IMG/VR virus record: IMGVR_UViG_3300037486_000467
Span: 19,641-83,640 of that record
Strand: one strand, 5' to 3'
Length of the DNA stretch: 64,000 nt
Origin: a virus
The position numbers were made by a program, and so were the translations under genes. The notes beneath the pieces were generated by a model, which saw nothing but the letters and a program-made list of their open reading frames with translations, was not told the origin of the DNA and did not search any database. The first letter of the stretch is position 1; each line of letters opens with the position of its first letter. Positions 1-64,000 of the stretch are shown piece after piece.

Positions 1-1
1 T

Positions 2-199
2 TATTTGTTAACTATTGGCGCAGATATACATCATAACGGAGAAGTTGCATTACGTAATGCAGCAGTTATGAATCATATTGACACGGTAACTCATCTAATA
101 AAAAGGGGCGCAAATGTTGATAAAGCAATAAATAACGCAATATCTGAATCTACTAAAATAATGTTAACAAAAGCAAAAAAACTATGTAGAACAAAATGA
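2..199 (+). CDS. Ankyrin-repeat protein, C-terminal part (5' end outside window)
   Basis: The frame is open from the left edge, so only about the last 65 residues are visible. They read as ankyrin repeats: a 'LLTIGADIH...ALRNAAVMNHIDTVTHLIKRGANVDKAI' pattern with the usual helix-turn-helix spacing and G-A-[DN] turns. Ankyrin repeats normally mediate protein-protein contact; the partner is unknown. The stop overlaps the next start in an ATGA arrangement, so it belongs to the same operon as the leader-bearing genes that follow. A second ankyrin protein lies at 2689-3222 and carries the DMGIG leader, so this one may carry it too, outside the window. Confidence 0.7.
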   Translation, partial: YLLTIGADIHHNGEVALRNAAVMNHIDTVTHLIKRGANVDKAINNAISESTKIMLTKAKKLCRTK

Positions 200-627
200 G
201 ATTAGTTCCAGAACATATATACGAAAAGTTTAGCGAAGAGGGCGATCCTATACGCAATATGGGCATCGGGTCAAAATGGGTGCGACTTAAACCCGGAGAA
301 AATATAATAAGACCGAAAAAATTAATGTATATGAATAATGTAGTAGGTCAGAATCATGTTCGCACTGATGGATGTCAATTAGATCTTGATATAAATGATG
401 ATTTTAAATACAGAGTTAATATAGACTATCATAGTATTGTGATGATGGTTAAAAACAAAAAGAATGGAAATCTATACATAGAAGCTATACCTCTTGGTTC
501 AAAAGATCGATGTGAATCATATGTTAAAACTGGTGTAATTAAATATCATTTATGGAAAAAAGAATATGATTGGTTTTATAAAGAAGCTCCAATTTCATTT
601 TGGGAAGATTATTTTGATGTTGTATAA
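196..627 (+). CDS. Small protein with capsid-targeting-like leader and DMGIG motif
   Basis: This 143-residue protein begins with the leader MRLVPEHIYE followed by KFSEEGDPIRNMGIG. The leader resembles the ten-residue capsid-targeting sequence of T4 internal protein III, with a possible prohead-protease site (I-Y-E) after residue 10. The body (residues 26-143) has no domain I recognise; it looks like a compact alpha/beta fold rich in Tyr, Lys and Asp. It overlaps the upstream ankyrin gene by ATGA and is followed 9 bases later by a gene with a nearly identical leader. I infer that it is packaged into the head; the function of the body is unknown. Confidence 0.8.
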   Translation: MRLVPEHIYEKFSEEGDPIRNMGIGSKWVRLKPGENIIRPKKLMYMNNVVGQNHVRTDGCQLDLDINDDFKYRVNIDYHSIVMMVKNKKNGNLYIEAIPLGSKDRCESYVKTGVIKYHLWKKEYDWFYKEAPISFWEDYFDVV

Positions 628-636
628 AGAAGCGCG

Positions 637-1347
637 ATGAGATTAGTTCCAGAACATATATACGAAAAGTTTAGTGAAAATAGCGATCCTATACGCGATA
701 TGGGCATCGGAATATTTAGACAAAGAATATTTGATGATGCTAATACTGCAATTGAATTTATGTTGAATGTTCTGCCCACTATTCTTAAAACTGACGAAAT
801 ACCTGACGATATAATTGTTTCAAATGATAGAATAGATTATCCAGCTTGGAGTTTCAATGATAAATATGCTCAAACTATAGTAAAATATATTGCAAGGTAC
901 GTTAACTCTCACGCTAATAATTTAGAATTCAAAACAAAAGTAGTGTGGGAATTAGTATCAAATTTACACAAAAAGGGATATCCTGGAAACGTAAAACAGA
1001 ATGATAATATAGATGAGAAGTTTGTTGAAGATAGCGATCCTATAGTTGATATGGGAATTGGATTGTACAAAAGTAAAGTAAATTTAAATTCTGAAAAAGA
1101 ATTCTTTCAATATATCTTATGGATAATACCTAAGATACTCGAAACTGATGTTATTCCTAAAGATATCTTAAGTAAGACTAATAATGCTAGGCATAGATCA
1201 TCAATTAGTAGTGGATATTTTAATGAAATTAATCTATACTTGGAAGAGTATGTTTCATATAAAGGCATATCAATGGCGCTAACGAAATGCGAAATGTTTT
1301 GTTGGAATAGCATAGTTGGCACTTTTTTAAAAAAACAGGGATATTAA
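637..1347 (+). CDS. Two-module DMGIG protein (candidate polyprotein)
   Basis: This 236-residue protein contains two homologous modules. The first starts with MRLVPEHIYE then KFSENSDPIRDMGIG; the second starts near residue 124 with N-I-D-E then KFVEDSDPIVDMGIG. The bodies are related to each other: 'LNVLPTILKTDEIPDDI' in the first matches 'LWIIPKILETDVIPKDI' in the second. Each module is preceded by an (I/L)xE tripeptide, the T4 prohead-protease type of site, so cleavage would yield two similar mature proteins. The first 38 bases are identical to the start of the gene at 196. The next gene starts immediately after the stop. The function of the bodies is unknown. Confidence 0.8.
   Translation: MRLVPEHIYEKFSENSDPIRDMGIGIFRQRIFDDANTAIEFMLNVLPTILKTDEIPDDIIVSNDRIDYPAWSFNDKYAQTIVKYIARYVNSHANNLEFKTKVVWELVSNLHKKGYPGNVKQNDNIDEKFVEDSDPIVDMGIGLYKSKVNLNSEKEFFQYILWIIPKILETDVIPKDILSKTNNARHRSSISSGYFNEINLYLEEYVSYKGISMALTKCEMFCWNSIVGTFLKKQGY
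1006..1062 (+). repeat. Internal DMGIG module start
   Basis: Codes for N-I-D-E then KFVEDSDPIVDMGIG inside the gene at 637; marks a candidate cleavage point between two homologous modules. Confidence 0.75.
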
Positions 1348-1920
1348 ATGAAATTAGTTAAAGAACATATAAACGAAAAGTTTAGCGAAGATAGTGATCC
1401 CATTAGTGATATGGGTATTGGTAAACTTTCTTTAAAAGAAATTAGAAAAATTCTTAGAAATGTTAAGCAAAAATTTAAAGAACTTTTGCCTACTGATCAG
1501 ATAAGAGTTGAAATGTATTCATATTTTGAAGAAGACTTAGACGTTTATGAAGTTACGTTTAAACTTAAATCTGGTTATCATCTTCAAGCAACACTTTTTG
1601 GATCGCAAAGGGGTGTTGATAAATGGCATGAAGTGAATGCTGAAAGATTAAAATCTGCGAATATTCATTCAACACTTCCCAAACGTATTGGCTGGGCGGT
1701 GTATAGATATTATTCTTCTAATAATAAAGCATACTTTGTTGAATTAGAAAACTATGATGAATTAATAAAAGATATGATTAAATGTACGTTTTCTGGAGAC
1801 TTTTTCGATGGTATGATAAATAAGGAAACTGCGTTACGAGATAGATTAGCAAAAAAATTATCTAATGTTCAAATATCTATTGATTCAACAAAAATTTTAA
1901 AACAAGTTTTTTCAGAATGA
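1348..1920 (+). CDS. Small protein with capsid-targeting-like leader and DMGIG motif
   Basis: This 190-residue protein starts MKLVKEHINE and continues KFSEDSDPISDMGIG, the clearest version of the shared leader. A candidate cleavage site (I-N-E) lies after residue 10. The rest is charged and partly helical, with no recognised family. The start codon directly follows the previous stop, and the stop overlaps the next start (ATGA), so translation is probably coupled along the cluster. The leader suggests packaging in the capsid; the role of the mature part is not known. Confidence 0.8.
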   Translation: MKLVKEHINEKFSEDSDPISDMGIGKLSLKEIRKILRNVKQKFKELLPTDQIRVEMYSYFEEDLDVYEVTFKLKSGYHLQATLFGSQRGVDKWHEVNAERLKSANIHSTLPKRIGWAVYRYYSSNNKAYFVELENYDELIKDMIKCTFSGDFFDGMINKETALRDRLAKKLSNVQISIDSTKILKQVFSE

Positions 1921-2684
1921 AAAGAGTTAAAGAATATCTTGTTGAAAAGTTTACTGAAGATTCTGATCCTATTAGCGATATGGGAATTGGAATAGTATCT
2001 AAATTGAATGAAAAATTACCAGAATTAATATTAAAAGCTGACAAACAATATCTTCTTTGGTCTGTAGCAATAAGCAATAATGAAATAACTTTTCATTTTG
2101 ATCATGCAAGACTTAGTACACACAAGGAATTTAGATCTGAAAAAATACTTTTACATACTGTAAAAAAAATTATTAATGATTTACATTTAAATACAGTTTT
2201 TTCAGATATTAAATTAAGCCCTCTTAAAATACAAAATGATGCGTATGGTAATTTTTCACGCGCACCAAAAGTTATTGGAAAAATAAATAAAGAGTTTCAA
2301 AGATATTTAAAAACAGAAGAAGATATTTTTTTAAATAGAAGTGCGTTGAATGATTATATTAATGAAAAATTTATTGAGAATTCTGATCCGATACAAGATA
2401 TGGAAATAGGAAATAGAATTTCATGGGAAACTCTAAAACGTGGAGATGTAATATACAATCTTAATAGAAGTAGCACTGCAATCGTTCAAGATACTTTTAA
2501 AAAAGATGATATTTTATCAATAACATATGTACCCTTTGCGGGTGGTACTATCGAAGAACGCATAGAAATAGCAAAAAATTGGGAAAGATATATTGTTTTT
2601 ATGAATAATACAAAAGAAATGAAAATTTCGGAATGGGAAAAACAATACAAAATTCTTCAACCTTATGAATTTAAAAATAAGTAA
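1917..2684 (+). CDS. Two-module DMGIG protein (candidate polyprotein)
   Basis: Residues 1-25 are MKRVKEYLVE plus KFTEDSDPISDMGIG. A second copy begins near residue 145 (D-Y-I-N-E then KFIENSDPIQDMEIG, with one Gly changed to Glu). The two bodies look unrelated. The second one begins 'WETLKRGDVIYNLN', similar to the first module of the gene at 13645 ('LHNLKRGDIIKVKYN'), so modules have moved between genes. (I/L)xE tripeptides (L-V-E, I-N-E) precede both motifs. Function unknown; candidate internal protein precursor of 255 residues. Confidence 0.78.
   Translation: MKRVKEYLVEKFTEDSDPISDMGIGIVSKLNEKLPELILKADKQYLLWSVAISNNEITFHFDHARLSTHKEFRSEKILLHTVKKIINDLHLNTVFSDIKLSPLKIQNDAYGNFSRAPKVIGKINKEFQRYLKTEEDIFLNRSALNDYINEKFIENSDPIQDMEIGNRISWETLKRGDVIYNLNRSSTAIVQDTFKKDDILSITYVPFAGGTIEERIEIAKNWERYIVFMNNTKEMKISEWEKQYKILQPYEFKNK
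2349..2411 (+). repeat. Internal DMGIG module start
   Basis: Codes for N-D-Y-I-N-E then KFIENSDPIQDMEIG inside the gene at 1917; one Gly of the motif is Glu. Confidence 0.75.
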
Positions 2685-2688
2685 TTCA

Positions 2689-3222
2689 ATGAAAATTATT
2701 AATGAAAAATTTACAGATAATGATACTGATGCATTACAAGATATGGGCATCGGAATAACTACTATAATGACTAAATGGTTTGAAGAAGAATTAAAAATAA
2801 AACAACCAAAGCCTGATGATGCATTAGTAATTTGTGCTAGAAACGGAAAACTTGAATTTGTTCAATATTTAGTTCAACATGGAGCAAAGGTAAAAAGAAA
2901 TGATTCTGAATGTCTTCAACAAGCAGCCGCAAATAATCATATAGAAGTAGTAAAATATTTATTAAGTAAAAAATCTAAAGCAGACGGAAATGATAGTTTT
3001 GGAATGAGACAAGCCGCAAGGAATGGTAGTTATGAAATGACTAAACTTTTACTTGATGCAGGAGCAGATCCGAATGCTAAAAAAGGATTTGCGCTAAAAA
3101 TGGCAAAATTATATGGACTCAAAGAAATAGTTAAATTACTTAAACAGTATGGCGCAGTTGAAGATGTTCCGCCTATAGTAAAAGATAGTATTGCTAATGA
3201 TGTACCCAATACAGAATTTTAG
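2689..3222 (+). CDS. Ankyrin-repeat protein with DMGIG leader
   Basis: I place the start at 2689 because the sequence there, MKIINE then KFTDNDTDALQDMGIG, matches the shared leader; an in-frame ATG at 2665 would add eight residues inside the previous gene. After the leader come about four ankyrin repeats ('DALVICARNGKLEFVQYLVQHGAKV', 'CLQQAAANNHIEVVKYLLSKK' and so on). Ankyrin repeats bind proteins, so a packaged ankyrin protein could bind a host target soon after injection; that is inference. It closes the left cluster and is followed by a structural gene. Confidence 0.82.
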   Translation: MKIINEKFTDNDTDALQDMGIGITTIMTKWFEEELKIKQPKPDDALVICARNGKLEFVQYLVQHGAKVKRNDSECLQQAAANNHIEVVKYLLSKKSKADGNDSFGMRQAARNGSYEMTKLLLDAGADPNAKKGFALKMAKLYGLKEIVKLLKQYGAVEDVPPIVKDSIANDVPNTEF

Positions 3223-3270
3223 TGTAAATGTTATAAAATTAATATGATGAATAAATAAAATAAAAAATAA

Positions 3271-4611
3271 ATGGCATTACATAATCGTTATAATAATGAG
3301 GATATTTTATCAAGAGCAGTTGTTGCTGGAATATTAAACATTCTAAACAACAAAATTACTTATGAACAAGTGTGGAGTAATGAACAAATAGAAACTGTAA
3401 TAATTCCTTGGTATTATAATATGTCCGGTGATGAAAGATTTATGCAAGATTTTTATACACATTATGCTGATTGTCTTCCGCCAAGACCGGCTGATGGAAA
3501 TTTTGATATGATACCAAGAGGAATCATTTCATATACAGGATCAGTTATAGATTCAGCCCGTACAACTTCTCGTTATGTTCAGGGTAATTATCTTAAGGAT
3601 GTTGGAGGGCAATTGCAAACATATCGATCTTTTCTTTATTATATTCCTTTAAATATAAATTTTGATTGTGAAATATGGTTAGATACACAAATAACTGGAT
3701 TAAAAGTTGAACAAGCAATTCGCGAATTATTTTATAAAACAGTTACTTTTTATGTTTATTATAAAGGAATGAGATTGGGGTGTACAGCAGGATTTCCTGA
3801 AGATATTGCATTAGAAAAAAATATTCAATATTCTTTTGAAACCAGCAATAGCACAGTTGTAAAAATTAAATTTTCTATACAAATTGAAGCTTATCAACCT
3901 GTGTTTGATCCTACAACAGAAGTAAACGCCAATGAATACATAAGAGCATTAGGATATAGAATTTTTAATAATAAAGAAAAAAGCGATGGCATTATTACAA
4001 TAACTTCGCCACTTGATTCATCAGAAAATTCTCCGTTAGTTGTGCCTAAAGGATATTCTTTTTTAATAGAATGGGATTATACAAAAGAAAGCGCAATAAT
4101 AAATAAAGTTGACGTTTATTGGATGTTACACGGAGAAGATATTAAACATGTCATAGAACGTTTTGTTCTCAATAATGAATATTATGTATGGAATATTCCA
4201 GAGACTTTCACTAATTTTAAACATCCTACTGTAATATGGAATGAAGTAAATGGTATTTCAATTAATAGAAAGCCTATTATTAAGATAACTCCAAATACTT
4301 CTACAAATGAAATAGATGAAAGTTCATTTATGGTAGTTGATAGTGGATATTTTTTCTCTCCGGAGCCAGACATTTCAGTAGGAGCAATACTAGAAATGAA
4401 AAATATACAAGGAAGAATAGTTTATTCTGGAGATGCATCTCTATACTTTAATTTAAAAGATAATAGAATAGATGAAGATGATCCAGTTGTATTGCCGTAT
4501 GGTCCAATTGTATTTCCGGGAGAAGTAGATTATAAAATAATAGATATACAAATTGCTAATAGTGTTAATAATGATGTATATGATGTTATCCAGAACATAA
4601 AAATTGTCTAA
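3271..4611 (+). CDS. T4 gp15-like tail sheath stabilisation protein
   Basis: This 446-residue protein shows the pattern of T4 gp15, which caps the tail and locks the sheath to the neck. The central segment 'FLYYIPLNINFDCEIW' followed by 'VEQAIRELFYKTVTFYVYYKG' corresponds to the gp15 stretch around its 'ELSIFTRYEDDMFQIVEQIL', and 'KIKFSIQIEAYQPVFDP' matches the gp15 'EWSLTFEVNGWMYPP' strand. It is longer than gp15 (272 residues): the extra C-terminal 200 residues, from about residue 245, look like beta-sandwich domains. The assignment is by eye. A gp14-like neck protein occurs in the right block (49312-50988), so the neck genes are split. Confidence 0.6.
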   Translation: MALHNRYNNEDILSRAVVAGILNILNNKITYEQVWSNEQIETVIIPWYYNMSGDERFMQDFYTHYADCLPPRPADGNFDMIPRGIISYTGSVIDSARTTSRYVQGNYLKDVGGQLQTYRSFLYYIPLNINFDCEIWLDTQITGLKVEQAIRELFYKTVTFYVYYKGMRLGCTAGFPEDIALEKNIQYSFETSNSTVVKIKFSIQIEAYQPVFDPTTEVNANEYIRALGYRIFNNKEKSDGIITITSPLDSSENSPLVVPKGYSFLIEWDYTKESAIINKVDVYWMLHGEDIKHVIERFVLNNEYYVWNIPETFTNFKHPTVIWNEVNGISINRKPIIKITPNTSTNEIDESSFMVVDSGYFFSPEPDISVGAILEMKNIQGRIVYSGDASLYFNLKDNRIDEDDPVVLPYGPIVFPGEVDYKIIDIQIANSVNNDVYDVIQNIKIV

Positions 4612-4631
4612 AAAAAACAAAAACTAATAAA

Positions 4632-4644
4632 TATATAAAATAAA
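4632..4644 (+). promoter_or_regulatory. Late-promoter-like element TATATAAAATAAA
   Basis: This exact 13-base element recurs upstream of many virion genes here. It resembles the T4 late -10 box (TATAAATA) read by gp55, and a gp55-like factor is encoded at 8249. It sits 33 bases before the ATG of the 753-residue protein. Confidence 0.45.
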
Positions 4645-4677
4645 ATAAAAGTTATAAAAATTAAATAATACGTGACT

Positions 4678-6933
4678 ATGATAACCAAAATTAATCAATT
4701 AAAATCACAAACAGCAATAGTTGAAGTTAAAGCATTATGCGAGTCTACAATAAATGCTATTAGCTCTGCTATTTATAACGGCGTTTCAACTGATGCACGT
4801 TTAGAAATAGAAAGAGTTGCTCTAAGTAATCTTTTTGAAGGATTAGAAAAATATCCTGAAGATAAGATAATTAGCGAATGGTTAAGCAATCAAAAAAGGC
4901 TTTATACAGTTAAAAACTTAGGCATCAGAAAAGCTGTAAACTCTTTAATAGAAAAAGAGGCTAAGTATAATGATACACTTGCCGTTATTCTTGAAGATTT
5001 TCGCGAAAAACTAGATAATGTTCCCGAAGTTCTTTTGTATGAAGCATTTATATCGGCAATATCTAATTTTTCTCATCTTCCTGCATGCCAAACAGAATTG
5101 GGAGCAATAGGTGAAAGAGTTGACAAATATAAAAATGATGTAAACATCAGTAAGATAATTGAAACTATGAAATTGACTCGCAGTAATTATCTTATTCCGT
5201 TAATTGAAGATGTTGTTGATGGTTATCTTACTAACAAAAATGAACAAAGCAAACATATTCTTAAAGAAACTTTAGTTAAATTTAGTTATGATCCATTTAT
5301 TCGTGACATTATAAACATCGTTACATTAGATGCAACAGAACTACAATTAGAATATGCAAACGCAGAATGCGATATTGAAGATAGATTATTTTCTCCTATT
5401 ATGTATTTAGGAGAAAATGAAGTATTATTTAATGTTAGAGGAACTTATTATGTTAAAAAAGGAAATAATGTTAATAAATTAAAGAAAGATGAAGTGATTG
5501 GTCTTAATGAAGACTTTAAAAATCTATGTGATCTTCTTAATCTTCCTAGTATAGAAATTTCTAAAAAAGATATTAAAGTATTTGTAGGAGAAGATAGCGC
5601 CGTTTTAACTGATTTAGAAACAGTTGTTAATGGTAAATCTTTTAGTTCACAACAAATTAACGAAGCAACGACTGCAGCTGCTTGGGCAGGAAATGAAAGT
5701 TTCTATAAATTTATGCATGTATTAAGAGAAAATTTTAACGAAATAGCAGAATTAGATTTCGTTAAAAGAGTTTATCTAAAAGAGAATGAAAATTATGCAG
5801 CTGATGTATTTAAATTGAGAGATAATATATTCATTACAACATTTGATCCTATCAATAATAAATCTACATTTTATCGTAATATTAATCCTATACAGGCTGA
5901 AAAGATTATGATGGAACACATGAGATTTGATGTTTCAAAAACTTTTGAAGATATTCTTCCAAATAAAGAAAAGGTTTTACTTGAAATTGATGCAACTAAA
6001 AAAGAATATTCAAATTATATTGCAGAAATACAAGAAAAAATTAATACATTTAAAAATAATTATGCTGTAAATGACGTTACATCTTCTGTAATTACTGCTC
6101 TTTTAGAAGAACTAGAAGAAGTTAAAACAGATTATAAAAACTATCTTAATGAAGTTGAACAATATACTAATGTTGTTGAAAATTTACAAGTTACAGTTGG
6201 CGATACTAATACCGGAAAAACTTATACTGTAGTTGTTCCTACCGGAGCAATGGCTGCTAAAGGTGAACAAGGACAAGGAGAACCTGGAGCAGAAGGTGAT
6301 CAATTTGGAACTGAAGTAGGTATGGCAAGTATGAAATCGCCAGATGGAGCAGGCGGCGCAGATGGTGCAGCTTCAGCTGTTACATTTGATGATGATCAAT
6401 CAGAACTTATTAGTGATCAACCCTCAGATGAAAGAGATCAAGTAGATTTAGGCGCTGATGAATTAGAAGCTTACGCTGATAAAGTTGATGCTGAAGGTGA
6501 ATTAGAAAAACCAGAAGAAGCTCCAGGATCTGCTAGCATGAGTTCTCCTGAAGGCGGAGAAGGCGGTGGATTAGGTGGAGAAATGGGTGGCGGAATGAGC
6601 GGAGAAGAAAACGCTCCAGGTGATGAATTAAATTTAGGTGATACTGGAACTGAAGGAACATCAGAATTAGATATGGATAATTCTCCGGAAGGAGAAGCTG
6701 GCGAACAACCTGTAGCTGGAGAAACTCCTCCAGAAGAAACTCCAACAGAAGCTCCCGGAGAAGCTCCAGCAGAAGCTCCAGCAGAAGCTCCAGCAGAAAA
6801 ACCAGAAGAAGCAGTAGGTCCTCCACAAAAGAACTTAGAAAAAACTAATTTTGCAAAAGATAAAAATCCAAACGATTTACAAGAACCTAAGAAAACAAGA
6901 GTAGTTCTTAAAAGACCAAAAGCAAAAAAATAA
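4678..6933 (+). CDS. Large structural-type protein with acidic low-complexity tail
   Basis: This protein has about 751 residues. The ATG at 4678 is preferred over a GTG at 4672. Residues 1-510 are mostly helical, with a predicted coiled coil around 'DATKKEYSNYIAEIQEKIN' to 'VEQYTNVVENLQ'. From about residue 520 it becomes an acidic Gly/Glu/Pro-rich tail with EAPAEAPAEAPAE repeats, then a basic end (KTRVVLKRPKAKK). I do not recognise the family. Acidic helical proteins near head genes are sometimes scaffold or core proteins, and the portal here has a similar Gly/Glu/Met-rich tail, but the evidence is only compositional. The next gene starts six bases after the stop. Confidence 0.6.
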   Translation: MITKINQLKSQTAIVEVKALCESTINAISSAIYNGVSTDARLEIERVALSNLFEGLEKYPEDKIISEWLSNQKRLYTVKNLGIRKAVNSLIEKEAKYNDTLAVILEDFREKLDNVPEVLLYEAFISAISNFSHLPACQTELGAIGERVDKYKNDVNISKIIETMKLTRSNYLIPLIEDVVDGYLTNKNEQSKHILKETLVKFSYDPFIRDIINIVTLDATELQLEYANAECDIEDRLFSPIMYLGENEVLFNVRGTYYVKKGNNVNKLKKDEVIGLNEDFKNLCDLLNLPSIEISKKDIKVFVGEDSAVLTDLETVVNGKSFSSQQINEATTAAAWAGNESFYKFMHVLRENFNEIAELDFVKRVYLKENENYAADVFKLRDNIFITTFDPINNKSTFYRNINPIQAEKIMMEHMRFDVSKTFEDILPNKEKVLLEIDATKKEYSNYIAEIQEKINTFKNNYAVNDVTSSVITALLEELEEVKTDYKNYLNEVEQYTNVVENLQVTVGDTNTGKTYTVVVPTGAMAAKGEQGQGEPGAEGDQFGTEVGMASMKSPDGAGGADGAASAVTFDDDQSELISDQPSDERDQVDLGADELEAYADKVDAEGELEKPEEAPGSASMSSPEGGEGGGLGGEMGGGMSGEENAPGDELNLGDTGTEGTSELDMDNSPEGEAGEQPVAGETPPEETPTEAPGEAPAEAPAEAPAEKPEEAVGPPQKNLEKTNFAKDKNPNDLQEPKKTRVVLKRPKAKK

Positions 6934-6939
6934 AAATTT

Positions 6940-7578
6940 ATGGAAAACATAAACGAAAATAATATTCAAGAAGAATATAAACCTTTAAATGAAAGTGTTC
7001 AGATAGGAGACGCAGTTAAACTTGATGGGCAGAAGGGATTTGTTATTGGACAAATTGATGGAAAAGTAATTATTCAGGTTCAGGGAAATACAAGTCTTGT
7101 AACTCCTGACAAAGTTAAAGAATATGGAAAAAAACCAGATCTTCTTACTGTTCCTCATATGAAATTTGATGAAGAAACTCAAAAACTTTTATTTGAACAA
7201 TTTGTTAAGTGCGGAGTTTTTATGGGTAATGTTCCTATTAAAATGAGTGATTGTTATGTTAAATACAATCAATGGGAAAAAGCAATGCCTGATCAACAAA
7301 TAAAGGTTCTTATAGAAGGCAATACTGTATTTATGCCAAAATCACAGGTTAGAATATTTGAAGATTTAAATAATTTTGCAAATCCAGATAACTATATTCC
7401 GGGCGTTATTGTTGATGAACCAACTGAAATTGCTCTTGAAAATGTTTTAATTAACGCAATAGATTTTTCAAATGCAATTGGAGATGCAGATTCTGTTCAA
7501 ATTATTCGTAAAGCTCCAGATGGTACGCAAGAAATGCAGACAATGCCAAGAGCAGCGTTAAGAACATTATCAGTATAA
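6940..7578 (+). CDS. Conserved-looking phage protein of unknown function
   Basis: This 212-residue protein starts MENINENNIQEEYKPLNES, then has two small beta-rich segments resembling SH3-like barrels: residues 20-60 ('VQIGDAVKLDGQKGFVIGQIDGK') and about 100-140 ('IKVLIEGNTVFMPKSQVRIFED'). It is tightly linked to the acidic 753-residue-class protein upstream and a membrane protein downstream (3 bases). The I-N-E at residues 4-6 could be a processing site, but the leader does not match the MKLV type. No function is assigned. Confidence 0.55.
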   Translation: MENINENNIQEEYKPLNESVQIGDAVKLDGQKGFVIGQIDGKVIIQVQGNTSLVTPDKVKEYGKKPDLLTVPHMKFDEETQKLLFEQFVKCGVFMGNVPIKMSDCYVKYNQWEKAMPDQQIKVLIEGNTVFMPKSQVRIFEDLNNFANPDNYIPGVIVDEPTEIALENVLINAIDFSNAIGDADSVQIIRKAPDGTQEMQTMPRAALRTLSV

Positions 7579-7581
7579 CAT

Positions 7582-8016
7582 ATGTCAGAGTCGCCAAAAT
7601 CAGTTAAAACGTTTTTAGAACTTTTTAAGAGTTACTGGGGCTATTTTATGACTCTATTAGCTGCTGTTACTTTTATTTGGACATTAGGCGTAAAATCAGA
7701 AAAAAAGAATATTGAAAAAGGATCTCTGCAAAAAGATGTAATCCAAATAAAGGAAACACAAAAAGTACAAGGAAAAAATATAGATTCATTATTAAATATT
7801 GTTACTGATGTAAAAGAAAGCCAAGTAGAAGTGTTAGATAATCAAAATGCTTTACGTAATTCATATGTTAAATACGTTGTTAATGATAAAAGTTTAACAA
7901 CAAAACAATTTTTAGAATATATGGAAGGATTAGAGTTTCAATTACAACCACTAAAAAGTGTAGTTGACACTACAGGTAAAAATTACAAAATATCTGTTAA
8001 AAAGAAAGATGAGTAA
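7582..8016 (+). CDS. Membrane-anchored coiled-coil protein
   Basis: This 144-residue protein has a transmembrane segment at about residues 17-36 ('YWGYFMTLLAAVTFIWTLGV'), followed by a Lys/Gln-rich coiled coil to about residue 95. The layout of N-terminal anchor plus coiled coil resembles inner-membrane spanins, but no lysis partner is adjacent, so this stays a possibility. Its stop overlaps the start of a second small membrane protein (TAATG). Confidence 0.55.
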   Translation: MSESPKSVKTFLELFKSYWGYFMTLLAAVTFIWTLGVKSEKKNIEKGSLQKDVIQIKETQKVQGKNIDSLLNIVTDVKESQVEVLDNQNALRNSYVKYVVNDKSLTTKQFLEYMEGLEFQLQPLKSVVDTTGKNYKISVKKKDE

Positions 8017-8162
8017 TGACAGTTAGCGAATTTGAAAAAATATTAGACAAAGATAAGCCTAAAAAGAAATGTTACAAAAAGCAATATGTTATAATGTTAT
8101 CTGCTGCAATAGTATTTTTCATCTACTTAGTTTACAATATAATTAATATAGCCGGAATTTAA
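8016..8162 (+). CDS. Single-pass small membrane protein (48 aa)
   Basis: A short open frame overlaps the previous stop in a TAATG arrangement. It encodes a charged N-terminus (DKDKPKKKCYKK) and one hydrophobic helix, residues 24-47. A terminator hairpin follows 22 bases later, which supports it as the last gene of this transcript. Possible roles include a holin-like or accessory lysis protein; nothing in the sequence decides this. Confidence 0.5.
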   Translation: MTVSEFEKILDKDKPKKKCYKKQYVIMLSAAIVFFIYLVYNIINIAGI

Positions 8163-8184
8163 AAAATAAATGTTAAAAAATATG

Positions 8185-8214
8185 AACGCGATAAAAACTT
8201 ATCGCGTTTTTTTT
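8185..8214 (+). terminator. Rho-independent terminator
   Basis: A perfect 10-bp stem AACGCGATAA / TTATCGCGTT with a four-base loop (AAAC) is followed by a run of T. It ends the 3,271-8,162 transcript ahead of the gp55-like gene. Confidence 0.85.
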
Positions 8215-8248
8215 CATATAAAATAAAAATTTAATAAAATTTTAATTT

Positions 8249-8599
8249 ATGGCTACTCATCATGTAAGAAACGCTGATTTGCGAAACGAAATAATAAAAT
8301 CTAAAGAAAGCAACGAATTAACTAAAGAAGCATTAGATATGTTTATTCTAATGGCAAAGAAATTTTCTACAAAATTAAATTACATTTATCCAGAAGATCG
8401 AGAAGATTGTATTTCCTTTGCTATAATGGATTGTTTTCAATATTGGAGAGGATATGATCCAGAAAAATCTCAAAATGCTTTTGCTTATTTTACTCAAATA
8501 ATTAAAAATGGATTTGCAAAAGGCTGGCGCAAAATTTATGGTAATATGCCAAAGAGCCGAAAAATAAGTGTTTCAAATAATAAAATTTACAACATTTAA
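8249..8599 (+). CDS. T4 gp55-like late sigma factor
   Basis: This 116-residue protein matches the conserved core of T4 gp55, the sigma-family protein that directs host RNA polymerase to late promoters. Shared features are the N-terminal 'VRNADLRNEIIKSKE', then 'ILMAKKFSTKLNY', 'REDCISFAIMDCFQYWRGYDPEKSQNAFAYFTQIIKNGFAKGWRK', which corresponds to the sigma region 2 helices of gp55. It lacks the C-terminal extension of T4 gp55 (185 residues), which carries the sliding-clamp tail, so clamp coupling may differ. It stands directly before the gp4-like gene. The recurrent TATATAAAATAAA elements in this window are its likely targets. Confidence 0.8.
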   Translation: MATHHVRNADLRNEIIKSKESNELTKEALDMFILMAKKFSTKLNYIYPEDREDCISFAIMDCFQYWRGYDPEKSQNAFAYFTQIIKNGFAKGWRKIYGNMPKSRKISVSNNKIYNI

Positions 8600-9187
8600 A
8601 TGCTAAACGATACTTATAAACGTTGGCACAAACCAAATAAAAATCCAGATTCTAAAATAAAACAGGGTTACTACAAAGTTCAAAATACTGATAAATATAT
8701 AGGTGATCCTAATTTAGTTATTTATAGAAGTTCCTGGGAACATGCATTTTGTCGTTGGTGCGATTTCTCTCCCTCAATAATACATTGGAGTTCTGAACCT
8801 ATAAAAATTCCCTATTATGATAGAGTATCAAAACTTGATGAATGTAAAAGATATGGACTTAATCCCAATGATCCCAAAAATTGGGTAATTAAAAATTATA
8901 ACACTGATTTCTGGGTAGAAATACAAAAGCAAGATAATACAGTAGATCGAATGTTTATCGAAATAAAGCCTTCGAATAAATTACTAAAGCCAGTTCCGCC
9001 ATCGCAAGGAGCTTCTTTAAAGGAACAAAGAAGATTTAATATAGATGCAAAAGAATATTTGATAAATGAGGCTAAATGGGCAGCAATGAATGCGTATGCT
9101 AAACAAAACAATGTAAAGTTTTATGTGTTCACAGAGAAGACATTAAGCTCACTTATAGGACGTTTTTGGGCTCCAAATAATGAATAA
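8600..9187 (+). CDS. T4 gp4-like head completion nuclease
   Basis: This 195-residue protein has the hallmark 'NLVIYRSSWEHAFCRWCDFSPSIIHWSSEPIKIPYYD', followed by 'DFWVEIQ...FIEIKPSNKLLKPVPP' and 'EAKWAAMNAYAKQNNVKFYVFTEKTL'. This is the T4 gp4 (gp50/4) head completion family, a TnsA-like endonuclease fold in which the E-x-K strand (IEIKP) is part of the active site. In T4 it completes packaged heads before tail joining. It starts immediately after the gp55-like stop. Confidence 0.88.
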   Translation: MLNDTYKRWHKPNKNPDSKIKQGYYKVQNTDKYIGDPNLVIYRSSWEHAFCRWCDFSPSIIHWSSEPIKIPYYDRVSKLDECKRYGLNPNDPKNWVIKNYNTDFWVEIQKQDNTVDRMFIEIKPSNKLLKPVPPSQGASLKEQRRFNIDAKEYLINEAKWAAMNAYAKQNNVKFYVFTEKTLSSLIGRFWAPNNE

Positions 9188-9197
9188 TATATAATAC

Positions 9198-9905
9198 ATG
9201 GAGTCTCCTATTATCATATATAATAAATTAAAAGATATAGATAACATTAAAGATGTTGCGTACACACGCTTATTTGAAAATTATCTTGAACTTGAATTAA
9301 AGGGTCCTGATAAATTAATAGAGATTGATTCAACAGATCAAGAATCTGTCTTAAATAAGCTTAAAAGAGGGCGTCCAGTTCATGGAATGTTATATACATT
9401 TATTCATTTAAATGATACAAATTTATTAGAATTACAAAATTACAAAACAGGAAAAAATGTTGAATTTCATGATTTTACTCCTATAGTTTTTTGCATGTCT
9501 TATAATAATGATAAACATTTATTGAAGGGCCTGAATCTTATCATGTTACCACATAAAGAGCGAGTAAAGTTTTTTCAAGCATATTGGGAAATGTACAGAA
9601 AATTTCTGAATAGAGTTGAAGAATTAACTGAATATAATAAATCTGCGATTAATATAGAATATCAAATTGCAGCATTATCAGGAAAGAACTCTGAAATAAT
9701 AAAGATGTTTAATAACAAACAGAAGGCTATGTTTAATTTTGCTTATAGATCTTATGAAATGAAAAATCTTCGTAAATTTAGAATGCTTGAGTATGAAGAA
9801 TGGCAATATGTTCCATTCTTTGATGCGCAAACTTCTTTTAAGAAGATTAATTTAGTTAATATGTATCAAACATATTATGAAAATAGAAATAGTTATTTAA
9901 AATAG
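9198..9905 (+). CDS. Conserved T4-type phage protein, function unresolved
   Basis: This 235-residue protein contains 'DFTPIVFCMSYNNDKHLLKGLNLIMLPHKERVKFFQAYWEMY' and 'RKFRMLEYEEWQYVPFF', a pattern I associate with a widespread protein of T4-like phages that has a 'GLNLHYLP' box. I cannot name its role with confidence. It follows the gp4-like gene by 10 bases, so a head or neck assembly role is plausible. It converges with the leftward gene at 9897 and overlaps it by nine bases. Confidence 0.6.
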   Translation: MESPIIIYNKLKDIDNIKDVAYTRLFENYLELELKGPDKLIEIDSTDQESVLNKLKRGRPVHGMLYTFIHLNDTNLLELQNYKTGKNVEFHDFTPIVFCMSYNNDKHLLKGLNLIMLPHKERVKFFQAYWEMYRKFLNRVEELTEYNKSAINIEYQIAALSGKNSEIIKMFNNKQKAMFNFAYRSYEMKNLRKFRMLEYEEWQYVPFFDAQTSFKKINLVNMYQTYYENRNSYLK

Positions 9906-10616
9906 TTCTATATTATTAATACACTTTTTAGCATCTATAAAATCTATAATTTGTGAATTTTCGCAGTCTCGTTTGAATTTGCGAGTAGTTATTTCTACAT
10001 TTATATGTTCTAAATCTTTATAATCGAATTGAGGAAATGGATGTAAATGAGTGTTATATACAGGACCACAATATGCTCGTCCTTTATTAATGTTAAAGTT
10101 AAACCGTCTGCCATCCTTTATATAAACAATAAAACCTATATTTAACTTCTCTAATTCTTTATAGGTTGTATCAGCGGGTATTTTATTATATTCTATTAAT
10201 AAATTTAACGCTTTTTCTTTATGCATTGTGTGTCCAGACTCTTGTCTATTTTTACATATTCTAACTGATTTTTCTTTAAATCTTTGTAAAGAATTTGTTG
10301 TGGCTTCTCTAAATTGTTCAATAGCTTTTTCTGGATTTTTATCAAATAGAAACCATTCATTATATCTTACTGAATTTTTTTGTCTAGGTATTCTCATACT
10401 AGCTAAAGAATCAAAAATCTGATGATCTGTCATTTTATCAGAAATTTCAACTGTACAGCTATATTCTCCTATTTCCCAAGTTCCTCTAGATAAAGTAGCT
10501 AAATTTTTTTTTAAATTTTCAGTGTTTCCTACTTTATACATACCTATTCTTGCATCTGAAGGCGTGGTATAAAGATAAGCAAATCTCTGTTTTTCTGTTT
10601 TGTTATCTGTTTCCAT
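9897..10616 (-). CDS. T5orf172-type GIY-YIG-like domain protein
   Basis: This is the only leftward gene in the left block (239 residues). Its N-terminus 'AYLYTTPSDARIGMYKVGNTENLKKNLATLSRGT' fits the T5orf172/MUG113 group, a GIY-YIG-related domain found alone or fused to other modules in large phages. The usual catalytic residues are not all evident, and the C-terminal half (from about residue 130) is unfamiliar. It has its own upstream region with an 11-bp inverted repeat. Its orientation and position between gp4 and portal genes suggest a later insertion (moron). Confidence 0.6.
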   Translation of the reverse strand: METDNKTEKQRFAYLYTTPSDARIGMYKVGNTENLKKNLATLSRGTWEIGEYSCTVEISDKMTDHQIFDSLASMRIPRQKNSVRYNEWFLFDKNPEKAIEQFREATTNSLQRFKEKSVRICKNRQESGHTMHKEKALNLLIEYNKIPADTTYKELEKLNIGFIVYIKDGRRFNFNINKGRAYCGPVYNTHLHPFPQFDYKDLEHINVEITTRKFKRDCENSQIIDFIDAKKCINNIELF

Positions 10617-10655
10617 TGAAATATTTTTTAGTTATATTTTATAATTTCCCAAACA

Positions 10656-10683
10656 AATATTGTTTTAACGTAAAAACAATATT
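10656..10683. repeat. Perfect 11-bp inverted repeat in divergent promoter region
   Basis: AATATTGTTTT (10656-10666) and AAAACAATATT (10673-10683) are separated by six bases. It lies about 40 bases upstream of the leftward gene at 10616 and about 93 bases upstream of the portal gene. There is no long T run beside it, so an operator for a dimeric regulator is as likely as a terminator. Confidence 0.5.
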
Positions 10684-10747
10684 AACAGAAATTTAACAGA
10701 AATGGTATAAAAGACCGATATATAATAAAACTATTTAGAACTTTAAA

Positions 10748-10760
10748 TATATAAAATAAA
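10748..10760 (+). promoter_or_regulatory. Late-promoter-like element TATATAAAATAAA
   Basis: An exact copy of the recurring element lies 16 bases before the portal start codon. Confidence 0.5.
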
Positions 10761-10776
10761 TAAAAGTTAATAAAAA

Positions 10777-12570
10777 ATGGCCGGCTTCGGACTAAGAAAC
10801 CTCGATAAAAGATCAGCATCTTTTTTAGATAATATACAACGTAACATACGTTATCTCAGCATCCTTGGGATGAAATGGGATGAAAAAGTAATAAAACAAT
10901 CTCGTGCCATAGGTATTAGTGAAATGACTGAAGACTCTATGTATAGTCTTTATGGTCAACATCAACTATATTCAGGCGCAGATATTAATCAAAAAGAATT
11001 TATTGCATTCTTTGATAAAGAATATCCTACAAGAAGAGATTTCTTGAGAAGATTTGCAATGAATGGAGAAATTGAACATGTTATAGAAGTTATAGCAGAT
11101 GAAACTATCATTCAAGATGATGCTAATTTCTTTGCTTATCCCAATACTAAGAAATTAAAATCTGTTCTTAAAGCTGAAAAAGCAAAAGAAATTGTAGATG
11201 ATCTTAATGAATCATTCAAAAAGGTTTATTATGCCTTTGGCTTTAATAGTGGCCATGATGGATGGCATTATGCTAAAAAATTCTTAATTGATGGTTTCCT
11301 TTCTTTTGAAATTATTTATGACGGTGAAGGTTCAGATCCAGCTAAACATATATTAGGATTTAAAGAACTTGATCCAGTTACTCTTGAGCCTGAAATGAGA
11401 AAAGACGAAGAAGGAAATGAGTATAGAATGTGGATACAATTTAGGGGAGATTCAGAAAAACAAAGAGAATTAGTTGACGGAAATATAATTTATATCTCTT
11501 GGGCAAGAGGAAATTTTATATCTCGTCTATCATATGTTGAAAGACTTGTTAGAGCATTCAACATGCTTAGAACAATGGAGAATTCACGTATTATTTGGAA
11601 TGTTATGAATTCTCAACAACGTATGAAAATAGTTGTTCCTATTGGAACTCAATCAGAGGTTAAAGCAAGAACTCGTCTTTCAGAACTTCGAGCTATGTAT
11701 AAAGAAGATGTTACAATTGATTATCAAAGTGGAGAAGTTACAATAAATGGTACGCCAAATTTCTCTTTCGCTAAACAGTATATTTTTCCTGTAAAAGATG
11801 GCCAACAAGTTGATGTAAATTCATTTGCTCCAGCAGGTTGGGATTTGTCAGGAACAATGGCTCTCGATTATTTTTGGAAAAGATTTATTATTGAAACAAA
11901 AGTTCCTAAAGATAGATTTACAACAACAGGAGAAGAAGGCGGTCAGGGCAGCAATTGGTCTAGTGGTGGTGAAGGTATTGCTAGAGAAGAAATTAGGTTT
12001 GCTTATTTTATTAATCGTATTCGTTCTATTCTTCAAGAAATATTGTTAAAGCCTACATGGATACAATTTTGTTTAAAACATCCTGAATTTGCACAAGATA
12101 AAGCATTACGAGGCGCTATAGGTCTTGAATTTGTTGAAGAAAACTTATTTACAGAAGCCAAAAAACGTGATATAGCAGAAAAGGGTGCTGCAATAGTTAC
12201 TACACTTATGGGCATAAATCAACCCGAAGTTGATAATGAAGGTGTAGTAAATAATGACGGAATGTACTTTGATCCTAAATTCTTAGTTGAAAAGTATATG
12301 GATTATACTGATGAAGATCTTAAACTTAATGAAAAATATAAGAGAGAAAGAAGAGAACAATTAACTCGTATTGCAGATAGCATCAAGCGTATCAATGCAA
12401 TTAAAGGCACAGGAGAAGAAGGAGAAGCTGGCGCAGGTGGTGACATGACTGGCTTAGGAGGAATGGAAATGGGCGGTGGCGAAATAGCCGGAGGAGCTCC
12501 AACAGAACCTGGCGCAGAAGGCGAAACCGGTGAAGAAGAAGCGGGCGGCACAACTGAATTAGGAGTTTAA
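10777..12570 (+). CDS. Portal protein, T4 gp20-like
   Basis: This 597-residue protein has the gp20-family core: 'FDKEYPTRRDFLRRFAMNGEIEHVIEVIADETI', 'GFKELDPVTLEPE', 'LVDGNIIYISWARGNFISRLSYVERLVRAFNMLRTMENSRIIWNVMNSQQRMKI', and 'RFTTTGEEGGQGSNWSSGGEGIAREEIRFAYFINRIRSIL'. The portal is the dodecameric ring through which DNA is packaged and ejected. It is longer than T4 gp20 (524 residues), mainly through a C-terminal Gly/Glu/Met-rich tail from about residue 545. A late-type promoter precedes it and small membrane proteins follow. Confidence 0.9.
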   Translation: MAGFGLRNLDKRSASFLDNIQRNIRYLSILGMKWDEKVIKQSRAIGISEMTEDSMYSLYGQHQLYSGADINQKEFIAFFDKEYPTRRDFLRRFAMNGEIEHVIEVIADETIIQDDANFFAYPNTKKLKSVLKAEKAKEIVDDLNESFKKVYYAFGFNSGHDGWHYAKKFLIDGFLSFEIIYDGEGSDPAKHILGFKELDPVTLEPEMRKDEEGNEYRMWIQFRGDSEKQRELVDGNIIYISWARGNFISRLSYVERLVRAFNMLRTMENSRIIWNVMNSQQRMKIVVPIGTQSEVKARTRLSELRAMYKEDVTIDYQSGEVTINGTPNFSFAKQYIFPVKDGQQVDVNSFAPAGWDLSGTMALDYFWKRFIIETKVPKDRFTTTGEEGGQGSNWSSGGEGIAREEIRFAYFINRIRSILQEILLKPTWIQFCLKHPEFAQDKALRGAIGLEFVEENLFTEAKKRDIAEKGAAIVTTLMGINQPEVDNEGVVNNDGMYFDPKFLVEKYMDYTDEDLKLNEKYKRERREQLTRIADSIKRINAIKGTGEEGEAGAGGDMTGLGGMEMGGGEIAGGAPTEPGAEGETGEEEAGGTTELGV

Positions 12571-12613
12571 TTTAAATAAATTAATAAATAATATAACTTA
12601 AAAAATTAAAATT

Positions 12614-12973
12614 ATGAACACAACTTTGATTTCTATTATTGGCAGCCTCGTTGTAATTTGCATTGTAGTATGGATAATTGCATACAGAAATAAGAAAAAA
12701 AGAAGAGAAGAATCAGAACGCGAAGATGCCGCACGTCTTGAAAATAGACTTAATGAAATAATTAAACAGGAACGTGAAGAGCAAGAATTTGCTGAAAGAG
12801 AACGTAAAGAACAAAAGCGTATTGAAGAAGAACATCGTGCAAAGCTTGAGCAAGAACTTAAAGAAAGCGCTGAAGCAGAAAGTAAAAAGGCTACTGAAGT
12901 TAAATTAGCTCCAGTAAAAAAAGCAAAGAGTGGGAAAAAGCCAGTAAAGAAAACTGTTAAAAAAAACAATTAA
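12614..12973 (+). CDS. Membrane-anchored charged coiled-coil protein
   Basis: This 119-residue protein has an N-terminal membrane helix (residues 4-24, 'TLISIIGSLVVICIVVWIIAY'), then a long Glu/Arg/Lys coiled coil (about 30-90) and a Lys/Ala-rich basic end. This is compatible with an inner-membrane spanin-like or membrane-shaping protein, but no family is recognised. It is linked to the small two-helix membrane protein 16 bases downstream. Confidence 0.55.
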   Translation: MNTTLISIIGSLVVICIVVWIIAYRNKKKRREESEREDAARLENRLNEIIKQEREEQEFAERERKEQKRIEEEHRAKLEQELKESAEAESKKATEVKLAPVKKAKSGKKPVKKTVKKNN

Positions 12974-12989
12974 AAATAAATAAATAATT

Positions 12990-13247
12990 ATGAAAGAATT
13001 TTTTAAAAAACTTTGGGAAAAAGTAAAAGCATGGGCAACTCTAACTGCTTGGCCTTGGCTTAAGAAGAGTTGGATGCAAATAGTGAATATTGTTGTAGTT
13101 GCAATTGCATGGGATAAATTAAGTGATCTGGGAACAGCTCCAGGTGTAGAAACTATAACAGGATTATGGTTATTTCTCCTTCTTGCTTATTATATTTTCT
13201 GGAAACTTTTAGGAGCAGAAAAATTATTCAAAAAGAAGGAAGTTTAA
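12990..13247 (+). CDS. Small membrane protein, holin candidate
   Basis: This 85-residue protein has a basic amphipathic N-terminus rich in Lys and Trp, a hydrophobic helix at about residues 31-41, a second at about 58-73 ('TGLWLFLLLAYYIFWKLLG') and a Lys-rich end. Size and layout suit a class II holin, but the lysozyme gene lies 9 kb away, so this is only a suggestion. Confidence 0.5.
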   Translation: MKEFFKKLWEKVKAWATLTAWPWLKKSWMQIVNIVVVAIAWDKLSDLGTAPGVETITGLWLFLLLAYYIFWKLLGAEKLFKKKEV

Positions 13248-13320
13248 CATTAGATTAACAAATATATAATATCAAATTATGTAATTTATATTATATTGTT
13301 ATATAGTTCTTTAAAATATT

Positions 13321-13588
13321 GAGAAATGCTCTACGGAGCTAGTTATAGAGTAGGTATGCAACACCGCGGTTCGACCCCGCGCACCTCCACAAAAGTTTGT
13401 AGCGAAATCTCGGTCTCTTTTCAAAAAGCCGAACTTCAATAGGGGGTGACCTGGCTTTGACTGCATATTGAGGGTGTTAATGAACGTCTCAACACGTCAA
13501 ATAAACGACGCAAACATTTATGAAATGCAAATGGCTGCTTAAGAAGCACTCATTTACAGGAAACTGGCCGGTCGCCTAAGGTACCGGC
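13321..13588 (+). ncRNA. ssrA: Circularly permuted (two-piece) tmRNA gene
   Basis: tmRNA rescues stalled ribosomes and tags the nascent protein for degradation. Here the 3' half precedes the 5' half. The acceptor piece (about 13321-13391) has a T arm, CGCGG / CCGCG (13365-13369 / 13377-13381) with loop TTCGACC, then CACCTCC (13382-13388) and discriminator A. After a spacer of about 50 bases, the coding piece starts GGGGGTG (13442-13448). GGGGGUG pairs with CACCUCC over 7 bp, including G3-U70, the alanine identity pair. TGCATA (13462-13467) pairs with TATGCA (13355-13360) as helix 2. The tag frame lies at 13510-13542, and a hairpin (AAATG...CATTT) encloses its stop codon. CCA is not fully encoded. 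This matches the layout of the permuted tmRNAs known from alphaproteobacteria and some cyanobacteria and betaproteobacteria. Confidence 0.88.
13510..13542 (+). CDS. tmRNA proteolysis-tag reading frame
   Basis: From the resume codon GCA, the frame reads ANIYEMQMAA and then TAA. The Ala-Asn start is shared with the E. coli tag and the final Ala-Ala is the usual protease-recognition end, but the centre is unlike the common NYALAA form. Confidence 0.8.
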   Translation, partial: ANIYEMQMAA

Positions 13589-13595
13589 TTTTTTT
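13567..13595 (+). terminator. Rho-independent terminator of the tmRNA gene
   Basis: GCCGGT (13567-13572) pairs with ACCGGC (13583-13588), with an extra CC/GG pairing in the loop, followed by seven T. The stem is much richer in G and C than the surroundings. Confidence 0.85.
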
Positions 13596-13619
13596 ATCTT
13601 TCGTTATTAGCAACGGGGA

Positions 13620-13632
13620 TATATAAATAAAA
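13620..13632 (+). promoter_or_regulatory. Late-promoter-like element TATATAAATAAAA
   Basis: It contains an exact T4 late box (TATAAATA) and lies 12 bases before the start of the four-module DMGIG gene. Confidence 0.5.
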
Positions 13633-13644
13633 TCATACAATTAA

Positions 13645-15111
13645 ATGCAAGCCAAATTAGTGCATGAAGATTTAAATGAAAAATTTACTGATGAATCTGA
13701 TCCTATAAAAGATTTAGGAATAGGAGAAGGCACTCTTCATAATTTAAAACGGGGTGATATAATAAAAGTAAAATATAATTGTAGTATTGATAAAAATAAA
13801 AGATTGGTATTTTCATTTAAGTTGGCTACATATTTTAAACCTACAATGGATTGGATATATAAAGGCTTATATTTAATAGTAGATAAAGTAGAATATAAAG
13901 ATGATAAAGTTTTTATTATAGGTTTTAACGGTAGTAATAATTTAGTTGTAGCTAAAGATCGAAAACGTGTACTTTTTATTGAATATCCTGATTTTCAACC
14001 GCCTATTCCTAAAGGAGATTTTTGGGTTTTTGAAAAAAATATTGACAAAATGTTAGAATTTGTTAAAGATAATAAAATAAAAGAATCTTTAAATGAAAAA
14101 TTCCAAGATATCTCGGATCCCATTAAAGATATGGGAATTGGATATCCCCAATGTCTTGTAGGAACAAAAATATACATACCATTTGGTTATGAATTAAGTG
14201 TATATAATAAACTATATAAAAGATCTAACTCTGAAAATGAAAATGGAAAGATTTGGACAATTAACTCTGCTATTAGAGAAGGCGAATTTATTAAAGTTAC
14301 GTTAAATAATTTTACTGTATTTTTAACCGAAAAACAACTTAAGTTATTTTCAAAAAAATATCAAAATTTAATAAAGGAAGATTTAAATGAAAAATTTACA
14401 GAAGAATCTGATCCAATCCACGATTTAGGCATAGGGTATTTTGAAATTGTTAAAAAACCTCGTAATGTATTTTATTTCATTGAAAGAGGCCCAAATTATG
14501 TTGAAGGTGGAAAGCCAACTACATACGTGTATTCTATGGATAAAGGAAACGTTTACAGAACACACCCTAATTTATATGCTCACCAAGAATTAAGATCAAA
14601 TTCTAACGCCTTTAATAAAGGAAATACTGATAAAATGGCTATTCCAAATGATTTTAATAAAGCATATGCATTCATAATGGATCATTATATTAAGAAGAGA
14701 AAAAGAGCTAGATTAAGAGAATCTTTAAATGAAAAATTTACAGAAACATCTGATGCAATTGTAGATATGGGTATAGGATTTAATCCTCAAAAAACCAAAA
14801 CTAAATCATTTAAGATACTATTATTCATTAATTCAAGAGGAGAAGATGGCGCATCTTTATTAGAAATACAGCATTTTATTTATGTAGAATTAAACGGAGG
14901 TTCTGAACAACAATTTTGGGAAACTAAAGAAGACAGGTATTGGCCCGGTAAGAAACGAATAACTCGAGGATATTGGTGTACAAATTTATTAGGATCACAT
15001 AGATGGCCGGGATTACTTCATAAATATTGCAAAAAGAATGAAAAGGGTAAATGGGTTATTAAAAGGTGGCCTAAGTTTGAAGAAAATCTTTATGATTTCG
15101 ACAAAAAATAA
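13645..15111 (+). CDS. Four-module DMGIG polyprotein
   Basis: This 488-residue protein contains four copies of the shared motif. Residues 1-27 are MQAKLVHEDLNE plus KFTDESDPIKDLGIG. Internal copies follow near residues 144 (KESLNE then KFQDISDPIKDMGIG), 243 (KEDLNE then KFTEESDPIHDLGIG) and 356 (RESLNE then KFTETSDAIVDMGIG). Each is preceded by L-N-E, a T4 prohead-protease type site. The four bodies of about 75-120 residues look different from each other; the first shares 'NLKRGDII' with a module at 1917-2684. Cleavage would release four small proteins, each starting KF. It has its own late-type promoter and follows the tmRNA gene. Function of the bodies is unknown. Confidence 0.8.
   Translation: MQAKLVHEDLNEKFTDESDPIKDLGIGEGTLHNLKRGDIIKVKYNCSIDKNKRLVFSFKLATYFKPTMDWIYKGLYLIVDKVEYKDDKVFIIGFNGSNNLVVAKDRKRVLFIEYPDFQPPIPKGDFWVFEKNIDKMLEFVKDNKIKESLNEKFQDISDPIKDMGIGYPQCLVGTKIYIPFGYELSVYNKLYKRSNSENENGKIWTINSAIREGEFIKVTLNNFTVFLTEKQLKLFSKKYQNLIKEDLNEKFTEESDPIHDLGIGYFEIVKKPRNVFYFIERGPNYVEGGKPTTYVYSMDKGNVYRTHPNLYAHQELRSNSNAFNKGNTDKMAIPNDFNKAYAFIMDHYIKKRKRARLRESLNEKFTETSDAIVDMGIGFNPQKTKTKSFKILLFINSRGEDGASLLEIQHFIYVELNGGSEQQFWETKEDRYWPGKKRITRGYWCTNLLGSHRWPGLLHKYCKKNEKGKWVIKRWPKFEENLYDFDKK
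14074..14142 (+). repeat. Internal DMGIG module start
   Basis: Codes for KIKESLNE then KFQDISDPIKDMGIG, second module of the gene at 13645. Confidence 0.75.
14371..14436 (+). repeat. Internal DMGIG module start
   Basis: Codes for IKEDLNE then KFTEESDPIHDLGIG, third module of the gene at 13645. Confidence 0.75.
14710..14778 (+). repeat. Internal DMGIG module start
   Basis: Codes for RLRESLNE then KFTETSDAIVDMGIG, fourth module of the gene at 13645. Confidence 0.75.
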
Positions 15112-15125
15112 ATAAATATATAGAA

Positions 15126-15138
15126 TATATAAAATAAA
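15126..15138 (+). promoter_or_regulatory. Late-promoter-like element TATATAAAATAAA
   Basis: An exact copy lies 8 bases before the start of the acidic 191-residue protein. Confidence 0.45.
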
Positions 15139-15146
15139 GTATAATT

Positions 15147-15722
15147 ATGAAAGCAGGACAATTTAACATCAATGATTACTTAGAAAAACTCTACGAAGCA
15201 TCAGGAGATGGACAACTTCCAGATCCAGAAGGTATGATAATTCCTGAAGAAAATCAAAAAGCATATCAATGGTTGAAGAAAGAATATCAAAAAGCGCAAA
15301 CTGAGGTTAAAGTTGAAATTAATATGGGTGGTGCTAAATTTGAACCTGGATATGATCTTCAAACAGATCTTGATTCAGTTAAAGATTTCAAACCAGGCAT
15401 GTTTGGAGAAGTAAAAACAGCTGATAACGAAGGCGAACCCAAAAAACCTGCAAATCTTGATACTAAAAAAGAAGTTCCAAACTTTGCGAAAGGCGAAGGA
15501 GAAAAAAAGGAAGAAAAAACTGGTGAAAAACCAAATTTTTCGAAAACCAAAGCAGCTTCAGGTGATATAAAAGATAAAGAACACGAAGCCGGAGAATCTA
15601 AAGAAAAAGAAGAAAAGGAAGAACACGAAGCCGGAGAATCTGAAGAAAAGGAAGAAAAAGAAGAAAGCAAAAAAGGCGATACTGAAGTTAAAAAAATAGA
15701 TCTTAAAACCAAAAAGAAATGA
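15147..15722 (+). CDS. Acidic/basic low-complexity protein, candidate head core protein
   Basis: This 191-residue protein starts MKAGQFNINDYLEKLYE then ASGDG. The N-terminus up to L-Y-E resembles T4 internal/core protein leaders cut after (L/I)xE. From residue 85 it is almost entirely Glu, Lys, Ser and Gly, with two copies of 'EHEAGESKEKEEKEE' type. Such composition is typical of prohead core or internal proteins, but no family is recognised. Its stop overlaps the next start. Confidence 0.55.
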   Translation: MKAGQFNINDYLEKLYEASGDGQLPDPEGMIIPEENQKAYQWLKKEYQKAQTEVKVEINMGGAKFEPGYDLQTDLDSVKDFKPGMFGEVKTADNEGEPKKPANLDTKKEVPNFAKGEGEKKEEKTGEKPNFSKTKAASGDIKDKEHEAGESKEKEEKEEHEAGESEEKEEKEESKKGDTEVKKIDLKTKKK

Positions 15723-16000
15723 CAATAAAAAATAATTCTTTGGGCGATATATTAAATACAGCTAAAAATAAACAAACTACTCCCGAAGAAGAAAAAAATG
15801 AACCAGAAAAAGGAGATCCAACTTTAGATTTCCTTAATTCTATTATAGTTCTTGCAGTATTTTTAATAAAATCTTTTGTATTTGGATATGCTTTAAAAAT
15901 ACTTCTTCATAACGATTGGAAATTTTTTGGCATAATATGCATGGGCCTTGCCATTAATTTTTTATTCCAATATTTTTACGGCATAATTCATAAAAATTAA
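15719..16000 (+). CDS. Two-helix membrane protein
   Basis: This 93-residue protein starts inside the previous stop (ATGA). After a charged 37-residue N-terminus it has membrane helices at about 40-60 ('NSIIVLAVFLIKSFVFGYAL') and 68-90 ('FGIICMGLAINFLFQYFYGI'). Function unknown; a holin or a host-membrane modifier is possible. Confidence 0.55.
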   Translation: MTIKNNSLGDILNTAKNKQTTPEEEKNEPEKGDPTLDFLNSIIVLAVFLIKSFVFGYALKILLHNDWKFFGIICMGLAINFLFQYFYGIIHKN

Positions 16001-16014
16001 AACAAATTTCATAC

Positions 16015-16027
16015 TATATAATAAAAA
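16015..16027 (+). promoter_or_regulatory. TATATAATAAAAA promoter-like element
   Basis: A variant of the recurring element lies 19 bases before the thymidylate kinase start. Thymidylate kinases are usually expressed early, so this one may be chance or a different promoter class. Confidence 0.3.
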
Positions 16028-16046
16028 CATATTAAAAACTAAAAAT

Positions 16047-16721
16047 ATGGGAAAATTAATATGCCTCTCGGGCTTAGACGCAAGTGGTAAAAGCACTCAA
16101 ATAGATCTAATAAAAAAATATTTTGAAGAAAATAATATAAAATATACATATCTACATTTTCCTATATACGAAGATAATGAAGCTGGCAAAATAATTTCAT
16201 CTTATCTTCGTGGAGAATACGGAGATATTAACGAAGTAGATCCTATTTTTGTTGCAAATATATATGCAATGAATAGATATTTATATCTTCCAGAATTAAA
16301 TAAACAACTTTTAGATAATGATGTAGTTTTATTAGATCGTTATGTATTTTGTAATATGGCTTATCAGGGCGCAAAATATGATACAGACGCGCAATCTCAA
16401 ATAATGAGAGACTGGATAAATGAATTTGAATTTGGATTTCTAGAACTTCCATATCCAGATTTAAATATATTTATTGATACACCATTAGATTTAATAGAAA
16501 GTAGACTTTCAGATAAAAGAGAAGGAAAAGATAGAAGATATTTAAATGGAAGATCTGATATTCACGAAATGAACATAGAATTTCAAAAGAAAGTAAGAGA
16601 AAATTATTTGTGGTTAAATACTTATGAAAATTATTTAATTGTTTCTCCTGAAAAATTAACGCCAGAAGAAATATTTAAAAAATATGAAAAAGATTTATTT
16701 AGAGCATTGTTAATAAAATAA
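16047..16721 (+). CDS. tmk: Thymidylate kinase (dTMP kinase)
   Basis: This 224-residue enzyme phosphorylates dTMP to dTDP with ATP. Visible motifs are the P-loop GLDASGKST (residues 9-17), the DRY-type motif 'LLDRYVFCNMAYQGA' (about 93-107), the acidic 'NIFIDTPLDLIESRLSDKR' and a lid with Arg residues ('KREGKDRRYLNGRSDIHE'). The length fits the family. It supplies dTTP for replication of this AT-rich genome. A small unknown gene follows after three bases. Confidence 0.9.
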   Translation: MGKLICLSGLDASGKSTQIDLIKKYFEENNIKYTYLHFPIYEDNEAGKIISSYLRGEYGDINEVDPIFVANIYAMNRYLYLPELNKQLLDNDVVLLDRYVFCNMAYQGAKYDTDAQSQIMRDWINEFEFGFLELPYPDLNIFIDTPLDLIESRLSDKREGKDRRYLNGRSDIHEMNIEFQKKVRENYLWLNTYENYLIVSPEKLTPEEIFKKYEKDLFRALLIK

Positions 16722-16724
16722 TTT

Positions 16725-17015
16725 ATGATAAATAGCGGCGGTTTTCAATATAATAAAAAAACAAAATTAGTTAGAAAAGTATATACTGACAATATTAATA
16801 CATATCCTAGTCATAAAATATTGTATACACTAACAAAATCTCATTCACCTTCAACCATTGTATTTTTAGAAGATAGAGAAGATCCGTGGCTTATTCTTGT
16901 TAAAACATATAGAACAAAAACGGGAGTAATTACTAATTCGAGCATAATTATTAAACCAGATATTGAAACACACTTATCTTATGCACAATCAAACGGGTTT
17001 CAATTAAAAAAATAA
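16725..17015 (+). CDS. Small protein of unknown function (96 aa)
   Basis: It is rich in Lys, Thr and beta-strand-forming residues ('STIVFLEDREDPWLILVKTYR'). It lies three bases after thymidylate kinase and is probably translated from the same message. No recognised domain or membrane segment. Confidence 0.5.
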   Translation: MINSGGFQYNKKTKLVRKVYTDNINTYPSHKILYTLTKSHSPSTIVFLEDREDPWLILVKTYRTKTGVITNSSIIIKPDIETHLSYAQSNGFQLKK

Positions 17016-17096
17016 CAGCAATTTAATTTTATTAAAAATAATTAACACCAAACCGTATTATATTGGATATATACAAAAACTTTTTTAAAAATTATA

Positions 17097-17109
17097 TATA
17101 TAAAATTAA
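17097..17109 (+). promoter_or_regulatory. Promoter-like TATATAAAATTAA element
   Basis: A near match to the recurring element lies about 34 bases before the 96-residue gene at 17144, inside a 128-base AT-only gap. Confidence 0.35.
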
Positions 17110-17143
17110 ATAAAATAAAAACTTAAACTAAAATAAAAAAATT

Positions 17144-17434
17144 ATGGCAGATCAAATTCCAAACGTAGCAAAAGTAGATGCAACACAGAAAGTTGAAACA
17201 AACGCTTATGTGCCAACTTATAAAATTAAACCAGACTTTAAGAAAGCTCTTCTTCAATCAATTGGAGATAGACCATTTAATGAAATAGCAGGTCTTATTC
17301 AAGCAATTGATGTTGAAGTGATGGATCATCAAACTCTTACACAAATTGTAAATGCTATTGGGCAATTTCCATTCGTAAGAGTAGAGCAACTTATGAAAAA
17401 TATTTCAAATCTTGTTGAACAGGTAATTGAATAA
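17144..17434 (+). CDS. Small phage protein of unknown function (96 aa)
   Basis: The protein is neutral and predicted helical, with 'DFKKALLQSIGDRPFNEIAGLIQAIDVEVMDHQTLTQIVNAIGQFPFVRVEQLMKNI'. The tidy amphipathic helices suggest a small oligomeric structural or chaperone-like protein. No family is recognised. Confidence 0.55.
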   Translation: MADQIPNVAKVDATQKVETNAYVPTYKIKPDFKKALLQSIGDRPFNEIAGLIQAIDVEVMDHQTLTQIVNAIGQFPFVRVEQLMKNISNLVEQVIE

Positions 17435-17465
17435 TCATTTCATTTTTCTTAAACTAATTAATTTT

Positions 17466-18092
17466 ATGAGAAAAAAAAGACACAGTATTCAAAATATAGC
17501 ATTAGATTTTATAGAAAATAAAAACAATAAAACGTTTAGCGTTTTAATGAAACGTTTAAAACCAGGACTTTTATCATTTGCATATAAATACGTTAAAGAT
17601 AAAGATTTGGCAAATGAAGTTGCTTCTCAAACATTTATTATCCTTTGGGAAAAAATAGATCAATATAACAATAAATTTAATTTTTCAACATGGGTATATG
17701 CAATAGCAAAAAATGAAGCATTAGGAATAATTAGAAATGGAAACAAAAATTTATCATTTGATAAATTTTCAAATAATCATTCTAAGCTGCTTCAAATATA
17801 TAATCCGGTATTTAATATGAATATTGAAACTATCGCGCCTATAGGAGAAGAATTAACGCAACAATTATATGACGCATCTATTTTAGCAATAAATGAATTA
17901 GAAGAGCCTTATAAAACTGTTATGGTTGAAAGAGAAGTTAATCAAAAACATTTAACTGATATTGCAGATTATTTAGGATGGAATTTATCTACAGTTAAAA
18001 CACGACTTCGTAAAGCAAGAAAAGATATTGCTGAAATATTATATAAAAAATATCCAAGCGAAGTAGATTCTTATTTTGGAAATGAAGAATAA
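17466..18092 (+). CDS. ECF-type RNA polymerase sigma factor
   Basis: This protein has about 208 residues. I prefer the ATG at 17466 (MRKKRHSIQN), since the in-frame ATG at 17427 lies inside the previous gene. Region 2 is clear: 'LLSFAYKYVKDKDLANEVASQTFIILWEKIDQYNNKFNFSTWVYAIAKNEAL'. Region 4 carries a helix-turn-helix: 'LEEPYKTVMVEREVNQKHLTDIADYLGWNLSTVKTRLRKARKDI'. This is the group 4 (ECF) sigma layout, unlike the gp55-like factor at 8249, so the phage encodes two distinct sigma types, possibly for different transcription stages. It is followed by a gene starting two bases after its stop. Confidence 0.88.
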   Translation: MRKKRHSIQNIALDFIENKNNKTFSVLMKRLKPGLLSFAYKYVKDKDLANEVASQTFIILWEKIDQYNNKFNFSTWVYAIAKNEALGIIRNGNKNLSFDKFSNNHSKLLQIYNPVFNMNIETIAPIGEELTQQLYDASILAINELEEPYKTVMVEREVNQKHLTDIADYLGWNLSTVKTRLRKARKDIAEILYKKYPSEVDSYFGNEE

Positions 18093-18094
18093 AG

Positions 18095-18577
18095 ATGAAA
18101 GCAAATGAATGGTTTAAACCTCGAAATTGGGGATGGATTAAAGTTTATCGAGATTTTGAAAATTTTAATGATTGGAAAAAAATTATTAAAAGAGAAGAAA
18201 AAAATGTAGATTCTAAGTTCAATAAATGGAATTTACAACATACAAAATTATACGATATTTTCGTTACAATCTCTTTAGATGAAGAAGATGCGCAATTGCC
18301 AGAAATCATTAAGCGTACAAAAGTATTAGAATCTTTAAATCCTATTAATCGCTATTTAGATGAGGAACTTGGTTTTGCTGAATGCCTTAGTTGTGAGTTC
18401 AATCAATTTGAAGATGATAAAGGTATACCCACATTATCTTATTTAATTGTTTATAGATTCATTTTTAATAAGTTTTCTATAATATGGTTATTAAAATTTA
18501 TTACAATAACGGGAGCATTAACCTATCTTGCTATAAGGCTTGATGATATAATCAAATGGATTTTCAATTCGATATAA
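18095..18577 (+). CDS. Unknown protein with C-terminal membrane helix
   Basis: This 160-residue protein has a Trp-rich N-terminus ('WFKPRNWGWIKVYRDFENFNDW') and a hydrophobic helix near residues 127-147 ('SIIWLLKFITITGALTYLAI'). It overlaps the nuclease gene downstream by 22 bases, indicating coupling. No family is recognised. Confidence 0.5.
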   Translation: MKANEWFKPRNWGWIKVYRDFENFNDWKKIIKREEKNVDSKFNKWNLQHTKLYDIFVTISLDEEDAQLPEIIKRTKVLESLNPINRYLDEELGFAECLSCEFNQFEDDKGIPTLSYLIVYRFIFNKFSIIWLLKFITITGALTYLAIRLDDIIKWIFNSI

Positions 18578-19332
18578 ATAATATAAAATGGATAAAGGGT
18601 TCTCGTGGTTTGCCGGAATGTGTGTATAAGATAAAAATTCCAAGTGTATCTACGATTTTAAGTGAAATGATTCCCGATCCTGAATATGATGAATTTGTTG
18701 CAGCAGTAGGAAAAGAAAGAGCAGATAAAATAATGACTTCTGCTGGTAATAGGGGTTCATCTATGCATACTTTTATAGAAACGTTTATAGCTAAATACTC
18801 ATCTAGTAAAGATGTTTCAGAAGCATTGAAATACACTCAAGAAGAAAGTCCTAAATTATTAGAAATAGAAAATATACCAAAAGATAAAATTGAAGAAGGC
18901 AGAAGTCTTTTTTATAAATTTTATTATTCAGATTATTCTAATAGATATTTAGATACTCTAGCTATAGAATTAGGAGTATATTCTCCCTCTTTATTTTATC
19001 GAGGTAAATTAGATATTTTATATAAAGATAAACTATTTGGACTTTCATTAACTGATTTTAAATCTTCTAATGGTAAAATTAAAAATGGAAGTACTAAAGA
19101 ATTAAAATATCGATATCAATTAGGAGGATATGCAAACTGTATTGATGAAATGTATAAAGAGCAAAATGTTATTATTAATAGAGCTTCAATATTATGCGTA
19201 GATAAAAATAATGATATTTTGCAAGAAATAGAGTGTGTTGGAAAAGAATTACAAGAATACAAAGAAAAGTTTAAAGTGTTAGTAATTGAGTATCATAAAA
19301 AAAATAATACAGAATATTTATTAAGTAATTGA
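18556..19332 (+). CDS. PD-(D/E)XK exonuclease (RecB/MGME1-like)
   Basis: This 258-residue protein shows the order of motifs of PD-(D/E)XK nucleases: 'IPSVSTILSEMIPD', 'GNRGSSMHTFIETFI' (about 56-70), 'FYRGKLDILYKDK' with the catalytic Asp, 'LTDFKSS' (the D/E-x-K strand) and 'YRYQLGGYANCIDEMY', the Q-x3-Y motif of the RecB/MGME1 class. Such enzymes act as single-strand-specific exonucleases in replication or recombination. The start overlaps the preceding gene; the motif order supports the frame. Confidence 0.75.
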   Translation: MDFQFDINNIKWIKGSRGLPECVYKIKIPSVSTILSEMIPDPEYDEFVAAVGKERADKIMTSAGNRGSSMHTFIETFIAKYSSSKDVSEALKYTQEESPKLLEIENIPKDKIEEGRSLFYKFYYSDYSNRYLDTLAIELGVYSPSLFYRGKLDILYKDKLFGLSLTDFKSSNGKIKNGSTKELKYRYQLGGYANCIDEMYKEQNVIINRASILCVDKNNDILQEIECVGKELQEYKEKFKVLVIEYHKKNNTEYLLSN

Positions 19333-19387
19333 TTTTTTAAAACTATTTTTTGTAAATGCCATAAAATATAAAATAATACATAAAAAT

Positions 19388-20011
19388 ATGAAAAAAGAAG
19401 ATGAAAAATCTGCTAGTGTTCTTACTGTAGTAAAAGATAATACAGAAAATACCAAAGAAGTAAATAAGCCTACGCCCGAAGAAGCTGCGCAGTTTAAAGA
19501 AGAATTTGAAAAATCAGCCGAAGCATTTAAAACAACTAAATGGGAAATTAGCGAAAAAGGAAAATTTGGAGCTAACGATGTAGGAATGTTTATAATGGAT
19601 TTTATGAAAAAATTTGCATTTTGGACAAAAACTGGCTGGATGGGAATGCTAAAGATGACCGAAGAATTAAATAAAGCTATGAATTTAGTTGATGAAAATA
19701 CGGGTCTTCAATTAGAATATCAAGCACTTGAATTTTTAGCATATATGTTGTCAAATCCTGGAAATACAGGATTAGATGCAGCTATTGAATTTGAACAAAT
19801 AGCAGATAAATATTCTAAAATTGGAATAGTTATTGGAACAAAACTTGAAGAGGCGCGAAAACAATTAAAAGATCTTCAATATCTTCAAGAAAAATGGGCT
19901 GCTGCTGAACAGGGATATTATCTTGCAGAACTTGAGCCTAAAAAAGAAGAAAAATTAGAAGGAAACGCAGTGGAAATTGATATATCTAAAAAAGAAGAAA
20001 AACCCGAATAA
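19388..20011 (+). CDS. Unknown helical protein (207 aa)
   Basis: The N- and C-termini are Lys/Glu-rich and probably disordered. The middle (about 45-170) is helical, with 'FIMDFMKKFAFWTKTGWMGMLKMTEELNKAMNLV' and 'LEYQALEFLAYMLSNPGNTGLDAAIEFE'. No family is recognised. It is the last gene before a strong terminator. Confidence 0.55.
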   Translation: MKKEDEKSASVLTVVKDNTENTKEVNKPTPEEAAQFKEEFEKSAEAFKTTKWEISEKGKFGANDVGMFIMDFMKKFAFWTKTGWMGMLKMTEELNKAMNLVDENTGLQLEYQALEFLAYMLSNPGNTGLDAAIEFEQIADKYSKIGIVIGTKLEEARKQLKDLQYLQEKWAAAEQGYYLAELEPKKEEKLEGNAVEIDISKKEEKPE

Positions 20012-20031
20012 CCTTTTATATATTTCATTTT

Positions 20032-20058
20032 AAGAGGCCCAAAACTTGGGCCTCTTTT
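20032..20058. terminator. Strong hairpin terminator (possibly bidirectional)
   Basis: AAGAGGCCCAA / TTGGGCCTCTT forms an 11-bp stem with a three-base loop, followed by T on the + strand and preceded by A. It closes the 17,144-20,011 gene group. Confidence 0.85.
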
Positions 20059-20085
20059 GATAATATAAATATAAATATCTAGAGA

Positions 20086-20098
20086 TATATAAAAACAA
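20086..20098 (+). promoter_or_regulatory. Late-promoter-like element TATATAAAAACAA
   Basis: It is preceded by AGAGA, as is the tape-measure promoter on the other strand (GAGATATATAAAATAAA). It lies 12 bases before the next gene. Confidence 0.4.
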
Positions 20099-20110
20099 AA
20101 GACACTAATT

Positions 20111-20455
20111 ATGGCACTTACACCTCAACAATTCTTTGAACGTTATGCTAAATGGCTATTACTTGTATTTATAGCTTTATTTTTATTTAAATCTGTACAA
20201 AGTTGTAATAGAAACATGAAATTAACAATAGATTCAAAAAAATATACACATGAAATCGATTCTTTAAAGACTTTAAACCAAAATTCTTTAGATAGTATCA
20301 AAAAACTTAATTTTGAATTAGAAATTGCATCAGAAAAAGCTAAATCTGCAAATGATAGAGCGGTTGCCGTTCAAAGTGCAGTTGAAAAGATGCGAACAAA
20401 TACAACTATTACTGTTAAAGGTGCAGAACAAATTAAAGACACAACAAAAAGATAA
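20111..20455 (+). CDS. Membrane-anchored coiled-coil protein, spanin-like layout
   Basis: This 114-residue protein has an N-terminal anchor (residues 14-28, 'WLLLVFIALFLFKSV') just before a Cys (QSC), followed by a coiled coil through about residue 95. The layout resembles an inner-membrane spanin. The following gene overlaps its stop (TAATG) but is a zinc protein, not an outer-membrane spanin, so the role remains open. Confidence 0.5.
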   Translation: MALTPQQFFERYAKWLLLVFIALFLFKSVQSCNRNMKLTIDSKKYTHEIDSLKTLNQNSLDSIKKLNFELEIASEKAKSANDRAVAVQSAVEKMRTNTTITVKGAEQIKDTTKR

Positions 20456-20775
20456 TGAATTATAATAAAGAAAATATTTGTTCTTTTTGTGATGGAACCA
20501 AGGGTTGGACATTTATTCATGATAATGATCCTTCTAGAGGTCCTGTTTTTCATCCGTGTTATTGTGAAGATGGAACGCGTGTAGGACAATTAATTAGTGA
20601 TCTCGCAATTCAAAAATTACAGAATGAACAAATATATGATGATTATAATCAACTTCGACAATGGGTGGAAAAAACTTCAACATGCAAAACGTGTAAAGGA
20701 GATCAGTATAGTATTCCAGGCGGAACTCTTTGCTCTGAATGCAGATTGCCCGGATTACAACCATGGGGAGGATAA
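20455..20775 (+). CDS. Zinc-ribbon protein with DnaJ-like Cys pairs
   Basis: This 106-residue protein has an N-terminal CSFCDGTKGW motif with a following C-Y-C, and a C-terminal pair CKTCKGD and CSECRLPG. The C-x2-C-x-G type repeats are like DnaJ or small phage zinc ribbons. They probably bind two zinc ions and act as a small adaptor; the target is unknown. It is translationally coupled to the upstream membrane protein. Confidence 0.6.
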   Translation: MNYNKENICSFCDGTKGWTFIHDNDPSRGPVFHPCYCEDGTRVGQLISDLAIQKLQNEQIYDDYNQLRQWVEKTSTCKTCKGDQYSIPGGTLCSECRLPGLQPWGG

Positions 20776-20795
20776 ATAAATAAAATAAATAAAGA

Positions 20796-22010
20796 ATGAA
20801 ATTAGGAAATCTTAAAATTACGAATAAAGGTCTTTATTGGGGATTGATAATCACCTTTTTCTTGATATACATTTGCGTAGGCTTTGTATCAACATTGCAT
20901 GCTATTACTTTTTTTCAAATGGCAAATACTATGGGACTGGCAGTTCTATTAGCTCTTGCATTTGAAGTTGGTCAAAGCTCAGTATTGTTTTCAATATTAA
21001 TGACAAAAAACAAAGAAAAATTTCTGCCATGGTTTTTAATGGTTCTATTAACAGGATTGCAAATAACCGGTAACGTTTTTTCTTCATTTAAACATATAAT
21101 GACATCAGGAAGTTTAGATTGGCAATATTTTCAAAAATCTATTCTTTTTGGAGTTCAGGCTTCAAATCCTGAAATGTATCAAGTTATAATATCTTGGTTG
21201 CAAGGCGCTCTTTTACCCGTTGTTGCTCTTGGACTTACAGCATTGGTTGCACAAAATATTAATATATTAATTCCGCATGAAGAGGAGGAAAAAAAGCTTA
21301 AAGAAATTATACCCGAAATAGATGAAACGCCTGAAGATTCTCCCGAAACGCCGATGGTTGAAAAAGTAGTTTTTAAATCTCCAGGAATACCTAGAGTTGA
21401 AAAAGGAGGTGAAACAATAAATTTTACACCGGTTGAATCAACTATTGCCTCTGCACTTGGAATAGATGCTGAAGAAGAAATGAAAAATTACAGAGTTGCT
21501 GATTTAGCTGATAAAGAACTAATGAATAATGAACAAGATGATGAATTTGTCGATTCTTATTTGGTTTCACTTCAAGAAGAATCTCCGCAAGAAATAAATG
21601 TATTACCAGAAGAACCTAAAATAGAAGAAAAAAAAACTGATGTAAGAGGAAAAAGGCCTCCACTTAGTATGCGTGAAATTATACAGCAAGTTGCAGATAG
21701 GGGCGGAGCAGGCGATTTAACAAAATTATTAGCTGGAAATATACAGCCAGAGAAAGAAGAACAAGAATTAAATGAAGTAGTTGAATTAAAAAAAGAAAAG
21801 GAATCTTTGCTAAAAGAGGACGTAAAGGTTCCGCAAGAAAACACAAAGTCTCTAAAGAAATTAACAATAAATGACGAAAAACAAAAAAATACTTCTCAAC
21901 TTCAAAAAATTTACGCACAGATAGCAAAAGAACATTTAGATGATGATATAGAAGGCGTAGAAATAATAGATGGCGAAGCTATTCCTAAATCAAACGTAAA
22001 AAAAAAGTAA
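20796..22010 (+). CDS. Multi-pass membrane protein with long cytoplasmic tail
   Basis: This 404-residue protein has about four membrane helices in residues 12-165 ('LYWGLIITFFLIYICVGFV', 'MGLAVLLALAFEVG', 'FLPWFLMVLLTGLQITGNVF', 'GALLPVVALGLTALVA'), then a charged, mostly disordered tail of about 240 residues with the segment 'PLSMREIIQQVADRGGAGDLTKLLAG' that may be folded. I do not recognise the family. It could act in host-membrane remodelling or as a replication or assembly anchor, but nothing decides this. Confidence 0.6.
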   Translation: MKLGNLKITNKGLYWGLIITFFLIYICVGFVSTLHAITFFQMANTMGLAVLLALAFEVGQSSVLFSILMTKNKEKFLPWFLMVLLTGLQITGNVFSSFKHIMTSGSLDWQYFQKSILFGVQASNPEMYQVIISWLQGALLPVVALGLTALVAQNINILIPHEEEEKKLKEIIPEIDETPEDSPETPMVEKVVFKSPGIPRVEKGGETINFTPVESTIASALGIDAEEEMKNYRVADLADKELMNNEQDDEFVDSYLVSLQEESPQEINVLPEEPKIEEKKTDVRGKRPPLSMREIIQQVADRGGAGDLTKLLAGNIQPEKEEQELNEVVELKKEKESLLKEDVKVPQENTKSLKKLTINDEKQKNTSQLQKIYAQIAKEHLDDDIEGVEIIDGEAIPKSNVKKK

Positions 22011-22012
22011 AA

Positions 22013-22078
22013 ATGAAATTAGAAAAATCTGGTATCCATATTAACCCCGGAGAACATCAAAATTTTGATAGAATTTAA
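22013..22078 (+). CDS. Possible 21-residue peptide
   Basis: A short frame, ATG to TAA, reads MKLEKSGIHI then NPGEHQNFDRI. It starts two bases after the previous stop and ends directly before a terminator hairpin. The position suggests it could be translated, but its length gives little statistical support. Confidence 0.25.
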   Translation: MKLEKSGIHINPGEHQNFDRI

Positions 22079-22079
22079 G

Positions 22080-22101
22080 AAGGAGCGTAAGCTCCTTTTT
22101 T
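22080..22101 (+). terminator. Rho-independent terminator
   Basis: AAGGAGC / GCTCCTT with a GTAA loop is followed by T. It separates the membrane-protein group from the lysozyme gene. Confidence 0.8.
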
Positions 22102-22108
22102 ATTGAAA

Positions 22109-22121
22109 TATATAAAATAAA
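22109..22121 (+). promoter_or_regulatory. Late-promoter-like element TATATAAAATAAA
   Basis: An exact copy ends only seven bases before the TTG start of the lysozyme gene, so the message would have a very short leader. Confidence 0.45.
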
Positions 22122-22128
22122 ATAATAG

Positions 22129-23025
22129 TTGAAATTAGTCAGAGAACATATTAATGAAGAACAAATAGACGAAATGTTAATATTTTTAATAAGTTCGCCT
22201 AGTTTAAATGAATCATTAAATGAATCTATAAATTTAGATAAAATAAAAAATATTGTAAATAAAATAAAAGATAAAAGCAAAGCTTTTTATACTATAATAC
22301 AAAAATTCAATGATACAAAAGATGAAAAAATAAAAAACTATTTTGCAATTGTTTTAACAATTTTAGTTTTAAGTTTACCTTCAATAAATATACAGAATCC
22401 AAATATACAAGAAATATCTAATGAAATTTCAAAAAGAAAAACAATTACGCCTTTAGATGTAAATAAAATAATAAATCTACCCATATTTAGTTTAGAGCTT
22501 TCAAAACAAAAATTAATAAAAATAGACAATCCTATAAATATTGAAAAAGCACATATTTCAGAAGATACTAAGCAATTAATAAAAGAACACGAAAAATTAA
22601 AATTAAAAGCATATTCAATTGGCGATGGAATGATTACAATAGGTTGGGGGCATGCTGAACCATTAAATTCTTCTACATATAAAATAGGACATACTATATC
22701 TAAAAAAGAAGCTGATATATTATTTCAAAAGGATTTAAATAAAATAGAAAACGGAGTTAAGCGTATATTTTATCAATGGGAACAAGAAGGAAAGAATATT
22801 AAAATGACTCAAGGAATGTTTGATTCTATGGTGTCTTTAGGATATAATATAGGAATAAGTGGATTAAGAAAAACTGAATTCATACAACATGTTAAAAATA
22901 ATGATATTCTTGCTGCTGCCGAAAAAATAAAAACAACGAAAATAAATTCTAAATTTCCAGGATTAAAAGACAGAAGACAAAAAGAACATGAATTATTCAT
23001 AAAAGATTTAAATTTTAATGAATAA
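22129..23025 (+). CDS. Lysozyme (GH24 type) with capsid-targeting-like leader
   Basis: This 298-residue protein starts at TTG, chosen because MKLVREHINE matches the shared leader. A hydrophobic helix lies at residues 71-87. The C-terminal half is a T4/P22-type lysozyme: 'LIKEHEKLKLKAY' with candidate catalytic Glu155, 'MITIGWGHAE' with Thr170, and a C-terminal 'KFPGLKDRRQKEHELF'. The position of T4 Asp20 is Ile164 and an Asp occurs two residues later (166), so the usual E-8-D/C-5-T spacing is not kept. It may be a virion-carried muralytic enzyme or the lysis endolysin; the leader and membrane helix favour something other than a simple endolysin. Confidence 0.8.
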   Translation: MKLVREHINEEQIDEMLIFLISSPSLNESLNESINLDKIKNIVNKIKDKSKAFYTIIQKFNDTKDEKIKNYFAIVLTILVLSLPSINIQNPNIQEISNEISKRKTITPLDVNKIINLPIFSLELSKQKLIKIDNPINIEKAHISEDTKQLIKEHEKLKLKAYSIGDGMITIGWGHAEPLNSSTYKIGHTISKKEADILFQKDLNKIENGVKRIFYQWEQEGKNIKMTQGMFDSMVSLGYNIGISGLRKTEFIQHVKNNDILAAAEKIKTTKINSKFPGLKDRRQKEHELFIKDLNFNE

Positions 23026-23048
23026 ATAAATAAAATAATTATGTAAAT

Positions 23049-24065
23049 ATGGCAGATTTATTTAATAATACATCCAATGATTATATTAACCCTACTTTAA
23101 ATCCTTGCCCTGGCGCCGGTGATGGTGGTGCATCTGGTACATTTGAATTTTTACCCGGTCAAGAAGTAGGAGTAATATCTGGAAGTGATATTGTAACATC
23201 AATGGGATTAGGAGATATATCTGTACCTGTAGATGGTTGGACTAACCAATCAAAAATATTACAATCAGGAGAAGTAATATTCATTCCTGGATTAACAAAA
23301 GGCATTTCATATAGATATCAAAGTTTTCCGTTTGATGGTTCTGTATTATATACTAATACAAATCACTCATTCTATTTAGCAGTAGATATGTCAATTAATT
23401 ATTATAGAAATTTTAGATACTATGAAGATGCAATACATGCAGAAGCTAATTTAACAAATGGAATAACTATTGAAAATGCTCTACAAATTGCGTTAGATGC
23501 TAAATTAATAAATGTCACTACTACATATGATGCAAGTGGTTTAACATTTATAGGAACTGCCTTAGGATATTCTTATGATATAACTGCATTAGACGTTAGT
23601 CTTTTTCAATATAATTCATTAACAAGAGAAACTTTGGCAGAAGATGCATCAGTTGCAATTCCGGCATTTAAATATCCTAATGGAGCGATGTTGGGATATG
23701 TGTTAAAAGCAACGTATCCTTCAACCGTTGAAGATTATGAATCGTATATCGAAATAAATCACGTACCTGATAGTTTAGTTTATTATGAAGTAAGCACTGG
23801 AGGATGTTATTCAAGATATGAAAAATTAGTTGACGTTGGATTAAATAGTGGTTTGCTTTGTGTAGGTAATACAACTGTAATGAGTGCGGCGGATTATCTT
23901 ACATATGTTGAAGAAAATAGTTTATGGGAAAAAGTAGGAGTTATTAGAATTTGGTTAACTGCGACTGATCCCGATAATTCATTAATTGAAAATTTAATTA
24001 CTGGATTTTATATTTATAATCCACATACATTTCCTGTACAAATATCATATATGATAATATTATAA
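23049..24065 (+). CDS. Probable virion protein of unknown role
   Basis: This 338-residue protein is neutral, beta-rich, and high in Asn, Thr, Tyr and Gly ('GWTNQSKILQSGEVIFIPGLTKGISYRYQSFPFDG'). Its composition fits head-decoration or fibre proteins. It lies between the lysozyme and a leader-bearing repeat protein (1-base gap). No domain is recognised. Confidence 0.55.
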   Translation: MADLFNNTSNDYINPTLNPCPGAGDGGASGTFEFLPGQEVGVISGSDIVTSMGLGDISVPVDGWTNQSKILQSGEVIFIPGLTKGISYRYQSFPFDGSVLYTNTNHSFYLAVDMSINYYRNFRYYEDAIHAEANLTNGITIENALQIALDAKLINVTTTYDASGLTFIGTALGYSYDITALDVSLFQYNSLTRETLAEDASVAIPAFKYPNGAMLGYVLKATYPSTVEDYESYIEINHVPDSLVYYEVSTGGCYSRYEKLVDVGLNSGLLCVGNTTVMSAADYLTYVEENSLWEKVGVIRIWLTATDPDNSLIENLITGFYIYNPHTFPVQISYMIIL

Positions 24066-24066
24066 A

Positions 24067-24711
24067 ATGAAATTAGTAAAGGAACACTTAAATCAATATT
24101 ATTTAAAATTCACAAATACAGGTGATCCTGTACATGATATGGGTATAGGAATTGAATCTCAAATTAAAGATTGGTTAGCTCAATATAATATTCATCAATA
24201 TGCTTTAACTAAGAAATTTTCAATAAATGTATATACTTCTATAGATTTTTCGAATAAATCTATAAAGCAATTTCCTGATTATATAAAATTTAATCATATA
24301 ATAGGAGGATTTCATTGTGAACACAGTGATCTAATTTCATTAAAAGGCGGTCCTTATAGTGTTACTGGATCTTTTCTCGTTCGATATAATAATTTAAAAA
24401 ATTTAATAAATGGGCCAGTTTCGGTTAAAGGTATATATAGTATAAGTTATAATGGAACAGAATCATTAGAAGGTTTAGCTAAATTTATAGAAGGCGCGGT
24501 ATATCTTAGTCATAATAATTTAAAATCATTAGAAGGCGTGCCAAAAATAATTAAAGGCGAATTTGCAATACACGATAATCCAATAAAAACATTAAAATAT
24601 TTTCCTGAAGAAGTAGAGGGAGATGTAACTTTTTCGCCTTCCGATATTATAACAAAAGAGAAAATATTAAATATATGCAAAGTTGGCGGAGAAATAAAAG
24701 AATATAATTAA
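24067..24711 (+). CDS. Leucine-rich-like repeat protein with DMGIG leader
   Basis: This 214-residue protein starts MKLVKEHLNQ YYL and continues KFTNTGDPVHDMGIG; here the (I/L)xE site is changed (L-N-Q). Then 'QIKDWLAQYNIHQYALTKKFSINVYTSIDFSNKSIKQFPDYIKF' leads into about five short leucine-rich-like repeats ('LISLKGGPYSVTGSFLVRYNNLKNL', 'LEGLAKFIEGAVYLSHNNLKSL'), a repeat type common in phages of Bacteroidota. It is a probable protein-interaction payload in the same family of leader-bearing proteins as the ankyrin protein at 2689. Confidence 0.78.
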   Translation: MKLVKEHLNQYYLKFTNTGDPVHDMGIGIESQIKDWLAQYNIHQYALTKKFSINVYTSIDFSNKSIKQFPDYIKFNHIIGGFHCEHSDLISLKGGPYSVTGSFLVRYNNLKNLINGPVSVKGIYSISYNGTESLEGLAKFIEGAVYLSHNNLKSLEGVPKIIKGEFAIHDNPIKTLKYFPEEVEGDVTFSPSDIITKEKILNICKVGGEIKEYN

Positions 24712-24725
24712 AAAAATAGAAATAT

Positions 24726-26624
24726 ATGAATAGTTATTATCCATTACTAGAAGATTTTTTGACAAAAATTAACGAAGATGCTACTAAAGAACAAGTGGCA
24801 AAAGCAGTTGCAATTCCAAGACTTGAAGATCAGAAGGAAGTTACTTCACCTAATACAGGAAAGGTTATTAATATAAAAAAAGTTATGGCAGATATGGATG
24901 CTGCTAAGTATAAAATAGTTACACAATCTCCACTTTATCGTCCATATGTTCATGAATTTGATCCAATAATTTATACTTGGTATGTTCCAACTATGGCTAC
25001 TGATGGAGTTAGATTATTTGTTAATCCAGAATTTGCAGATAGTCTTAGCTGGATGGGAAAGGTATTTGTTTTAATCCATGAAATTATGCACTGTATTCTA
25101 ATGCACATGGAAAGGGGTCAAGGATTTGATAATAGATTATTTAATATAGCAGGTGATTTGGAAATCAACACAATAATAGTTGATACAACTGATGATTTTG
25201 ATGAAAAATTTGTTAAAGAAGAAATTCAGGGATTATACGATAAAAAATATTTAAATATTCCAGTTGAACAAATTTATCATGATATTGAAAAAAATATGCC
25301 CAAATTGCCGCCTCCACCACCAGGAGCTGGCCAGGGACAAGGCCAGGGTCAAGGACAAGGCCAGGGCCAAGGGCAAGGACAAGGCCAAGGGCAAGGACAA
25401 GGGCAAGGACAAGGCCAGGGTAAAGGAAAAGGAAAGGGAAAGGGACAAGGTCAGGGACAAAATGAAATTGGAGTAGGAACCAAAGTTAAAATTAACGCAA
25501 CGGGACAGAAGGGTGTAGTTAAACAGATTAATCCCGATGGAACTTATGAAGTAGATATCATTAATGAGAGCTTTTATCCAAAATTAATTAACGAAGGATA
25601 TCAAAAATCTGAATTAACTCCTCTTAGTGATGCTGGAAAAGGCGAAAGCGGCAGCGGCGGCGGAGATGGCAGCGAAGCAGAAAAAGATGCAAAATCAGGA
25701 GAAGGCGGCGGAAATCAAGTAATAGATAAGCAAAAAGAAAAAGAAATGAAAGGAAAAAATAAAGCAGCAGATACATCTGGGCCATCTGCTGCTGAAGAAA
25801 TGGATGCTACTGGTAGAGCTCTTAAAAAGAAAACTGAATATGCAGATCAAGGAAGAGCTGGAGGAATTATAGACAAAAGAACGGGAGAAGAAATAGCTAG
25901 AGCTTCTGGTTATGATCCAGAAGAAATAAATGCTGGTGAAGATGGTAGATCTAAATGGGAAGCTAATGCAAGAGAGATTGTTAAAACATTAGAAAAACAA
26001 AAACAAGCTGGAAGTGGTAGAGGAGATGCTTTAATTAATAGATTAGGAAAAATACTTAAAGGAACTTCTAATTGGAGATCATTATTAAAGGCGTATGTAG
26101 GTACAGCACTATCTGCTGAAAAAGAATATAGAATAGGCGCCAAAAAGCATTTATATAAAAGTGATGAATATCTAAAAAGAGGTCTTAAAGTAAAAAAGGA
26201 CGCTATGAAAAAGGTTGTTATATGTGTGGATGTATCAGGCTCTATGTTTGGAGGAAATACCTTTGAAAAAGTAATTGGAGAAGTAAATGATATAATATTT
26301 GCAAAAAAAATAAAAGAAATTACTATCATATTCTTTGATGATGGAGTAGATCCAGGTTCTGTACAAAAAGTTAAACAAGGAATAAAAGTTTGGAAACCTA
26401 AAGCAATTAAGGGTGGAGGCGGAACAAATTTTCAAAAACCATTAGATTGGATACATGATAATTATAAAGATGCCATTAATCTTTGTATTTTTTTAACTGA
26501 CGGATATGCATCTAATCCTTCTAGGCCTAAATATGCAAATAAATTTATTTGGGTAATATACGATAATTTTAATTGGGAAGCTCCATTTGGAAAAGTTATA
26601 AAAACGTCAATAGGCGATATGTAA
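24726..26624 (+). CDS. VWA-domain protein with metallopeptidase-like N-terminal domain
   Basis: This 632-residue protein starts MNSYYPLLEDFLTKINE, a possible processed leader. Residues about 30-190 form a peptidase-like domain with HEIMH (about 118-122) as in the DUF2201 group. A Gly-Gln repeat linker follows (about 201-245), then an SH3-like 'GTKVKINATGQKGVVKQINPDGTYEV'. The C-terminal VWA domain has the metal-binding DVSGS (502-506) and 'LTDGYAS'. Such VWA proteins pair with MoxR ATPases, and one follows 37 bases later. The pair probably remodels or inserts metal into a target complex; in a phage the target is unknown. Confidence 0.82.
   Translation: MNSYYPLLEDFLTKINEDATKEQVAKAVAIPRLEDQKEVTSPNTGKVINIKKVMADMDAAKYKIVTQSPLYRPYVHEFDPIIYTWYVPTMATDGVRLFVNPEFADSLSWMGKVFVLIHEIMHCILMHMERGQGFDNRLFNIAGDLEINTIIVDTTDDFDEKFVKEEIQGLYDKKYLNIPVEQIYHDIEKNMPKLPPPPPGAGQGQGQGQGQGQGQGQGQGQGQGQGQGQGQGKGKGKGKGQGQGQNEIGVGTKVKINATGQKGVVKQINPDGTYEVDIINESFYPKLINEGYQKSELTPLSDAGKGESGSGGGDGSEAEKDAKSGEGGGNQVIDKQKEKEMKGKNKAADTSGPSAAEEMDATGRALKKKTEYADQGRAGGIIDKRTGEEIARASGYDPEEINAGEDGRSKWEANAREIVKTLEKQKQAGSGRGDALINRLGKILKGTSNWRSLLKAYVGTALSAEKEYRIGAKKHLYKSDEYLKRGLKVKKDAMKKVVICVDVSGSMFGGNTFEKVIGEVNDIIFAKKIKEITIIFFDDGVDPGSVQKVKQGIKVWKPKAIKGGGGTNFQKPLDWIHDNYKDAINLCIFLTDGYASNPSRPKYANKFIWVIYDNFNWEAPFGKVIKTSIGDM
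25327..25461 (+). repeat. Gly-Gln coding minisatellite
   Basis: About 20 tandem GGNCAA/G hexamers encode (GQ)n followed by (GK)n in the VWA protein linker. Near-identical hexamers make length change by slippage likely. Confidence 0.85.
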
Positions 26625-26630
26625 AAAGAA

Positions 26631-26643
26631 TATATAAAATAAA
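26631..26643 (+). promoter_or_regulatory. Late-promoter-like element TATATAAAATAAA
   Basis: An exact copy lies 18 bases before the MoxR-type ATPase start. Confidence 0.45.
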
Positions 26644-26661
26644 AATAATAAATTAAATATT

Positions 26662-28320
26662 ATGAAAAAATTAGTTCCAGAATCAATTGAAGAGTCTTTA
26701 CAGATACTTAAAAGAGAAAATTTAAATGAAAGTACAATTGGCCAATGGTTTAATACAGCAAAAGACCTCGTTAAAGGCATGTTCAAGAAAGTAGGAAATT
26801 TCTTTGTAGCATTTTTTAAAGATAAAGAAATACCTGCTATGGTACCAGTAAATATTGGAATAATGTATAAAGATGGCAATTTACCAAAATGTGTTAATTA
26901 TGTTCCAAGTGCTGAAGATATCCAACTTGAGCCAGCTTTAGCTAAATATAAAAGCGGCGCTGCTATATTAAATAGAGTTAAAAAAGATTATCAAGAAGCT
27001 GCGGCTAGAAATAAGTCAAGAAAAAAAATATCAGAATCACTTATTACAATAAAAAAACTTGATGAAGAAACTGTACCATTGAAATATTCTGAAGAAGATA
27101 AAGTTAAAAATGTTAACTCTGATTTTCTTATTAAAAGATTACAATTACAGGTAAAAAATCCAAAACTTATGCCGCCTTGTATTTGGGGTGCGCCCGGTAT
27201 CGGAAAAACGGCTATAACTAAAGGTGTTATTAATGCACTAGGACCTGGCCATAGAATAATTGATGTTCAAACTTCTAAAATGATGCCAGATGATTGGGCT
27301 CTTCCTTCAATTTATAAAACAGTTACCCCTGAAGGAAAAGAACATATTGAAGCTAGAGATCTTCCAAAAAATTGGCTTCCAACCTGGGAACCAACTAAGC
27401 CTTCTGATCCAGAAGAAGATGCAAGAAGAGATGACGTTGCAAATGATGGTAACGGGGGCATAATTTTTCTTGATGAAATATCAAGAGCTTCTACAGAAGT
27501 TCAAAATACTTGTTTAAAACTTGTTGATGAAAGAATTATCGGTGATAGAAAATTAGGAAGTAAATGGGCTGTAGTAGCTGCATCTAACAGAACTACTGAT
27601 GATCCAGAAGGCGGCCAAACTGCAATGGGTTCAGCGCTTGCAAACCGTTTTCAACATTGGAATTTTGTTCCTACAGTAGATGAATGGATTGCATGGGCTA
27701 AAGGAGTAAATATTGATGATAGAATAACCACATTTGTTGATTTTAATAGAGACCATTTTTATCTATTCGATAATCAATCAAAACTTAATACAACGCCGCG
27801 TACATGGGAAGCTCTTTCAAAAATGTTAGCAGAATGTCAAAATTATGGAGATATTATATTTTCAAAATCAGATATTGAAACTATTGTTGGCGGACAAATT
27901 CATCCAAAAACTACAGAACAGTTAATGGCGTTTTTGGTTCTTATTGAAACATTTAAACCAGAAGAGATAAAAATGATATTTACTAATCCTGCAAAGGCTC
28001 CAAAACCAAAGGCAAAAGGATCTGGATTTGATATTCCTCAAGCGAATGCATTAATCGGAGCAGCTTGTTCACAATCAAAAGACATGAAATTATCAGCAGA
28101 ACAACTTGAAAATTATGTTCAATATTGGGTAAATTTAGGCGATGCTTCATTGGCCGCTAAAGCATTATGGCTTATTGTAGAAACGCATCCTTATATACAT
28201 GAACAAACCGGCGACATAAAAGATGGCAAACATGATAAATACTTGAAAGCAATGAATATATTTAGAACAGCATTCGGAAAAATTAAATTTGGAAAAAGAG
28301 AGGATGTAATGGGAGCATAA
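26662..28320 (+). CDS. MoxR-family AAA+ ATPase with leader-like N-terminus
   Basis: This 552-residue protein has an AAA+ module with Walker A GAPGIGKTA (about 175-183), Walker B 'GGIIFLDEIS' (about 264-273), and sensor 'WAVVAASNRTTDD'. This is the MoxR/RavA class that works with VWA partners, here encoded just upstream. The N-terminus MKKLVPESIEE resembles the leader of the DMGIG proteins (I-E-E at 9-11), and there is a second E-N-L-N-E near residue 24. If cut by the prohead protease, the ATPase would be virion-associated; this is speculative. Its stop overlaps the next start. Confidence 0.85.
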   Translation: MKKLVPESIEESLQILKRENLNESTIGQWFNTAKDLVKGMFKKVGNFFVAFFKDKEIPAMVPVNIGIMYKDGNLPKCVNYVPSAEDIQLEPALAKYKSGAAILNRVKKDYQEAAARNKSRKKISESLITIKKLDEETVPLKYSEEDKVKNVNSDFLIKRLQLQVKNPKLMPPCIWGAPGIGKTAITKGVINALGPGHRIIDVQTSKMMPDDWALPSIYKTVTPEGKEHIEARDLPKNWLPTWEPTKPSDPEEDARRDDVANDGNGGIIFLDEISRASTEVQNTCLKLVDERIIGDRKLGSKWAVVAASNRTTDDPEGGQTAMGSALANRFQHWNFVPTVDEWIAWAKGVNIDDRITTFVDFNRDHFYLFDNQSKLNTTPRTWEALSKMLAECQNYGDIIFSKSDIETIVGGQIHPKTTEQLMAFLVLIETFKPEEIKMIFTNPAKAPKPKAKGSGFDIPQANALIGAACSQSKDMKLSAEQLENYVQYWVNLGDASLAAKALWLIVETHPYIHEQTGDIKDGKHDKYLKAMNIFRTAFGKIKFGKREDVMGA

Positions 28321-28844
28321 TGAATATTATAAGAGAAAATATAGTTAAAGAAGGCTACGGAGCTGGATTTTCATTTAGTAGTGGAAGTGGATTTCGTGGA
28401 GGAATGGGAAGTACATCTCGCGGAGGATTTGGTGGCGCCAGTAATTTAGGCGGGCCTAATTTAATGTATACTTATGAAATAAAACCCCTTAATCATACAT
28501 TAGAGCAAGTACCTTCTATATACAATAATGACGAATCTCAAATACAAATAGGATCGGTTGTTATAGGAGAACCTGTATTATCAAATGCAACACCCGAAAA
28601 AAAGAAAATTAAAGGTGTTGTTCATAAAATTGCGATAACTGATGGTGGCGCTATAAAATATTATATTGTTCAAGATGAAGCAACACAAAATAGTGTAAAA
28701 TTAGATCCTTTATCTGTACGCTTAATTATTCATGAGCCTGTTGAATATTATTTTGATTCAACAGACGCCAATCTTAGTAAAAGAAAGGAAAAAATTAGAA
28801 TTGCAGCTAAAGAAAGAAAAATAGTTAGAGAATCTATATGTTAA
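28320..28844 (+). CDS. Unknown protein with Gly-rich N-terminus
   Basis: This 174-residue protein starts MNIIRENIVKEG, again similar to the packaged-protein leaders, followed by a Gly/Ser/Phe-rich stretch (residues 14-45). A beta-rich body ('IQIGSVVIGEPVL', 'KIKGVVHKIAITDGGAIKYYIVQDE') resembles small SH3-like barrels. It is coupled to the MoxR gene (TAATG) and overlaps the next gene by 7 bases. No family is recognised. Confidence 0.55.
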   Translation: MNIIRENIVKEGYGAGFSFSSGSGFRGGMGSTSRGGFGGASNLGGPNLMYTYEIKPLNHTLEQVPSIYNNDESQIQIGSVVIGEPVLSNATPEKKKIKGVVHKIAITDGGAIKYYIVQDEATQNSVKLDPLSVRLIIHEPVEYYFDSTDANLSKRKEKIRIAAKERKIVRESIC

Positions 28845-30748
28845 AAAAAATATTAATTATATTAATTTTTCTTTTATCAGCGTTAAATAGCGCTGATGCT
28901 GCTCCTAAGCCTACTATAAAAACTTATTATATTGCTACTAATGGAAGCGATATTACAGGAGTAGGCACAACTAGAAAACCGTGGAAAACATTATCATATG
29001 CATGTACACAAGTAACTGCCCAGGGAAGTATTATTAAGTTTAAAGGAGGAAATTATATTGAAACTATCCCTTCTATAGTAGCTCCAAGAGTAAATATTGA
29101 CGCCGGAGGCGCTACTATTACATCTAATGTTCTAAATTCACCCACAATCATCCTGATGTCTTCAGAAGGAACAAATGGAAGCCAATATATAGCCAATTTA
29201 ATAATGAATGGAGATGCTCTTAAAGCACACAGTGCTATTCTTGTGTCAGGAAGAAGTAATGTTAGCATTCACCATAGTGTATTTAGAGATTTTAGAGTAT
29301 CGGGCGTAATATTCAATGGAGGCACAGATACAACAGATACAAAGTCAAGAATTATGTTTGGACGCGATACTATTCCGCTAGCTCCAACAAAATATGCAAC
29401 AGGTAATCAATTTCTTAGAAACGAAATTGATAATTGCGCAATTTTCTATCCATCTAATAGGGCAAAGGGCGCATTAATGATAGGTGGTCAAGATGGAATG
29501 CAAATATTAGATAATACAATTATTCAAGATTCAAGAGAAGTAGGAACAAATGGCTATCCTATAAAATATTATCGAGGAGGACATAATAATAATATTATAG
29601 TTGCCAGAAACATATTAATAAGATCTCCTCAAATATTATTGAGAGATGAATTTTTCTTGGGATGCGCCATAGAACTTTGGCATTCAAATAATATTACAAT
29701 ATCTGAAAATAGATTGGTTGGAGGAATATCCTTAACATATCTTAATGGTGCACAAATACATCACAATACAATTTCTTTTGATGCATTAGATGAATATCCT
29801 AAAACAGGAATTCATATTTCTGGAGATGCAAACAATATTACTATAAATAATAATTATTTTAAAAATCTTGCTCTACAAATTGATATTATTGCTTTTTCTA
29901 AAACTACTTTAGATAATATCAAAATTCATACTAATATAATGTATAATATTGGTGTATCTACTAATGAGTGGTGGGGAGAAGGAATTAGAATAGGTGGCTT
30001 AACAGCAGATACAGTTACGAATATTAATATTATAAGTAATACTATAATAGCAAATCCCGAAGATAGAAATACAAGAATAGGACTTTATTTACCTACAACC
30101 GGTTATGCAACAGATATTAATATTCAAAATAACATTATAACAGGATTTAGATATGCATCTATATTTGCCGCTGGGCCTCAAGCCATTATTAATAAAATTT
30201 CTATAGAAAATAATTTACTATGGGATAATATTCAAACTGGCAAAAGCTATGCAATAAATGATAATCCATATTTTACAAACATTAAAGATCCTTTAAATTT
30301 AAGTTATAAAAACAATATTATTTTTAGTCCTTTGTTTGTATCGGAAATAGATTTTCATTTGCAGGATTCTTCTCCAGCAGTATCAGCAGGAATTTACGTT
30401 CCATGGATAACACTTGATTATGATGATATAAGCGTAGGCAATCCGCCAAATATTGGAGCTTATTCAAGTATTAGTCTTAAATCACGACTTTTAGAAGATG
30501 AATATCATTTAATAGTATATCCAGTTCCTACAACTAATTATTTAACAGTATCTGTAAATGATCCCAGTTTTGAGCCTAATCGTATTACAATATATGATAT
30601 CAATGGTAAAACTGTATATTCGCAACGCATATACGAAAATTATATACACATATATCCTTTAAATCTTTTTCCAGGTGTTTATATTGTAAAAGTAGAGGGT
30701 TCACTTAATAAGATACTTGCGGAAAAAATAATAGTAGGAGTTAAATAA
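28838..30748 (+). CDS. Secreted beta-helix protein with type IX secretion sorting domain
   Basis: This 636-residue protein has a signal peptide at residues 1-22 ('MLKKILIILIFLLSALNSAD'), then 'IKTYYIATNGSD', typical of right-handed beta-helix proteins. Asn-rich coils run through the middle ('NNITISENRLVGGISLTYLNGAQIHHNTI'). The C-terminal region from about residue 560 has the T9SS type A sorting pattern: 'LIVYPVPTTNYLTVSV', 'ITIYDINGKTVYSQRI', 'LNLFPGVYIVKVEG', 'KIIVGVK'. T9SS is confined to Bacteroidota and exports proteins to the cell surface. A phage-encoded cargo could display a surface carbohydrate-active or receptor-masking protein on the infected cell. It converges with the glycosyltransferase gene, with an 8-base overlap. 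Confidence 0.85.
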   Translation: MLKKILIILIFLLSALNSADAAPKPTIKTYYIATNGSDITGVGTTRKPWKTLSYACTQVTAQGSIIKFKGGNYIETIPSIVAPRVNIDAGGATITSNVLNSPTIILMSSEGTNGSQYIANLIMNGDALKAHSAILVSGRSNVSIHHSVFRDFRVSGVIFNGGTDTTDTKSRIMFGRDTIPLAPTKYATGNQFLRNEIDNCAIFYPSNRAKGALMIGGQDGMQILDNTIIQDSREVGTNGYPIKYYRGGHNNNIIVARNILIRSPQILLRDEFFLGCAIELWHSNNITISENRLVGGISLTYLNGAQIHHNTISFDALDEYPKTGIHISGDANNITINNNYFKNLALQIDIIAFSKTTLDNIKIHTNIMYNIGVSTNEWWGEGIRIGGLTADTVTNINIISNTIIANPEDRNTRIGLYLPTTGYATDINIQNNIITGFRYASIFAAGPQAIINKISIENNLLWDNIQTGKSYAINDNPYFTNIKDPLNLSYKNNIIFSPLFVSEIDFHLQDSSPAVSAGIYVPWITLDYDDISVGNPPNIGAYSSISLKSRLLEDEYHLIVYPVPTTNYLTVSVNDPSFEPNRITIYDINGKTVYSQRIYENYIHIYPLNLFPGVYIVKVEGSLNKILAEKIIVGVK

Positions 30749-31595
30749 CAGTATCATTTTTTACTTTTATTTCTTTTCCATTTTTAAGCCACGGAACTTC
30801 AAATTTATGTATTTTTACATCTAATTTTCTAACGTATACATTATTATCAGGAACATTGAATAGCATAATTGCGTTTTCACCTTCTTTCCAATTTTCCCAA
30901 CGTTCTACTGCTACATCAATTAATGATTTCGGAAAATGATCTTTTGCGCTCCAATTTTCCAACTTTTTACGAATATCTCTTCTAATCCATGCACCGTGTC
31001 CCATCCTGATCACTTCATCTGGAAAGAGGTATGTTCCTATATTCATTGGATTAAATATACGTCGAGTGGGATCTGTGGGTCCTGGAGCTGGTCCATTAAA
31101 GGTATATGTAAAGTAAGTTGAACATATGCCAGGAACAAATGGTCTAAATGGATATACTAAATAATGTTCAAAATCTCTGTAATAATTAACATAACTCCAA
31201 TAAGTAATTGGCCAACCTTTTTCATTGATTTGTTTTTTTGCTTCTCTAAATTGATCTTTATCGTAAAATTCATCTGCATCAATATTTAATATATGAGAGT
31301 AGCCCTTTTCTCTCATTGAATTTATTCCTAAGTTTCTTTTAACAGTTTCTTGTTCTCTATGTGGTTTTGAAAAATCTGGAACAAACTCTATTAATTCATC
31401 AACTAAACCCTTAGATTTTAGATTATTTAATTCTTCCATATCTTTAGGATCCATTGAATTTCCACAATATGATTTTTTCTGATAAACTGCCGCAACATAA
31501 TCTACCTGATCTTTAATTTCAGTTATTAACGCATCAAGTAATTCTGAAGCATCGAAGCTGTTTATCGTGAGAGCTAATTTTTTTATTTTTCCCAT
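30741..31595 (-). CDS. Glycosyltransferase (GT-A fold)
   Basis: This 284-residue protein begins 'KIKKLALTINSFDASELLDALITEIKDQVDYVAAVYQ'. It contains 'MREKGYSHILNIDADEFYDKDQF', with the D-A-D metal-binding motif of GT-A enzymes of the GT2-like type. Likely targets are sugars on a virion protein or on the host surface. It is the most downstream gene of the leftward block, close to the T9SS cargo gene. Confidence 0.75.
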   Translation of the reverse strand: MGKIKKLALTINSFDASELLDALITEIKDQVDYVAAVYQKKSYCGNSMDPKDMEELNNLKSKGLVDELIEFVPDFSKPHREQETVKRNLGINSMREKGYSHILNIDADEFYDKDQFREAKKQINEKGWPITYWSYVNYYRDFEHYLVYPFRPFVPGICSTYFTYTFNGPAPGPTDPTRRIFNPMNIGTYLFPDEVIRMGHGAWIRRDIRKKLENWSAKDHFPKSLIDVAVERWENWKEGENAIMLFNVPDNNVYVRKLDVKIHKFEVPWLKNGKEIKVKNDTVI

Positions 31596-31609
31596 TAGTT
31601 ATTATTAAT

Positions 31610-31846
31610 TTAATATGATTTATTTTTTTTATTGCTTAAAAATTTTAAAGTTTGTTTATCTTTTTTTCTTCTTTCTTTCTCTTCGTTTTTTATTGTTTTT
31701 CGAAATCTTATTAAAGCGATAATTACTAAAACAAGAAACATAGTCATCCCTAATATAAAAAAATATAAGAGATGATTCTCTAACCAATTATGTTGCACAT
31801 GGTTAGTAAAAAATTCTTTTATTATATTCCATATTTTTTCAAACAT
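31610..31846 (-). CDS. Small single-pass membrane protein (78 aa)
   Basis: A hydrophobic helix at about residues 27-45 ('LYFFILGMTMFLVLVIIALI') is followed by a Lys/Arg/Glu-rich tail. Function unknown. It starts three bases after the stop of the small Cys4 gene. Confidence 0.5.
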   Translation of the reverse strand: MFEKIWNIIKEFFTNHVQHNWLENHLLYFFILGMTMFLVLVIIALIRFRKTIKNEEKERRKKDKQTLKFLSNKKNKSY

Positions 31847-31848
31847 TT

Positions 31849-32007
31849 TTATCTATAAAGTTTAGTATAACAATCATAACAAAGTTGTCCAACTCCTTCA
31901 ATATAATAATTTCTTAAATCAAGATGCAAATCTTTTGAATATCGTGTTTCTTTTCCACAAGAAACACATTTATCTTTTTCGATTATCTTTTTATTTTCTT
32001 TTTTCAC
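31849..32007 (-). CDS. Small Cys4 zinc-finger protein (52 aa, GTG start)
   Basis: An open frame on the - strand from GTG gives a protein with CVSCGKETRYSKD and CYDCYTKLYR, a C-x2-C / C-x2-C knuckle. The arrangement is tight with its neighbour (3 bases). No ATG is available, so the start is uncertain, but the four cysteines make it credible. Confidence 0.5.
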   Translation of the reverse strand: MKKENKKIIEKDKCVSCGKETRYSKDLHLDLRNYYIEGVGQLCYDCYTKLYR

Positions 32008-32086
32008 CTTGTATAATAAGTATATTTTTTATTTATTATATTAACATAATTATACGAGGTTTTAAGAAATTGTTAAAAGATTATAA

Positions 32087-35000
32087 TTATTTGCCAAAAG
32101 TTATTGTTCCATTATCAGTTCCAAAAAAGCGAAATTGAAATGTTCCCTGAGGTAATCCGGTTATAGGCGCAAGTTGTTCATCAGGTTTTCCAGCATTTAA
32201 TTTAGTAAAGGCTTCAGCAGCAGTAGCAAGTTGAGTTGTAGCTGCTGATAATTTAACTAAATTAGCATCTAAAGAATTATATCCTCCAGCAGGACCGCCA
32301 GAAGAAGGCATATTTTTGAAAGCGCCCGAATTGACTAATTTTTCAAGATTTTTAACATCTAATGCTCCCATATTACTAACTAATAATCCTAAATTAGTAG
32401 CAAGATCCCCTAAACTCTTAGATAATTTATCTACTCCGGATAAATTAGTTGAAAAACTGTTAAGTTTTGAAATTACATCGTCAAAACTCTTTAAATTTTG
32501 ATCAATTGTTTTTCTTTTAGCTTTATCTGTTTCGCCGCCGCTTGCTAAATCTACAGAAAACGCTTTATTAATTTCTGTCATAAACATAGATATGCCATTA
32601 GTCAGGCCTTTTACTATTTTATCAATTGGTTTATGAGTTATTTTTCCATTTTCGTCAGTTACTGGAAATCCTGCTGAAGTAATGTCTGCGTATTGCCCTA
32701 ATACTTCTGCAAATTTTAAAATAGGCTCTATTAATCCAGGCTTATCTTGTTTCCACGGCAACTTAAATTTTCCAAATAATCTTGGCGCTTGTTGTCCTAA
32801 AAGAAGTTGCGCTATATTTACAGTAGTATCATTAGATAAAGTTTCTAATGTAGATTGTTGATTTTTAAATTCAGTAAAAAATAATGACAGCGCTTTAACT
32901 ATATGTTCTGCAACAGTTTTTGGAGAAATAGAAGTTCCCTTCTTTATCTTTCCTTTTTCATCAACATCATAAACAGGAATTTTATCTTTTTCTGCAAATA
33001 AAGAAAGCAAATTAGCAAATTTAGTTAATGCGTCTATTATTCCTGGTTTTTCTGCTATACGTATTCCTAAAAATTTACGTGCACTAGTTCCTAACAATAT
33101 TTGAGAAATTTCTCCTATTTTTTTATCAGAAGGTATAACTGCAGTGTTTTTAAACAATGTTGTTAATGTAGTAAAGAATGAAGAAAGCGCAGTAACTATT
33201 TTAGTTGCAGCTCCTATCGGAGAAGCATAGCCTGCTACTTTTGTATTTCCGTTTGCATCTACACCTTCAAAAATAGGTATACTTTGAATCTTTGAAAATT
33301 TTGTAAGTAAATCTGCAAATTTAGATAATGCATCAATTATTCCTGGCTTATCATTTAATTTCCCTTTTCTAACTAAACGCTGTGAAATCTTACTTCCTAA
33401 TAATGATTGCGCAATTCTTTCTACGTTTTCAGTATCAGGCGTATATATTTTAGTAGTTAATTCTCGGAAGAAACCAGAAATTGAATTAGCTATAGTAGTC
33501 GCTATAGTAGCAGGATCTGTATAACTTATTATCTTTGGCTTTCCTTTATCATCAACTTCATAAACTGGCATTTGATTAATTTTTCCATACATTGAAATCA
33601 TTTTTGCAAATTGAGATAATGCATCGACTAATCCTGGATCATCTGGCACGCCTTTTCTAATTAAACGTCTAGATATTTCAGTTCCCAATAATGCATGAGT
33701 AATATTTATTATCTCATAATTAGATGGAATCTTTATACCTTTTAATCCTTGAAAGAATTTAGAAATTGCTGATGTGATATTAAGCGCTATTTTTTCGGGC
33801 TCAACATATTGTTTTATTTTTGTTTTTCCTTCAGCATTAATATCATAAACAGGAATTACAGTAGCTTTAGAAAATGTAGAGAGTAAATCTGCAAATTGAG
33901 ATAATGCATCGACTAATCCTGGATCATCTGGCACACCTTTTCTAATTAAACGTCTAGATATTTTAGTGCCTAATAATGCGTGTGTAATATTTGTTATTTC
34001 AGAATTAGAAGGTAACGCTATGCTTGTTAATCCTGTAAAGAACTTAGAAACAGAATTGCTTATATTTTTTGCAATATCTACGGTGCTAATGTAACTTTTT
34101 ACTACAGGCTTTCCATCTTCTATATTATAAACCGGAAGGTGATCAGCTTTATTAAATATAGAAAGTAGATCTGCAAATTTAGTTAATGCATCAATTAAAC
34201 CAGGATATTCTACTGTTTTTGTTGTACGCATTCCTAAAAATCTTGGACCTTTAACTCCTAATAATGCTTGAGTAATTACCCATATATCATCCATCGAAGT
34301 TAACTTACTTCTTATACCAGATAAACCAGTAAAGAACGATGAAATTGTTGTAGCTATATTAGTTGCTACTGTTCCAGGATCTACATATCCAGATACTTTA
34401 ATATTTCCTTTATCATCAACTGCATAAACAGGAATTTGATTTACTTTTGAAAAGATAGTAAGCATCTCTGCAAATTTAGTTAATGCGTCTATTATTCCGG
34501 GAGTTCCAGTTGAATATACTCTTATTCCCAATAATTTGGGGCCAGCATTACCCATTAATAATTGAGATATAACTGCCATTTTTGCTGCTGAAGGCATAAC
34601 TGTGTTCTTTTCTCCAAATGTTTCTATTAATGATGAAAAGAATGAAGAAACTGTACCAGCTATTGTGCCAGCTATGTATGCAGGAGTAACATATTCAGTT
34701 ATTTTAGCTTCACCATCTACAATTTCGTAAATTGGAAGTTGATTTATTTTTGAATATACAGTAATTAATTCAGTAAATTTAGTTAATGCATCTATTATTC
34801 CTGGAGTTCCAGACGAATGTAACTTTATTCCTAATAGTTTGGGGCCAGCATTACCCATCAATAATTGAGAAACTGCTGCCATTTTTACTGCTGAAGGAAT
34901 TATTTCAGGATTTTTGAATGTTTCAATAAGAGTAGTAAAAAATGATCCTATTGATTTAGCTATATTTGTTCCTGCTGATACAACATCTATTTCTGGGCCA

Positions 35001-38000
35001 AATATGGGATTTCCTTTTGCATCATGTCCAGTAATAGTTTTTACTACACCTGCTTTTGTAAAAGCTTTTAAAGATGTAGCAAACAATATAAGAGCTAAAG
35101 AAACTCCTCCTAGTAATCCTATTGATGCTATTAATATGTCTACATTTTTAATAACTTTTCCAACTTTTCCAAAAAATCCTTCTGGCCTATCTCCCTTTTC
35201 TCCTAATACTCCTATGCTTATTCCACTTATAATACCTTGTAATACACCGCTTAGCAATAATGATATGTTTTCAGTCATAGTATTTACACCATCTTTTCCA
35301 CCCATCTTATTAATGATAGCGCCTATTCCCATTGATACTAGTGCAAATGCGCCAAGAGAGAATGACATTGCAATAAGAACCAATGCGCCTTTTGCTATAG
35401 GTATTGCAGCTAAGCCTAAAGCAGCTAATGTTAATCCTAATAATGCTATTCCTTTGGCTGTTGTTAAAAGCATTTTACCAACGTCAATTTTAAAAACTTT
35501 ATCCAATAATGCATACGTACTACCTAATGCTAATAATCCTCCAGTTAACCATAGTATTCCTTTAGCCATTGGTTTAGCTACTAATGCCCCTAAGAATAAA
35601 GGTATACTAATGATTCCCAATCCAGCAAACAATAGGCCCATTAGCCCAATTGCGCCCATCGAAATTAGCAAAGCTTGTCTGGTTTTTTCTGGACTTCCAG
35701 TCATTATGTTCATTAGCGTATATGATCCTATCATCGCTAGTAAGCCTATTGCTACAATTCCTATTCCTACGCCCATCATTGCTATAGCAGCACTACCTAG
35801 AGCTATTGGTACAGCTAACATACCTATCATAGCAAATCCTCCTGCTAATATTGCAAGAGAACCTACGATAGTTCCCATAACTTGTCTAGGTTCAACTTTA
35901 AATATAGCTGATGCTACATATATTGTAGTGACTAATATAGCTATTGATCCAGCAAATGCTAACATTACTTTAGCAATGCCACTTAATACTTTGCCAATTC
36001 CTATAAAAGCTACTCCTACCGCTGCTATTACTGTTGCACCTGCTAAAAGCACGGGAGCTGCAACGCCTGCTGCCCCAACTACTCCAAGTAAAGCAGTCAA
36101 TCCTACAGTTGTAGCTGTTAATAATCCAGTTGAAGATACTATTCCAAATCTTAATACGCCTTTGGCTAATTTGGGCAATGCTTCTCCAAGAGCAACTAAT
36201 AATCCAGCAGTAATCATTACTTCTGGAGATAATTTAGATAGTTTAGCCAGTCTATCCATAAAGTCTATTATGGAATTTTTAAATGCAGTTGGAATTACTC
36301 CAAAGAATATTAATCCCTTAGATAATTTAGGTAATGCATCTGCAATAATTCCCATAGATTCTGCAACAATTTTTGCAGTTAGTGTAGCAATTTTTCCCTC
36401 ATGTTTAGATAAATCATACAACTTTTTAATAAATGACAATAAAGATGTTTTAAATGCTCCCGGAATTAATCCAAATTTTATGAGTCCACTACTTAATTTA
36501 GGCAACGCTGTAGCAATAATTCCCATAGATTCAGCAGCTATTTTTGATGCATCAGAAGATTTTTTGCCTTTATATTCAGATAAAGATATTAATTCTCTAA
36601 TAAATGATATTAAAGATGTTTTAAATACTTTAGGAATTAATCCAAATTTTAAAACTCCTCCTGCTAAATTTGGTAATACATTTACAATAATGCCCATTGA
36701 TTCGGCTGCTATTTTTGCAGCCTCATTAGATTTTTTGCCTTTATAAGTAGATAAAGATAGTAATTCTTTAATAAATGATATTAGCAATGTTTTAAACATT
36801 TTGGGAATTAACCCAAATTTTATGAGTCCAGCTCCTAAATTTGGTAATGCTCCAGCTATAATACCCATTCCTTCGGCAGCAGTTCTTGCTGCTTTTCCTG
36901 CATCTTTTCCTTTGTGTTCAGATAATGATAATAAATCTTTTACAAAAGTTATTAGTGATGTTTTAAATCCTTTTGGAATTAATCCAAATTTTAAAAGTCC
37001 TCCAGAAAGAGGCCCTAATACTGAAGATAGATTTTTAATTGCTTCAGACGTATCAGTTAAACTTGTTGTAGTTTTTTTATCTACTGAAATAGATTCTACA
37101 TTAGCATTTAGAGCTTTTAAAGATTTTCCAATTAAAGATAATTTCTTTAAATCTTTTGTTACGTCAAAATCTTTAAGTTCAGTGCTAAATTTATTTAAAG
37201 TTTTTATAATAGTAGATAAATTGATAGATAGTTGTTTAGTAGCATCAGTTATATCGACGTCTTTAATAGTAGATAACTCTGTCAAACTCTTTGCAAAATT
37301 AGTAATAGATTTTACAGTTTCTTCGGGAATAGAATCTACACCAGAAATTTGATTTACTAATTTAGATACAGAATCTCCAATTATCGCTAAAGTTTTTTCT
37401 AATTCTTTGGCTGCATCAGCAGATTTTAATTTTCCGGAAGATAAGTTAAATAATTCTTTAATAAATTCAGAAATTTGTTTTGGCTTTTCAGCAGCTATAT
37501 TAAATTCAGATATCTTTGTAAAGAATTTTGATAAAGAATCACCAACTTCATTTATAGATTCTACTGTGGTTTTGGTAGTTTCTATAAATTTTGTATCTTT
37601 AAATATGGGTAATGAAAATAAATCTTGAATGAAACTATTTAAAGATTTTTTGGTTTTATCTGAAATTGAGTCAAATGAAGATAATTTTGTAAAAAATTCT
37701 GATAAAGAAGAGCCCATTACAGTTATAGATTGTATCATTTCTGTTGGAACTGATTTAATTCCAGAAATAACATCTATTAATTTTGTAATAGAAGTTCCTA
37801 TAATTATTAAACTTTTATCTATTTCATTTGCAATTTCAGTTGATTTATTTTTTGTAAATGAAGATAGAGAAAACAATTCTTTAATAAATTCAGATATCTT
37901 TTTTGATTTATCAGCAATTATTTCTACACTATTTATTTTTGTAAAAAAGCCTGATAGAGAATCTCCAACAACATTCATAGATTCTAATGTAGTTTTAGCA

Positions 38001-41000
38001 GTTTCTATAAGTTTCGTATCTTTAAATATAGATAATGAGAAAAACTCGTTAATGAAATCAGAAATTTGTTTTTTAGATTTGTCAGAAACACTAAACGTAG
38101 ATATCTTTCCAAAAAACTCTGATAAATAATTACCAATTATTGCTACAGATTCTCCAGTTGCTTTAACTACTTCTGCGAATTTTACATCTTTGAATATAGA
38201 TAATGAAAAGAAATCTTGTATAAAATTCTTTAACGATTCTTTAGATTTATCAGAGATAAGTTCAAACTTTTTAATAGTTTGCAGTAATGATGGAAATGAA
38301 TCTCCTATTACTTTTAATGTTTCTGATAAATTTTTTGCATTATCAATAGTTTTAGTATCTTGGAATACAGATAAAATATTTTGTATAAATTGTTTGATTG
38401 ACTTTCCTGATTTAGAAATAGCTTCAAATTTAGCAGTTTGGCCAGAAAATGATATTAATGAGTTTCCAATTATAGATAAAGATTTTTCTAATTGTTTAGC
38501 ACTATCAACTGACTTAAGATTATTAAATAAAGATGAAAATAAACTTTCAATAAAATTTATAGTAGATGTTGCAGAAGTATAAATATTTTCTGGAACAACA
38601 CCAATCTTTAATAATTTTCCTGTAAATGTAGATAACATATTTACTATAATAGATAAATTTTTATCTAAATCTTTTACACTACCAAGAGATTTAACATCTT
38701 TGAATATAGATAACGAAAATAAATCTTGTACAAAGGCTGCCGTAGATTTAGCAGATTTATATATTGCATCAGGTATTACTTTAAATTTTCCTAATTTTTC
38801 TGTAAATGCCGATAACATATTTACTATAATAGATAAATTTTTATCTAAATCTTTTACATCATCAAAAGATTTAATATTATCAAATAAAGATAATGAAAAT
38901 AAATCTTGTATAAAATCTACTGTAGTTTTAGCAGATCTATAAACTGGTTCGGGTATTATTTTAAATTTTCCTAATTTTTCTGTAAATGCAGATAATGTAT
39001 ATCCTATAATAGATAAAGATTTTTCTAATTGTTTTATGTTATCAAGAGATTTAATATTATTGAATATAGATAATGAAAATAAATCTTGTATAAAATCTAC
39101 TGTAGTTTTAGCAGATCTATAAACATTTTCTGGAATTGCGCCAATTTTTGGTAATTTTTCTGTAAATGACAATAAAGAATTAACTATGATATATAATGAT
39201 TTATCTAATTCTTTTAAAAGATTCGGAGATTTAAATTTATCAAACAAAGATAAAGAAAATATATCTTGCATAAAATTAAGAGCAGTTTTTGCAGAAGAGT
39301 ATATATTTTCAGGAACTGAACCTATTTTGGCTAATTTTCCAGTAAATGTTAATAACGAATCTATTATAATCAATAGAGATTTTTCAAATTCTTTTAAAGT
39401 ATTAATAGATTTAATATTATTAAATAGAGATAATGAAAATAAATCTTGTATAAAATCTACTGTAGTTTTAGCAGATGCATATGTGTATTCTGGTATTGCA
39501 TTTAATTTCATCAATTTTCCTGTAAATGTCAATAGCAAATCACCCACAATTGATAATGATTTATCTAATTGTTTTATTATATCTGCTGATTTAAATTTAT
39601 CGAATAATGATAATGAGAATATATCTTCTATAAAATTCAGTGTGGTTTTTGCAGAAGCGTAAATATTGTCAGATATGTTACCTATTTTTGGTAATTTTCC
39701 TGTAAAAGATATTAACGAATCTACTATAGTTGATAATGATTTATCTAATTGCTTTATTGTATTAATAGATGTAGTTTTGTCAAACATAGATAGAGAAAAT
39801 AAATCTTGAATAAAATCTACTGTAGTTTTTGCAGATTTGTAAACATTTTCGGGTATAATATTTAATTTTATTAATTTATTAGTAAATACTGAAATTGAAT
39901 CTATAATAACAGACAATGATTTATCTAATTGTTTTATTATATCTACTGATTTAAATTTATCAAATAAAGATAATGAAAAAATGTCTTGTATAAAATTTAA
40001 TATAGTTTTTGCTGAAGCATAAATACCTTCTGGAATTGAACCAATTTTAGATATTTTTCCGGTAAATGATGTCAATATATTTAATATAGCAAACAACGAT
40101 TTATCTGTCTGCTTTATATTATCAATTGATTTATTAGTATTAAACATAGACATAGAAAATAAATCTTCTATGAAATTTGCAGTAGTTTTTACAGCTTTAT
40201 ATGTTATAGCAGGCAATATATCAAATTTTGCTATTCTTTCAGTAAATTGTAATAAAGTATCTGTAATTATATTTAATTCTTTAGATAAATTTTTTGGAGT
40301 TACGCCTAGCTTTTCATTTTTAAATAGAGATAGAGAGAATAAATCTTGAATAAACCCAACAACAGTTTTTGCAGAATTAAAGACTGCTTCTGGTACTAAA
40401 TCAATTTGAGTTAGATTTTTAGCAAATAATAATAATGAATCACTAATAATGAATAATGATTTATTTAGTTGTTTGGCATCATTTAATTTAATATTTTTAA
40501 ATATTGACAATGTAAATAAAGATTCAATAAAATCTATTGTAGTTTTCGCAGATTTATAAATATCTGGAGAAATTGAACTAAATGATGATAATTTTTCAGT
40601 CAATTGAAATAATACATTTCCAAGTTCATCAAAAGCGCTTGATATTTTTTTTGCAACTTCGATAATATTTTTATCTTTAAATAATGATAAAGAAAAAAGT
40701 TCTTTTATGAAATCTGTTGTAGTTTTTTTAATATTTTTTGTTGTTAATTCAAATTCAACTAACTTTTTAGCAAATGTAGGTAATGAATCGCCTACAATAA
40801 GTAAAGAACTCTCTAATTGTTTAGCTGCAGTAATAGAACTTGCTTTATCAAAAATTGATAGAGAAAATAAATTTTGAATAAAATCTATAAAAGAAACTTT
40901 GGCCTTATTGGGAATAGAATCTATTATCGTTATTCCATTAGTTAATTTAGATAATGAATTACCTATAATTTCTATCGCTTCTGCTGTAGTTTTTGCTGCT

Positions 41001-41707
41001 AGAGTAGAACTCATATTTTTAAATACAGACAAAGATAATAAATCATTAATAAAATTTAGAGTAGTTATTTTTGATTTATCTGGCACCAAAGAAAATTTAA
41101 TTATTCCACCAGATAAATTGATTAAAGAACTTCCAATAATAGCTAATGCATTAGATATAATTTCTGCAGTTTGTGTAGTTTTAAGATTTTTAAACACAGA
41201 TAAAGAAAATAAGTCTTTAATAAAACCTATTAGCGATGTTTTTGATTTATCTGAAACTTTTCCAAATTTTATTATACCTAAAGATAATTCAGATAATGAA
41301 TTAACAATAATAGCTATAGCTTCTGCTGCAGTTTTAGCCGCATCAGTAGATTTTATATCTTTAAACACAGATTGTGATAACAAATCATGAATAAAATTTA
41401 CAATTGATTGTTTTAATGTTTTTGGAACTGCAGCAAATGCAGAAATACTTTTTGTTAATTCTGGCAAAGATGCTGATAAAATTTTAAGAGATTCTGCGGT
41501 ATCTTTTATTTGACCAGTTGTTTTTTTATCAGTCGCAAATTTATCGAGATCTAATCCTAAGCCTTTGGTTTTACGCTTTGCATCAGCTGTTTCTACATCA
41601 ACTGCTCCAGCAGATTTAATACTTTGCTGTACATTTTCTAATTTTGTATCTATTTTCCCAAGTACGCCTAAAATATCTTTTAATAACTCCGGAGAAGTCT
41701 TCATCAA
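32087..41707 (-). CDS. Tail tape measure protein
   Basis: This 3,206-residue protein lies directly after the gp26-like and chaperone-like genes, the usual place for a tape measure. Residues about 60-1820 are some 27 imperfect repeats of about 60 residues with a core like 'VDFIQDLFSLSLFD'. A hydrophobic stretch (about 1860-2200, 'LLTATTVGLTALLGVVGAAG') is followed by eight repeats of about 100 residues ('GIIDALTKFAELLTIFSK...VPVY...'). At roughly 0.15 nm per residue the tail would be near 480 nm if the whole protein is helical and extended. It has its own late-type promoter. Confidence 0.9.
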   Translation of the reverse strand: MMKTSPELLKDILGVLGKIDTKLENVQQSIKSAGAVDVETADAKRKTKGLGLDLDKFATDKKTTGQIKDTAESLKILSASLPELTKSISAFAAVPKTLKQSIVNFIHDLLSQSVFKDIKSTDAAKTAAEAIAIIVNSLSELSLGIIKFGKVSDKSKTSLIGFIKDLFSLSVFKNLKTTQTAEIISNALAIIGSSLINLSGGIIKFSLVPDKSKITTLNFINDLLSLSVFKNMSSTLAAKTTAEAIEIIGNSLSKLTNGITIIDSIPNKAKVSFIDFIQNLFSLSIFDKASSITAAKQLESSLLIVGDSLPTFAKKLVEFELTTKNIKKTTTDFIKELFSLSLFKDKNIIEVAKKISSAFDELGNVLFQLTEKLSSFSSISPDIYKSAKTTIDFIESLFTLSIFKNIKLNDAKQLNKSLFIISDSLLLFAKNLTQIDLVPEAVFNSAKTVVGFIQDLFSLSLFKNEKLGVTPKNLSKELNIITDTLLQFTERIAKFDILPAITYKAVKTTANFIEDLFSMSMFNTNKSIDNIKQTDKSLFAILNILTSFTGKISKIGSIPEGIYASAKTILNFIQDIFSLSLFDKFKSVDIIKQLDKSLSVIIDSISVFTNKLIKLNIIPENVYKSAKTTVDFIQDLFSLSMFDKTTSINTIKQLDKSLSTIVDSLISFTGKLPKIGNISDNIYASAKTTLNFIEDIFSLSLFDKFKSADIIKQLDKSLSIVGDLLLTFTGKLMKLNAIPEYTYASAKTTVDFIQDLFSLSLFNNIKSINTLKEFEKSLLIIIDSLLTFTGKLAKIGSVPENIYSSAKTALNFMQDIFSLSLFDKFKSPNLLKELDKSLYIIVNSLLSFTEKLPKIGAIPENVYRSAKTTVDFIQDLFSLSIFNNIKSLDNIKQLEKSLSIIGYTLSAFTEKLGKFKIIPEPVYRSAKTTVDFIQDLFSLSLFDNIKSFDDVKDLDKNLSIIVNMLSAFTEKLGKFKVIPDAIYKSAKSTAAFVQDLFSLSIFKDVKSLGSVKDLDKNLSIIVNMLSTFTGKLLKIGVVPENIYTSATSTINFIESLFSSLFNNLKSVDSAKQLEKSLSIIGNSLISFSGQTAKFEAISKSGKSIKQFIQNILSVFQDTKTIDNAKNLSETLKVIGDSFPSLLQTIKKFELISDKSKESLKNFIQDFFSLSIFKDVKFAEVVKATGESVAIIGNYLSEFFGKISTFSVSDKSKKQISDFINEFFSLSIFKDTKLIETAKTTLESMNVVGDSLSGFFTKINSVEIIADKSKKISEFIKELFSLSSFTKNKSTEIANEIDKSLIIIGTSITKLIDVISGIKSVPTEMIQSITVMGSSLSEFFTKLSSFDSISDKTKKSLNSFIQDLFSLPIFKDTKFIETTKTTVESINEVGDSLSKFFTKISEFNIAAEKPKQISEFIKELFNLSSGKLKSADAAKELEKTLAIIGDSVSKLVNQISGVDSIPEETVKSITNFAKSLTELSTIKDVDITDATKQLSINLSTIIKTLNKFSTELKDFDVTKDLKKLSLIGKSLKALNANVESISVDKKTTTSLTDTSEAIKNLSSVLGPLSGGLLKFGLIPKGFKTSLITFVKDLLSLSEHKGKDAGKAARTAAEGMGIIAGALPNLGAGLIKFGLIPKMFKTLLISFIKELLSLSTYKGKKSNEAAKIAAESMGIIVNVLPNLAGGVLKFGLIPKVFKTSLISFIRELISLSEYKGKKSSDASKIAAESMGIIATALPKLSSGLIKFGLIPGAFKTSLLSFIKKLYDLSKHEGKIATLTAKIVAESMGIIADALPKLSKGLIFFGVIPTAFKNSIIDFMDRLAKLSKLSPEVMITAGLLVALGEALPKLAKGVLRFGIVSSTGLLTATTVGLTALLGVVGAAGVAAPVLLAGATVIAAVGVAFIGIGKVLSGIAKVMLAFAGSIAILVTTIYVASAIFKVEPRQVMGTIVGSLAILAGGFAMIGMLAVPIALGSAAIAMMGVGIGIVAIGLLAMIGSYTLMNIMTGSPEKTRQALLISMGAIGLMGLLFAGLGIISIPLFLGALVAKPMAKGILWLTGGLLALGSTYALLDKVFKIDVGKMLLTTAKGIALLGLTLAALGLAAIPIAKGALVLIAMSFSLGAFALVSMGIGAIINKMGGKDGVNTMTENISLLLSGVLQGIISGISIGVLGEKGDRPEGFFGKVGKVIKNVDILIASIGLLGGVSLALILFATSLKAFTKAGVVKTITGHDAKGNPIFGPEIDVVSAGTNIAKSIGSFFTTLIETFKNPEIIPSAVKMAAVSQLLMGNAGPKLLGIKLHSSGTPGIIDALTKFTELITVYSKINQLPIYEIVDGEAKITEYVTPAYIAGTIAGTVSSFFSSLIETFGEKNTVMPSAAKMAVISQLLMGNAGPKLLGIRVYSTGTPGIIDALTKFAEMLTIFSKVNQIPVYAVDDKGNIKVSGYVDPGTVATNIATTISSFFTGLSGIRSKLTSMDDIWVITQALLGVKGPRFLGMRTTKTVEYPGLIDALTKFADLLSIFNKADHLPVYNIEDGKPVVKSYISTVDIAKNISNSVSKFFTGLTSIALPSNSEITNITHALLGTKISRRLIRKGVPDDPGLVDALSQFADLLSTFSKATVIPVYDINAEGKTKIKQYVEPEKIALNITSAISKFFQGLKGIKIPSNYEIINITHALLGTEISRRLIRKGVPDDPGLVDALSQFAKMISMYGKINQMPVYEVDDKGKPKIISYTDPATIATTIANSISGFFRELTTKIYTPDTENVERIAQSLLGSKISQRLVRKGKLNDKPGIIDALSKFADLLTKFSKIQSIPIFEGVDANGNTKVAGYASPIGAATKIVTALSSFFTTLTTLFKNTAVIPSDKKIGEISQILLGTSARKFLGIRIAEKPGIIDALTKFANLLSLFAEKDKIPVYDVDEKGKIKKGTSISPKTVAEHIVKALSLFFTEFKNQQSTLETLSNDTTVNIAQLLLGQQAPRLFGKFKLPWKQDKPGLIEPILKFAEVLGQYADITSAGFPVTDENGKITHKPIDKIVKGLTNGISMFMTEINKAFSVDLASGGETDKAKRKTIDQNLKSFDDVISKLNSFSTNLSGVDKLSKSLGDLATNLGLLVSNMGALDVKNLEKLVNSGAFKNMPSSGGPAGGYNSLDANLVKLSAATTQLATAAEAFTKLNAGKPDEQLAPITGLPQGTFQFRFFGTDNGTITFGK
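32680..34980 (-). repeat. C-terminal tape-measure repeats (about 8 copies)
   Basis: Each copy reads G-[IL]-[IV]-D-A-L-[TS]-x-F-[AT] near its start, then an IPVY-type strand, then 'ISSFFTGL'. The copies are about 300 bases long. The class is distinct from the N-terminal repeats. Confidence 0.75.
36240..41500 (-). repeat. N-terminal tape-measure repeats (about 27 copies)
   Basis: Period is about 180-200 bases; the conserved core reads F-I-[QK]-[DE]-L-F-S-L-S-[LI]-F, followed by an A-K-x-L/I-[DE]-K-S-L segment. Adjacent copies around 38,700-39,900 are the most alike, suggesting recent tandem duplication. Confidence 0.8.
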
Positions 41708-41718
41708 TATAATGTAAA

Positions 41719-41731
41719 TTTATTTTATATA
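41719..41731 (-). promoter_or_regulatory. Late-promoter-like element TATATAAAATAAA
   Basis: An exact copy on the - strand, preceded by GAGA, lies 11 bases before the tape-measure start. It follows the terminator at 41748-41767, so the tape measure is probably transcribed separately. Confidence 0.55.
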
Positions 41732-41747
41732 TCTCTACAAAATAAAA

Positions 41748-41767
41748 AAAGACTCTTTCGAGTCTTT
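41748..41767 (-). terminator. Rho-independent terminator (leftward)
   Basis: AAAGACTC / GAGTCTTT with a four-base loop is followed, on the - strand, by TTTTTTTATT. It overlaps the stop of the chaperone-like gene. Confidence 0.8.
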
Positions 41768-42014
41768 AGTATTTAGGCATTTGAAATTTTGGCATTTCAA
41801 ATTTTGGTTGTTTAAAGTCTCCCATATTTGGAGGCTTAAATGATTTATCAGTAGCTTTTTGTTGTTTCTCGTATTCTTTATTTTCTTTTTGCACGTGCTC
41901 TTCATATTCTTTTATAAGATATTGAATTCTATAGAATTCTAATCTTTCAAGTTCTGACGGAGGAATATGTAGTTTAAACGCAAAAATAAATTCAATCTTA
42001 TTCCAATTGTCCAA
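41766..42014 (-). CDS. Small tail-assembly chaperone-like protein
   Basis: This 82-residue protein starts at TTG, 17 bases before the stop of the upstream gene and in the +1 frame relative to it. The helical N-terminus 'WNKIEFIFAFKLHIPPSELERLEFYRIQYLIKEYEEHVQKEN' and a Lys/Pro/Met-rich tail ('FKQPKFEMPKFQMPKY') fit small proteins encoded between the gp26-type protein and the tape measure (T4 gp51-like position). Whether it is a separate product or is also made by frameshifting is open; the +1 frame is open upstream of the TTG. Confidence 0.55.
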   Translation of the reverse strand: MDNWNKIEFIFAFKLHIPPSELERLEFYRIQYLIKEYEEHVQKENKEYEKQQKATDKSFKPPNMGDFKQPKFEMPKFQMPKY

Positions 42015-42942
42015 ATGGATCTGAAATAAGGAAAAGAGATTTAATCCCGCCTTGAAAGTTTAGAGGAGCTGTTTGCTCCACACCCCCGTCATCAACAAAT
42101 CTAACAATAGGATTTATTGTATCACTGAAGAGTTTTTTAACATGAACTAACAAGGATATCATTTTTATATCCCATTTATGAGAATCTTCTACAAAATGAT
42201 CGTAACTATCATCAGTTAATCCTCTCCAATTACTAATTACAAAAGGCGCAAATGATAAATAATCCTCGTCAATATATTCTTGAGCTCTTTGCTTTCTAAT
42301 AATATGATTTTTAATCCATTGAGTTACGCCAACGCTTGGAATATCTAATTTAAGAACTCTTCCACTTTTAAATTTTAATACGAAGCAACGCTCAACTTCA
42401 TCATAATATTTCATTAATTGAGGATCTAAAGAAATATAGCTTACCATATCTTTAGAAACATCTACTTTCTTTGTTTCAGAAATTTTAACCTGTAATTTAT
42501 TTTCTCCTTCTGCAAATGTTAATTCATGAACTGCTAAAAGAAGATAAAATCTATCTACTTCTTTTATGTCTTTCCATGATAAGTAACTTTCAGCTCCTGC
42601 CTTTATTGTAACACATCTTTCAATGATATAATTAAGCATATCATCTAATGCTGAAAGATCATCTTCTTGCAATGTAGACCAGTGTCTAATTTCTCCACCA
42701 GTAGCCGCACGAATTGCAATTTCAGCATTAGCTGGATAAAATAATCCTCTTGTTGGAAGATCGTCTAATGAAAGTTTAATCCAACCAATCATATTTGCTA
42801 AAGGTCTCGGAGTTTTTTCCCATGGTTTAGGCCCAGGAACATCAATTATATCAGGCCCTATTTGAGAAGTTTTAGGAACAGTAAGTTCTTCTTTTTCAAC
42901 GTAATCTTTAAGAATTTCTTCATTCTCGGTTTTTGCTGCCAT
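41998..42942 (-). CDS. T4 gp26-family baseplate/tail assembly protein
   Basis: This 314-residue protein contains 'WIKLSLDDLPTRGLFYPANAEIAIRAATGGEIRHWSTLQEDDLSALDDMLNYIIERCV', which fits the T4 baseplate hub family (gp26-like), with its 'LPSxGxxY' motif. The protein is larger than T4 gp26 (208 residues), with a C-terminal helical region ending in 'LFLISDPFGQLE'. It precedes the chaperone-like gene and tape measure, as expected for hub or tail-assembly genes. Confidence 0.65.
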   Translation of the reverse strand: MAAKTENEEILKDYVEKEELTVPKTSQIGPDIIDVPGPKPWEKTPRPLANMIGWIKLSLDDLPTRGLFYPANAEIAIRAATGGEIRHWSTLQEDDLSALDDMLNYIIERCVTIKAGAESYLSWKDIKEVDRFYLLLAVHELTFAEGENKLQVKISETKKVDVSKDMVSYISLDPQLMKYYDEVERCFVLKFKSGRVLKLDIPSVGVTQWIKNHIIRKQRAQEYIDEDYLSFAPFVISNWRGLTDDSYDHFVEDSHKWDIKMISLLVHVKKLFSDTINPIVRFVDDGGVEQTAPLNFQGGIKSLFLISDPFGQLE

Positions 42943-42961
42943 ATTTTTTAAATTTTAATAT

Positions 42962-42969
42962 TATTTATA
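42962..42969 (-). promoter_or_regulatory. Exact T4 late box TATAAATA
   Basis: On the - strand, 19 bases before the gp26-like start, just downstream of GATATATAGAA. Confidence 0.45.
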
Positions 42970-43011
42970 TTCTATATATCATAATATACACAAAAACCGA
43001 AAAAGTTTCAT

Positions 43012-43038
43012 AAAAAAAGGAGAAATTTCTCCTTTTTT
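43012..43038 (-). terminator. Hairpin terminator (works in either direction)
   Basis: GGAGAAATTTCTCC flanked by A and T runs forms a palindromic stem; on the - strand it ends the 43,402-43,037 gene. Confidence 0.75.
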
Positions 43039-43402
43039 ATCTTTGCGTTAAAAGTTTAAATGTTTCAATAAATTTTTGTATGATAGGCTGATATGGATTT
43101 TCAGATTTAAATCCTATAGGATTTCTTTTTAAATATGGATGCATATTTAAAGTAGTCTTAAATATTTGAGCAGCTATTACGGGAGCCTGAGGAATAAACT
43201 CTATTAATTGTGAAACATAGTCATCAAATTCTTCAGGAGATAATTTAATTGTAGAAGGAGGAACCATATTAGAAAAATCGTTATGCGTTTCTTCGCTTTC
43301 TTGATCTTCTTGCGGAGATGAATACGCAATATCATAATTTTCTAATCCGGTATCGCTAGACTCCCAATATTCATTTAAATTTTCCGAAACAAGCTTTTTC
43401 AT
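43037..43402 (-). CDS. Small protein with capsid-targeting-like leader
   Basis: This 121-residue protein starts MKKLVSENLNE, matching the leader type with L-N-E at residues 9-11, but lacks the DMGIG motif. An acidic linker (about 12-50, 'SSPQEDQESEETHNDF') leads to a helical C-terminus ('PEEFDDYVSQLIEFIPQAPVIAAQIFKTTLNM'). It sits between tube and gp26-like genes with its own promoter and terminator. Its function is unknown. Confidence 0.6.
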   Translation of the reverse strand: MKKLVSENLNEYWESSDTGLENYDIAYSSPQEDQESEETHNDFSNMVPPSTIKLSPEEFDDYVSQLIEFIPQAPVIAAQIFKTTLNMHPYLKRNPIGFKSENPYQPIIQKFIETFKLLTQR

Positions 43403-43411
43403 ATTTAATAA

Positions 43412-43424
43412 CTTACTTTATATA
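43412..43424 (-). promoter_or_regulatory. Late-promoter-like element TATATAAAGTAAG
   Basis: A near match to the recurring element on the - strand, 9 bases before the start at 43402. Confidence 0.4.
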
Positions 43425-43429
43425 TAAAT

Positions 43430-43453
43430 AAGGGGATAAAGATTTATCCCCTT
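43430..43453 (-). terminator. Hairpin terminator after tail tube gene
   Basis: AAGGGGATAAA / TTTATCCCCTT stem, with a TTATTTATATA tail on the - strand. It isolates the tube gene from the leader-bearing gene downstream. Confidence 0.7.
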
Positions 43454-43472
43454 ATTTGATTAAAGATAATAA

Positions 43473-44069
43473 TTAAACAATTGTTTCGTCCCAGTAATCA
43501 ACAGCTATAGTGAATCCTGTTATCTTATAGTTATCAGTAGACTGATAATCCATAGGAACTTCAGGCATAGGAGTCATTGGGAATACATCGTAACATTTCC
43601 ACTGCCAGAATGGTCTTGCTCCTCTGTCATACATTGTTATCAACATCCATGGTGCAACATAATCAGCCTTTAGTCCAGTTCTGCCTGTTAAAGGATCATA
43701 TGCTAAGTCACACCACTTACGAAGTGTTTTAACTATATATACACTCGGAGTATGATCAATGTTAACTTCGAAATCTATTGTTAAGTCCATTGTAGTTGTA
43801 TCAGGTTTAGCACCTACGAAACGTCTTGCTGCCCATTTGTAATATTGAACCATTGGAGTTCCTGGATATTTATGTGATACTAATCCACCAATCTTTTGAA
43901 CATTTTCTAGTAATAGATTAGATCCTTCTTCACTTACACCAATTGATGCAGGAAGTTGGAACTGTATTGTGAACATGTTCAAATATACGGGTTCGAACAT
44001 CTCTTGCGATGCACGAGAATTTCTAAAGTGTGATAAACCAAAGGTACCTTGTGATTTAAAATCTGCCAT
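43473..44069 (-). CDS. Tail tube protein, T4 gp19-like
   Basis: This 198-residue protein has the contractile-tail tube pattern: 'PVYLNMFTIQFQLPASIGV', 'LLLENVQKIGGLVSHKYPGTPMVQYYKWAARRFVGAKPDTTTMDLTIDFEVNID', and 'WQWKCYDVFPMTPMPEVPMDYQSTDNYKITGFTIAVDYW'. The length is close to T4 gp19 (163). It follows the sheath gene, as in T4. Confidence 0.9.
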   Translation of the reverse strand: MADFKSQGTFGLSHFRNSRASQEMFEPVYLNMFTIQFQLPASIGVSEEGSNLLLENVQKIGGLVSHKYPGTPMVQYYKWAARRFVGAKPDTTTMDLTIDFEVNIDHTPSVYIVKTLRKWCDLAYDPLTGRTGLKADYVAPWMLITMYDRGARPFWQWKCYDVFPMTPMPEVPMDYQSTDNYKITGFTIAVDYWDETIV

Positions 44070-44109
44070 ATCGTTTTATTTATTTTATTTTTATTATTTT
44101 TATTATTTA

Positions 44110-46548
44110 TTAGAATACAAATCCACCAGTACTGATACCTGAATTGCTATTAACAGTAATTCTATTAACAATCTTAGTAAGACCGTACATAATCCAAACG
44201 TTAATATCAATTATTCCAAATCCTTCTGCTATTAATTCTGGAGGGTTATTGGTTTCATCCATAACTACTTCGTATTTTGTTAATGCTCCAGCATCTTTCA
44301 TTGTTTCAAGAATAGGAGTTATTGAGTTAAGGATATTTAATCTGGTAACAGGATTGTTGAAATCGAATATGTATTGTTCAAGTACTTCTTCGACTTGTAT
44401 TTCAATAGTATTAAGTATTTCTCTAACATGTAAATTGTTAAATTCGCTCTTAATACCTTGATATGCAGTTGCATTAGCATAAATTAAAACTTCTCCTGAT
44501 GCTGGTCTATCAATTATAGAGTTGAATCCAAATGGTTCAAGATAATCTCTATCTGATTTATCTATAGGATATTCCACACCAATAAGATTAGGATTAACAA
44601 GAATACCATTTCTGTTAGCTACAATTGCAAATGGATTTCCGCCTAAGAATTTCTTAACGTAAGCGTTAGCTACATCTGCTGCTGGAGGAACATTCATTGT
44701 TCTACCATTTTCATTGTATTTTAAGAATGGACCAAATACTCCGCAGAATTTTGAACCATATTCTTCATTTGGTAAAGTAAATCTGAATGATCTTGGCATA
44801 TCTGGGTTTCCTCCCTCGGGTATCCATTTTACATCAAATATAGGTATAGCTTCACCGGTAGCGAAAGTTTCGCAGAAGTAAGGATCTTGAGATTGTACGA
44901 ATTGTGATATTGCAGGAGCATTTAAAATTGCTGTACATTTACCACGTTTTTTAGCAAGAGATGAAAGATATTTCTTTCCGCCCATGTCTTCTCCTAAACC
45001 AAAGGCCATTGTATCTACAATATAACGATATGAAATCATATCTTTGTTAACTAAGCCTCTTTCAATTCCGCTATCTTCTAACATACCATAAATTTTTTCA
45101 ACGCCTGCTTCAGCGCTTGCTGCACCAGTTGTGGCAAATCCAGGTAAATGTTTATTTGTAAGTGTTAAACCTGTAAGAGGAATAACTTTGTAGCAAGATG
45201 CAATTGATGCGTCATCTATAGTTTTTTGTACAGTTCTTCCTGCGCCTGGCGCTACTGATTCAGCAGTATGAATAACATATACATCATCAGTAAAATCGTA
45301 ATATTTTTCTGTTACATATGTTAATCCAGGAATAACTCCACTTACAACTTGTTTTTCAATAAGAGTTCCTACAGTTAATTTGGCACCATCAGCTATTGTT
45401 AAGCTAAATCTTCTATTTGTTAAATCACCTGCTGGATAAGCAGTAAGAGTAACAGAATCATGCAATACAGCATCTGCTACACTAATATCGTAACTTAAAA
45501 ATGATGTATGCGCTCCAGTTAGATCTACTAAACTGTGACCTACTAAATCAACTATATGAGGTGCTGCAATAGGAAGTCCACTGGATGCTTCAATATTAAA
45601 CCATGCAGAAGTATCCCATGTCATTTGATCCATAGCTTCTTGGTTAACGTTAACCATAACTCCTGAAATAGGCGTATTAGCATTGATAATACTTTCAATA
45701 TATTGTTCTACACCAGTTTTGTCAACAAAATCAGGAATAATTGTGCCCACCCATGAACCAACTAGGTTGATTTGGGGAGAGTTCATAAAGTTATTAAGTT
45801 GCGCTGGTATCATTCCATTCGCATTAAAGAACTGTGAATAATAAGGATCAGTGGCTAATCTACCATAGTTTGTCCAATCACCTTCTACAGCAACTACTTG
45901 AATAAAATAATCGCTAAGATAATCATAAGGACGAATCCAATTATAAGGAATATTTCCAGCATACCAATCTTGTGCATAAACTTTATATTGAAGTAAGTTT
46001 TGAGCTTTTCTTACTATAAATGATAATGTTTTGGTTCCAACATTAGCAATTTGTAATAGTGGCGCACTATAGATGTCTGGTAAACCATATTTATTGACCA
46101 CTGCTGATTGCAAATAATCTGTATCTGGAATCCAGAATCTTTGACGGTTAAATAAGTTAACGTATAAATCTTGACGAGCTGAAACATCAGATGCGTTTGA
46201 TTCTAATTCAAGTCCGATAAAATCAACGTTATCTATGCCGCCAGTTGTTGCATCATCAGTATATAACAAACTAATTGCAAATACTGGAGATGTTAATAAG
46301 CAAGTTCCAATTGATCTGTGAAAGAAAGAACCTTTTCTTTCTAACTTGCTATCAAGCGGTCCAAAAAACTTCTCAAGATCTCTGTTTGATCTTATAAATA
46401 CTGGTGTATTAAAAGGTCCTACTGCAGAGAATCCTGGAACTAATCTTAACGACTGTGTTGTTACTGATATACGTTCAATGTTGTCAATTTCAACAGTATA
46501 AATTCCTGCTGATTTGAATTGAGTTAAATCTAATGCGATTTTTGCCAT
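44110..46548 (-). CDS. Contractile tail sheath protein, T4 gp18-like
   Basis: This 812-residue protein has an N-terminal 'VPGFSAVGPFNTPVFIRSNRDLEKFFGPLD' and a C-terminal conserved domain ('NRNGILVNPNLIGVEYPIDKSDRDYLEPFGFNSIIDRPASGEVLIYANATAYQ', 'SEFNNLHVREILNTIEIQVEEVLEQYIFDFNNPVTRLNI') typical of gp18 family sheaths. It is longer than T4 gp18 (659), with inserted domains in the central third (about 310-480) that would project outward. The tube gene follows. Confidence 0.92.
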   Translation of the reverse strand: MAKIALDLTQFKSAGIYTVEIDNIERISVTTQSLRLVPGFSAVGPFNTPVFIRSNRDLEKFFGPLDSKLERKGSFFHRSIGTCLLTSPVFAISLLYTDDATTGGIDNVDFIGLELESNASDVSARQDLYVNLFNRQRFWIPDTDYLQSAVVNKYGLPDIYSAPLLQIANVGTKTLSFIVRKAQNLLQYKVYAQDWYAGNIPYNWIRPYDYLSDYFIQVVAVEGDWTNYGRLATDPYYSQFFNANGMIPAQLNNFMNSPQINLVGSWVGTIIPDFVDKTGVEQYIESIINANTPISGVMVNVNQEAMDQMTWDTSAWFNIEASSGLPIAAPHIVDLVGHSLVDLTGAHTSFLSYDISVADAVLHDSVTLTAYPAGDLTNRRFSLTIADGAKLTVGTLIEKQVVSGVIPGLTYVTEKYYDFTDDVYVIHTAESVAPGAGRTVQKTIDDASIASCYKVIPLTGLTLTNKHLPGFATTGAASAEAGVEKIYGMLEDSGIERGLVNKDMISYRYIVDTMAFGLGEDMGGKKYLSSLAKKRGKCTAILNAPAISQFVQSQDPYFCETFATGEAIPIFDVKWIPEGGNPDMPRSFRFTLPNEEYGSKFCGVFGPFLKYNENGRTMNVPPAADVANAYVKKFLGGNPFAIVANRNGILVNPNLIGVEYPIDKSDRDYLEPFGFNSIIDRPASGEVLIYANATAYQGIKSEFNNLHVREILNTIEIQVEEVLEQYIFDFNNPVTRLNILNSITPILETMKDAGALTKYEVVMDETNNPPELIAEGFGIIDINVWIMYGLTKIVNRITVNSNSGISTGGFVF

Positions 46549-46629
46549 GCTATTCTATTATTTTTATTATATTTATTCTTAAAAAGAATGTTGTTTTTTA
46601 TTATATATCAAAAGTTTTAAATGACAAAA

Positions 46630-48597
46630 TTAACTTTTTCGCCACGGAAATGCATAAATACTTTTTGAAAATGTAGAGCTGGGTTTATATCTTATTTCAT
46701 TTGGTTTATTGTTTAGCATTTTTAATATAGCAGATTCTGTAAGTTCTTTTTGAGATTCATCATACATAGCTTTAAACAAATTATCTTCCACTTCAGTTGT
46801 TTCTTCATATTTTTCTAACAACTTATTCATTAAAGTTTTTGCGGGTGAATCTTCTAATTCTTCTAAGTAATCATATAGCCATTCAGCATATTCGGATTCA
46901 TTATACAATCTACTAATATTTATAGTACTCATTGCTATATCATCATGAACTCCCAGACCTTTCCATTTTCCGTGTTTATTCTTTCCAAATGCTTTAAATT
47001 CTTTTATAGTTTCAAATTCATTTATTACCAATAATCTATTATTAACCATTTTTTTGCCTAATTTACAGAAAAGATCTTTGTCTCCTCCAGTAACCTTAAA
47101 TCCTGCTTTTTTTCTTGGAGGTTTTTCTCCGAGAACTGGCTTTGTATGATATGTATGTAAAATAATTGAATCGTCAAAATCATCATGTTGCGAAAACTTG
47201 TCTAAAAAAAATTTTCCATTAAAATTCATTTCTACAAGTAACTTACAAAACTGCGATCCTATTTGATCAAAAATAACGCTTTTAGTGACATTGGCGCAGT
47301 TTTCTTCGTCCTTTATATTATCTCTATACAGCCCCACTTGAAATGCTCTGAACATATTCTCTATCTTCATCTCGTCATTTCTAAGTCTTTTTAATTGAGC
47401 TATGCTCTTTGGCTGAACATGAAAAATATTACAAATATTATAATCATTATCCTTTGTTTCTTCTTCGTCTTTTCCTTCTCCTGTATCTATACTTATAATA
47501 AACCTATCATTCTTTGTATTAAATTTTTTGTTAGGATCAAAATCTGGATGCCATCTTAGATTACGATACTGAGTTTCTTCTAATTCTGTATTCATAAGTT
47601 CCTGAAACACATATTCTTTTTGAAGTCTTGTTATAAATGCTAAATCTGCGCCAGATAATAAAAGATTAGATCCTCCGCGATTAAAATCAAGGCCAAATTC
47701 TTGAGAAAATCTATCTTCTCCAAAATCTTTTTTCATTTTTTCAGCCCATTCATCATCATGGCCCGGAACTTCCCACCAATCAACTCTTATAGGGACAAAA
47801 GAATTTAATCCTTTTTGAGATTTATCCCAAATTTCAAAAAATACATTATCTTCTCCGTTAGGTGTTGAAGATATTATACATTGTGATACTTCACCAGCTG
47901 AAAGAGTAGGATAAACAGATCTCCAGAAATCATCTGCTATACCCGATTGTATATGTGCAAATTCATCTGCATATAATACATGAATAGTATATCCAATTTG
48001 TGCAGTTTTAGTTGTTGCTTGTGATAGCAATTTACATCCATTATCAAGAACCATTCCGCCTGCTCCAACTTGAATAATTCCTGGTTTTAAGAAAAATGGA
48101 AGACCTTTAAATACATCTTTTACTTTCGATACAATCTCAAAAGCAGTATCTTGTTTATTAGCAAGAATCGCTAAGTTTCTATCACTATGAAAACAAAGAT
48201 ACCAAGAAAAATATGCCGCAACAGTTGTAGTTTTTCCAGACTGTCTGCTTTGCATCATTATTAAATTTCTAACTTTGGGTATTAGTTCTTGCAGTTTTTC
48301 ACTATATCCTTCTTCTGCTAAATACTTTAATATTTTTTTTTGATATTTTCTTAACTCAACAGTTCTTCTGCCAGAATCAGTTAAAAATCTACAATATTTT
48401 TCTACAAAATAGATAATATCATTAGAACATTTATGGAATTCATCTATTTCATCAGAATCTAATTGATATAAAAGTTCGCCTGCTTTAAGTTCTATGTCTC
48501 CATGATAAAAACACGAAAGATCTGCAAATATACCTAATTTAAGTTTTTCTAATGATTGTTGAACAATAGCACTGTTCCATATTTTAGTTGAAGGCAT
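46630..48597 (-). CDS. Terminase large subunit, T4 gp17-like
   Basis: This 655-residue protein is the packaging motor. Walker A is SRQSGKTT (117-124) and Walker B is 'HVLYADEF' (206-213); coupling motif 'IISSTPNGEDN' follows. The C-terminal nuclease domain begins about residue 360 with 'FIISIDTGEGKDE' and ends with 'KNKHGKWKGLGVHDDIAMSTINISRLY'. The length fits T4 gp17 (610). It begins one base after the gp16-like stop. Confidence 0.93.
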   Translation of the reverse strand: MPSTKIWNSAIVQQSLEKLKLGIFADLSCFYHGDIELKAGELLYQLDSDEIDEFHKCSNDIIYFVEKYCRFLTDSGRRTVELRKYQKKILKYLAEEGYSEKLQELIPKVRNLIMMQSRQSGKTTTVAAYFSWYLCFHSDRNLAILANKQDTAFEIVSKVKDVFKGLPFFLKPGIIQVGAGGMVLDNGCKLLSQATTKTAQIGYTIHVLYADEFAHIQSGIADDFWRSVYPTLSAGEVSQCIISSTPNGEDNVFFEIWDKSQKGLNSFVPIRVDWWEVPGHDDEWAEKMKKDFGEDRFSQEFGLDFNRGGSNLLLSGADLAFITRLQKEYVFQELMNTELEETQYRNLRWHPDFDPNKKFNTKNDRFIISIDTGEGKDEEETKDNDYNICNIFHVQPKSIAQLKRLRNDEMKIENMFRAFQVGLYRDNIKDEENCANVTKSVIFDQIGSQFCKLLVEMNFNGKFFLDKFSQHDDFDDSIILHTYHTKPVLGEKPPRKKAGFKVTGGDKDLFCKLGKKMVNNRLLVINEFETIKEFKAFGKNKHGKWKGLGVHDDIAMSTINISRLYNESEYAEWLYDYLEELEDSPAKTLMNKLLEKYEETTEVEDNLFKAMYDESQKELTESAILKMLNNKPNEIRYKPSSTFSKSIYAFPWRKS

Positions 48598-48598
48598 T

Positions 48599-49270
48599 TT
48601 AAATATCTAATTTAGGTATAAGTTGATCATTATCAAGATATTGTTGATCAACAATTTGTTCATTACTACTATTTAGTGATTTAATATTTTGAACATTTTT
48701 TATAAGTTCCTTTGTTCCTCGAGTGATTACTCCTCCATTCCCAGTAGTTATCATACCATTTGAACTTGTAGAAGGCCCCATTGCTTCAGTTCTATTTTCT
48801 TTAACATCATTTTTAAATACCTTATAAGTTTCTTTTATTGCTTCAACAGTTTGAAGCAATTGTTTATTAAGATCGCCAATAGTTTTAGATAAACCCCCAT
48901 ATACTTCATAATATCTTGCGTGAATTAATCCAGAGTTTATTTGCTGCATTAATGTTTTTTGCATTAGTTCATTAGTTCTAAGTTGATAAAGCATACCACC
49001 TAAAGTCATAACGTCAACTTTAAATTTATTTTTAAGATATTTGTTTTCTCTTATCATATCCATAGGTACCATAAACTGAACAGCATTTTTAATCATAGAA
49101 CGAGCTTCTCGTTCAGCTTTACGTCTTAGTTCATCAAAATTAACATCGGTTAAAGGTTCGGGTCTTAGTTCAGCCATATCATCCCCTGGAGTTGCAACAT
49201 TATTATCAATTTTTGCAGGAGAATTTTGTAACATATTTTCTAGCCCCTGTCTTTCTTCATTTATTTTCAT
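48599..49270 (-). CDS. Probable terminase small subunit (gp16-like position)
   Basis: This 223-residue protein is mainly helical ('ELRRKAEREARSMIKNAVQFMVPMDMI', 'LGGMLYQLRTNELMQKTLMQQINSGL', 'TIGDLNKQLLQTVEAIKETYKVFK'), with a disordered Ser/Asn-rich C-terminus. It lies directly upstream of the large terminase gene, as gp16 does in T4. The sequence alone does not show DNA-binding motifs; the assignment rests mainly on position and helical character. Confidence 0.55.
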   Translation of the reverse strand: MKINEERQGLENMLQNSPAKIDNNVATPGDDMAELRPEPLTDVNFDELRRKAEREARSMIKNAVQFMVPMDMIRENKYLKNKFKVDVMTLGGMLYQLRTNELMQKTLMQQINSGLIHARYYEVYGGLSKTIGDLNKQLLQTVEAIKETYKVFKNDVKENRTEAMGPSTSSNGMITTGNGGVITRGTKELIKNVQNIKSLNSSNEQIVDQQYLDNDQLIPKLDI

Positions 49271-49311
49271 ATTATTTCTTTTTAAAGATTATATATTACA
49301 CTTATAATAAT

Positions 49312-50988
49312 TTATCTTTGACGAGTTATATATGGGATACGCATCTTAACATCTGCCTGATCTGCCAAAATAATTTTATCGCCGTCTTTTGTAAAGTAAG
49401 ATAACAACTCATTTGATTGGCGTTCTTCTTCTATTGTGCAATTATATATTCGTAAATTAGTCAAATAAGATAGAGATTTATTAACTGTAAAGTTAGTAAT
49501 AGATGTTTCTTCTGGAACAAACGGAATAGTTTCATAAAAATATATTTGTAATTTTGCATTTTCATCAGTTTCGTGTTTTTTCCAAACATATACATTATAT
49601 TGTTTCCATAAATTACCTATATTAATTATTATACCATACCATTCATCATTTAGCATTCTATCATCTAATACTGCAATATATTCTTGTGCTCCGTAATTTA
49701 TTTTTATATATTGATTTGCATATATATTTGCTGTAAAAGTATGCGAGCCAAATGAGTTGGTTCCATCAATTATATTAATAGGATCTTTTATTTTTACTTT
49801 ATATCCTGTTTGATTTGCCCAATCAGATTTTATTGAATTTAAGTGTTCAATTACTGCATCATCTATTTTACAGTAATACGTTCTAGCAGCTATATCTACA
49901 TATATAATTGTTGCATAAAAGTTAATAGCGCCTTCTCTATAAATAACAAGTGTATCATCTTTTTCATATCTCATAGGAGAATTGAATATTATATCATAAT
50001 TTGCTGAAACTAATGTAGATGGATCAACATATGGATATGTTCTAAGTCTAATTGATCCAATTTGATATTCTCTATGAGCATCATCTATAATATCTTTTGG
50101 CATAGTCCATGCAATTAAGCTTCTATCTGTGTGATTACCTATAAGATCTACAGCATTATATGTAATTGCATCAAATGAATTGGAAGTTTGCATATCAAAA
50201 AATGATTGAGCAACAGTAGTTCCATACATATTTACAGCAGTAGAAATTATATTTAGAGATGCATCAAATGATTTATATTTATCTTTTGAAGTTGAATTAA
50301 ATTGATTCATTTGAGTATCATCTACTAATTTCTTAACATCATTGTCTATTGCTTCTCCAAATATTTCTTCAACACTTACAGTATACTGATCAATTGTAGA
50401 TTGAAGATCGGCAGATTCTCTTCTTGAAGCTTGGAATTGATATTTTTTAAGATTTAATTTCCACGCAGTTTCTTGTTCCATAAATCCTCTAAATAAATAT
50501 GCAGATTCAACTTCATATAATTTATTAGGAAGAGGAAAATAAATTATATCTTTTTTCTGAGGAGCGGTGCCAAATCCAGCAATACATTCCCAATATTTTT
50601 TATCAATCTGAACTTCTAATGGAACTTCATATTCAAGACCCATTAAATCATAATTATATTTGCTATCCGGAATTTGTCCATTAGGAACTACTACCTTTAT
50701 TGCTAAAGGGCATTCTTCAACATTAGATAATGTATATTCTTGAAATATAACATCTTTTGATCTTTGTTGAGGAACAGCTCTAAACCATTTAACTTCATAT
50801 CCTATTAATTGATTAACTACAGAATTAAGAGCGTTGTAATCTTTAGCAGCTGTAGTTAATTTATTCGCAAGATCATATGCACTAGCTGCATTACAAGCTG
50901 CTTGATTGGGATCGCCCACAAGATTGCTTATTCCAGTTTCTGGATAAGCTGCACTTAATGTTTTATTACTATCTGCGTTATCAATCAT
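49312..50988 (-). CDS. Neck protein, T4 gp14-like
   Basis: This 558-residue protein contains 'VNQLIGYEVKWFRAVPQQRSKDVIFQEY' and 'CIAGFGTAPQKKDIIYFPLPNKLYEVESAYLF', which follow the pattern of T4 gp14 ('RGVECYYVPR', 'DLIFGE', 'EGDLIYFPMDNSLFEI'). In T4 the gp13/gp14 neck joins head to tail. It is twice the length of T4 gp14 (256), with a beta-rich C-terminal half. It precedes the terminase pair. Confidence 0.65.
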   Translation of the reverse strand: MIDNADSNKTLSAAYPETGISNLVGDPNQAACNAASAYDLANKLTTAAKDYNALNSVVNQLIGYEVKWFRAVPQQRSKDVIFQEYTLSNVEECPLAIKVVVPNGQIPDSKYNYDLMGLEYEVPLEVQIDKKYWECIAGFGTAPQKKDIIYFPLPNKLYEVESAYLFRGFMEQETAWKLNLKKYQFQASRRESADLQSTIDQYTVSVEEIFGEAIDNDVKKLVDDTQMNQFNSTSKDKYKSFDASLNIISTAVNMYGTTVAQSFFDMQTSNSFDAITYNAVDLIGNHTDRSLIAWTMPKDIIDDAHREYQIGSIRLRTYPYVDPSTLVSANYDIIFNSPMRYEKDDTLVIYREGAINFYATIIYVDIAARTYYCKIDDAVIEHLNSIKSDWANQTGYKVKIKDPINIIDGTNSFGSHTFTANIYANQYIKINYGAQEYIAVLDDRMLNDEWYGIIINIGNLWKQYNVYVWKKHETDENAKLQIYFYETIPFVPEETSITNFTVNKSLSYLTNLRIYNCTIEEERQSNELLSYFTKDGDKIILADQADVKMRIPYITRQR

Positions 50989-50995
50989 ATAGTAT

Positions 50996-51008
50996 TTTTA
51001 TTTATATA
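50996..51008 (-). promoter_or_regulatory. Late-promoter-like element TATATAAATAAAA
   Basis: On the - strand, 7 bases before the gp14-like start. It contains TATAAATA. Confidence 0.5.
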
Positions 51009-51024
51009 TTTTAAATTTATTATT

Positions 51025-52977
51025 TTATAATTCTCCGCCAACAAAGTCATCTCCATTACCACCATTATAAGCAGCAATTCCAACACTACCATGAGCAAGA
51101 GCAGGATAGGTAGCAATAATAGTACTTGCGTCATATGTCCCTGTTCCGTTAAAAAGTTCAGTATCAAGCGACCCGTTTCGATATGCCCGCAATTCCGTGC
51201 CTACAATTTCAAGCCTTAAAATATCTCCAACATTTAAACCCGACACTGGCGCTCCATCAATTTCAATCCATTGCCCAACCGGATAAGTATAACCAACCTT
51301 ATGGCTCCCAAACCCTCCATAATACATAAAGTAATAGCCGTCTGTTACACTTGAACCAGAGCATCTAACCGCTACTCCTATATCGGAATTAACAGCAACC
51401 GCATCTATTCTTACCTGAGCATACTGATCATCACTAAATGTTTCAGACCTTCTTTCACAGTCCTCTTCCCCATCAGAGGTAAATCTATTGTCTCCTGATA
51501 CATCAGTAATAAGACATTCTCCGTTTATGCAAACCCAATTACCTTGCCCTCCAAGATTTCCTGTTGAATAACTCTCAAAGTCATCTGTAATAAGTTTCTT
51601 AGTATAAGTAAATGGGTATGTTCTGCCTACTCCATAATTATATAATTCTGAAACTTCATCTGCAGATAAAACTTTATTCCAAACAGCTATTTCATCTATC
51701 GTGCCATATCTAAAGGGTCCAAATCTAATTTCTTGACTTGTAAAATCAGATGCTGATAAAGGAGCAACATCTTTTGTATTGGCGCTTTTAACATTATTTA
51801 TATACATTTCTAATGATCCATCTCTATCAAACGTACTAACAAAATGACACCAAGTTCCTTCTCCCGAGCTAGGTGAAGTATTTTGATAAGAATAACTGGC
51901 CGGATTTGGCATCATTCTAGAATACCATGTACCGTTATCGCCAATTCTAAACATTTGAATGCTACCATGAATTCCTGTTGTAGTAAAAACAGTTTTTGAC
52001 ATTCCATCGATAGGAGGAATTTTGAGCCAGGCAGATACCGAAAATTTATTAGTAATATAAGGACACATAGCTTCAAGAGATGCATGATGAGAATCGCTGG
52101 CTGTAAACTTAACGCTCGTGCCAATTTTTCCGGTTTGTTCCCAAGTTGGATACTCTATATTAGCATTAAAACGACCAGTAGAATCAATAGCAGTACTTCC
52201 TGTACTTCCATCAAGTTTGTAATAAGCAAGCAAATTTGATAATAAATTTTGTCGATAACTCATAAATGGAAAAGTTTTACCAGTGCCATTATTGTAAAGT
52301 GTTGAAACTTCAGTAGCAGATAGTACTCGATCCCAGATTCCTATTTCGTCAACGTAATAATTAAAATACAGTGAAGCATCTACACCTAGCGTAAATATTC
52401 CTAATAAATTAGATGCAGCATCCGCAGTAAAAGCTTTGCTAGAACTTCTAGTTGAGCAATCTGTATTTCTATAAACTGTAAAATTATTAGTAGCCTTTAA
52501 AAAATCATGTACCACTGCTATAAATGTCCATTCATCGGGTATAATAGATAATCCAGACCAAGTGCTTGCAATTCCTACCCTTCCTACATATATCTTGTTC
52601 TCTAGGATAAGTGATCCGAAGCTACCTACTTCTCCGCCTATAAGACATCCAGCAGTTGCGCTGCTATCAGAAACTACATACACCCATCCGGCAATACTAA
52701 AACTTTTTCCTGCCATTTTTAATTCTTCAGCATTAGAAAACTGCACATATCCGCCATTAGTAAACAATAGTGATTTATTAATTTTTCCGTCTTGATTAAA
52801 AGTTACCGTAGAACCGTGAGAAACATCAGTAATATTATTAGCATAATCTCGTATGCTGCCATCTACTTCATCTAATTTCCAATACGCTACAAGTCCATTA
52901 TGCAAATTCGCGTTTGGAATATTAATCTGCTTTCCTGCAAAATGAACTTTTTGACCTTGATATACTAAATTTGACAT
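51025..52977 (-). CDS. LamG/concanavalin-type lectin adhesin
   Basis: This 650-residue protein contains three beta-sandwich domains. The first (about 28-235) and second (about 250-455) are LamG-like: 'LVAYWKLDEVDGSIRDY' to 'VDEIGIWDRVLSATEVSTLYNNGTGKTFPF', and 'LLAYYKLDGSTGSTAIDSTG' to 'IDEIAVWNKVLSADEVSELYNYGVGRTYPF'. The third (about 465-650) is a different jelly-roll ('DDFESYSTGNLGGQGNWVCINGE'). These bind glycans in most families, so a receptor-binding or head-fibre role is likely. Base composition is higher in GC than the surrounding genes, especially in the third domain, suggesting recent acquisition. Confidence 0.75.
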   Translation of the reverse strand: MSNLVYQGQKVHFAGKQINIPNANLHNGLVAYWKLDEVDGSIRDYANNITDVSHGSTVTFNQDGKINKSLLFTNGGYVQFSNAEELKMAGKSFSIAGWVYVVSDSSATAGCLIGGEVGSFGSLILENKIYVGRVGIASTWSGLSIIPDEWTFIAVVHDFLKATNNFTVYRNTDCSTRSSSKAFTADAASNLLGIFTLGVDASLYFNYYVDEIGIWDRVLSATEVSTLYNNGTGKTFPFMSYRQNLLSNLLAYYKLDGSTGSTAIDSTGRFNANIEYPTWEQTGKIGTSVKFTASDSHHASLEAMCPYITNKFSVSAWLKIPPIDGMSKTVFTTTGIHGSIQMFRIGDNGTWYSRMMPNPASYSYQNTSPSSGEGTWCHFVSTFDRDGSLEMYINNVKSANTKDVAPLSASDFTSQEIRFGPFRYGTIDEIAVWNKVLSADEVSELYNYGVGRTYPFTYTKKLITDDFESYSTGNLGGQGNWVCINGECLITDVSGDNRFTSDGEEDCERRSETFSDDQYAQVRIDAVAVNSDIGVAVRCSGSSVTDGYYFMYYGGFGSHKVGYTYPVGQWIEIDGAPVSGLNVGDILRLEIVGTELRAYRNGSLDTELFNGTGTYDASTIIATYPALAHGSVGIAAYNGGNGDDFVGGEL

Positions 52978-53014
52978 AAATGCATATTATCTTTATTTAT
53001 TTATTTCATAAAAA

Positions 53015-53034
53015 AAGAGGGCATTAACCCTCTT
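53015..53034 (-). terminator. Rho-independent terminator (leftward)
   Basis: AAGAGGG / CCCTCTT with a six-base loop, followed on the - strand by TTTTTTTAT. The stem overlaps the stop codon of the small Cys gene and separates the modification operon from the lectin gene. Confidence 0.8.
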
Positions 53035-53290
53035 ACCATTTTTTCTCCTCGCAGCCATCCACGCTGATGCCATTTTCATCTAATTCTAGCAGCATTTTTG
53101 TCTTTACGTCTAGAAAGCACCCACATATTTCGCATATTCGTAATTTGTCATTAAAATACTCACAGCTTTCACAAATGTCTATTCTTCTCTTTGCTTCTGC
53201 CTTTCTTTCTTCTCTATACGGTTTGTACAGATAATACCATATCCACATAGTATAACCTGTTATTATTTGTTTAATTTGTTTTATACTCAT
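53033..53290 (-). CDS. Small Cys4 protein (paralogue of 58053-58361)
   Basis: This 85-residue protein has C-E-S-C and C-E-I-C-G-C-F, a zinc-binding pattern, and ends KKW. The N-terminus includes a Trp/Tyr-rich segment ('YTMWIWYYLYKPY'). A related protein begins the same operon. It overlaps the TPR-FkbM gene by 4 bases. It may help assemble a modification complex; its function is not known. Confidence 0.6.
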   Translation of the reverse strand: MSIKQIKQIITGYTMWIWYYLYKPYREERKAEAKRRIDICESCEYFNDKLRICEICGCFLDVKTKMLLELDENGISVDGCEEKKW

Positions 53291-54528
53291 ATTCGATTTA
53301 ACATGTAATCATCTGCTTTCTTTGGCTTATCAGATATACATTTCATTTTATCTATAAGATATTTATCTACTAAATCTGGATGAACCCACCAATCTTCATA
53401 ACTGCTATATTTATCTGGAGCTATATTATTGACTACTAATTCATATCCCATAGATTTCAAATATTTTCTTGATTTATCTCGTATCTCACTATTTTCATCT
53501 GCAAAATGATCATGCTCAAATGTAATAACTGCAAATTTAATTGTTTCAAATGGTATTTTTAATAATACAGTGTATGTTATAAGAGCAGGATCACAATCTA
53601 ATTGTAAATAATCATATACTTTTTCTCCATATAAAAGTTTATTATAATCAAGTTTTGTTGCATCTATACATATTGTTTTACTTGTTCTTACAGCAGAAAA
53701 TTCATTTATTGCGTTTTGATCAATGTCTATTGAAATTCCTGTCCATTCAAAATTCTTTTCTAATAATGCTGTGTTATTTCCAAAATAAGGCCCAGCACAT
53801 CCAATTTCTAAGAATTTTCCTCCACGTTTTCCATTAAGCATAGTTAAAACAAACATATCCTGATAACATTGAGAATAGTTTTGTTCAATGTCTATAGATC
53901 CTGGAAATTTTATTTTTAAATGTTCATATAATGGAGCTGTATATGCTAACGGAGCTTTCCAATCTACCATACCACTAAGATTTATAATATTATTTTTTGT
54001 AGCAATTGCATACTTATATTCCATATTTGGATTTTTAATTAATTGCCTACATAAAGATATAGATTCATCCCAAAGTCCTAACCACCAAGCAGTCACTGCT
54101 CTTTCAAAAGTAAATCCATATTTTCCTGGATATTCTACATTAGTTATTAATTTTTCTGTAGGCTCATCTAATTTTTCACCTAATACAGCAATTGTATATC
54201 CTTCTTGCCAGTCTTTGCAATTTTCATACATTCGACTTAATAAGAAATAAGCTTCAGGGCGTTCAGGCATAAAAGACATAGCACGTAAGAGAAGGCCCTT
54301 TGTAGTAAAAGTTCGAGAACCTTGACGTTCAAAACATAATGCCAATCTTAATAAAGATTCATATGCCAATAAATCTTCATGATTGAATTCAGCAGTTCTC
54401 ATATAAAAGGTTGCAGCACCTGCTGTATGACCTTCATCTTCATAAACTTTTCCAAGTGTAAAATTATATAATGGATTCTTAGGATCTGCTATATAATTAT
54501 TTAAAGCTTTATTTAAATTCATATTCAT
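53287..54528 (-). CDS. TPR-like plus FkbM-family methyltransferase
   Basis: This 413-residue protein has TPR-like helices over residues 1-190 ('LAYESLLRLALCFERQGS', 'PEAYFLLSRMYENCKDWQEGYTIA'). The C-terminal part (about 215-400) is a SAM-dependent methyltransferase of the FkbM type: 'NYSQCYQDMFVL', 'GGKFLEIGCAGPYFGNNTALLEKNFEWTGISIDID', 'YDYLQLDCD'. FkbM enzymes O-methylate sugars and related groups. It overlaps the large fusion enzyme (ATGA) and the small Cys4 gene. Confidence 0.8.
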   Translation of the reverse strand: MNMNLNKALNNYIADPKNPLYNFTLGKVYEDEGHTAGAATFYMRTAEFNHEDLLAYESLLRLALCFERQGSRTFTTKGLLLRAMSFMPERPEAYFLLSRMYENCKDWQEGYTIAVLGEKLDEPTEKLITNVEYPGKYGFTFERAVTAWWLGLWDESISLCRQLIKNPNMEYKYAIATKNNIINLSGMVDWKAPLAYTAPLYEHLKIKFPGSIDIEQNYSQCYQDMFVLTMLNGKRGGKFLEIGCAGPYFGNNTALLEKNFEWTGISIDIDQNAINEFSAVRTSKTICIDATKLDYNKLLYGEKVYDYLQLDCDPALITYTVLLKIPFETIKFAVITFEHDHFADENSEIRDKSRKYLKSMGYELVVNNIAPDKYSSYEDWWVHPDLVDKYLIDKMKCISDKPKKADDYMLNRI

Positions 54529-57500
54529 TTTTTATACATTTGTATTTTAGAAATCGGAAGTCCATTTTCACATAATACACATAATTTAAATGGAGTGTAT
54601 TGTTCAGGAAGAATATCATTATAGTCTTGTTCTAATAAATTTCCAAGAACATGATCTAATCCATAATCCATACAGCATAAAACTACATCACCATTAGGAA
54701 GTAAAACTTCATGATATAGCCCTTCATCACAATTACATGTAACTAGTTGATCTTCTCTATAAAATTTATGATATTGATCAGCTACTTTTGTTAATTCTGG
54801 CTTTAACTTTTCTTCATTTACTAAATTATCTGCTCTTGACCATAATGTAATGGTAGAAAAATCAATAAATATATGTTTAATTTTATCATGTACACTTCCC
54901 ATGCTTATAATTCGAAGACTTGAGAACTCATGTTCTATTTTTTTAATATATTCTAATAATTCAATATATTTTTTAGTAATCGGATGTTTTGAATATCCTT
55001 CATTATCAGGTATGTGTAAAACAAATCCTCCATTTAACATAGGACGACCGTCTAATCCAATAAAAGGTTCAGTTGGACCCATTGAAAATTTTATATGTTT
55101 TATTTTATTAACATCTTCAATGCTCATACCAATTCCTGTTGTAAAAATAGATATTTGATGGCCCTTTTCATTAGCATAAAGAACCATATTAGTACAATCT
55201 TTATTTAACCATGGTTCTGAAAATCCAGAAAAAATAATTGTTACTTCTTTAGGAATTTTATCTAACATTTTTTTAAAATTATCTAAAGACAGCATTCTTT
55301 CACCTTTGTACGCATTTATTAAAGTTTTTTGTGGGCAAAATGTACAATTGATACTACAACCTTTTTCCAAAATATTAGTGGTTATTTCAAATGTAGGCCA
55401 TGATACACTTTTCCATTTTTCCATTTTTTTAAATGGAATGGGAGTTTTATTATCTATGTATATAATTAGAGCAGTTGCCTCAAGATGACGTTTAACAAAA
55501 TCGTCTTCCCATAATAAAAATTTAACATCTTGTTCAATAAGACTTTGTACTTCAATTTTAGTAAAGTGTTTTAAATACGTATCTCTAAAGTGTATGAATT
55601 TCTTTTCATGAATTTCGTTAAAAAAGTGAAATTCAATAGCCATTTTTTTCACATTTTGAGTTATCCATTCAAAATTTTCATCATTAAATATATCATACTC
55701 TCCGCCTTCACAATCAACCTTTAAAAAATCTATTTTTTTAATATCATATTCTTTAATAAATGAATTAAATTTAATAGCTTTTGCTGTTTTGGGATTACCA
55801 GGAATATTTACATAGTTTTTTCCGTATAAACTATCAAAATGATATTCTTCAGAATCTTCATTTCCTATTCCTTTGTTTATAGTAGTTATATCTTTAAATA
55901 ATTTTGTGTTTTTAACTAATGTATCAAATAATTCTACGCTTGGCTCTAAACAATAAATATGTTTGGGTTCTTTTTTGAAAATAGAATAGCTAAATGGGCC
56001 TACACTTGCGCCTACATCTACAACAATATCATCTTTTTCTACTTCAAAGAATTTTTGATATGTATTTTTAATAAATGATTCAGATTTGAGACCTTCTAAA
56101 ACTGGTTCGTTTTCTTTTATAATTTCTCCCCATTCAAAATCATTTATAAGTTTTTCTTGCTGAACAACGTCATTGTATGATCTTTCAGAATCTGGAGCAT
56201 TTTCATTTAAACGCTTTTCTTCCTTTACTATTGGAGCATCAAATTTCTTAACTGCTAATTTTACTTTTGGTTCTTCAATTTCTTTGGGTTGATTATCTAT
56301 ATAGATCATTACTTCAGCATAATACTCAAGAAAATGATCATTCCATAGATCCCATTTAATATCTGTTCCATCCATGGAATTAATTTCATAATTAGTAAAT
56401 TCCTTTAAATAAGTATCTCTAAATTTTATAAATTTTTCTCGTAAATAACCATTACTTAAATGCCATTCTCCTGATATTTTTTTAACATTTGATTTTATCC
56501 ACAATAAATTTTCATCATTAAATATATCATATTCTCCACCTTCTGAATCTGTCTTCAAAAAATCTATCTGAGTAATATTATAAGATTCCACAAATGATTT
56601 AAATGTAATAGAATTGGCTTTTTCTATAGTACTCCACATTTCATTAGAATCTTTATTATATAATCCATTAAAATCATGAATTCCATTTTCGTTTGCAATA
56701 CCCTTGTTTATACATATAACTGTATTATTATATTTTGTATTTTTTATTAATGTGGGGAATAATTCTTTGCTTGGTTCAAAACAAAATATATGCTTTGGTC
56801 TTTTATTTAAAATAGAATAAGCGAAAGGACCTACGCTTGCGCCAACATCTACAACTACATCTCCTGCTTCTACTTTAAAATATTTTTGATAAATATTTCT
56901 TTCAAAAATTTCATCTATAAGTACATTTTTAAACCATGAATTTTTAGAAATCAATCCCCAATCTAATTCACGTCTTTTTAATCCCAATGTTTCTTCAATC
57001 ATATGTTCTGGTATTCTTAATAAATACGCAGAATTATCCTGAAAACCAAACGTAATTAATAAATCTCTTTTATATACGCATAATCCGCAAGAAAATTCAA
57101 TTTCTCCGTCCATAAAAGAAAATTGATCAGACAAAGCTACAATATTCCAATCTTTATCCCATACGATAAATCGATGTAAATATGTAGCATCTTTTTGCGA
57201 TATTTTATTATTAAATAGATTAACTTCATGCACAACACATATTCGATAATTTCTCCATGGAATTACTTGTGATCCACCTCTAAAATCTGGTACATTTTCA
57301 ATATGACTTTTGCCGATGACTACTGTTTGAGAAGTTTTTGTTGCTGTATTAACCTTTACAACTTCAGTAGGATTACACCATTTAATAAAATGCCATGGCA
57401 TATCTAATATTGGCATCCAATTTTTTTCACAATATGAAGTTTTATCTTTAGGTGGTTCAATTCTAGATCTTGCTATTTCTTTATATCTACTTTCTCCGGG

Positions 57501-57983
57501 CTGTAATTCGCCTTCTTTTATCATTATTTCAGATAATTCCATTCTTCCAACACCATTCGGAGTTGTATCTCTTCTTACGCCACATTGAAATAATTTTCCT
57601 TCCCATCTAAAAATACGAGCATCTTCAAGACCAACAAAATCCCATAAAGGAGGCTTATCAAAAGTTGATGTATCTGTCAAATAATATTCCTTAATTTCAA
57701 GCGATACTGGATCTAGTTCACACATAAAATTGTATGTTCTTAAATGCATATCATTTTCTGGATGTAAATATGCAAGAGGCCCAAATCTATTATTAAAAAT
57801 TTGATTGCCCTGTGCGTGATATAAAGTGTAATTTATATTTCTTAAATTAAGTAATATTTTTGTTTGATCAATAAGTATTGAAGGATTCATTAATCCAAGT
57901 CCATTAGAATCTTTAGGTGAAATCATTAACGGAACAAGAGTTCCACCTTCAGATAGAACTGTCTTACATAGATTTCTATTCAT
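54525..57983 (-). CDS. Fusion: GH130-like propeller, two FkbM methyltransferases, radical SAM
   Basis: This 1,152-residue protein has four domains. Residues about 1-335 resemble a five-bladed propeller of the GH130 class ('NPSILIDQTKILLNLRN', 'FVGLEDARIFRWEGKLFQCGVRRD'). FkbM domain 1 (about 350-575) has 'DVVVDVGASVGPFAYSI' and 'IDFLKTDSEGGEYDIF'. FkbM domain 2 (about 635-850) has 'DIVVDVGASVGPFSYSI' and 'IDFLKVDCEGGEYDIF'. A radical SAM domain (about 860-1152) has C-S-I-N-C-T-F-C (C-x3-C-x2-C) and a C-terminal Cys cluster like SPASM ('GDVVLCCMDYGLD', 'CVLC'). This combination points to multi-step modification of a sugar or peptide; the substrate is unknown. Confidence 0.8.
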   Translation of the reverse strand: MNRNLCKTVLSEGGTLVPLMISPKDSNGLGLMNPSILIDQTKILLNLRNINYTLYHAQGNQIFNNRFGPLAYLHPENDMHLRTYNFMCELDPVSLEIKEYYLTDTSTFDKPPLWDFVGLEDARIFRWEGKLFQCGVRRDTTPNGVGRMELSEIMIKEGELQPGESRYKEIARSRIEPPKDKTSYCEKNWMPILDMPWHFIKWCNPTEVVKVNTATKTSQTVVIGKSHIENVPDFRGGSQVIPWRNYRICVVHEVNLFNNKISQKDATYLHRFIVWDKDWNIVALSDQFSFMDGEIEFSCGLCVYKRDLLITFGFQDNSAYLLRIPEHMIEETLGLKRRELDWGLISKNSWFKNVLIDEIFERNIYQKYFKVEAGDVVVDVGASVGPFAYSILNKRPKHIFCFEPSKELFPTLIKNTKYNNTVICINKGIANENGIHDFNGLYNKDSNEMWSTIEKANSITFKSFVESYNITQIDFLKTDSEGGEYDIFNDENLLWIKSNVKKISGEWHLSNGYLREKFIKFRDTYLKEFTNYEINSMDGTDIKWDLWNDHFLEYYAEVMIYIDNQPKEIEEPKVKLAVKKFDAPIVKEEKRLNENAPDSERSYNDVVQQEKLINDFEWGEIIKENEPVLEGLKSESFIKNTYQKFFEVEKDDIVVDVGASVGPFSYSIFKKEPKHIYCLEPSVELFDTLVKNTKLFKDITTINKGIGNEDSEEYHFDSLYGKNYVNIPGNPKTAKAIKFNSFIKEYDIKKIDFLKVDCEGGEYDIFNDENFEWITQNVKKMAIEFHFFNEIHEKKFIHFRDTYLKHFTKIEVQSLIEQDVKFLLWEDDFVKRHLEATALIIYIDNKTPIPFKKMEKWKSVSWPTFEITTNILEKGCSINCTFCPQKTLINAYKGERMLSLDNFKKMLDKIPKEVTIIFSGFSEPWLNKDCTNMVLYANEKGHQISIFTTGIGMSIEDVNKIKHIKFSMGPTEPFIGLDGRPMLNGGFVLHIPDNEGYSKHPITKKYIELLEYIKKIEHEFSSLRIISMGSVHDKIKHIFIDFSTITLWSRADNLVNEEKLKPELTKVADQYHKFYREDQLVTCNCDEGLYHEVLLPNGDVVLCCMDYGLDHVLGNLLEQDYNDILPEQYTPFKLCVLCENGLPISKIQMYKK

Positions 57984-58011
57984 TAATGTTATTTTTAAAT
58001 AAAGTTTAGAA

Positions 58012-58026
58012 TTTATTTATTATATA
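58012..58026 (-). promoter_or_regulatory. Late-promoter-like TATATAATAAATAAA
   Basis: A variant of the element on the - strand, 28 bases before the fusion-enzyme start. It would transcribe the modification genes with the late class. Confidence 0.35.
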
Positions 58027-58052
58027 GAAAATTGATTATAGAGTTTTGTCTA

Positions 58053-58361
58053 TTACCATTTTTTAAGTTTACAGACATAAATATAATCTCCTTCTGGAGA
58101 AATATTTCTAATTGCTTTTCCATCTTCATCCAAAGAATAAATAATCTTTGATTTATATTCAACATTACATCCGCAAAAATTACAGGCAAGATTAGGGCCT
58201 TTTTTAAATAAGTTAGAACAAGAATTACAAATATTCAATCTATACTCTGATATTTTTTCTATTTCTTGAGAATCAACGAGATCAGATGATCTTATCATTG
58301 TATTATGTTCTTTATCTAAAATAATTTTAGTAACTCGTGGTTTTAGTTGTATGTTATTCAT
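58053..58361 (-). CDS. Small Cys4 protein (paralogue of 53033-53290)
   Basis: This 102-residue protein has 'LNICNSCSNLFKKGPNLACNFCGCNV', a zinc-knuckle pattern, and ends KKW, like its paralogue at the other end of the operon. It starts 11 bases after the stop of the adhesin gene upstream. The function is unknown; it may work with the modification enzymes. Confidence 0.6.
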   Translation of the reverse strand: MNNIQLKPRVTKIILDKEHNTMIRSSDLVDSQEIEKISEYRLNICNSCSNLFKKGPNLACNFCGCNVEYKSKIIYSLDEDGKAIRNISPEGDYIYVCKLKKW

Positions 58362-58372
58362 CTTTTATAATA

Positions 58373-60853
58373 TTAAGGCCCATATTGATATACATTAATA
58401 GTTGCTTGGGCAGTTCCCGAAGTAACTCTTATATCACCCGTTCTTCCGGGTCCTGAATATCCAGAACCGCATGAAATAGAGCAATTTTGTCCAGAACTTC
58501 CTGATGCAGTTGGAACATACCAAGACGTGCCATCTCCTAAATCAATTTTTGATGTAGTCCATGTGCCTGAAGAAGTAATAAGTACGTCACAGTCTCCTGA
58601 TATGCAAGCACCGGTTGAATCAAATTCAACAGCATACCATTCTGGAGTAACATAATCTGGCGGTGCTACACTTGCATCTTGAGTAACAATTATAGTTACA
58701 GTAGGTGCAGCTGATAAAACAGTTATAGCTCCATTTCGTGAAGCATCTCCAGCACCTGGTTGAGAAGTACAATTTATAGTAAACACACCATTGCCAGTAC
58801 TCGATTCGTTTGTTATGCTTAGCCATGTACAGGAATCAGATGCCACCCAATAATTGCCACTACTTGCGGTGACAGTTATATTTTGAGTGCCTCCGTTTTT
58901 AGTAAAGTTTTTACTTGTAGGATTAACTGATAAAGTTCCCGTATTTATGCGAATAGAAATATCATATGCGCTACCTCCAAATGCAGAAAATAATCCTATA
59001 ATAGATGGAGCTGACCATCCATAACTTGGAGGTTGAGTTGCACCACCATCTAAATATATACAAACATCTCGTGTAATTGATCCAACATAATTATAATAAT
59101 CAAGAAGACCCGTCAGAATAGTATCAACATTATTTCGTGATAAAGAACAATCACGAGCATTTATATTATAAATTGGACAATTAAAGGCAGATGTAAACAT
59201 TCCTGTAGAAAAAGGAAATCTTATAGTTTGTAGTTTACTATTATGTTCTAAATTAACATAACGTAAGTCTCTTAAAGATGAAATATCTAAAGTTCCTGTT
59301 AAATTACAATGATTAGCATCATAAACAGAAATATCTCCAGTTGTAACATTGGGATTTATTATGCTTGTAAGATTTGGATTATTATGAACATCAAATATTC
59401 CATCCAGTTCTGAAACTTTTGACCAATCTAATGTGCCAGTTAAATTACAATCATACGCACGATAATTATTCATGCTTGATACAGTACTGGGGTTACGAAT
59501 ATACTGAAGATTTGGATTATTATGAACATCAAAATCTGCTCCAAAATATTTAAAACAACTAATGTCTAATGTTCCTGTTAAATTACAATTATACGCATGA
59601 TACGTACTTATAGCACCCGGGGAGCCGATTTCAGAAGTTTTAGCATTAAGTATATATTGAAGAGTTTGATTACCATGAACATCAAACTTTTCAAGAAATG
59701 TAAATGTTGAACAATCTAGAGTACCTGATAAACTGCAATCATATGCATAATAATAAAGCATGACTGCATCTTCAACTTTAGGATTTAATATTTTTGTTAA
59801 TTTTCGATTATTATGAACATCAAAAGTTAATCCTAAATTTGCAATACAAGAAACATCTAATGTTCCTGTTAAATCGCAATCATATGCATAATAATATAAA
59901 TAATTGGCAGAAGAATCAAAATGTATTATTTTTGTAAGTAGTGGATTATCATGAACATCAAAGTATCCGCCCATACCTCTAATTCCTGAACAATCTAATG
60001 TACCAGTTAAATTACAATTATATGCATAATAATATGTAGTAGTATAATTTAAAGCATAAGAGGTATTTTTTAATTTATAAGGATTTTTTATACTTGTTAA
60101 ATTTGTATTATTTTGAACTCTAAAATCACTAATATATAATATACTTGCGCAATTTAACGTACTAGATAAACTACAATCATACGCATAATAATATTCAAAA
60201 GTATCATTTGAACTAGGATTTATTATAGTAGTAAGTTTGGGATTATTTTCAACTCTAAAGCTTCCGCCCAACGATATTAACGGTGAAACATTTAAAGTTC
60301 CTGTTAAATCACAGTTATATGCAAAAAAATTAGCAAAGTTTTGTGTTGAATACGGCACTATCAATGATGTTAAACTTGTATTATCATTAACAACGAGATT
60401 TTGCCCCAAATTTATTAAACAACTTATATCTAAAGTTCCTACTAAATTATCGCTATCCATCCACAATGCTGTAACGCTAGAAGCTCCTGCTGTTGTTCCA
60501 GCATATACGCTAACAGTTTTATTTCCAGAGCCCGCATATGTATGAGTAAAACTATTTGCGTTTACATTATTCGATACATCACCTAAATTCCAATTAAGAA
60601 TGCCAGAAGAAGCTGTAAAAACGGGATCAAACGGATTTGCATATGCATTTGTTGTAAATATAAGAAATGGAATTAAACCAGAAGCTCCATAATTTCTAAA
60701 ATTATATAAACTATTTTTAAATCCTTTATACAATGAATCAAATAAAGCGTCAACAGAAGTATTATAACATGTGCTTAAATCTGTAGTTGCTGGCAAACTT
60801 AATTCTGTTTGAACATTTTTAAGACTAAATGTGTTTGTATCCGGTACTGCCAT
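58373..60853 (-). CDS. Adhesin with Cys-containing leucine-rich-like repeats and BACON domains
   Basis: This 826-residue protein starts 'NTFSLKNVQTELSLPATTDL' then 'SLYNFRNYG', a phage tail-fibre N-terminus common in phages of Bacteroidota. Residues about 130-560 contain about ten repeats of form 'YAYDCDLTGTLDxSCIxNLG...FDVHNNPxLTxIxNP', each with a Cys. Near the C-terminus are two BACON-type domains ('LSVNPTSKNFTKNGGTQNITVTASSGNYWVASDSCTWLSI' and 'GTWTTSKIDLGDGTSWYVP'). BACON domains bind carbohydrate or mucin. Its start overlaps the end of the collagen-like fibre gene by 29 bases. Confidence 0.75.
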   Translation of the reverse strand: MAVPDTNTFSLKNVQTELSLPATTDLSTCYNTSVDALFDSLYKGFKNSLYNFRNYGASGLIPFLIFTTNAYANPFDPVFTASSGILNWNLGDVSNNVNANSFTHTYAGSGNKTVSVYAGTTAGASSVTALWMDSDNLVGTLDISCLINLGQNLVVNDNTSLTSLIVPYSTQNFANFFAYNCDLTGTLNVSPLISLGGSFRVENNPKLTTIINPSSNDTFEYYYAYDCSLSSTLNCASILYISDFRVQNNTNLTSIKNPYKLKNTSYALNYTTTYYYAYNCNLTGTLDCSGIRGMGGYFDVHDNPLLTKIIHFDSSANYLYYYAYDCDLTGTLDVSCIANLGLTFDVHNNRKLTKILNPKVEDAVMLYYYAYDCSLSGTLDCSTFTFLEKFDVHGNQTLQYILNAKTSEIGSPGAISTYHAYNCNLTGTLDISCFKYFGADFDVHNNPNLQYIRNPSTVSSMNNYRAYDCNLTGTLDWSKVSELDGIFDVHNNPNLTSIINPNVTTGDISVYDANHCNLTGTLDISSLRDLRYVNLEHNSKLQTIRFPFSTGMFTSAFNCPIYNINARDCSLSRNNVDTILTGLLDYYNYVGSITRDVCIYLDGGATQPPSYGWSAPSIIGLFSAFGGSAYDISIRINTGTLSVNPTSKNFTKNGGTQNITVTASSGNYWVASDSCTWLSITNESSTGNGVFTINCTSQPGAGDASRNGAITVLSAAPTVTIIVTQDASVAPPDYVTPEWYAVEFDSTGACISGDCDVLITSSGTWTTSKIDLGDGTSWYVPTASGSSGQNCSISCGSGYSGPGRTGDIRVTSGTAQATINVYQYGP
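59220..60450 (-). repeat. Cys-ladder repeats of the adhesin (about 10 copies)
   Basis: Period is about 40-45 codons. Each copy has a [DN]C[DNS]L[TS]GTLD-type segment and a 'HNNPxL' turn. The conserved Cys would stack along a solenoid. Confidence 0.7.
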
Positions 60854-63800
60854 TTTTTATTATATTTTCTAATTGTTGTACTCTTTCCTTTAATGAAGCT
60901 ATTTCATATGCAAATAAATCTATGTATGCAACTGACATCATACCGCTATTATCATATCTTATAAAATCTGGATTTATTTTATGAAGATCTTGCGCAATTA
61001 CGCCATATCGTATTTGTCCCAAATTAGATTTTAACTCAAATTTTTTGTATCCTATATTAATAGGGGGTGTAGGGAATGCAGAAATATTAGTCTTTAATCT
61101 TTCATCTGATGTTAAAATAAAGTTTGTTGAATGCATATCACTTGTTGACCAAATTGCTCCAGGTACATATAAAGCTGAACTAACATACTGCAAACCTGTA
61201 ACATATGTTGCAGCAGTAGTTCCATTCCATATCATTACATTATCATCACTACCCCCACTTAATGATGCGCCTGTTATTCCTTGAGTTCCTTGAGTTCCTT
61301 GTCTTCCTTGAATACCTTGTGTTCCTTGAGTTCCTTGACTTCCTGTACCAGTTATTCCTTGAGTTCCTTGAGTTCCCTGAGAACCAGTACCGGTTATTCC
61401 CTGAGTTCCTTGAGTTCCCTGAGAAGCTGCGCCGCCAGAAGTTCCTTGAGTTCCTTGTCTTCCCTGAATTCCTTGAGTTCCCTGAATACCTTGAGTTCCT
61501 TGAGTTCCTTGACTACTTGCACCGCCAGAAGTTCCTTGAATACCTTGAGTTCCTTGAGTTCCTTGAGTTGCTGTACCAGTTATTCCTTGAGTTCCTTGTG
61601 TTCCTTGGCTACTTGCACCACCAGAAGTTCCTTGAGTTCCTTGTCTTCCTTGAATTCCTTGAGTTCCCTGAATACCTTGAGTTCCTTGAGTTCCTTGACT
61701 ACTTGCACCGCCAGAAGTTCCTTGAGTTCCTTGAGTTCCTTGTCTTCCCTGAATACCTTGAGTTCCTTGTGTTCCCTGGCTACTTGCACCACCAAAAGTT
61801 CCCTGAATACCCTGTGTTCCTTGTGTTCCTTGAGCTCCACCAGCGCCAATAACTTCAAGATATCCTGAATTCCACTCAAAGTCTGATATAGATAATGAAG
61901 CATTTGAAATATAATTGGCTTTAATATAAGACGAAGAATCTACATAAGATGATATTAAGAATACGTTATCTAATGAAGCATCTAACGCTGTAATACTTAC
62001 ATCTTGAATTATTTGCCAAGCATATAATTGATTTAATGATGCATCTGTTCCTGCACCAGCTATTCCCTGTGTTCCCTGACGACCCTGAATTCCTTGAGTT
62101 CCTTGAGTTCCTTGAGAACCCGTACCTGTAATACCCTGAGTTCCTTGAGTTCCTTGAGAACCAGTACCTGTAATACCCTGAGTTCCTTGAGTTCCTTGAC
62201 GACCTTGGCTGCCTTGGCTGCCCTGAGATCCTTGAATACCCTGAGTTCCTTGAGTTCCTTGAGATCCTGTTCCAGTTATACCTTGTGTTCCTTGAGTTCC
62301 TTGAGAACCAGTACCAGTTATGCCTTGAGTTCCTTGAGTTCCTTGACGACCTTGGCTGCCTTGGCTGCCCTGAGATCCTTGAATACCCTGTGTTCCTTGT
62401 GTTCCTTGAGAACCTGTGCCAGTAATACCCTGAGTTCCCTGTGTTCCTTGAGAACCCGTACCAGTTATGCCTTGAGTTCCTTGAGTTCCTTGAGAACCTG
62501 TACCAGTAATACCTTGAGTTCCTTGAGTTCCTTGGCGACCTTGGCTACCTTGAGCACCTTGAATTCCCTGTGTTCCTTGAGTTCCTTGAGAACCAGTTAT
62601 ACCTTGAGTTCCTTGAGTTCCTTGTGTTCCTTGAAGACCTGAAATTTCTGACCAATGATGGCCATCAAGATAATCAGCATTAAGATTAACTACTTGCGTT
62701 GTAGAACTAACTGTCATCGGCGCGGTTCCAGTAGCAACAGTTGAAGTTAAAGCATTTCCACCTACATTAAAAGGAAATGTTACGCTCTGATATCTATCTA
62801 TAGAATAAATATTTCTTTTTCCAAATGGATATGATCCCCACCACTCTAAGCCTTGTATATAAAAATCATTAGCATAATTCCATTGAGCACATGAGAAAGT
62901 TAATCTAACACCATCTGAAAGCGCGCTCGGATGAAACCAAATAGGAGTATGAGGAATCCAAAGATGTCCAGGCCAATTATTAAACGCACCACTTGTAACA
63001 GTAGACCATGTAGATGTATCATGGTCACGTTTTTCCATTAATATATTAATACTATTTCCGCTAGTTCCGTTTCCGATATATAATGCATTTAATGCTACAT
63101 AACTCGCGCTAATCCATGTTAATCTATAATATCCTGTGCTAGCACTGGCTAAAGGCAATGCATATATAGTAGTTAAACAATCTTCTCCTATCATTAAATC
63201 TCCTAACTGAGCAGCTGTTGCTCGAGTAGAAGTTGTCCATGTACTACCATCAGTAGATTGTTCTTGTGAATTAGGAGCTATAAATCTAAGCTTATTGTTC
63301 ATTTCGCTATGAATCATGGCGATTTCTTCTAATGTAGGACTTCCTAAATTAGTTATAACACTATTAAGAGGATTTTTAACGCCGGTAATAGCTTGTGCTG
63401 TTAAATATGTACCATCGAATGTTAAATTTGACTCAGCATAAGCAGAATTTGCAGTTCCATCGCTTGTAAGAACTCTATTATCTGCAGCGTTTGCTATAGT
63501 TGTAAAGCCAGTTCCTTGAGTTCCTTGAGCTCCAGTTATACCTTGTGTTCCTTGAGTTCCTTGACGACCCTGACTGCCTTGAGCACCTTGAATTCCTTGA
63601 GTTCCTTGTGTTCCTTGAGCTCCAGTTATACCTTGAGTTCCTTGAGTTCCTTGAGCTCCAGTTATACCTTGTGTTCCTTGAGTTCCTTGACGACCTTGGC
63701 TTCCCTGAGAACCTTGAGCACCTTGAATTCCTTGAGTTCCTTGTGTTCCCTGAGCTCCAGTTATACCTTGAGTTCCTTGTGTTCCTTGAGCTCCAGTTAT

Positions 63801-64000
63801 TCCTTGAGTTCCTTGAGTTCCTTGAGAACCAGTTATTCCTTGAGTTCCTTGTGTTCCTTGAGAACCTTGAATACCTTGAGTTCCTTGAGTTCCTTGAGAA
63901 CCAGTTATTCCTTGAGTTCCTTGAGTTCCTTGAGCTCCAGTTATACCTTGTGTTCCTTGAGTTCCTTGACGACCTTGGCTTCCCTGAGAACCTTGAGCAC
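60825..64000 (-). CDS. Collagen-like tail fibre with S74 intramolecular chaperone (5' end outside window)
   Basis: The frame runs without a stop from 60825 to the right edge; an in-frame Met at 63317 is internal. Upstream of it the frame reads 'ADNRVLTSDGTANSAYAESNLTFDGTYL' and then more collagen-like repeats. The body has long Gly-x-Gln repeats (GTQGTQGIQGTQG), a globular part near 62,640-63,500, and a C-terminal peptidase S74 domain beginning 'SDERLKTN', with a coiled coil ('ASLKERVQQLENIIK'). S74 domains help trimerise phage fibres and then cut themselves off; the Ser of SDERLKTN is the expected nucleophile. It is probably a host-binding fibre. Confidence 0.85.
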   Translation of the reverse strand, partial: AQGSQGSQGRQGTQGTQGITGAQGTQGTQGITGSQGTQGTQGIQGSQGTQGTQGITGSQGTQGTQGITGAQGTQGTQGITGAQGTQGTQGIQGAQGSQGSQGRQGTQGTQGITGAQGTQGTQGITGAQGTQGTQGIQGAQGSQGRQGTQGTQGITGAQGTQGTGFTTIANAADNRVLTSDGTANSAYAESNLTFDGTYLTAQAITGVKNPLNSVITNLGSPTLEEIAMIHSEMNNKLRFIAPNSQEQSTDGSTWTTSTRATAAQLGDLMIGEDCLTTIYALPLASASTGYYRLTWISASYVALNALYIGNGTSGNSINILMEKRDHDTSTWSTVTSGAFNNWPGHLWIPHTPIWFHPSALSDGVRLTFSCAQWNYANDFYIQGLEWWGSYPFGKRNIYSIDRYQSVTFPFNVGGNALTSTVATGTAPMTVSSTTQVVNLNADYLDGHHWSEISGLQGTQGTQGTQGITGSQGTQGTQGIQGAQGSQGRQGTQGTQGITGTGSQGTQGTQGITGTGSQGTQGTQGITGTGSQGTQGTQGIQGSQGSQGSQGRQGTQGTQGITGTGSQGTQGTQGITGTGSQGTQGTQGIQGSQGSQGSQGRQGTQGTQGITGTGSQGTQGTQGITGTGSQGTQGTQGIQGRQGTQGIAGAGTDASLNQLYAWQIIQDVSITALDASLDNVFLISSYVDSSSYIKANYISNASLSISDFEWNSGYLEVIGAGGAQGTQGTQGIQGTFGGASSQGTQGTQGIQGRQGTQGTQGTSGGASSQGTQGTQGIQGTQGIQGRQGTQGTSGGASSQGTQGTQGITGTATQGTQGTQGIQGTSGGASSQGTQGTQGIQGTQGIQGRQGTQGTSGGAASQGTQGTQGITGTGSQGTQGTQGITGTGSQGTQGTQGIQGRQGTQGTQGITGASLSGGSDDNVMIWNGTTAATYVTGLQYVSSALYVPGAIWSTSDMHSTNFILTSDERLKTNISAFPTPPINIGYKKFELKSNLGQIRYGVIAQDLHKINPDFIRYDNSGMMSVAYIDLFAYEIASLKERVQQLENIIKNGSTGYKHI
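61262..62640 (-). repeat. Collagen-like Gly-x-y repeats, inner block
   Basis: Tandem 9-base units code for GTQ, GIQ, GSQ and GRQ triplets; interruptions such as GITGTGSQ occur. Larger blocks of about 90 bases recur almost exactly, for example around 62,190 and 62,320. Confidence 0.85.
63507..64000 (-). repeat. Collagen-like repeats, outer block (continues past window)
   Basis: The same GTQ/GIQ/GAQ coding repeats run to the edge of the window in the same frame as the rest of the fibre gene. Confidence 0.85.

Follow-up and report, generated by a model that had tools for sequence, protein, structure and literature searches.

A conserved tag behind a predicted cleavage site in an array of diverse small proteins from an uncultured T4-related giant phage

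Tagged genes at the tail of a long array

The DNA analysed here, which we call the window, is a stretch of 64,000 nt (positions 19641-83640 of an 83,640-bp IMG/VR record), and its source is an uncultured T4-related giant (jumbo) phage. An earlier reading made from the letters of the window (the sequence-only reading) had reported at least twelve copies of the motif KFxExSDPIxDMGIG in seven genes, with all copies but one lying behind (I/L)xE. A six-frame search confirmed both statements as well as the positions of the genes: there are 12 copies in 7 genes on the + strand and no copy on the - strand, the twelfth being the variant KFTDNDTDALQDMGIG at 2707, and (I/L)xE stands directly before 11 of the 12, the exception being the copy at 24106. 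We refer to the motif as the tag and to what follows it as the payload; each module would then open with a leader or linker whose last residues are (I/L/V)xE, continue with the 15-residue tag specific to the phage, and end in a small folded payload.

The gene at 196..627 (+) holds a single module, in which the leader MRLVPEHIYE precedes the tag KFSEEGDPIRNMGIG at 226 and an uncharacterised payload; a paralogue of this gene lies upstream, at record position 18986. It is followed by a two-module gene (637..1347, +; tags at 667 and 1018), both of whose payloads belong to the largest uncharacterised family (LPxILxTxxIPxDI), and by a one-module gene (1348..1920, +) that opens with MKLVKEHINE and continues with KFSEDSDPISDMGIG at 1378. 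The gene at 1917..2684 (+), which has a 4-nt ATGA overlap at its start, contains two modules with tags at 1947 and 2367, and the payload of the second is a member of the LKxGDI family. The variant tag at 2707 belongs to a one-module gene (2665..3222, +) with an ankyrin-repeat payload. Further along the window, a polyprotein of four modules (13645..15111, +) has tags at 13681, 14098, 14392 and 14734, with LNE before each. Immediately ahead of this four-module gene lies a phage-encoded tmRNA gene (13299-13633; tag peptide DANIYEMQMAA). The gene at 24067..24711 (+), with a leucine-rich-like payload, is the one that holds the exceptional tag copy: MKLVKEHLNQYYL is followed by KF without LxE at the junction, and a VKE is present that ends at residue 6.

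These genes are only the tail end of a tag array. When the motif search was carried to the whole record and to related phages, as the sequence-only reading had proposed, it yielded 58 tags in the full 83.6-kb record, 46 of them within the 19.6 kb preceding the window, and 88 in a 405-kb relative. Most of the record's tags fall in an array of overlapping genes that begins at record base 100, ends near 22,900 and is broken by one untagged helicase-like gene; many neighbours in the array overlap by 4 nt, giving a single tightly overlapping operon. The number of modules per gene ranges from 1 to 7 in this record and reaches 8 in relatives. Stop-codon recoding was considered as the cause of fused versus single modules and was dismissed, as all three stops terminate array genes; it is also contradicted by the many array neighbours that overlap in different frames.

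A profile search of related viral loci returned 455 tag hits, which correspond to 327 distinct modules after de-duplication by payload; the loci include near-duplicate assemblies (3300003860 and 3300027899), so that locus counts are not independent of one another. The bacterial and archaeal genomes of GTDB and the phages of INPHARED gave zero confirmed tag matches, and a search of Lak-C1 and LR756500 found no tag. In the searchable literature "DMGIG" was not found, and, judging from titles and abstracts, the four papers there that treat polyproteins, prohead proteases and phages together do not describe such an array.

Cut site, leader and head genes

The triplet [ILVM]xE immediately precedes the tag (xF) in 312 of the 316 distinct modules that have standard spacing, where composition predicts 1.6%, and 215 of them have the NE form at the cargo junction. 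Most of the modules without a site at the junction have one at a shifted distance; the IYE/ALGF and IHE/AIGF modules have it shifted upstream by three residues and carry Ala at P1'. In the payload interiors [ILV]NE is not significantly depleted (ratio 0.86, z -0.8), leaving no trace of protease avoidance there.

The leader behaves differently from the site. The sequence-only reading had spoken of one shared leader, and at gene starts M-K-L-V-x-E-H is indeed strongly conserved, but the leader is not universal: it is missing from a dozen or so genes of a sister lineage (see below), and in internal modules its conservation falls to 0.5-2 bits per position, with [ILV] N E K F retained (E and F are each present in 29 of 29 internal copies). 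Loss of the leader and retention of the xE site inside polyproteins fits cleavable linkers, on the expectation that between modules a protease site would be needed and a targeting leader would not. Behind the portal gene of the 405-kb relative, a free-standing leadered gene corresponds to the fourth module of the window's polyprotein (14734-15108), the two being 46% identical over 128 residues; sequence inspection places a stand-alone leadered counterpart at the matching position behind the portal gene of a 162-kb relative. This natural experiment, with one module fused here and free elsewhere, supports the cleavable-linker reading, with leader, site and tag as separable elements.

In T4, the cut made by gp21 follows (L/I)xE, and the ten residues at the start of IPIII sufficed for head incorporation (PMC9026906). 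The resemblance of the leader to that targeting sequence, pointed out in the sequence-only reading, holds up on comparison: MKLVREHINE and the IPIII sequence MKTYQEFIAE are equal in length (10) and have M1, K2, E6, I8 and E10 in common. The tagged genes have the leader of about ten residues ending in (L/I)xE that marks T4-type internal proteins bearing a capsid-targeting sequence (CTS).

A T4-type portal protein (gp20) is encoded in the window at 10777..12570 (+) and is 82-85% identical to that of the 405-kb relative. The nearest named phages by portal are the Lak megaphages (about 40%), and close relatives, with portals 81-85% identical, carry the same tag type. A profile search of the window's own record found neither a protease (PF03420) nor a capsid gene (PF07068), probably because the record is a fragment. 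The gp21-like protease that the sequence-only reading had called for is thus missing from the 83.6-kb record; the 405-kb relative and the sister phages do encode one. In the 405-kb relative a Peptidase_S77 domain (PF03420, 57 bits) is fused to a scaffold-like region and lies beside a gp23-type capsid gene; the fusion contains 10 [ILV]NE, against 1.25 expected. Aligned with the T4 protease (5JBL), the motifs GELDHP and SISSR of the S77 domain place a His and a Ser at positions that are Ala in the 5JBL chain and His and Ser in T4 gp21. We take the aligned His and Ser to be the catalytic residues of a gp21-type protease, the Ala positions of 5JBL pointing the same way. The relatives' protease therefore combines the profile match and the conserved His and Ser that define S77 membership.

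The capsid genes show the same kind of site. In the gp23-type protein of the 405-kb relative, HALNE/AAMGG aligns with the T4 maturation cut GSFLTE/AEIGG, and each of the 16 capsid homologues whose N-terminus is complete has LNE or INE at the T4 cut position (HALNE/A,S or HSINE/N). These capsid precursors thus carry (L/I)xE at the T4 position, as is characteristic of gp23-type maturation.

Payloads and tags across lineages

Clustering resolved about 120 payload families, some of them clearly over-split, and 106 unconnected components at E<1e-4. The frequent payloads are ankyrin repeats and leucine-rich-like repeats, and the remainder are almost all uncharacterised. When 138 modules were compared with Pfam, PHROGs and PADLOC, only ankyrin repeats were well supported; none of the 138 had a Pfam or PHROG match to the bodies of T4 IPI, IPII or IPIII. 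Matches to DnaJ, Helicase_C and WG were single and weak and were set aside, as were scattered PADLOC matches. In two structures predicted by AlphaFold2 the tag is disordered and the payload is folded, and a Foldseek search of these two payload models against the PDB returned nothing at E<0.001.

Payloads turn over quickly. Any match in the examined parts of the 405-kb relative was found for 33 of 58, at a median identity of 34%, whereas untagged genes near the portal are 40-88% identical to that relative. Fast turnover of this kind would fit proteins that interact with the host. Payload families also recur in differing combinations.

The codons of the junction (-1 to +1) are biased toward AAC (21/37), GAG (18/56) and AAG (43/54), where the genome prefers AAT, GAA and AAA; elsewhere in the genome, K before F is encoded by AAA 72 times and by AAG 13 times. 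The quick payload turnover, the recurrence of payloads in different combinations and the AAG bias at the junction would each be accommodated if the conserved stretch were mainly a recombination handle, a shared 5' end for payload shuffling whose peptide has little function. We regard this as very improbable. The codons for Pro8, Gly13, Ile14 and Gly15 follow genome usage, and because synonymous codons at most tag positions do so and the residues are fixed, selection appears to act on the protein sequence; moreover, the cut-site triplet is retained despite altered spacing to the tag.

Two sister phages (G020 and G026) carry the tag NFERGxDPKxSMxIG in place of KFxExSDPIxDMGIG. They cluster in the capsid tree (97/95), and their protease is likewise fused to the scaffold, the fusion containing nine [ILV]NE. 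In this lineage Glu lies four residues ahead of F in 67 of 92 distinct modules, 64 of which read [ILVM]xE, and the residue after the site is commonly Ser, Asn, Ala or Val; in roughly a dozen genes the tag stands at the very start, with neither leader nor site ahead of it. One tag type per locus was found in 98 of 99 loci, and the single "mixed" locus proved spurious (an 8.8-bit match). Homologues of 26 of the 90 sister-lineage payloads occur among payloads of the first tag, at up to 51% identity. A third tag wording is present in another relative, where a 1276-aa ankyrin polyprotein (L133, G023:118000-129697) has repeated LLEKFSEESDDLTKDLGIG tags.

Several payload families have multiple paralogues inside the array, as would result from plain tandem duplication of one N-terminally conserved family with no role in delivery. 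We find that account scarcely credible, as the roughly 120 payload families (106 components at the threshold above) have only the tag in common and homologous payloads bear different tags in different phage lineages. That payload families are common to both lineages and the tag follows the phage suggests that the tag is recognised by a phage-specific partner, which moves the focus from leader to tag. Since the leader is missing from some modules and the lineage-specific tag is always present, the tag may be an address label, with leader and cut site as the means of exposing it.

Such a label need not lead to the virion. The tag could recruit proteins made during infection to an intracellular phage hub, with the xE site cut by some other protease or left uncut. 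The payloads are unlike known virion proteins, in the sister lineage some genes carry the tag but neither leader nor site, and the majority of tags in the 405-kb relative lie away from the capsid genes, all of which would suit a hub. We nevertheless judge it unlikely, for it leaves unexplained why the junction has (I/L)NE in common with the capsid maturation site, why the leader is like those of T4 internal proteins, and why tagged genes directly adjoin the portal and protease genes.

Predicted delivery, known systems and untagged neighbours

From sequence comparison and the analogy with T4, we consider it probable that the modules form a head-packaged panel that is cut after Glu by a gp21-type protease and injected with the DNA. 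Modules would enter the prohead during core assembly, where the scaffold-fused gp21-type protease would cleave after Glu, stripping the leader and separating polyproteins into single proteins that start with the tag. The matured proteins would then enter the host along with the DNA and serve there as takeover or anti-defence factors that evolve fast, and the tag might act in docking to scaffold or shell, in packing, or in ejection. Against this reading weigh the lack of protease and capsid genes in the window's own record, the undepleted [ILV]NE of the payload interiors, the sister-lineage genes that open with the tag, the window copy with no LxE at its junction, and the scarcity of payloads with a recognised function. 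The mechanism put forward in the sequence-only reading is plausible and gains comparative support; its stress on the leader has to be revised. A more far-reaching proposal, which we entertain with some doubt, is that the retained tag is a lineage-specific label read by a head or ejection component, such that any bearer would be loaded and injected; this would amount to programmable, polyprotein-fed delivery, with labels mutually exclusive between lineages.

The tagged proteins are like T4 IPI, IPII, IPIII and Alt in their 10-residue leader ending in (I/L)xE (the CTS; PMC9026906), and like the T4 internal proteins in having unrelated bodies behind similar leaders, fast-evolving cargo and a gp21-type protease in the lineage. 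They differ in number (58 to 88 modules here, against a few), in their multi-module polyproteins and in the conserved 15-residue tag that would stay after the predicted cut, and the Pfam and PHROG comparison of 138 modules found no sequence similarity to T4 internal proteins. We do not claim membership of the T4 internal proteins, because no body homology emerged from that comparison and because packaging, cleavage and injection, like the roles of the payloads, are inferred. The best reading is that packaging and processing would resemble those of T4 internal proteins on a far larger scale, with cargo also made as polyproteins and with a label, specific to the lineage, that the cut leaves in place.

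Two other systems offer comparisons. In the accessible text of the reports on SPN3US and phiKZ ejection proteins (PMC5694885, PMC10052503), these phages likewise have many head proteins and a prohead protease that cuts after xxE, and the diverged paralogues gp53 and gp54 have identical N-termini, as in the tagged cargo; they differ in that several propeptides exceed 100 residues and the motif is AxE or SxE, and the same text describes no tag array. Polyvalent proteins, some of them phage-encoded and likely packaged, with processing proposed (Iyer et al. 2017, PMC5512222), also combine several effector-like domains in one polypeptide. They often contain peptidase domains of their own and known enzymes, whereas the proteins described here have repeated cut-site-plus-tag linkers and mostly uncharacterised payloads; of the conflict enzyme domains and in-chain peptidases typical of that class nothing was found, the domain matches being to ankyrin repeats and a few isolated weak ones.

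If the proposed delivery is correct, head cargo would be recognisable from sequence alone among the hundreds of uncharacterised genes of uncultured phages, and the roughly 120 payload families could be listed as candidates for injection. The question of how a large phage loads its numerous internal proteins (by leader, tag or both) would become testable, and the label could serve for packaging chosen proteins into phage heads.

Leader-like starts also occur in the window on genes without a tag. A phage lysozyme (22129..23025, +; TTG start) begins with MKLVREHINE, and its orthologue in the 405-kb relative is without the leader. A MoxR-like AAA ATPase (26662..28320, +) begins with MKKLVPESIEE, a start that is kept in two relatives (three phages in all), and a small protein at 43037..43402 (-) begins with MKKLVSENLNE. 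The ATPase lies next to a metallopeptidase/VWA-like protein (24726-28320 for the pair). On a reading of its sequence, the protein encoded at 28838-30748 appears secreted and right-handed-helix-like, with a C-terminus that resembles a type IX secretion sorting domain and so points to a Bacteroidota host. Inspection further suggested that a 3206-aa protein with numerous repeats inside it (32087-41707) is probably tape-measure-like, and that a 1152-aa protein (54525-57983) joins methyltransferase-like units to a radical-SAM-like part.

Follow-up and report, generated by a model that had tools for sequence, protein, structure and literature searches.

A circularly permuted tmRNA gene in a phage very probably infecting Bacteroidota

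The RNA termed tmRNA (SsrA) frees stuck ribosomes and marks their products for destruction. The window analysed here, a stretch of 64,000 nucleotides forming a portion of an 83.6-kb viral contig, carries on its forward strand, at 13,316-13,596, a circularly permuted tmRNA gene, the parts of which are listed in Table 1. A scan of the window with all Rfam models, the covariance search proposed along with a sequence-only reading of this DNA, yielded a match to RF04321 (tmRNA_permuted) at 55.1 bits, above the cutoff of 47 (E 5e-8), which spans the full model (positions 1-213) and is the only above-cutoff Rfam match across the 64 kb. ARAGORN independently calls a permuted tmRNA at the locus, and both programs agree with the order of the parts in the sequence, where, as that reading had proposed, the acceptor part lies ahead of the coding part. 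Among the older permuted models, beta_tmRNA (RF01850) comes top at 38.3 bits, below its cutoff of 84, and the remaining models of the clan score lower still, such that Alpha_tmRNA is not the best of them. A match to RAGATH-22 downstream of the gene (21.8 bits, cutoff 120) was taken as chance. The phage records showed no DNA similarity to the window tmRNA or to the first 25 kb.

Table 1. Parts of the permuted tmRNA gene and the upstream portal gene, in window coordinates
Feature	Coordinates	Strand	Evidence or remark
Portal protein gene, synteny anchor for relatives	10777..12570	+	phrog_213, E 1e-49
Acceptor piece, outer helix-2 5' strand AUUGAGA	13318..13324	+	pairs with 13487-13492; covaries
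Acceptor-piece hairpin GCUC-UACG-GAGC	13328..13339	+	RNAalifold consensus pairs, double changes
Acceptor piece, middle helix-2 3' strand	13342..13346	+	pairs with 13477-13481; RNAalifold columns 34-38 with 118-122
Acceptor piece, inner helix-2 3' strand GUAUGC	13354..13359	+	covariation
T arm, stem CGCGG/CCGCG, loop UUCGACC	13365..13381	+	RF04321 match, covariation
Acceptor stem 3' strand CACCUCC and discriminator A73	13382..13389	+	RF04321 match, covariation
Intervening sequence, 52 nt	13390..13441	+	lacks a significant fold
Acceptor stem 5' strand GGGGGUG	13442..13448	+	covariation; G3-U70 invariant
D-loop-like segment ACCUGGCUUUGAC, Bacteroidia-type UUUGA	13449..13461	+	comparison with relatives
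Coding piece, inner helix-2 5' strand GCAUAU	13463..13468	+	covariation
Coding piece, middle helix-2 segment	13477..13481	+	RNAalifold
Coding piece, outer helix-2 3' strand UCUCAA	13487..13492	+	covariation
Tag frame (most likely DANIYEMQMAA) and stop codon	13507..13542	+	ARAGORN; alignment with relatives
Helix 5 equivalent around the stop codon	13527..13557	+	RNAalifold columns 176-207, several double changes
Probable terminator: terminal hairpin (GCCGGU/ACCGGC) with a U run behind it	13567..13596	+	sequence; stem covaries in relatives

The tRNA-like domain comprises a T arm, a D-loop-like segment and, in place of the anticodon arm, helix 2, while the acceptor is of the alanine type, with all seven stem pairs formed (CACCUCC/GGGGGUG), G3-U70 and A73. 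These pairings, including the five-pair T stem (CGCGG/CCGCG) and the six-pair helix 2 (GUAUGC/GCAUAU), were already recognised in the sequence-only reading, and the spacer which it put at roughly 50 bases measures 52 nt. That reading placed the gene at 13,321-13,588, yet its 5' start lies slightly further upstream, the helix-2 segment from 13,318 having been overlooked. This outer segment (13,318-13,324 with 13,487-13,492) joins the far ends of both pieces; the middle segment is weak in the window, with 4 pairs. No CCA is encoded, A73 being followed by CAA. The spacer folds no better than its shuffles (z-score 0.15), and an automated terminator scan limited to loops of up to 8 nt did not report the terminal hairpin.

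The coding piece contains a short frame with a resume codon, two terminal alanines and a stop codon. The earlier tag, ANIYEMQMAA, is in the right frame and one codon short according to ARAGORN and the aligned relatives: since the relatives have GGC or GAC at the aligned resume position, the resume codon is most likely GAC at 13,507 and the tag the 11-residue DANIYEMQMAA. The distance between helix 2 and the resume codon is only 14 nt, and the PK1 stem of the RF04321 model is mispaired there, so PK1 looks absent; inspection of the coding piece recognised none of PK2 to PK4. The pseudoknots PK1 to PK4 are typical of tmRNA, although they have been lost in some accepted tmRNAs and are hence not defining. 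More speculatively, a hairpin of 3-4 bp around a conserved AAUAAAC may be a stand-in for PK1.

Whether such an assembly of parts is maintained can be judged from its relatives. With the portal gene 0.7 kb upstream of the tmRNA as anchor, 24 related loci were retrieved, the portals of which are 64-90% identical, and 11 distinct relatives besides the window carry a permuted tmRNA downstream of the portal. In the resulting alignment of 12 distinct sequences of the window family, 93.5% of the cells at paired positions are base-paired and 17 of 23 pairs show double changes, values equalled in 0 of 500 shuffles, and the covariation signal is abolished when the helix partners are slid against each other. 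Double changes affect four of the five counted pairs of the outer helix-2 segment, five of six in inner helix 2, and 33 of the 49 pairs of the RNAalifold consensus. The acceptor stem varies from CACCUCC/GGGGGUG to CAUCUCC/GGGGAUG, CAGGUCC/GGGCUUG and others, with G3-U70 invariant in all 12 sequences, and the tag frame, the stop codon and the -AA end are likewise retained in 12/12. These compensatory stem changes around a constant G3-U70 mean that the window gene is under selection as a folded RNA.

The tail sheath, terminase and portal genes identified on the window indicate a contractile-tailed phage, and since the longest contig of a relative reaches 405 kb, phages of this family are large. 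Uncultured phages aside, the portal (~40% identical) and the terminase (~36%) are nearest to those of Prevotella Lak phages; ARAGORN detected no tmRNA near the portal in two Lak phages or in LR756500. Directly before the portal gene of the window lies a T5orf172 (GIY-YIG type) gene (9897-10616, minus strand), possibly a homing endonuclease, and a minus-strand open reading frame of 3,206 codons extends over 32087-41707. A Shine-Dalgarno-like motif precedes just one of the 45 long genes, and scarcity of such motifs is expected for Bacteroidota. The same Bacteroidia-type marks characterise a second clade of permuted tmRNAs (clade 2), which includes a prophage (L177), Maribacter phage Panino and crAss-like Burzaovirus phages. 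The prophage, with genes for DNA polymerase, helicases and an integrase, resides in a Bacteroidota genome the own tmRNA of which is one-piece. A Bacteroidota host, as assumed in the sequence-only reading, thus agrees with the prophage and Panino relatives, the Bacteroidia-type marks, the few Shine-Dalgarno motifs and the Lak-like portal and terminase, and on these sequence comparisons the hosts of the window phage family are very probably Bacteroidota. In 396 Bacteroidota genomes, under strict filters by which weak matches are lost, RF04321 matched the L177 prophage only, and one-piece tmRNA was found in 60 of 61 Bacteroidota genomes. A genome-collection scan for permuted genes of the Bacteroidota type returned 25 matches, of which 4 were tmRNAs, all one-piece.

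The gene order, the covarying and conserved structure, the tag frame, the phage context and the Bacteroidia-type marks are observed features of the locus, and we infer its processing, its charging with alanine, its function and a separate origin. Altogether we consider it probable that this is a functional, compact permuted ssrA of a large contractile-tailed Bacteroidota phage, yielding a two-piece RNA cut by the host, the permutation of which arose separately from a Bacteroidia gene. By analogy with known two-piece tmRNAs, a single transcript would be processed by the tRNA enzymes of the host, with RNase P acting at G1 (13,442) and RNase Z or exonucleases trimming after A73 (13,389), whereupon CCA would be added. 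The acceptor piece would come to ~74 nt and the coding piece to ~150 nt, the two being joined through acceptor-stem and helix-2 pairing, such that the mature tmRNA would total ~225 nt, compared with 366-402 nt for one-piece genes fetched from Bacteroidota. Alanyl-tRNA synthetase would charge the RNA with alanine via G3-U70, and host SmpB would bind it and deliver it to stalled ribosomes, where the tag DANIYEMQMAA would be added, its -AA end being a plausible protease signal. Host SmpB would be needed, since neither the window contig nor five other viral contigs, of up to 405 kb, yielded a gene for SmpB.

The sequence-only reading had also raised the prospect of function as an unprocessed molecule, and one could envisage that the permuted tmRNA acts uncut, or serves mainly as a decoy for SmpB, alanyl-tRNA synthetase or stalled ribosomes, and not in ordinary tagging. 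Structured and conserved spacers in some relatives would suit this alternative. However, aminoacylation needs a free 3' end after A73, and the unprocessed form is disfavoured because an uncut spacer would block it; moreover, the tag frame with its stop and two final alanines, kept throughout the family, and helix 5 in the consensus speak for tagging, so that we regard a decoy as very improbable. Less probable still is that a host gene, captured via recombination or integration, is decaying here: tmRNA genes are frequent integration sites (PMC11915505), but among divergent relatives both compensatory stem changes and synteny are kept.

The question then is whether the permutation itself is new. 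The UUGA D loop occurs in 17 of 18 Bacteroidota-phage permuted tmRNAs and in 0/37 other permuted genes. Encoded CCA is found in none of these 18 and in two of 20 Bacteroidia one-piece tmRNAs, as opposed to 13 of 14 alphaproteobacterial permuted genes and 20 of the 23 other phage permuted tmRNAs sampled, which unlike the window lack the UUGA D loop altogether. Tags of the Bacteroidota-phage permuted genes mostly start with Gly, often with Gly-Glu (cf. GENNYALAA of Bacteroidia). The one-piece tmRNA of Bacteroidia thus shares with the window group a UUUGAC D loop, a tag start like UAAACGGCGAAAAU (the GENNYALAA type) and a mostly unencoded CCA, and differs from the window in being unpermuted and longer. 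In an expanded tree, 28 Bacteroidota-phage permuted tmRNAs share one branch (support 88/98), and another (97/96) splits all 14 alphaproteobacterial and 21 of the 23 other phage permuted genes from the Bacteroidota-phage and Bacteroidia one-piece genes; a first tree is consistent with this, the relationship of clade 2 to Bacteroidia differing between the two, and both were built without cyanobacterial permuted references. Because of the trees and the characters of D loop, CCA and tag, a separate permutation is favoured: most likely it was distinct from the alphaproteobacterial, betaproteobacterial and cyanobacterial events and took place in a phage lineage, with a Bacteroidia one-piece tmRNA as its source.

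Against this stands the alternative that the phage lineage inherited a tmRNA permuted beforehand, in alphaproteobacteria or marine phages, and only afterwards fitted the D loop, the tag and the 3' end to Bacteroidota hosts, with no new permutation. Marine phages do carry permuted tmRNAs (PMC9004378), an AAGAC/AACAC linker is common to family 1, to which the window belongs, and several of those marine genes, and the acceptor-piece hairpin is present in the alpha model too. Similarly, three relatives (L089, L090 and L101) have an alpha-like T loop, GGCRGAA, together with A replacing the first G of the D loop. AU tests are compatible with such a history, giving p 0.2-0.4 for alternatives that include all permuted genes in one clade, over ~160 comparable columns. 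The profile of the 72-nt tRNA core is ambiguous for family 1, the window itself scoring marginally higher against other phage permuted genes (43.1) than against Bacteroidia (39.0), and a comparison of 41 nt about the resume codon assigned it clearly to no lineage. Yet inheritance would have to contend with the 97/96 branch separating the groups and with Alpha_tmRNA not being the top older model for the window. Further, clade 2 cores score higher with the one-piece tmRNAs of Bacteroidia (45-61 bits) than with alphaproteobacterial ones (2.5-7.6), and in L052 the helix-2 sequence (GACAGCAAG with CUUGUUUGGAC) matches Bacteroidia one-piece tmRNA, although helices are free to drift. We hence hold an inherited permutation to be unlikely and retain a separate one derived from Bacteroidia. 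As an observation apart, GGCRGNN T loops of the alphaproteobacterial type (L089, L090, L101, L279, L281) accompany AG at the place of the GG in the D loop, an apparent tertiary covariation in two separate lineages.

Some permuted tmRNAs carry within the spacer a conserved 23-nt H-type pseudoknot, GCUAAC-NNNN-CGC-GUUAGU-NNNN. It is absent from the spacer of the window; within the window family L089 and L101 carry it, as do several genes of clade 2, and the spacers with this motif include L138, L052, L054, L089, L101, L270, L272, L273, L275 and L278-L281. A scan of the 2.9 million viral contigs of IMG/VR, with stem 1 fixed and stem 2 nearly free, found 15 stretches, 14 of them in tmRNA genes: 11 have the full permuted-tmRNA context, and three (L269, L274, L277) adjoin tmRNA sequence by inspection. 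Stem 2 is complementary in all 14 of these and not in the lone match without the context, and three of its four pairs show compensatory changes. The same pattern had no match in 396 Bacteroidota genomes. Other spacer modules are shared among relatives (L284, L285, L293; L085, L091; L107, L291), for example GGUGGUGGAAUCCUGACC...CGUCCAGUUUCUGGA and UCCAAUAGUGCCC...GGCCA.GGAU. That the tmRNA underwent a fourth independent permutation, which arose and was kept in Bacteroidota phages and not in a cell, and that in a subset the spacer is a conserved pseudoknotted domain controlling processing or otherwise functional, is a compound proposal to which we attach an even chance.

The cellular lineages which the sequence-only reading named as having permuted tmRNA, namely alphaproteobacteria, some cyanobacteria, some betaproteobacteria and some mitochondria, are consistent with the literature, and a 2025 tmRNA database distinguishes three main permuted clades (PMC11915505). 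The description, in the sequence-only reading, of a permuted tmRNA in a Bacteroidota phage as unexpected is right as to a permuted gene borne by a phage; the surprise is lessened by published phage cases and by public records of Bacteroidota phages, in which permuted tmRNA genes are labelled simply SsrA. ARAGORN identified 53 phage permuted tmRNAs, mostly marine or aquatic and related to alphaproteobacterial, gammaproteobacterial or cyanobacterial lineages (PMC9004378), among them those of Melnitz and Pelagibacter phage Mosig, likewise permuted and phage-borne. Compared with members of RF04321, a model merged from alpha, beta and cyanobacterial types, the window agrees in gene order, in the tRNA-like domain, in having a segmented helix 2 and in the tag frame, but it scores 55 bits, against 113-162 for 21 permuted genes of Pseudomonadota, and lacks the encoded CCA and the PK1 stem while having a D loop and tags of the Bacteroidia type. 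Closer are Maribacter phage Panino (PP540027, PMC11590407) and the crAss-like cr7_1, both on the Bacteroidota-phage branch of the window; these and cr124_1 share with the window a Gly or Asp resume codon and the lack of CCA, differ in their tag family (GKVMNVSFAPTVRQFA, DNVNNIVDYTNVA), and are annotated as SsrA only, the passages retrieved from the Panino paper (PMC11590407) making no mention of permutation.

Phage tmRNAs vary in other directions too. One viral contig encodes a one-piece tmRNA-like RNA of ~81 nt with no tag region (L136:8368-8448, minus strand; RF00023, 69.4 bits), resembling phage DS6A in idea; a one-piece phage tmRNA (L135:715-1132, also L139) carries VKSQSERVAEGASIIAMAFASEVAVAA, a tag of 27 residues; tags of 22-29 residues occur in several other permuted tmRNAs of phages; and a Pistol ribozyme (L029:12718-12780, 58 bits) lies ~3.5 kb from a permuted tmRNA.

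Phage permuted tmRNAs as such are already known, and it is the lineage that is new. Neither the Bacteroidota-phage lineage nor the spacer pseudoknot is described in the literature searched, outside which lay subscription papers and supplements, and the permuted tmRNA that recurs in Bacteroidota phages appears to form a fourth, hitherto undescribed lineage of the permuted gene. The spacer pseudoknot is a new structured element with a testable role. If a further origin is true, permutation would be a repeatable route, kept in phages despite one-piece hosts. Phages would then make their own compact tmRNA bearing their own tags, for which faster rescue, redirected protein turnover and escape from host control are candidate reasons.
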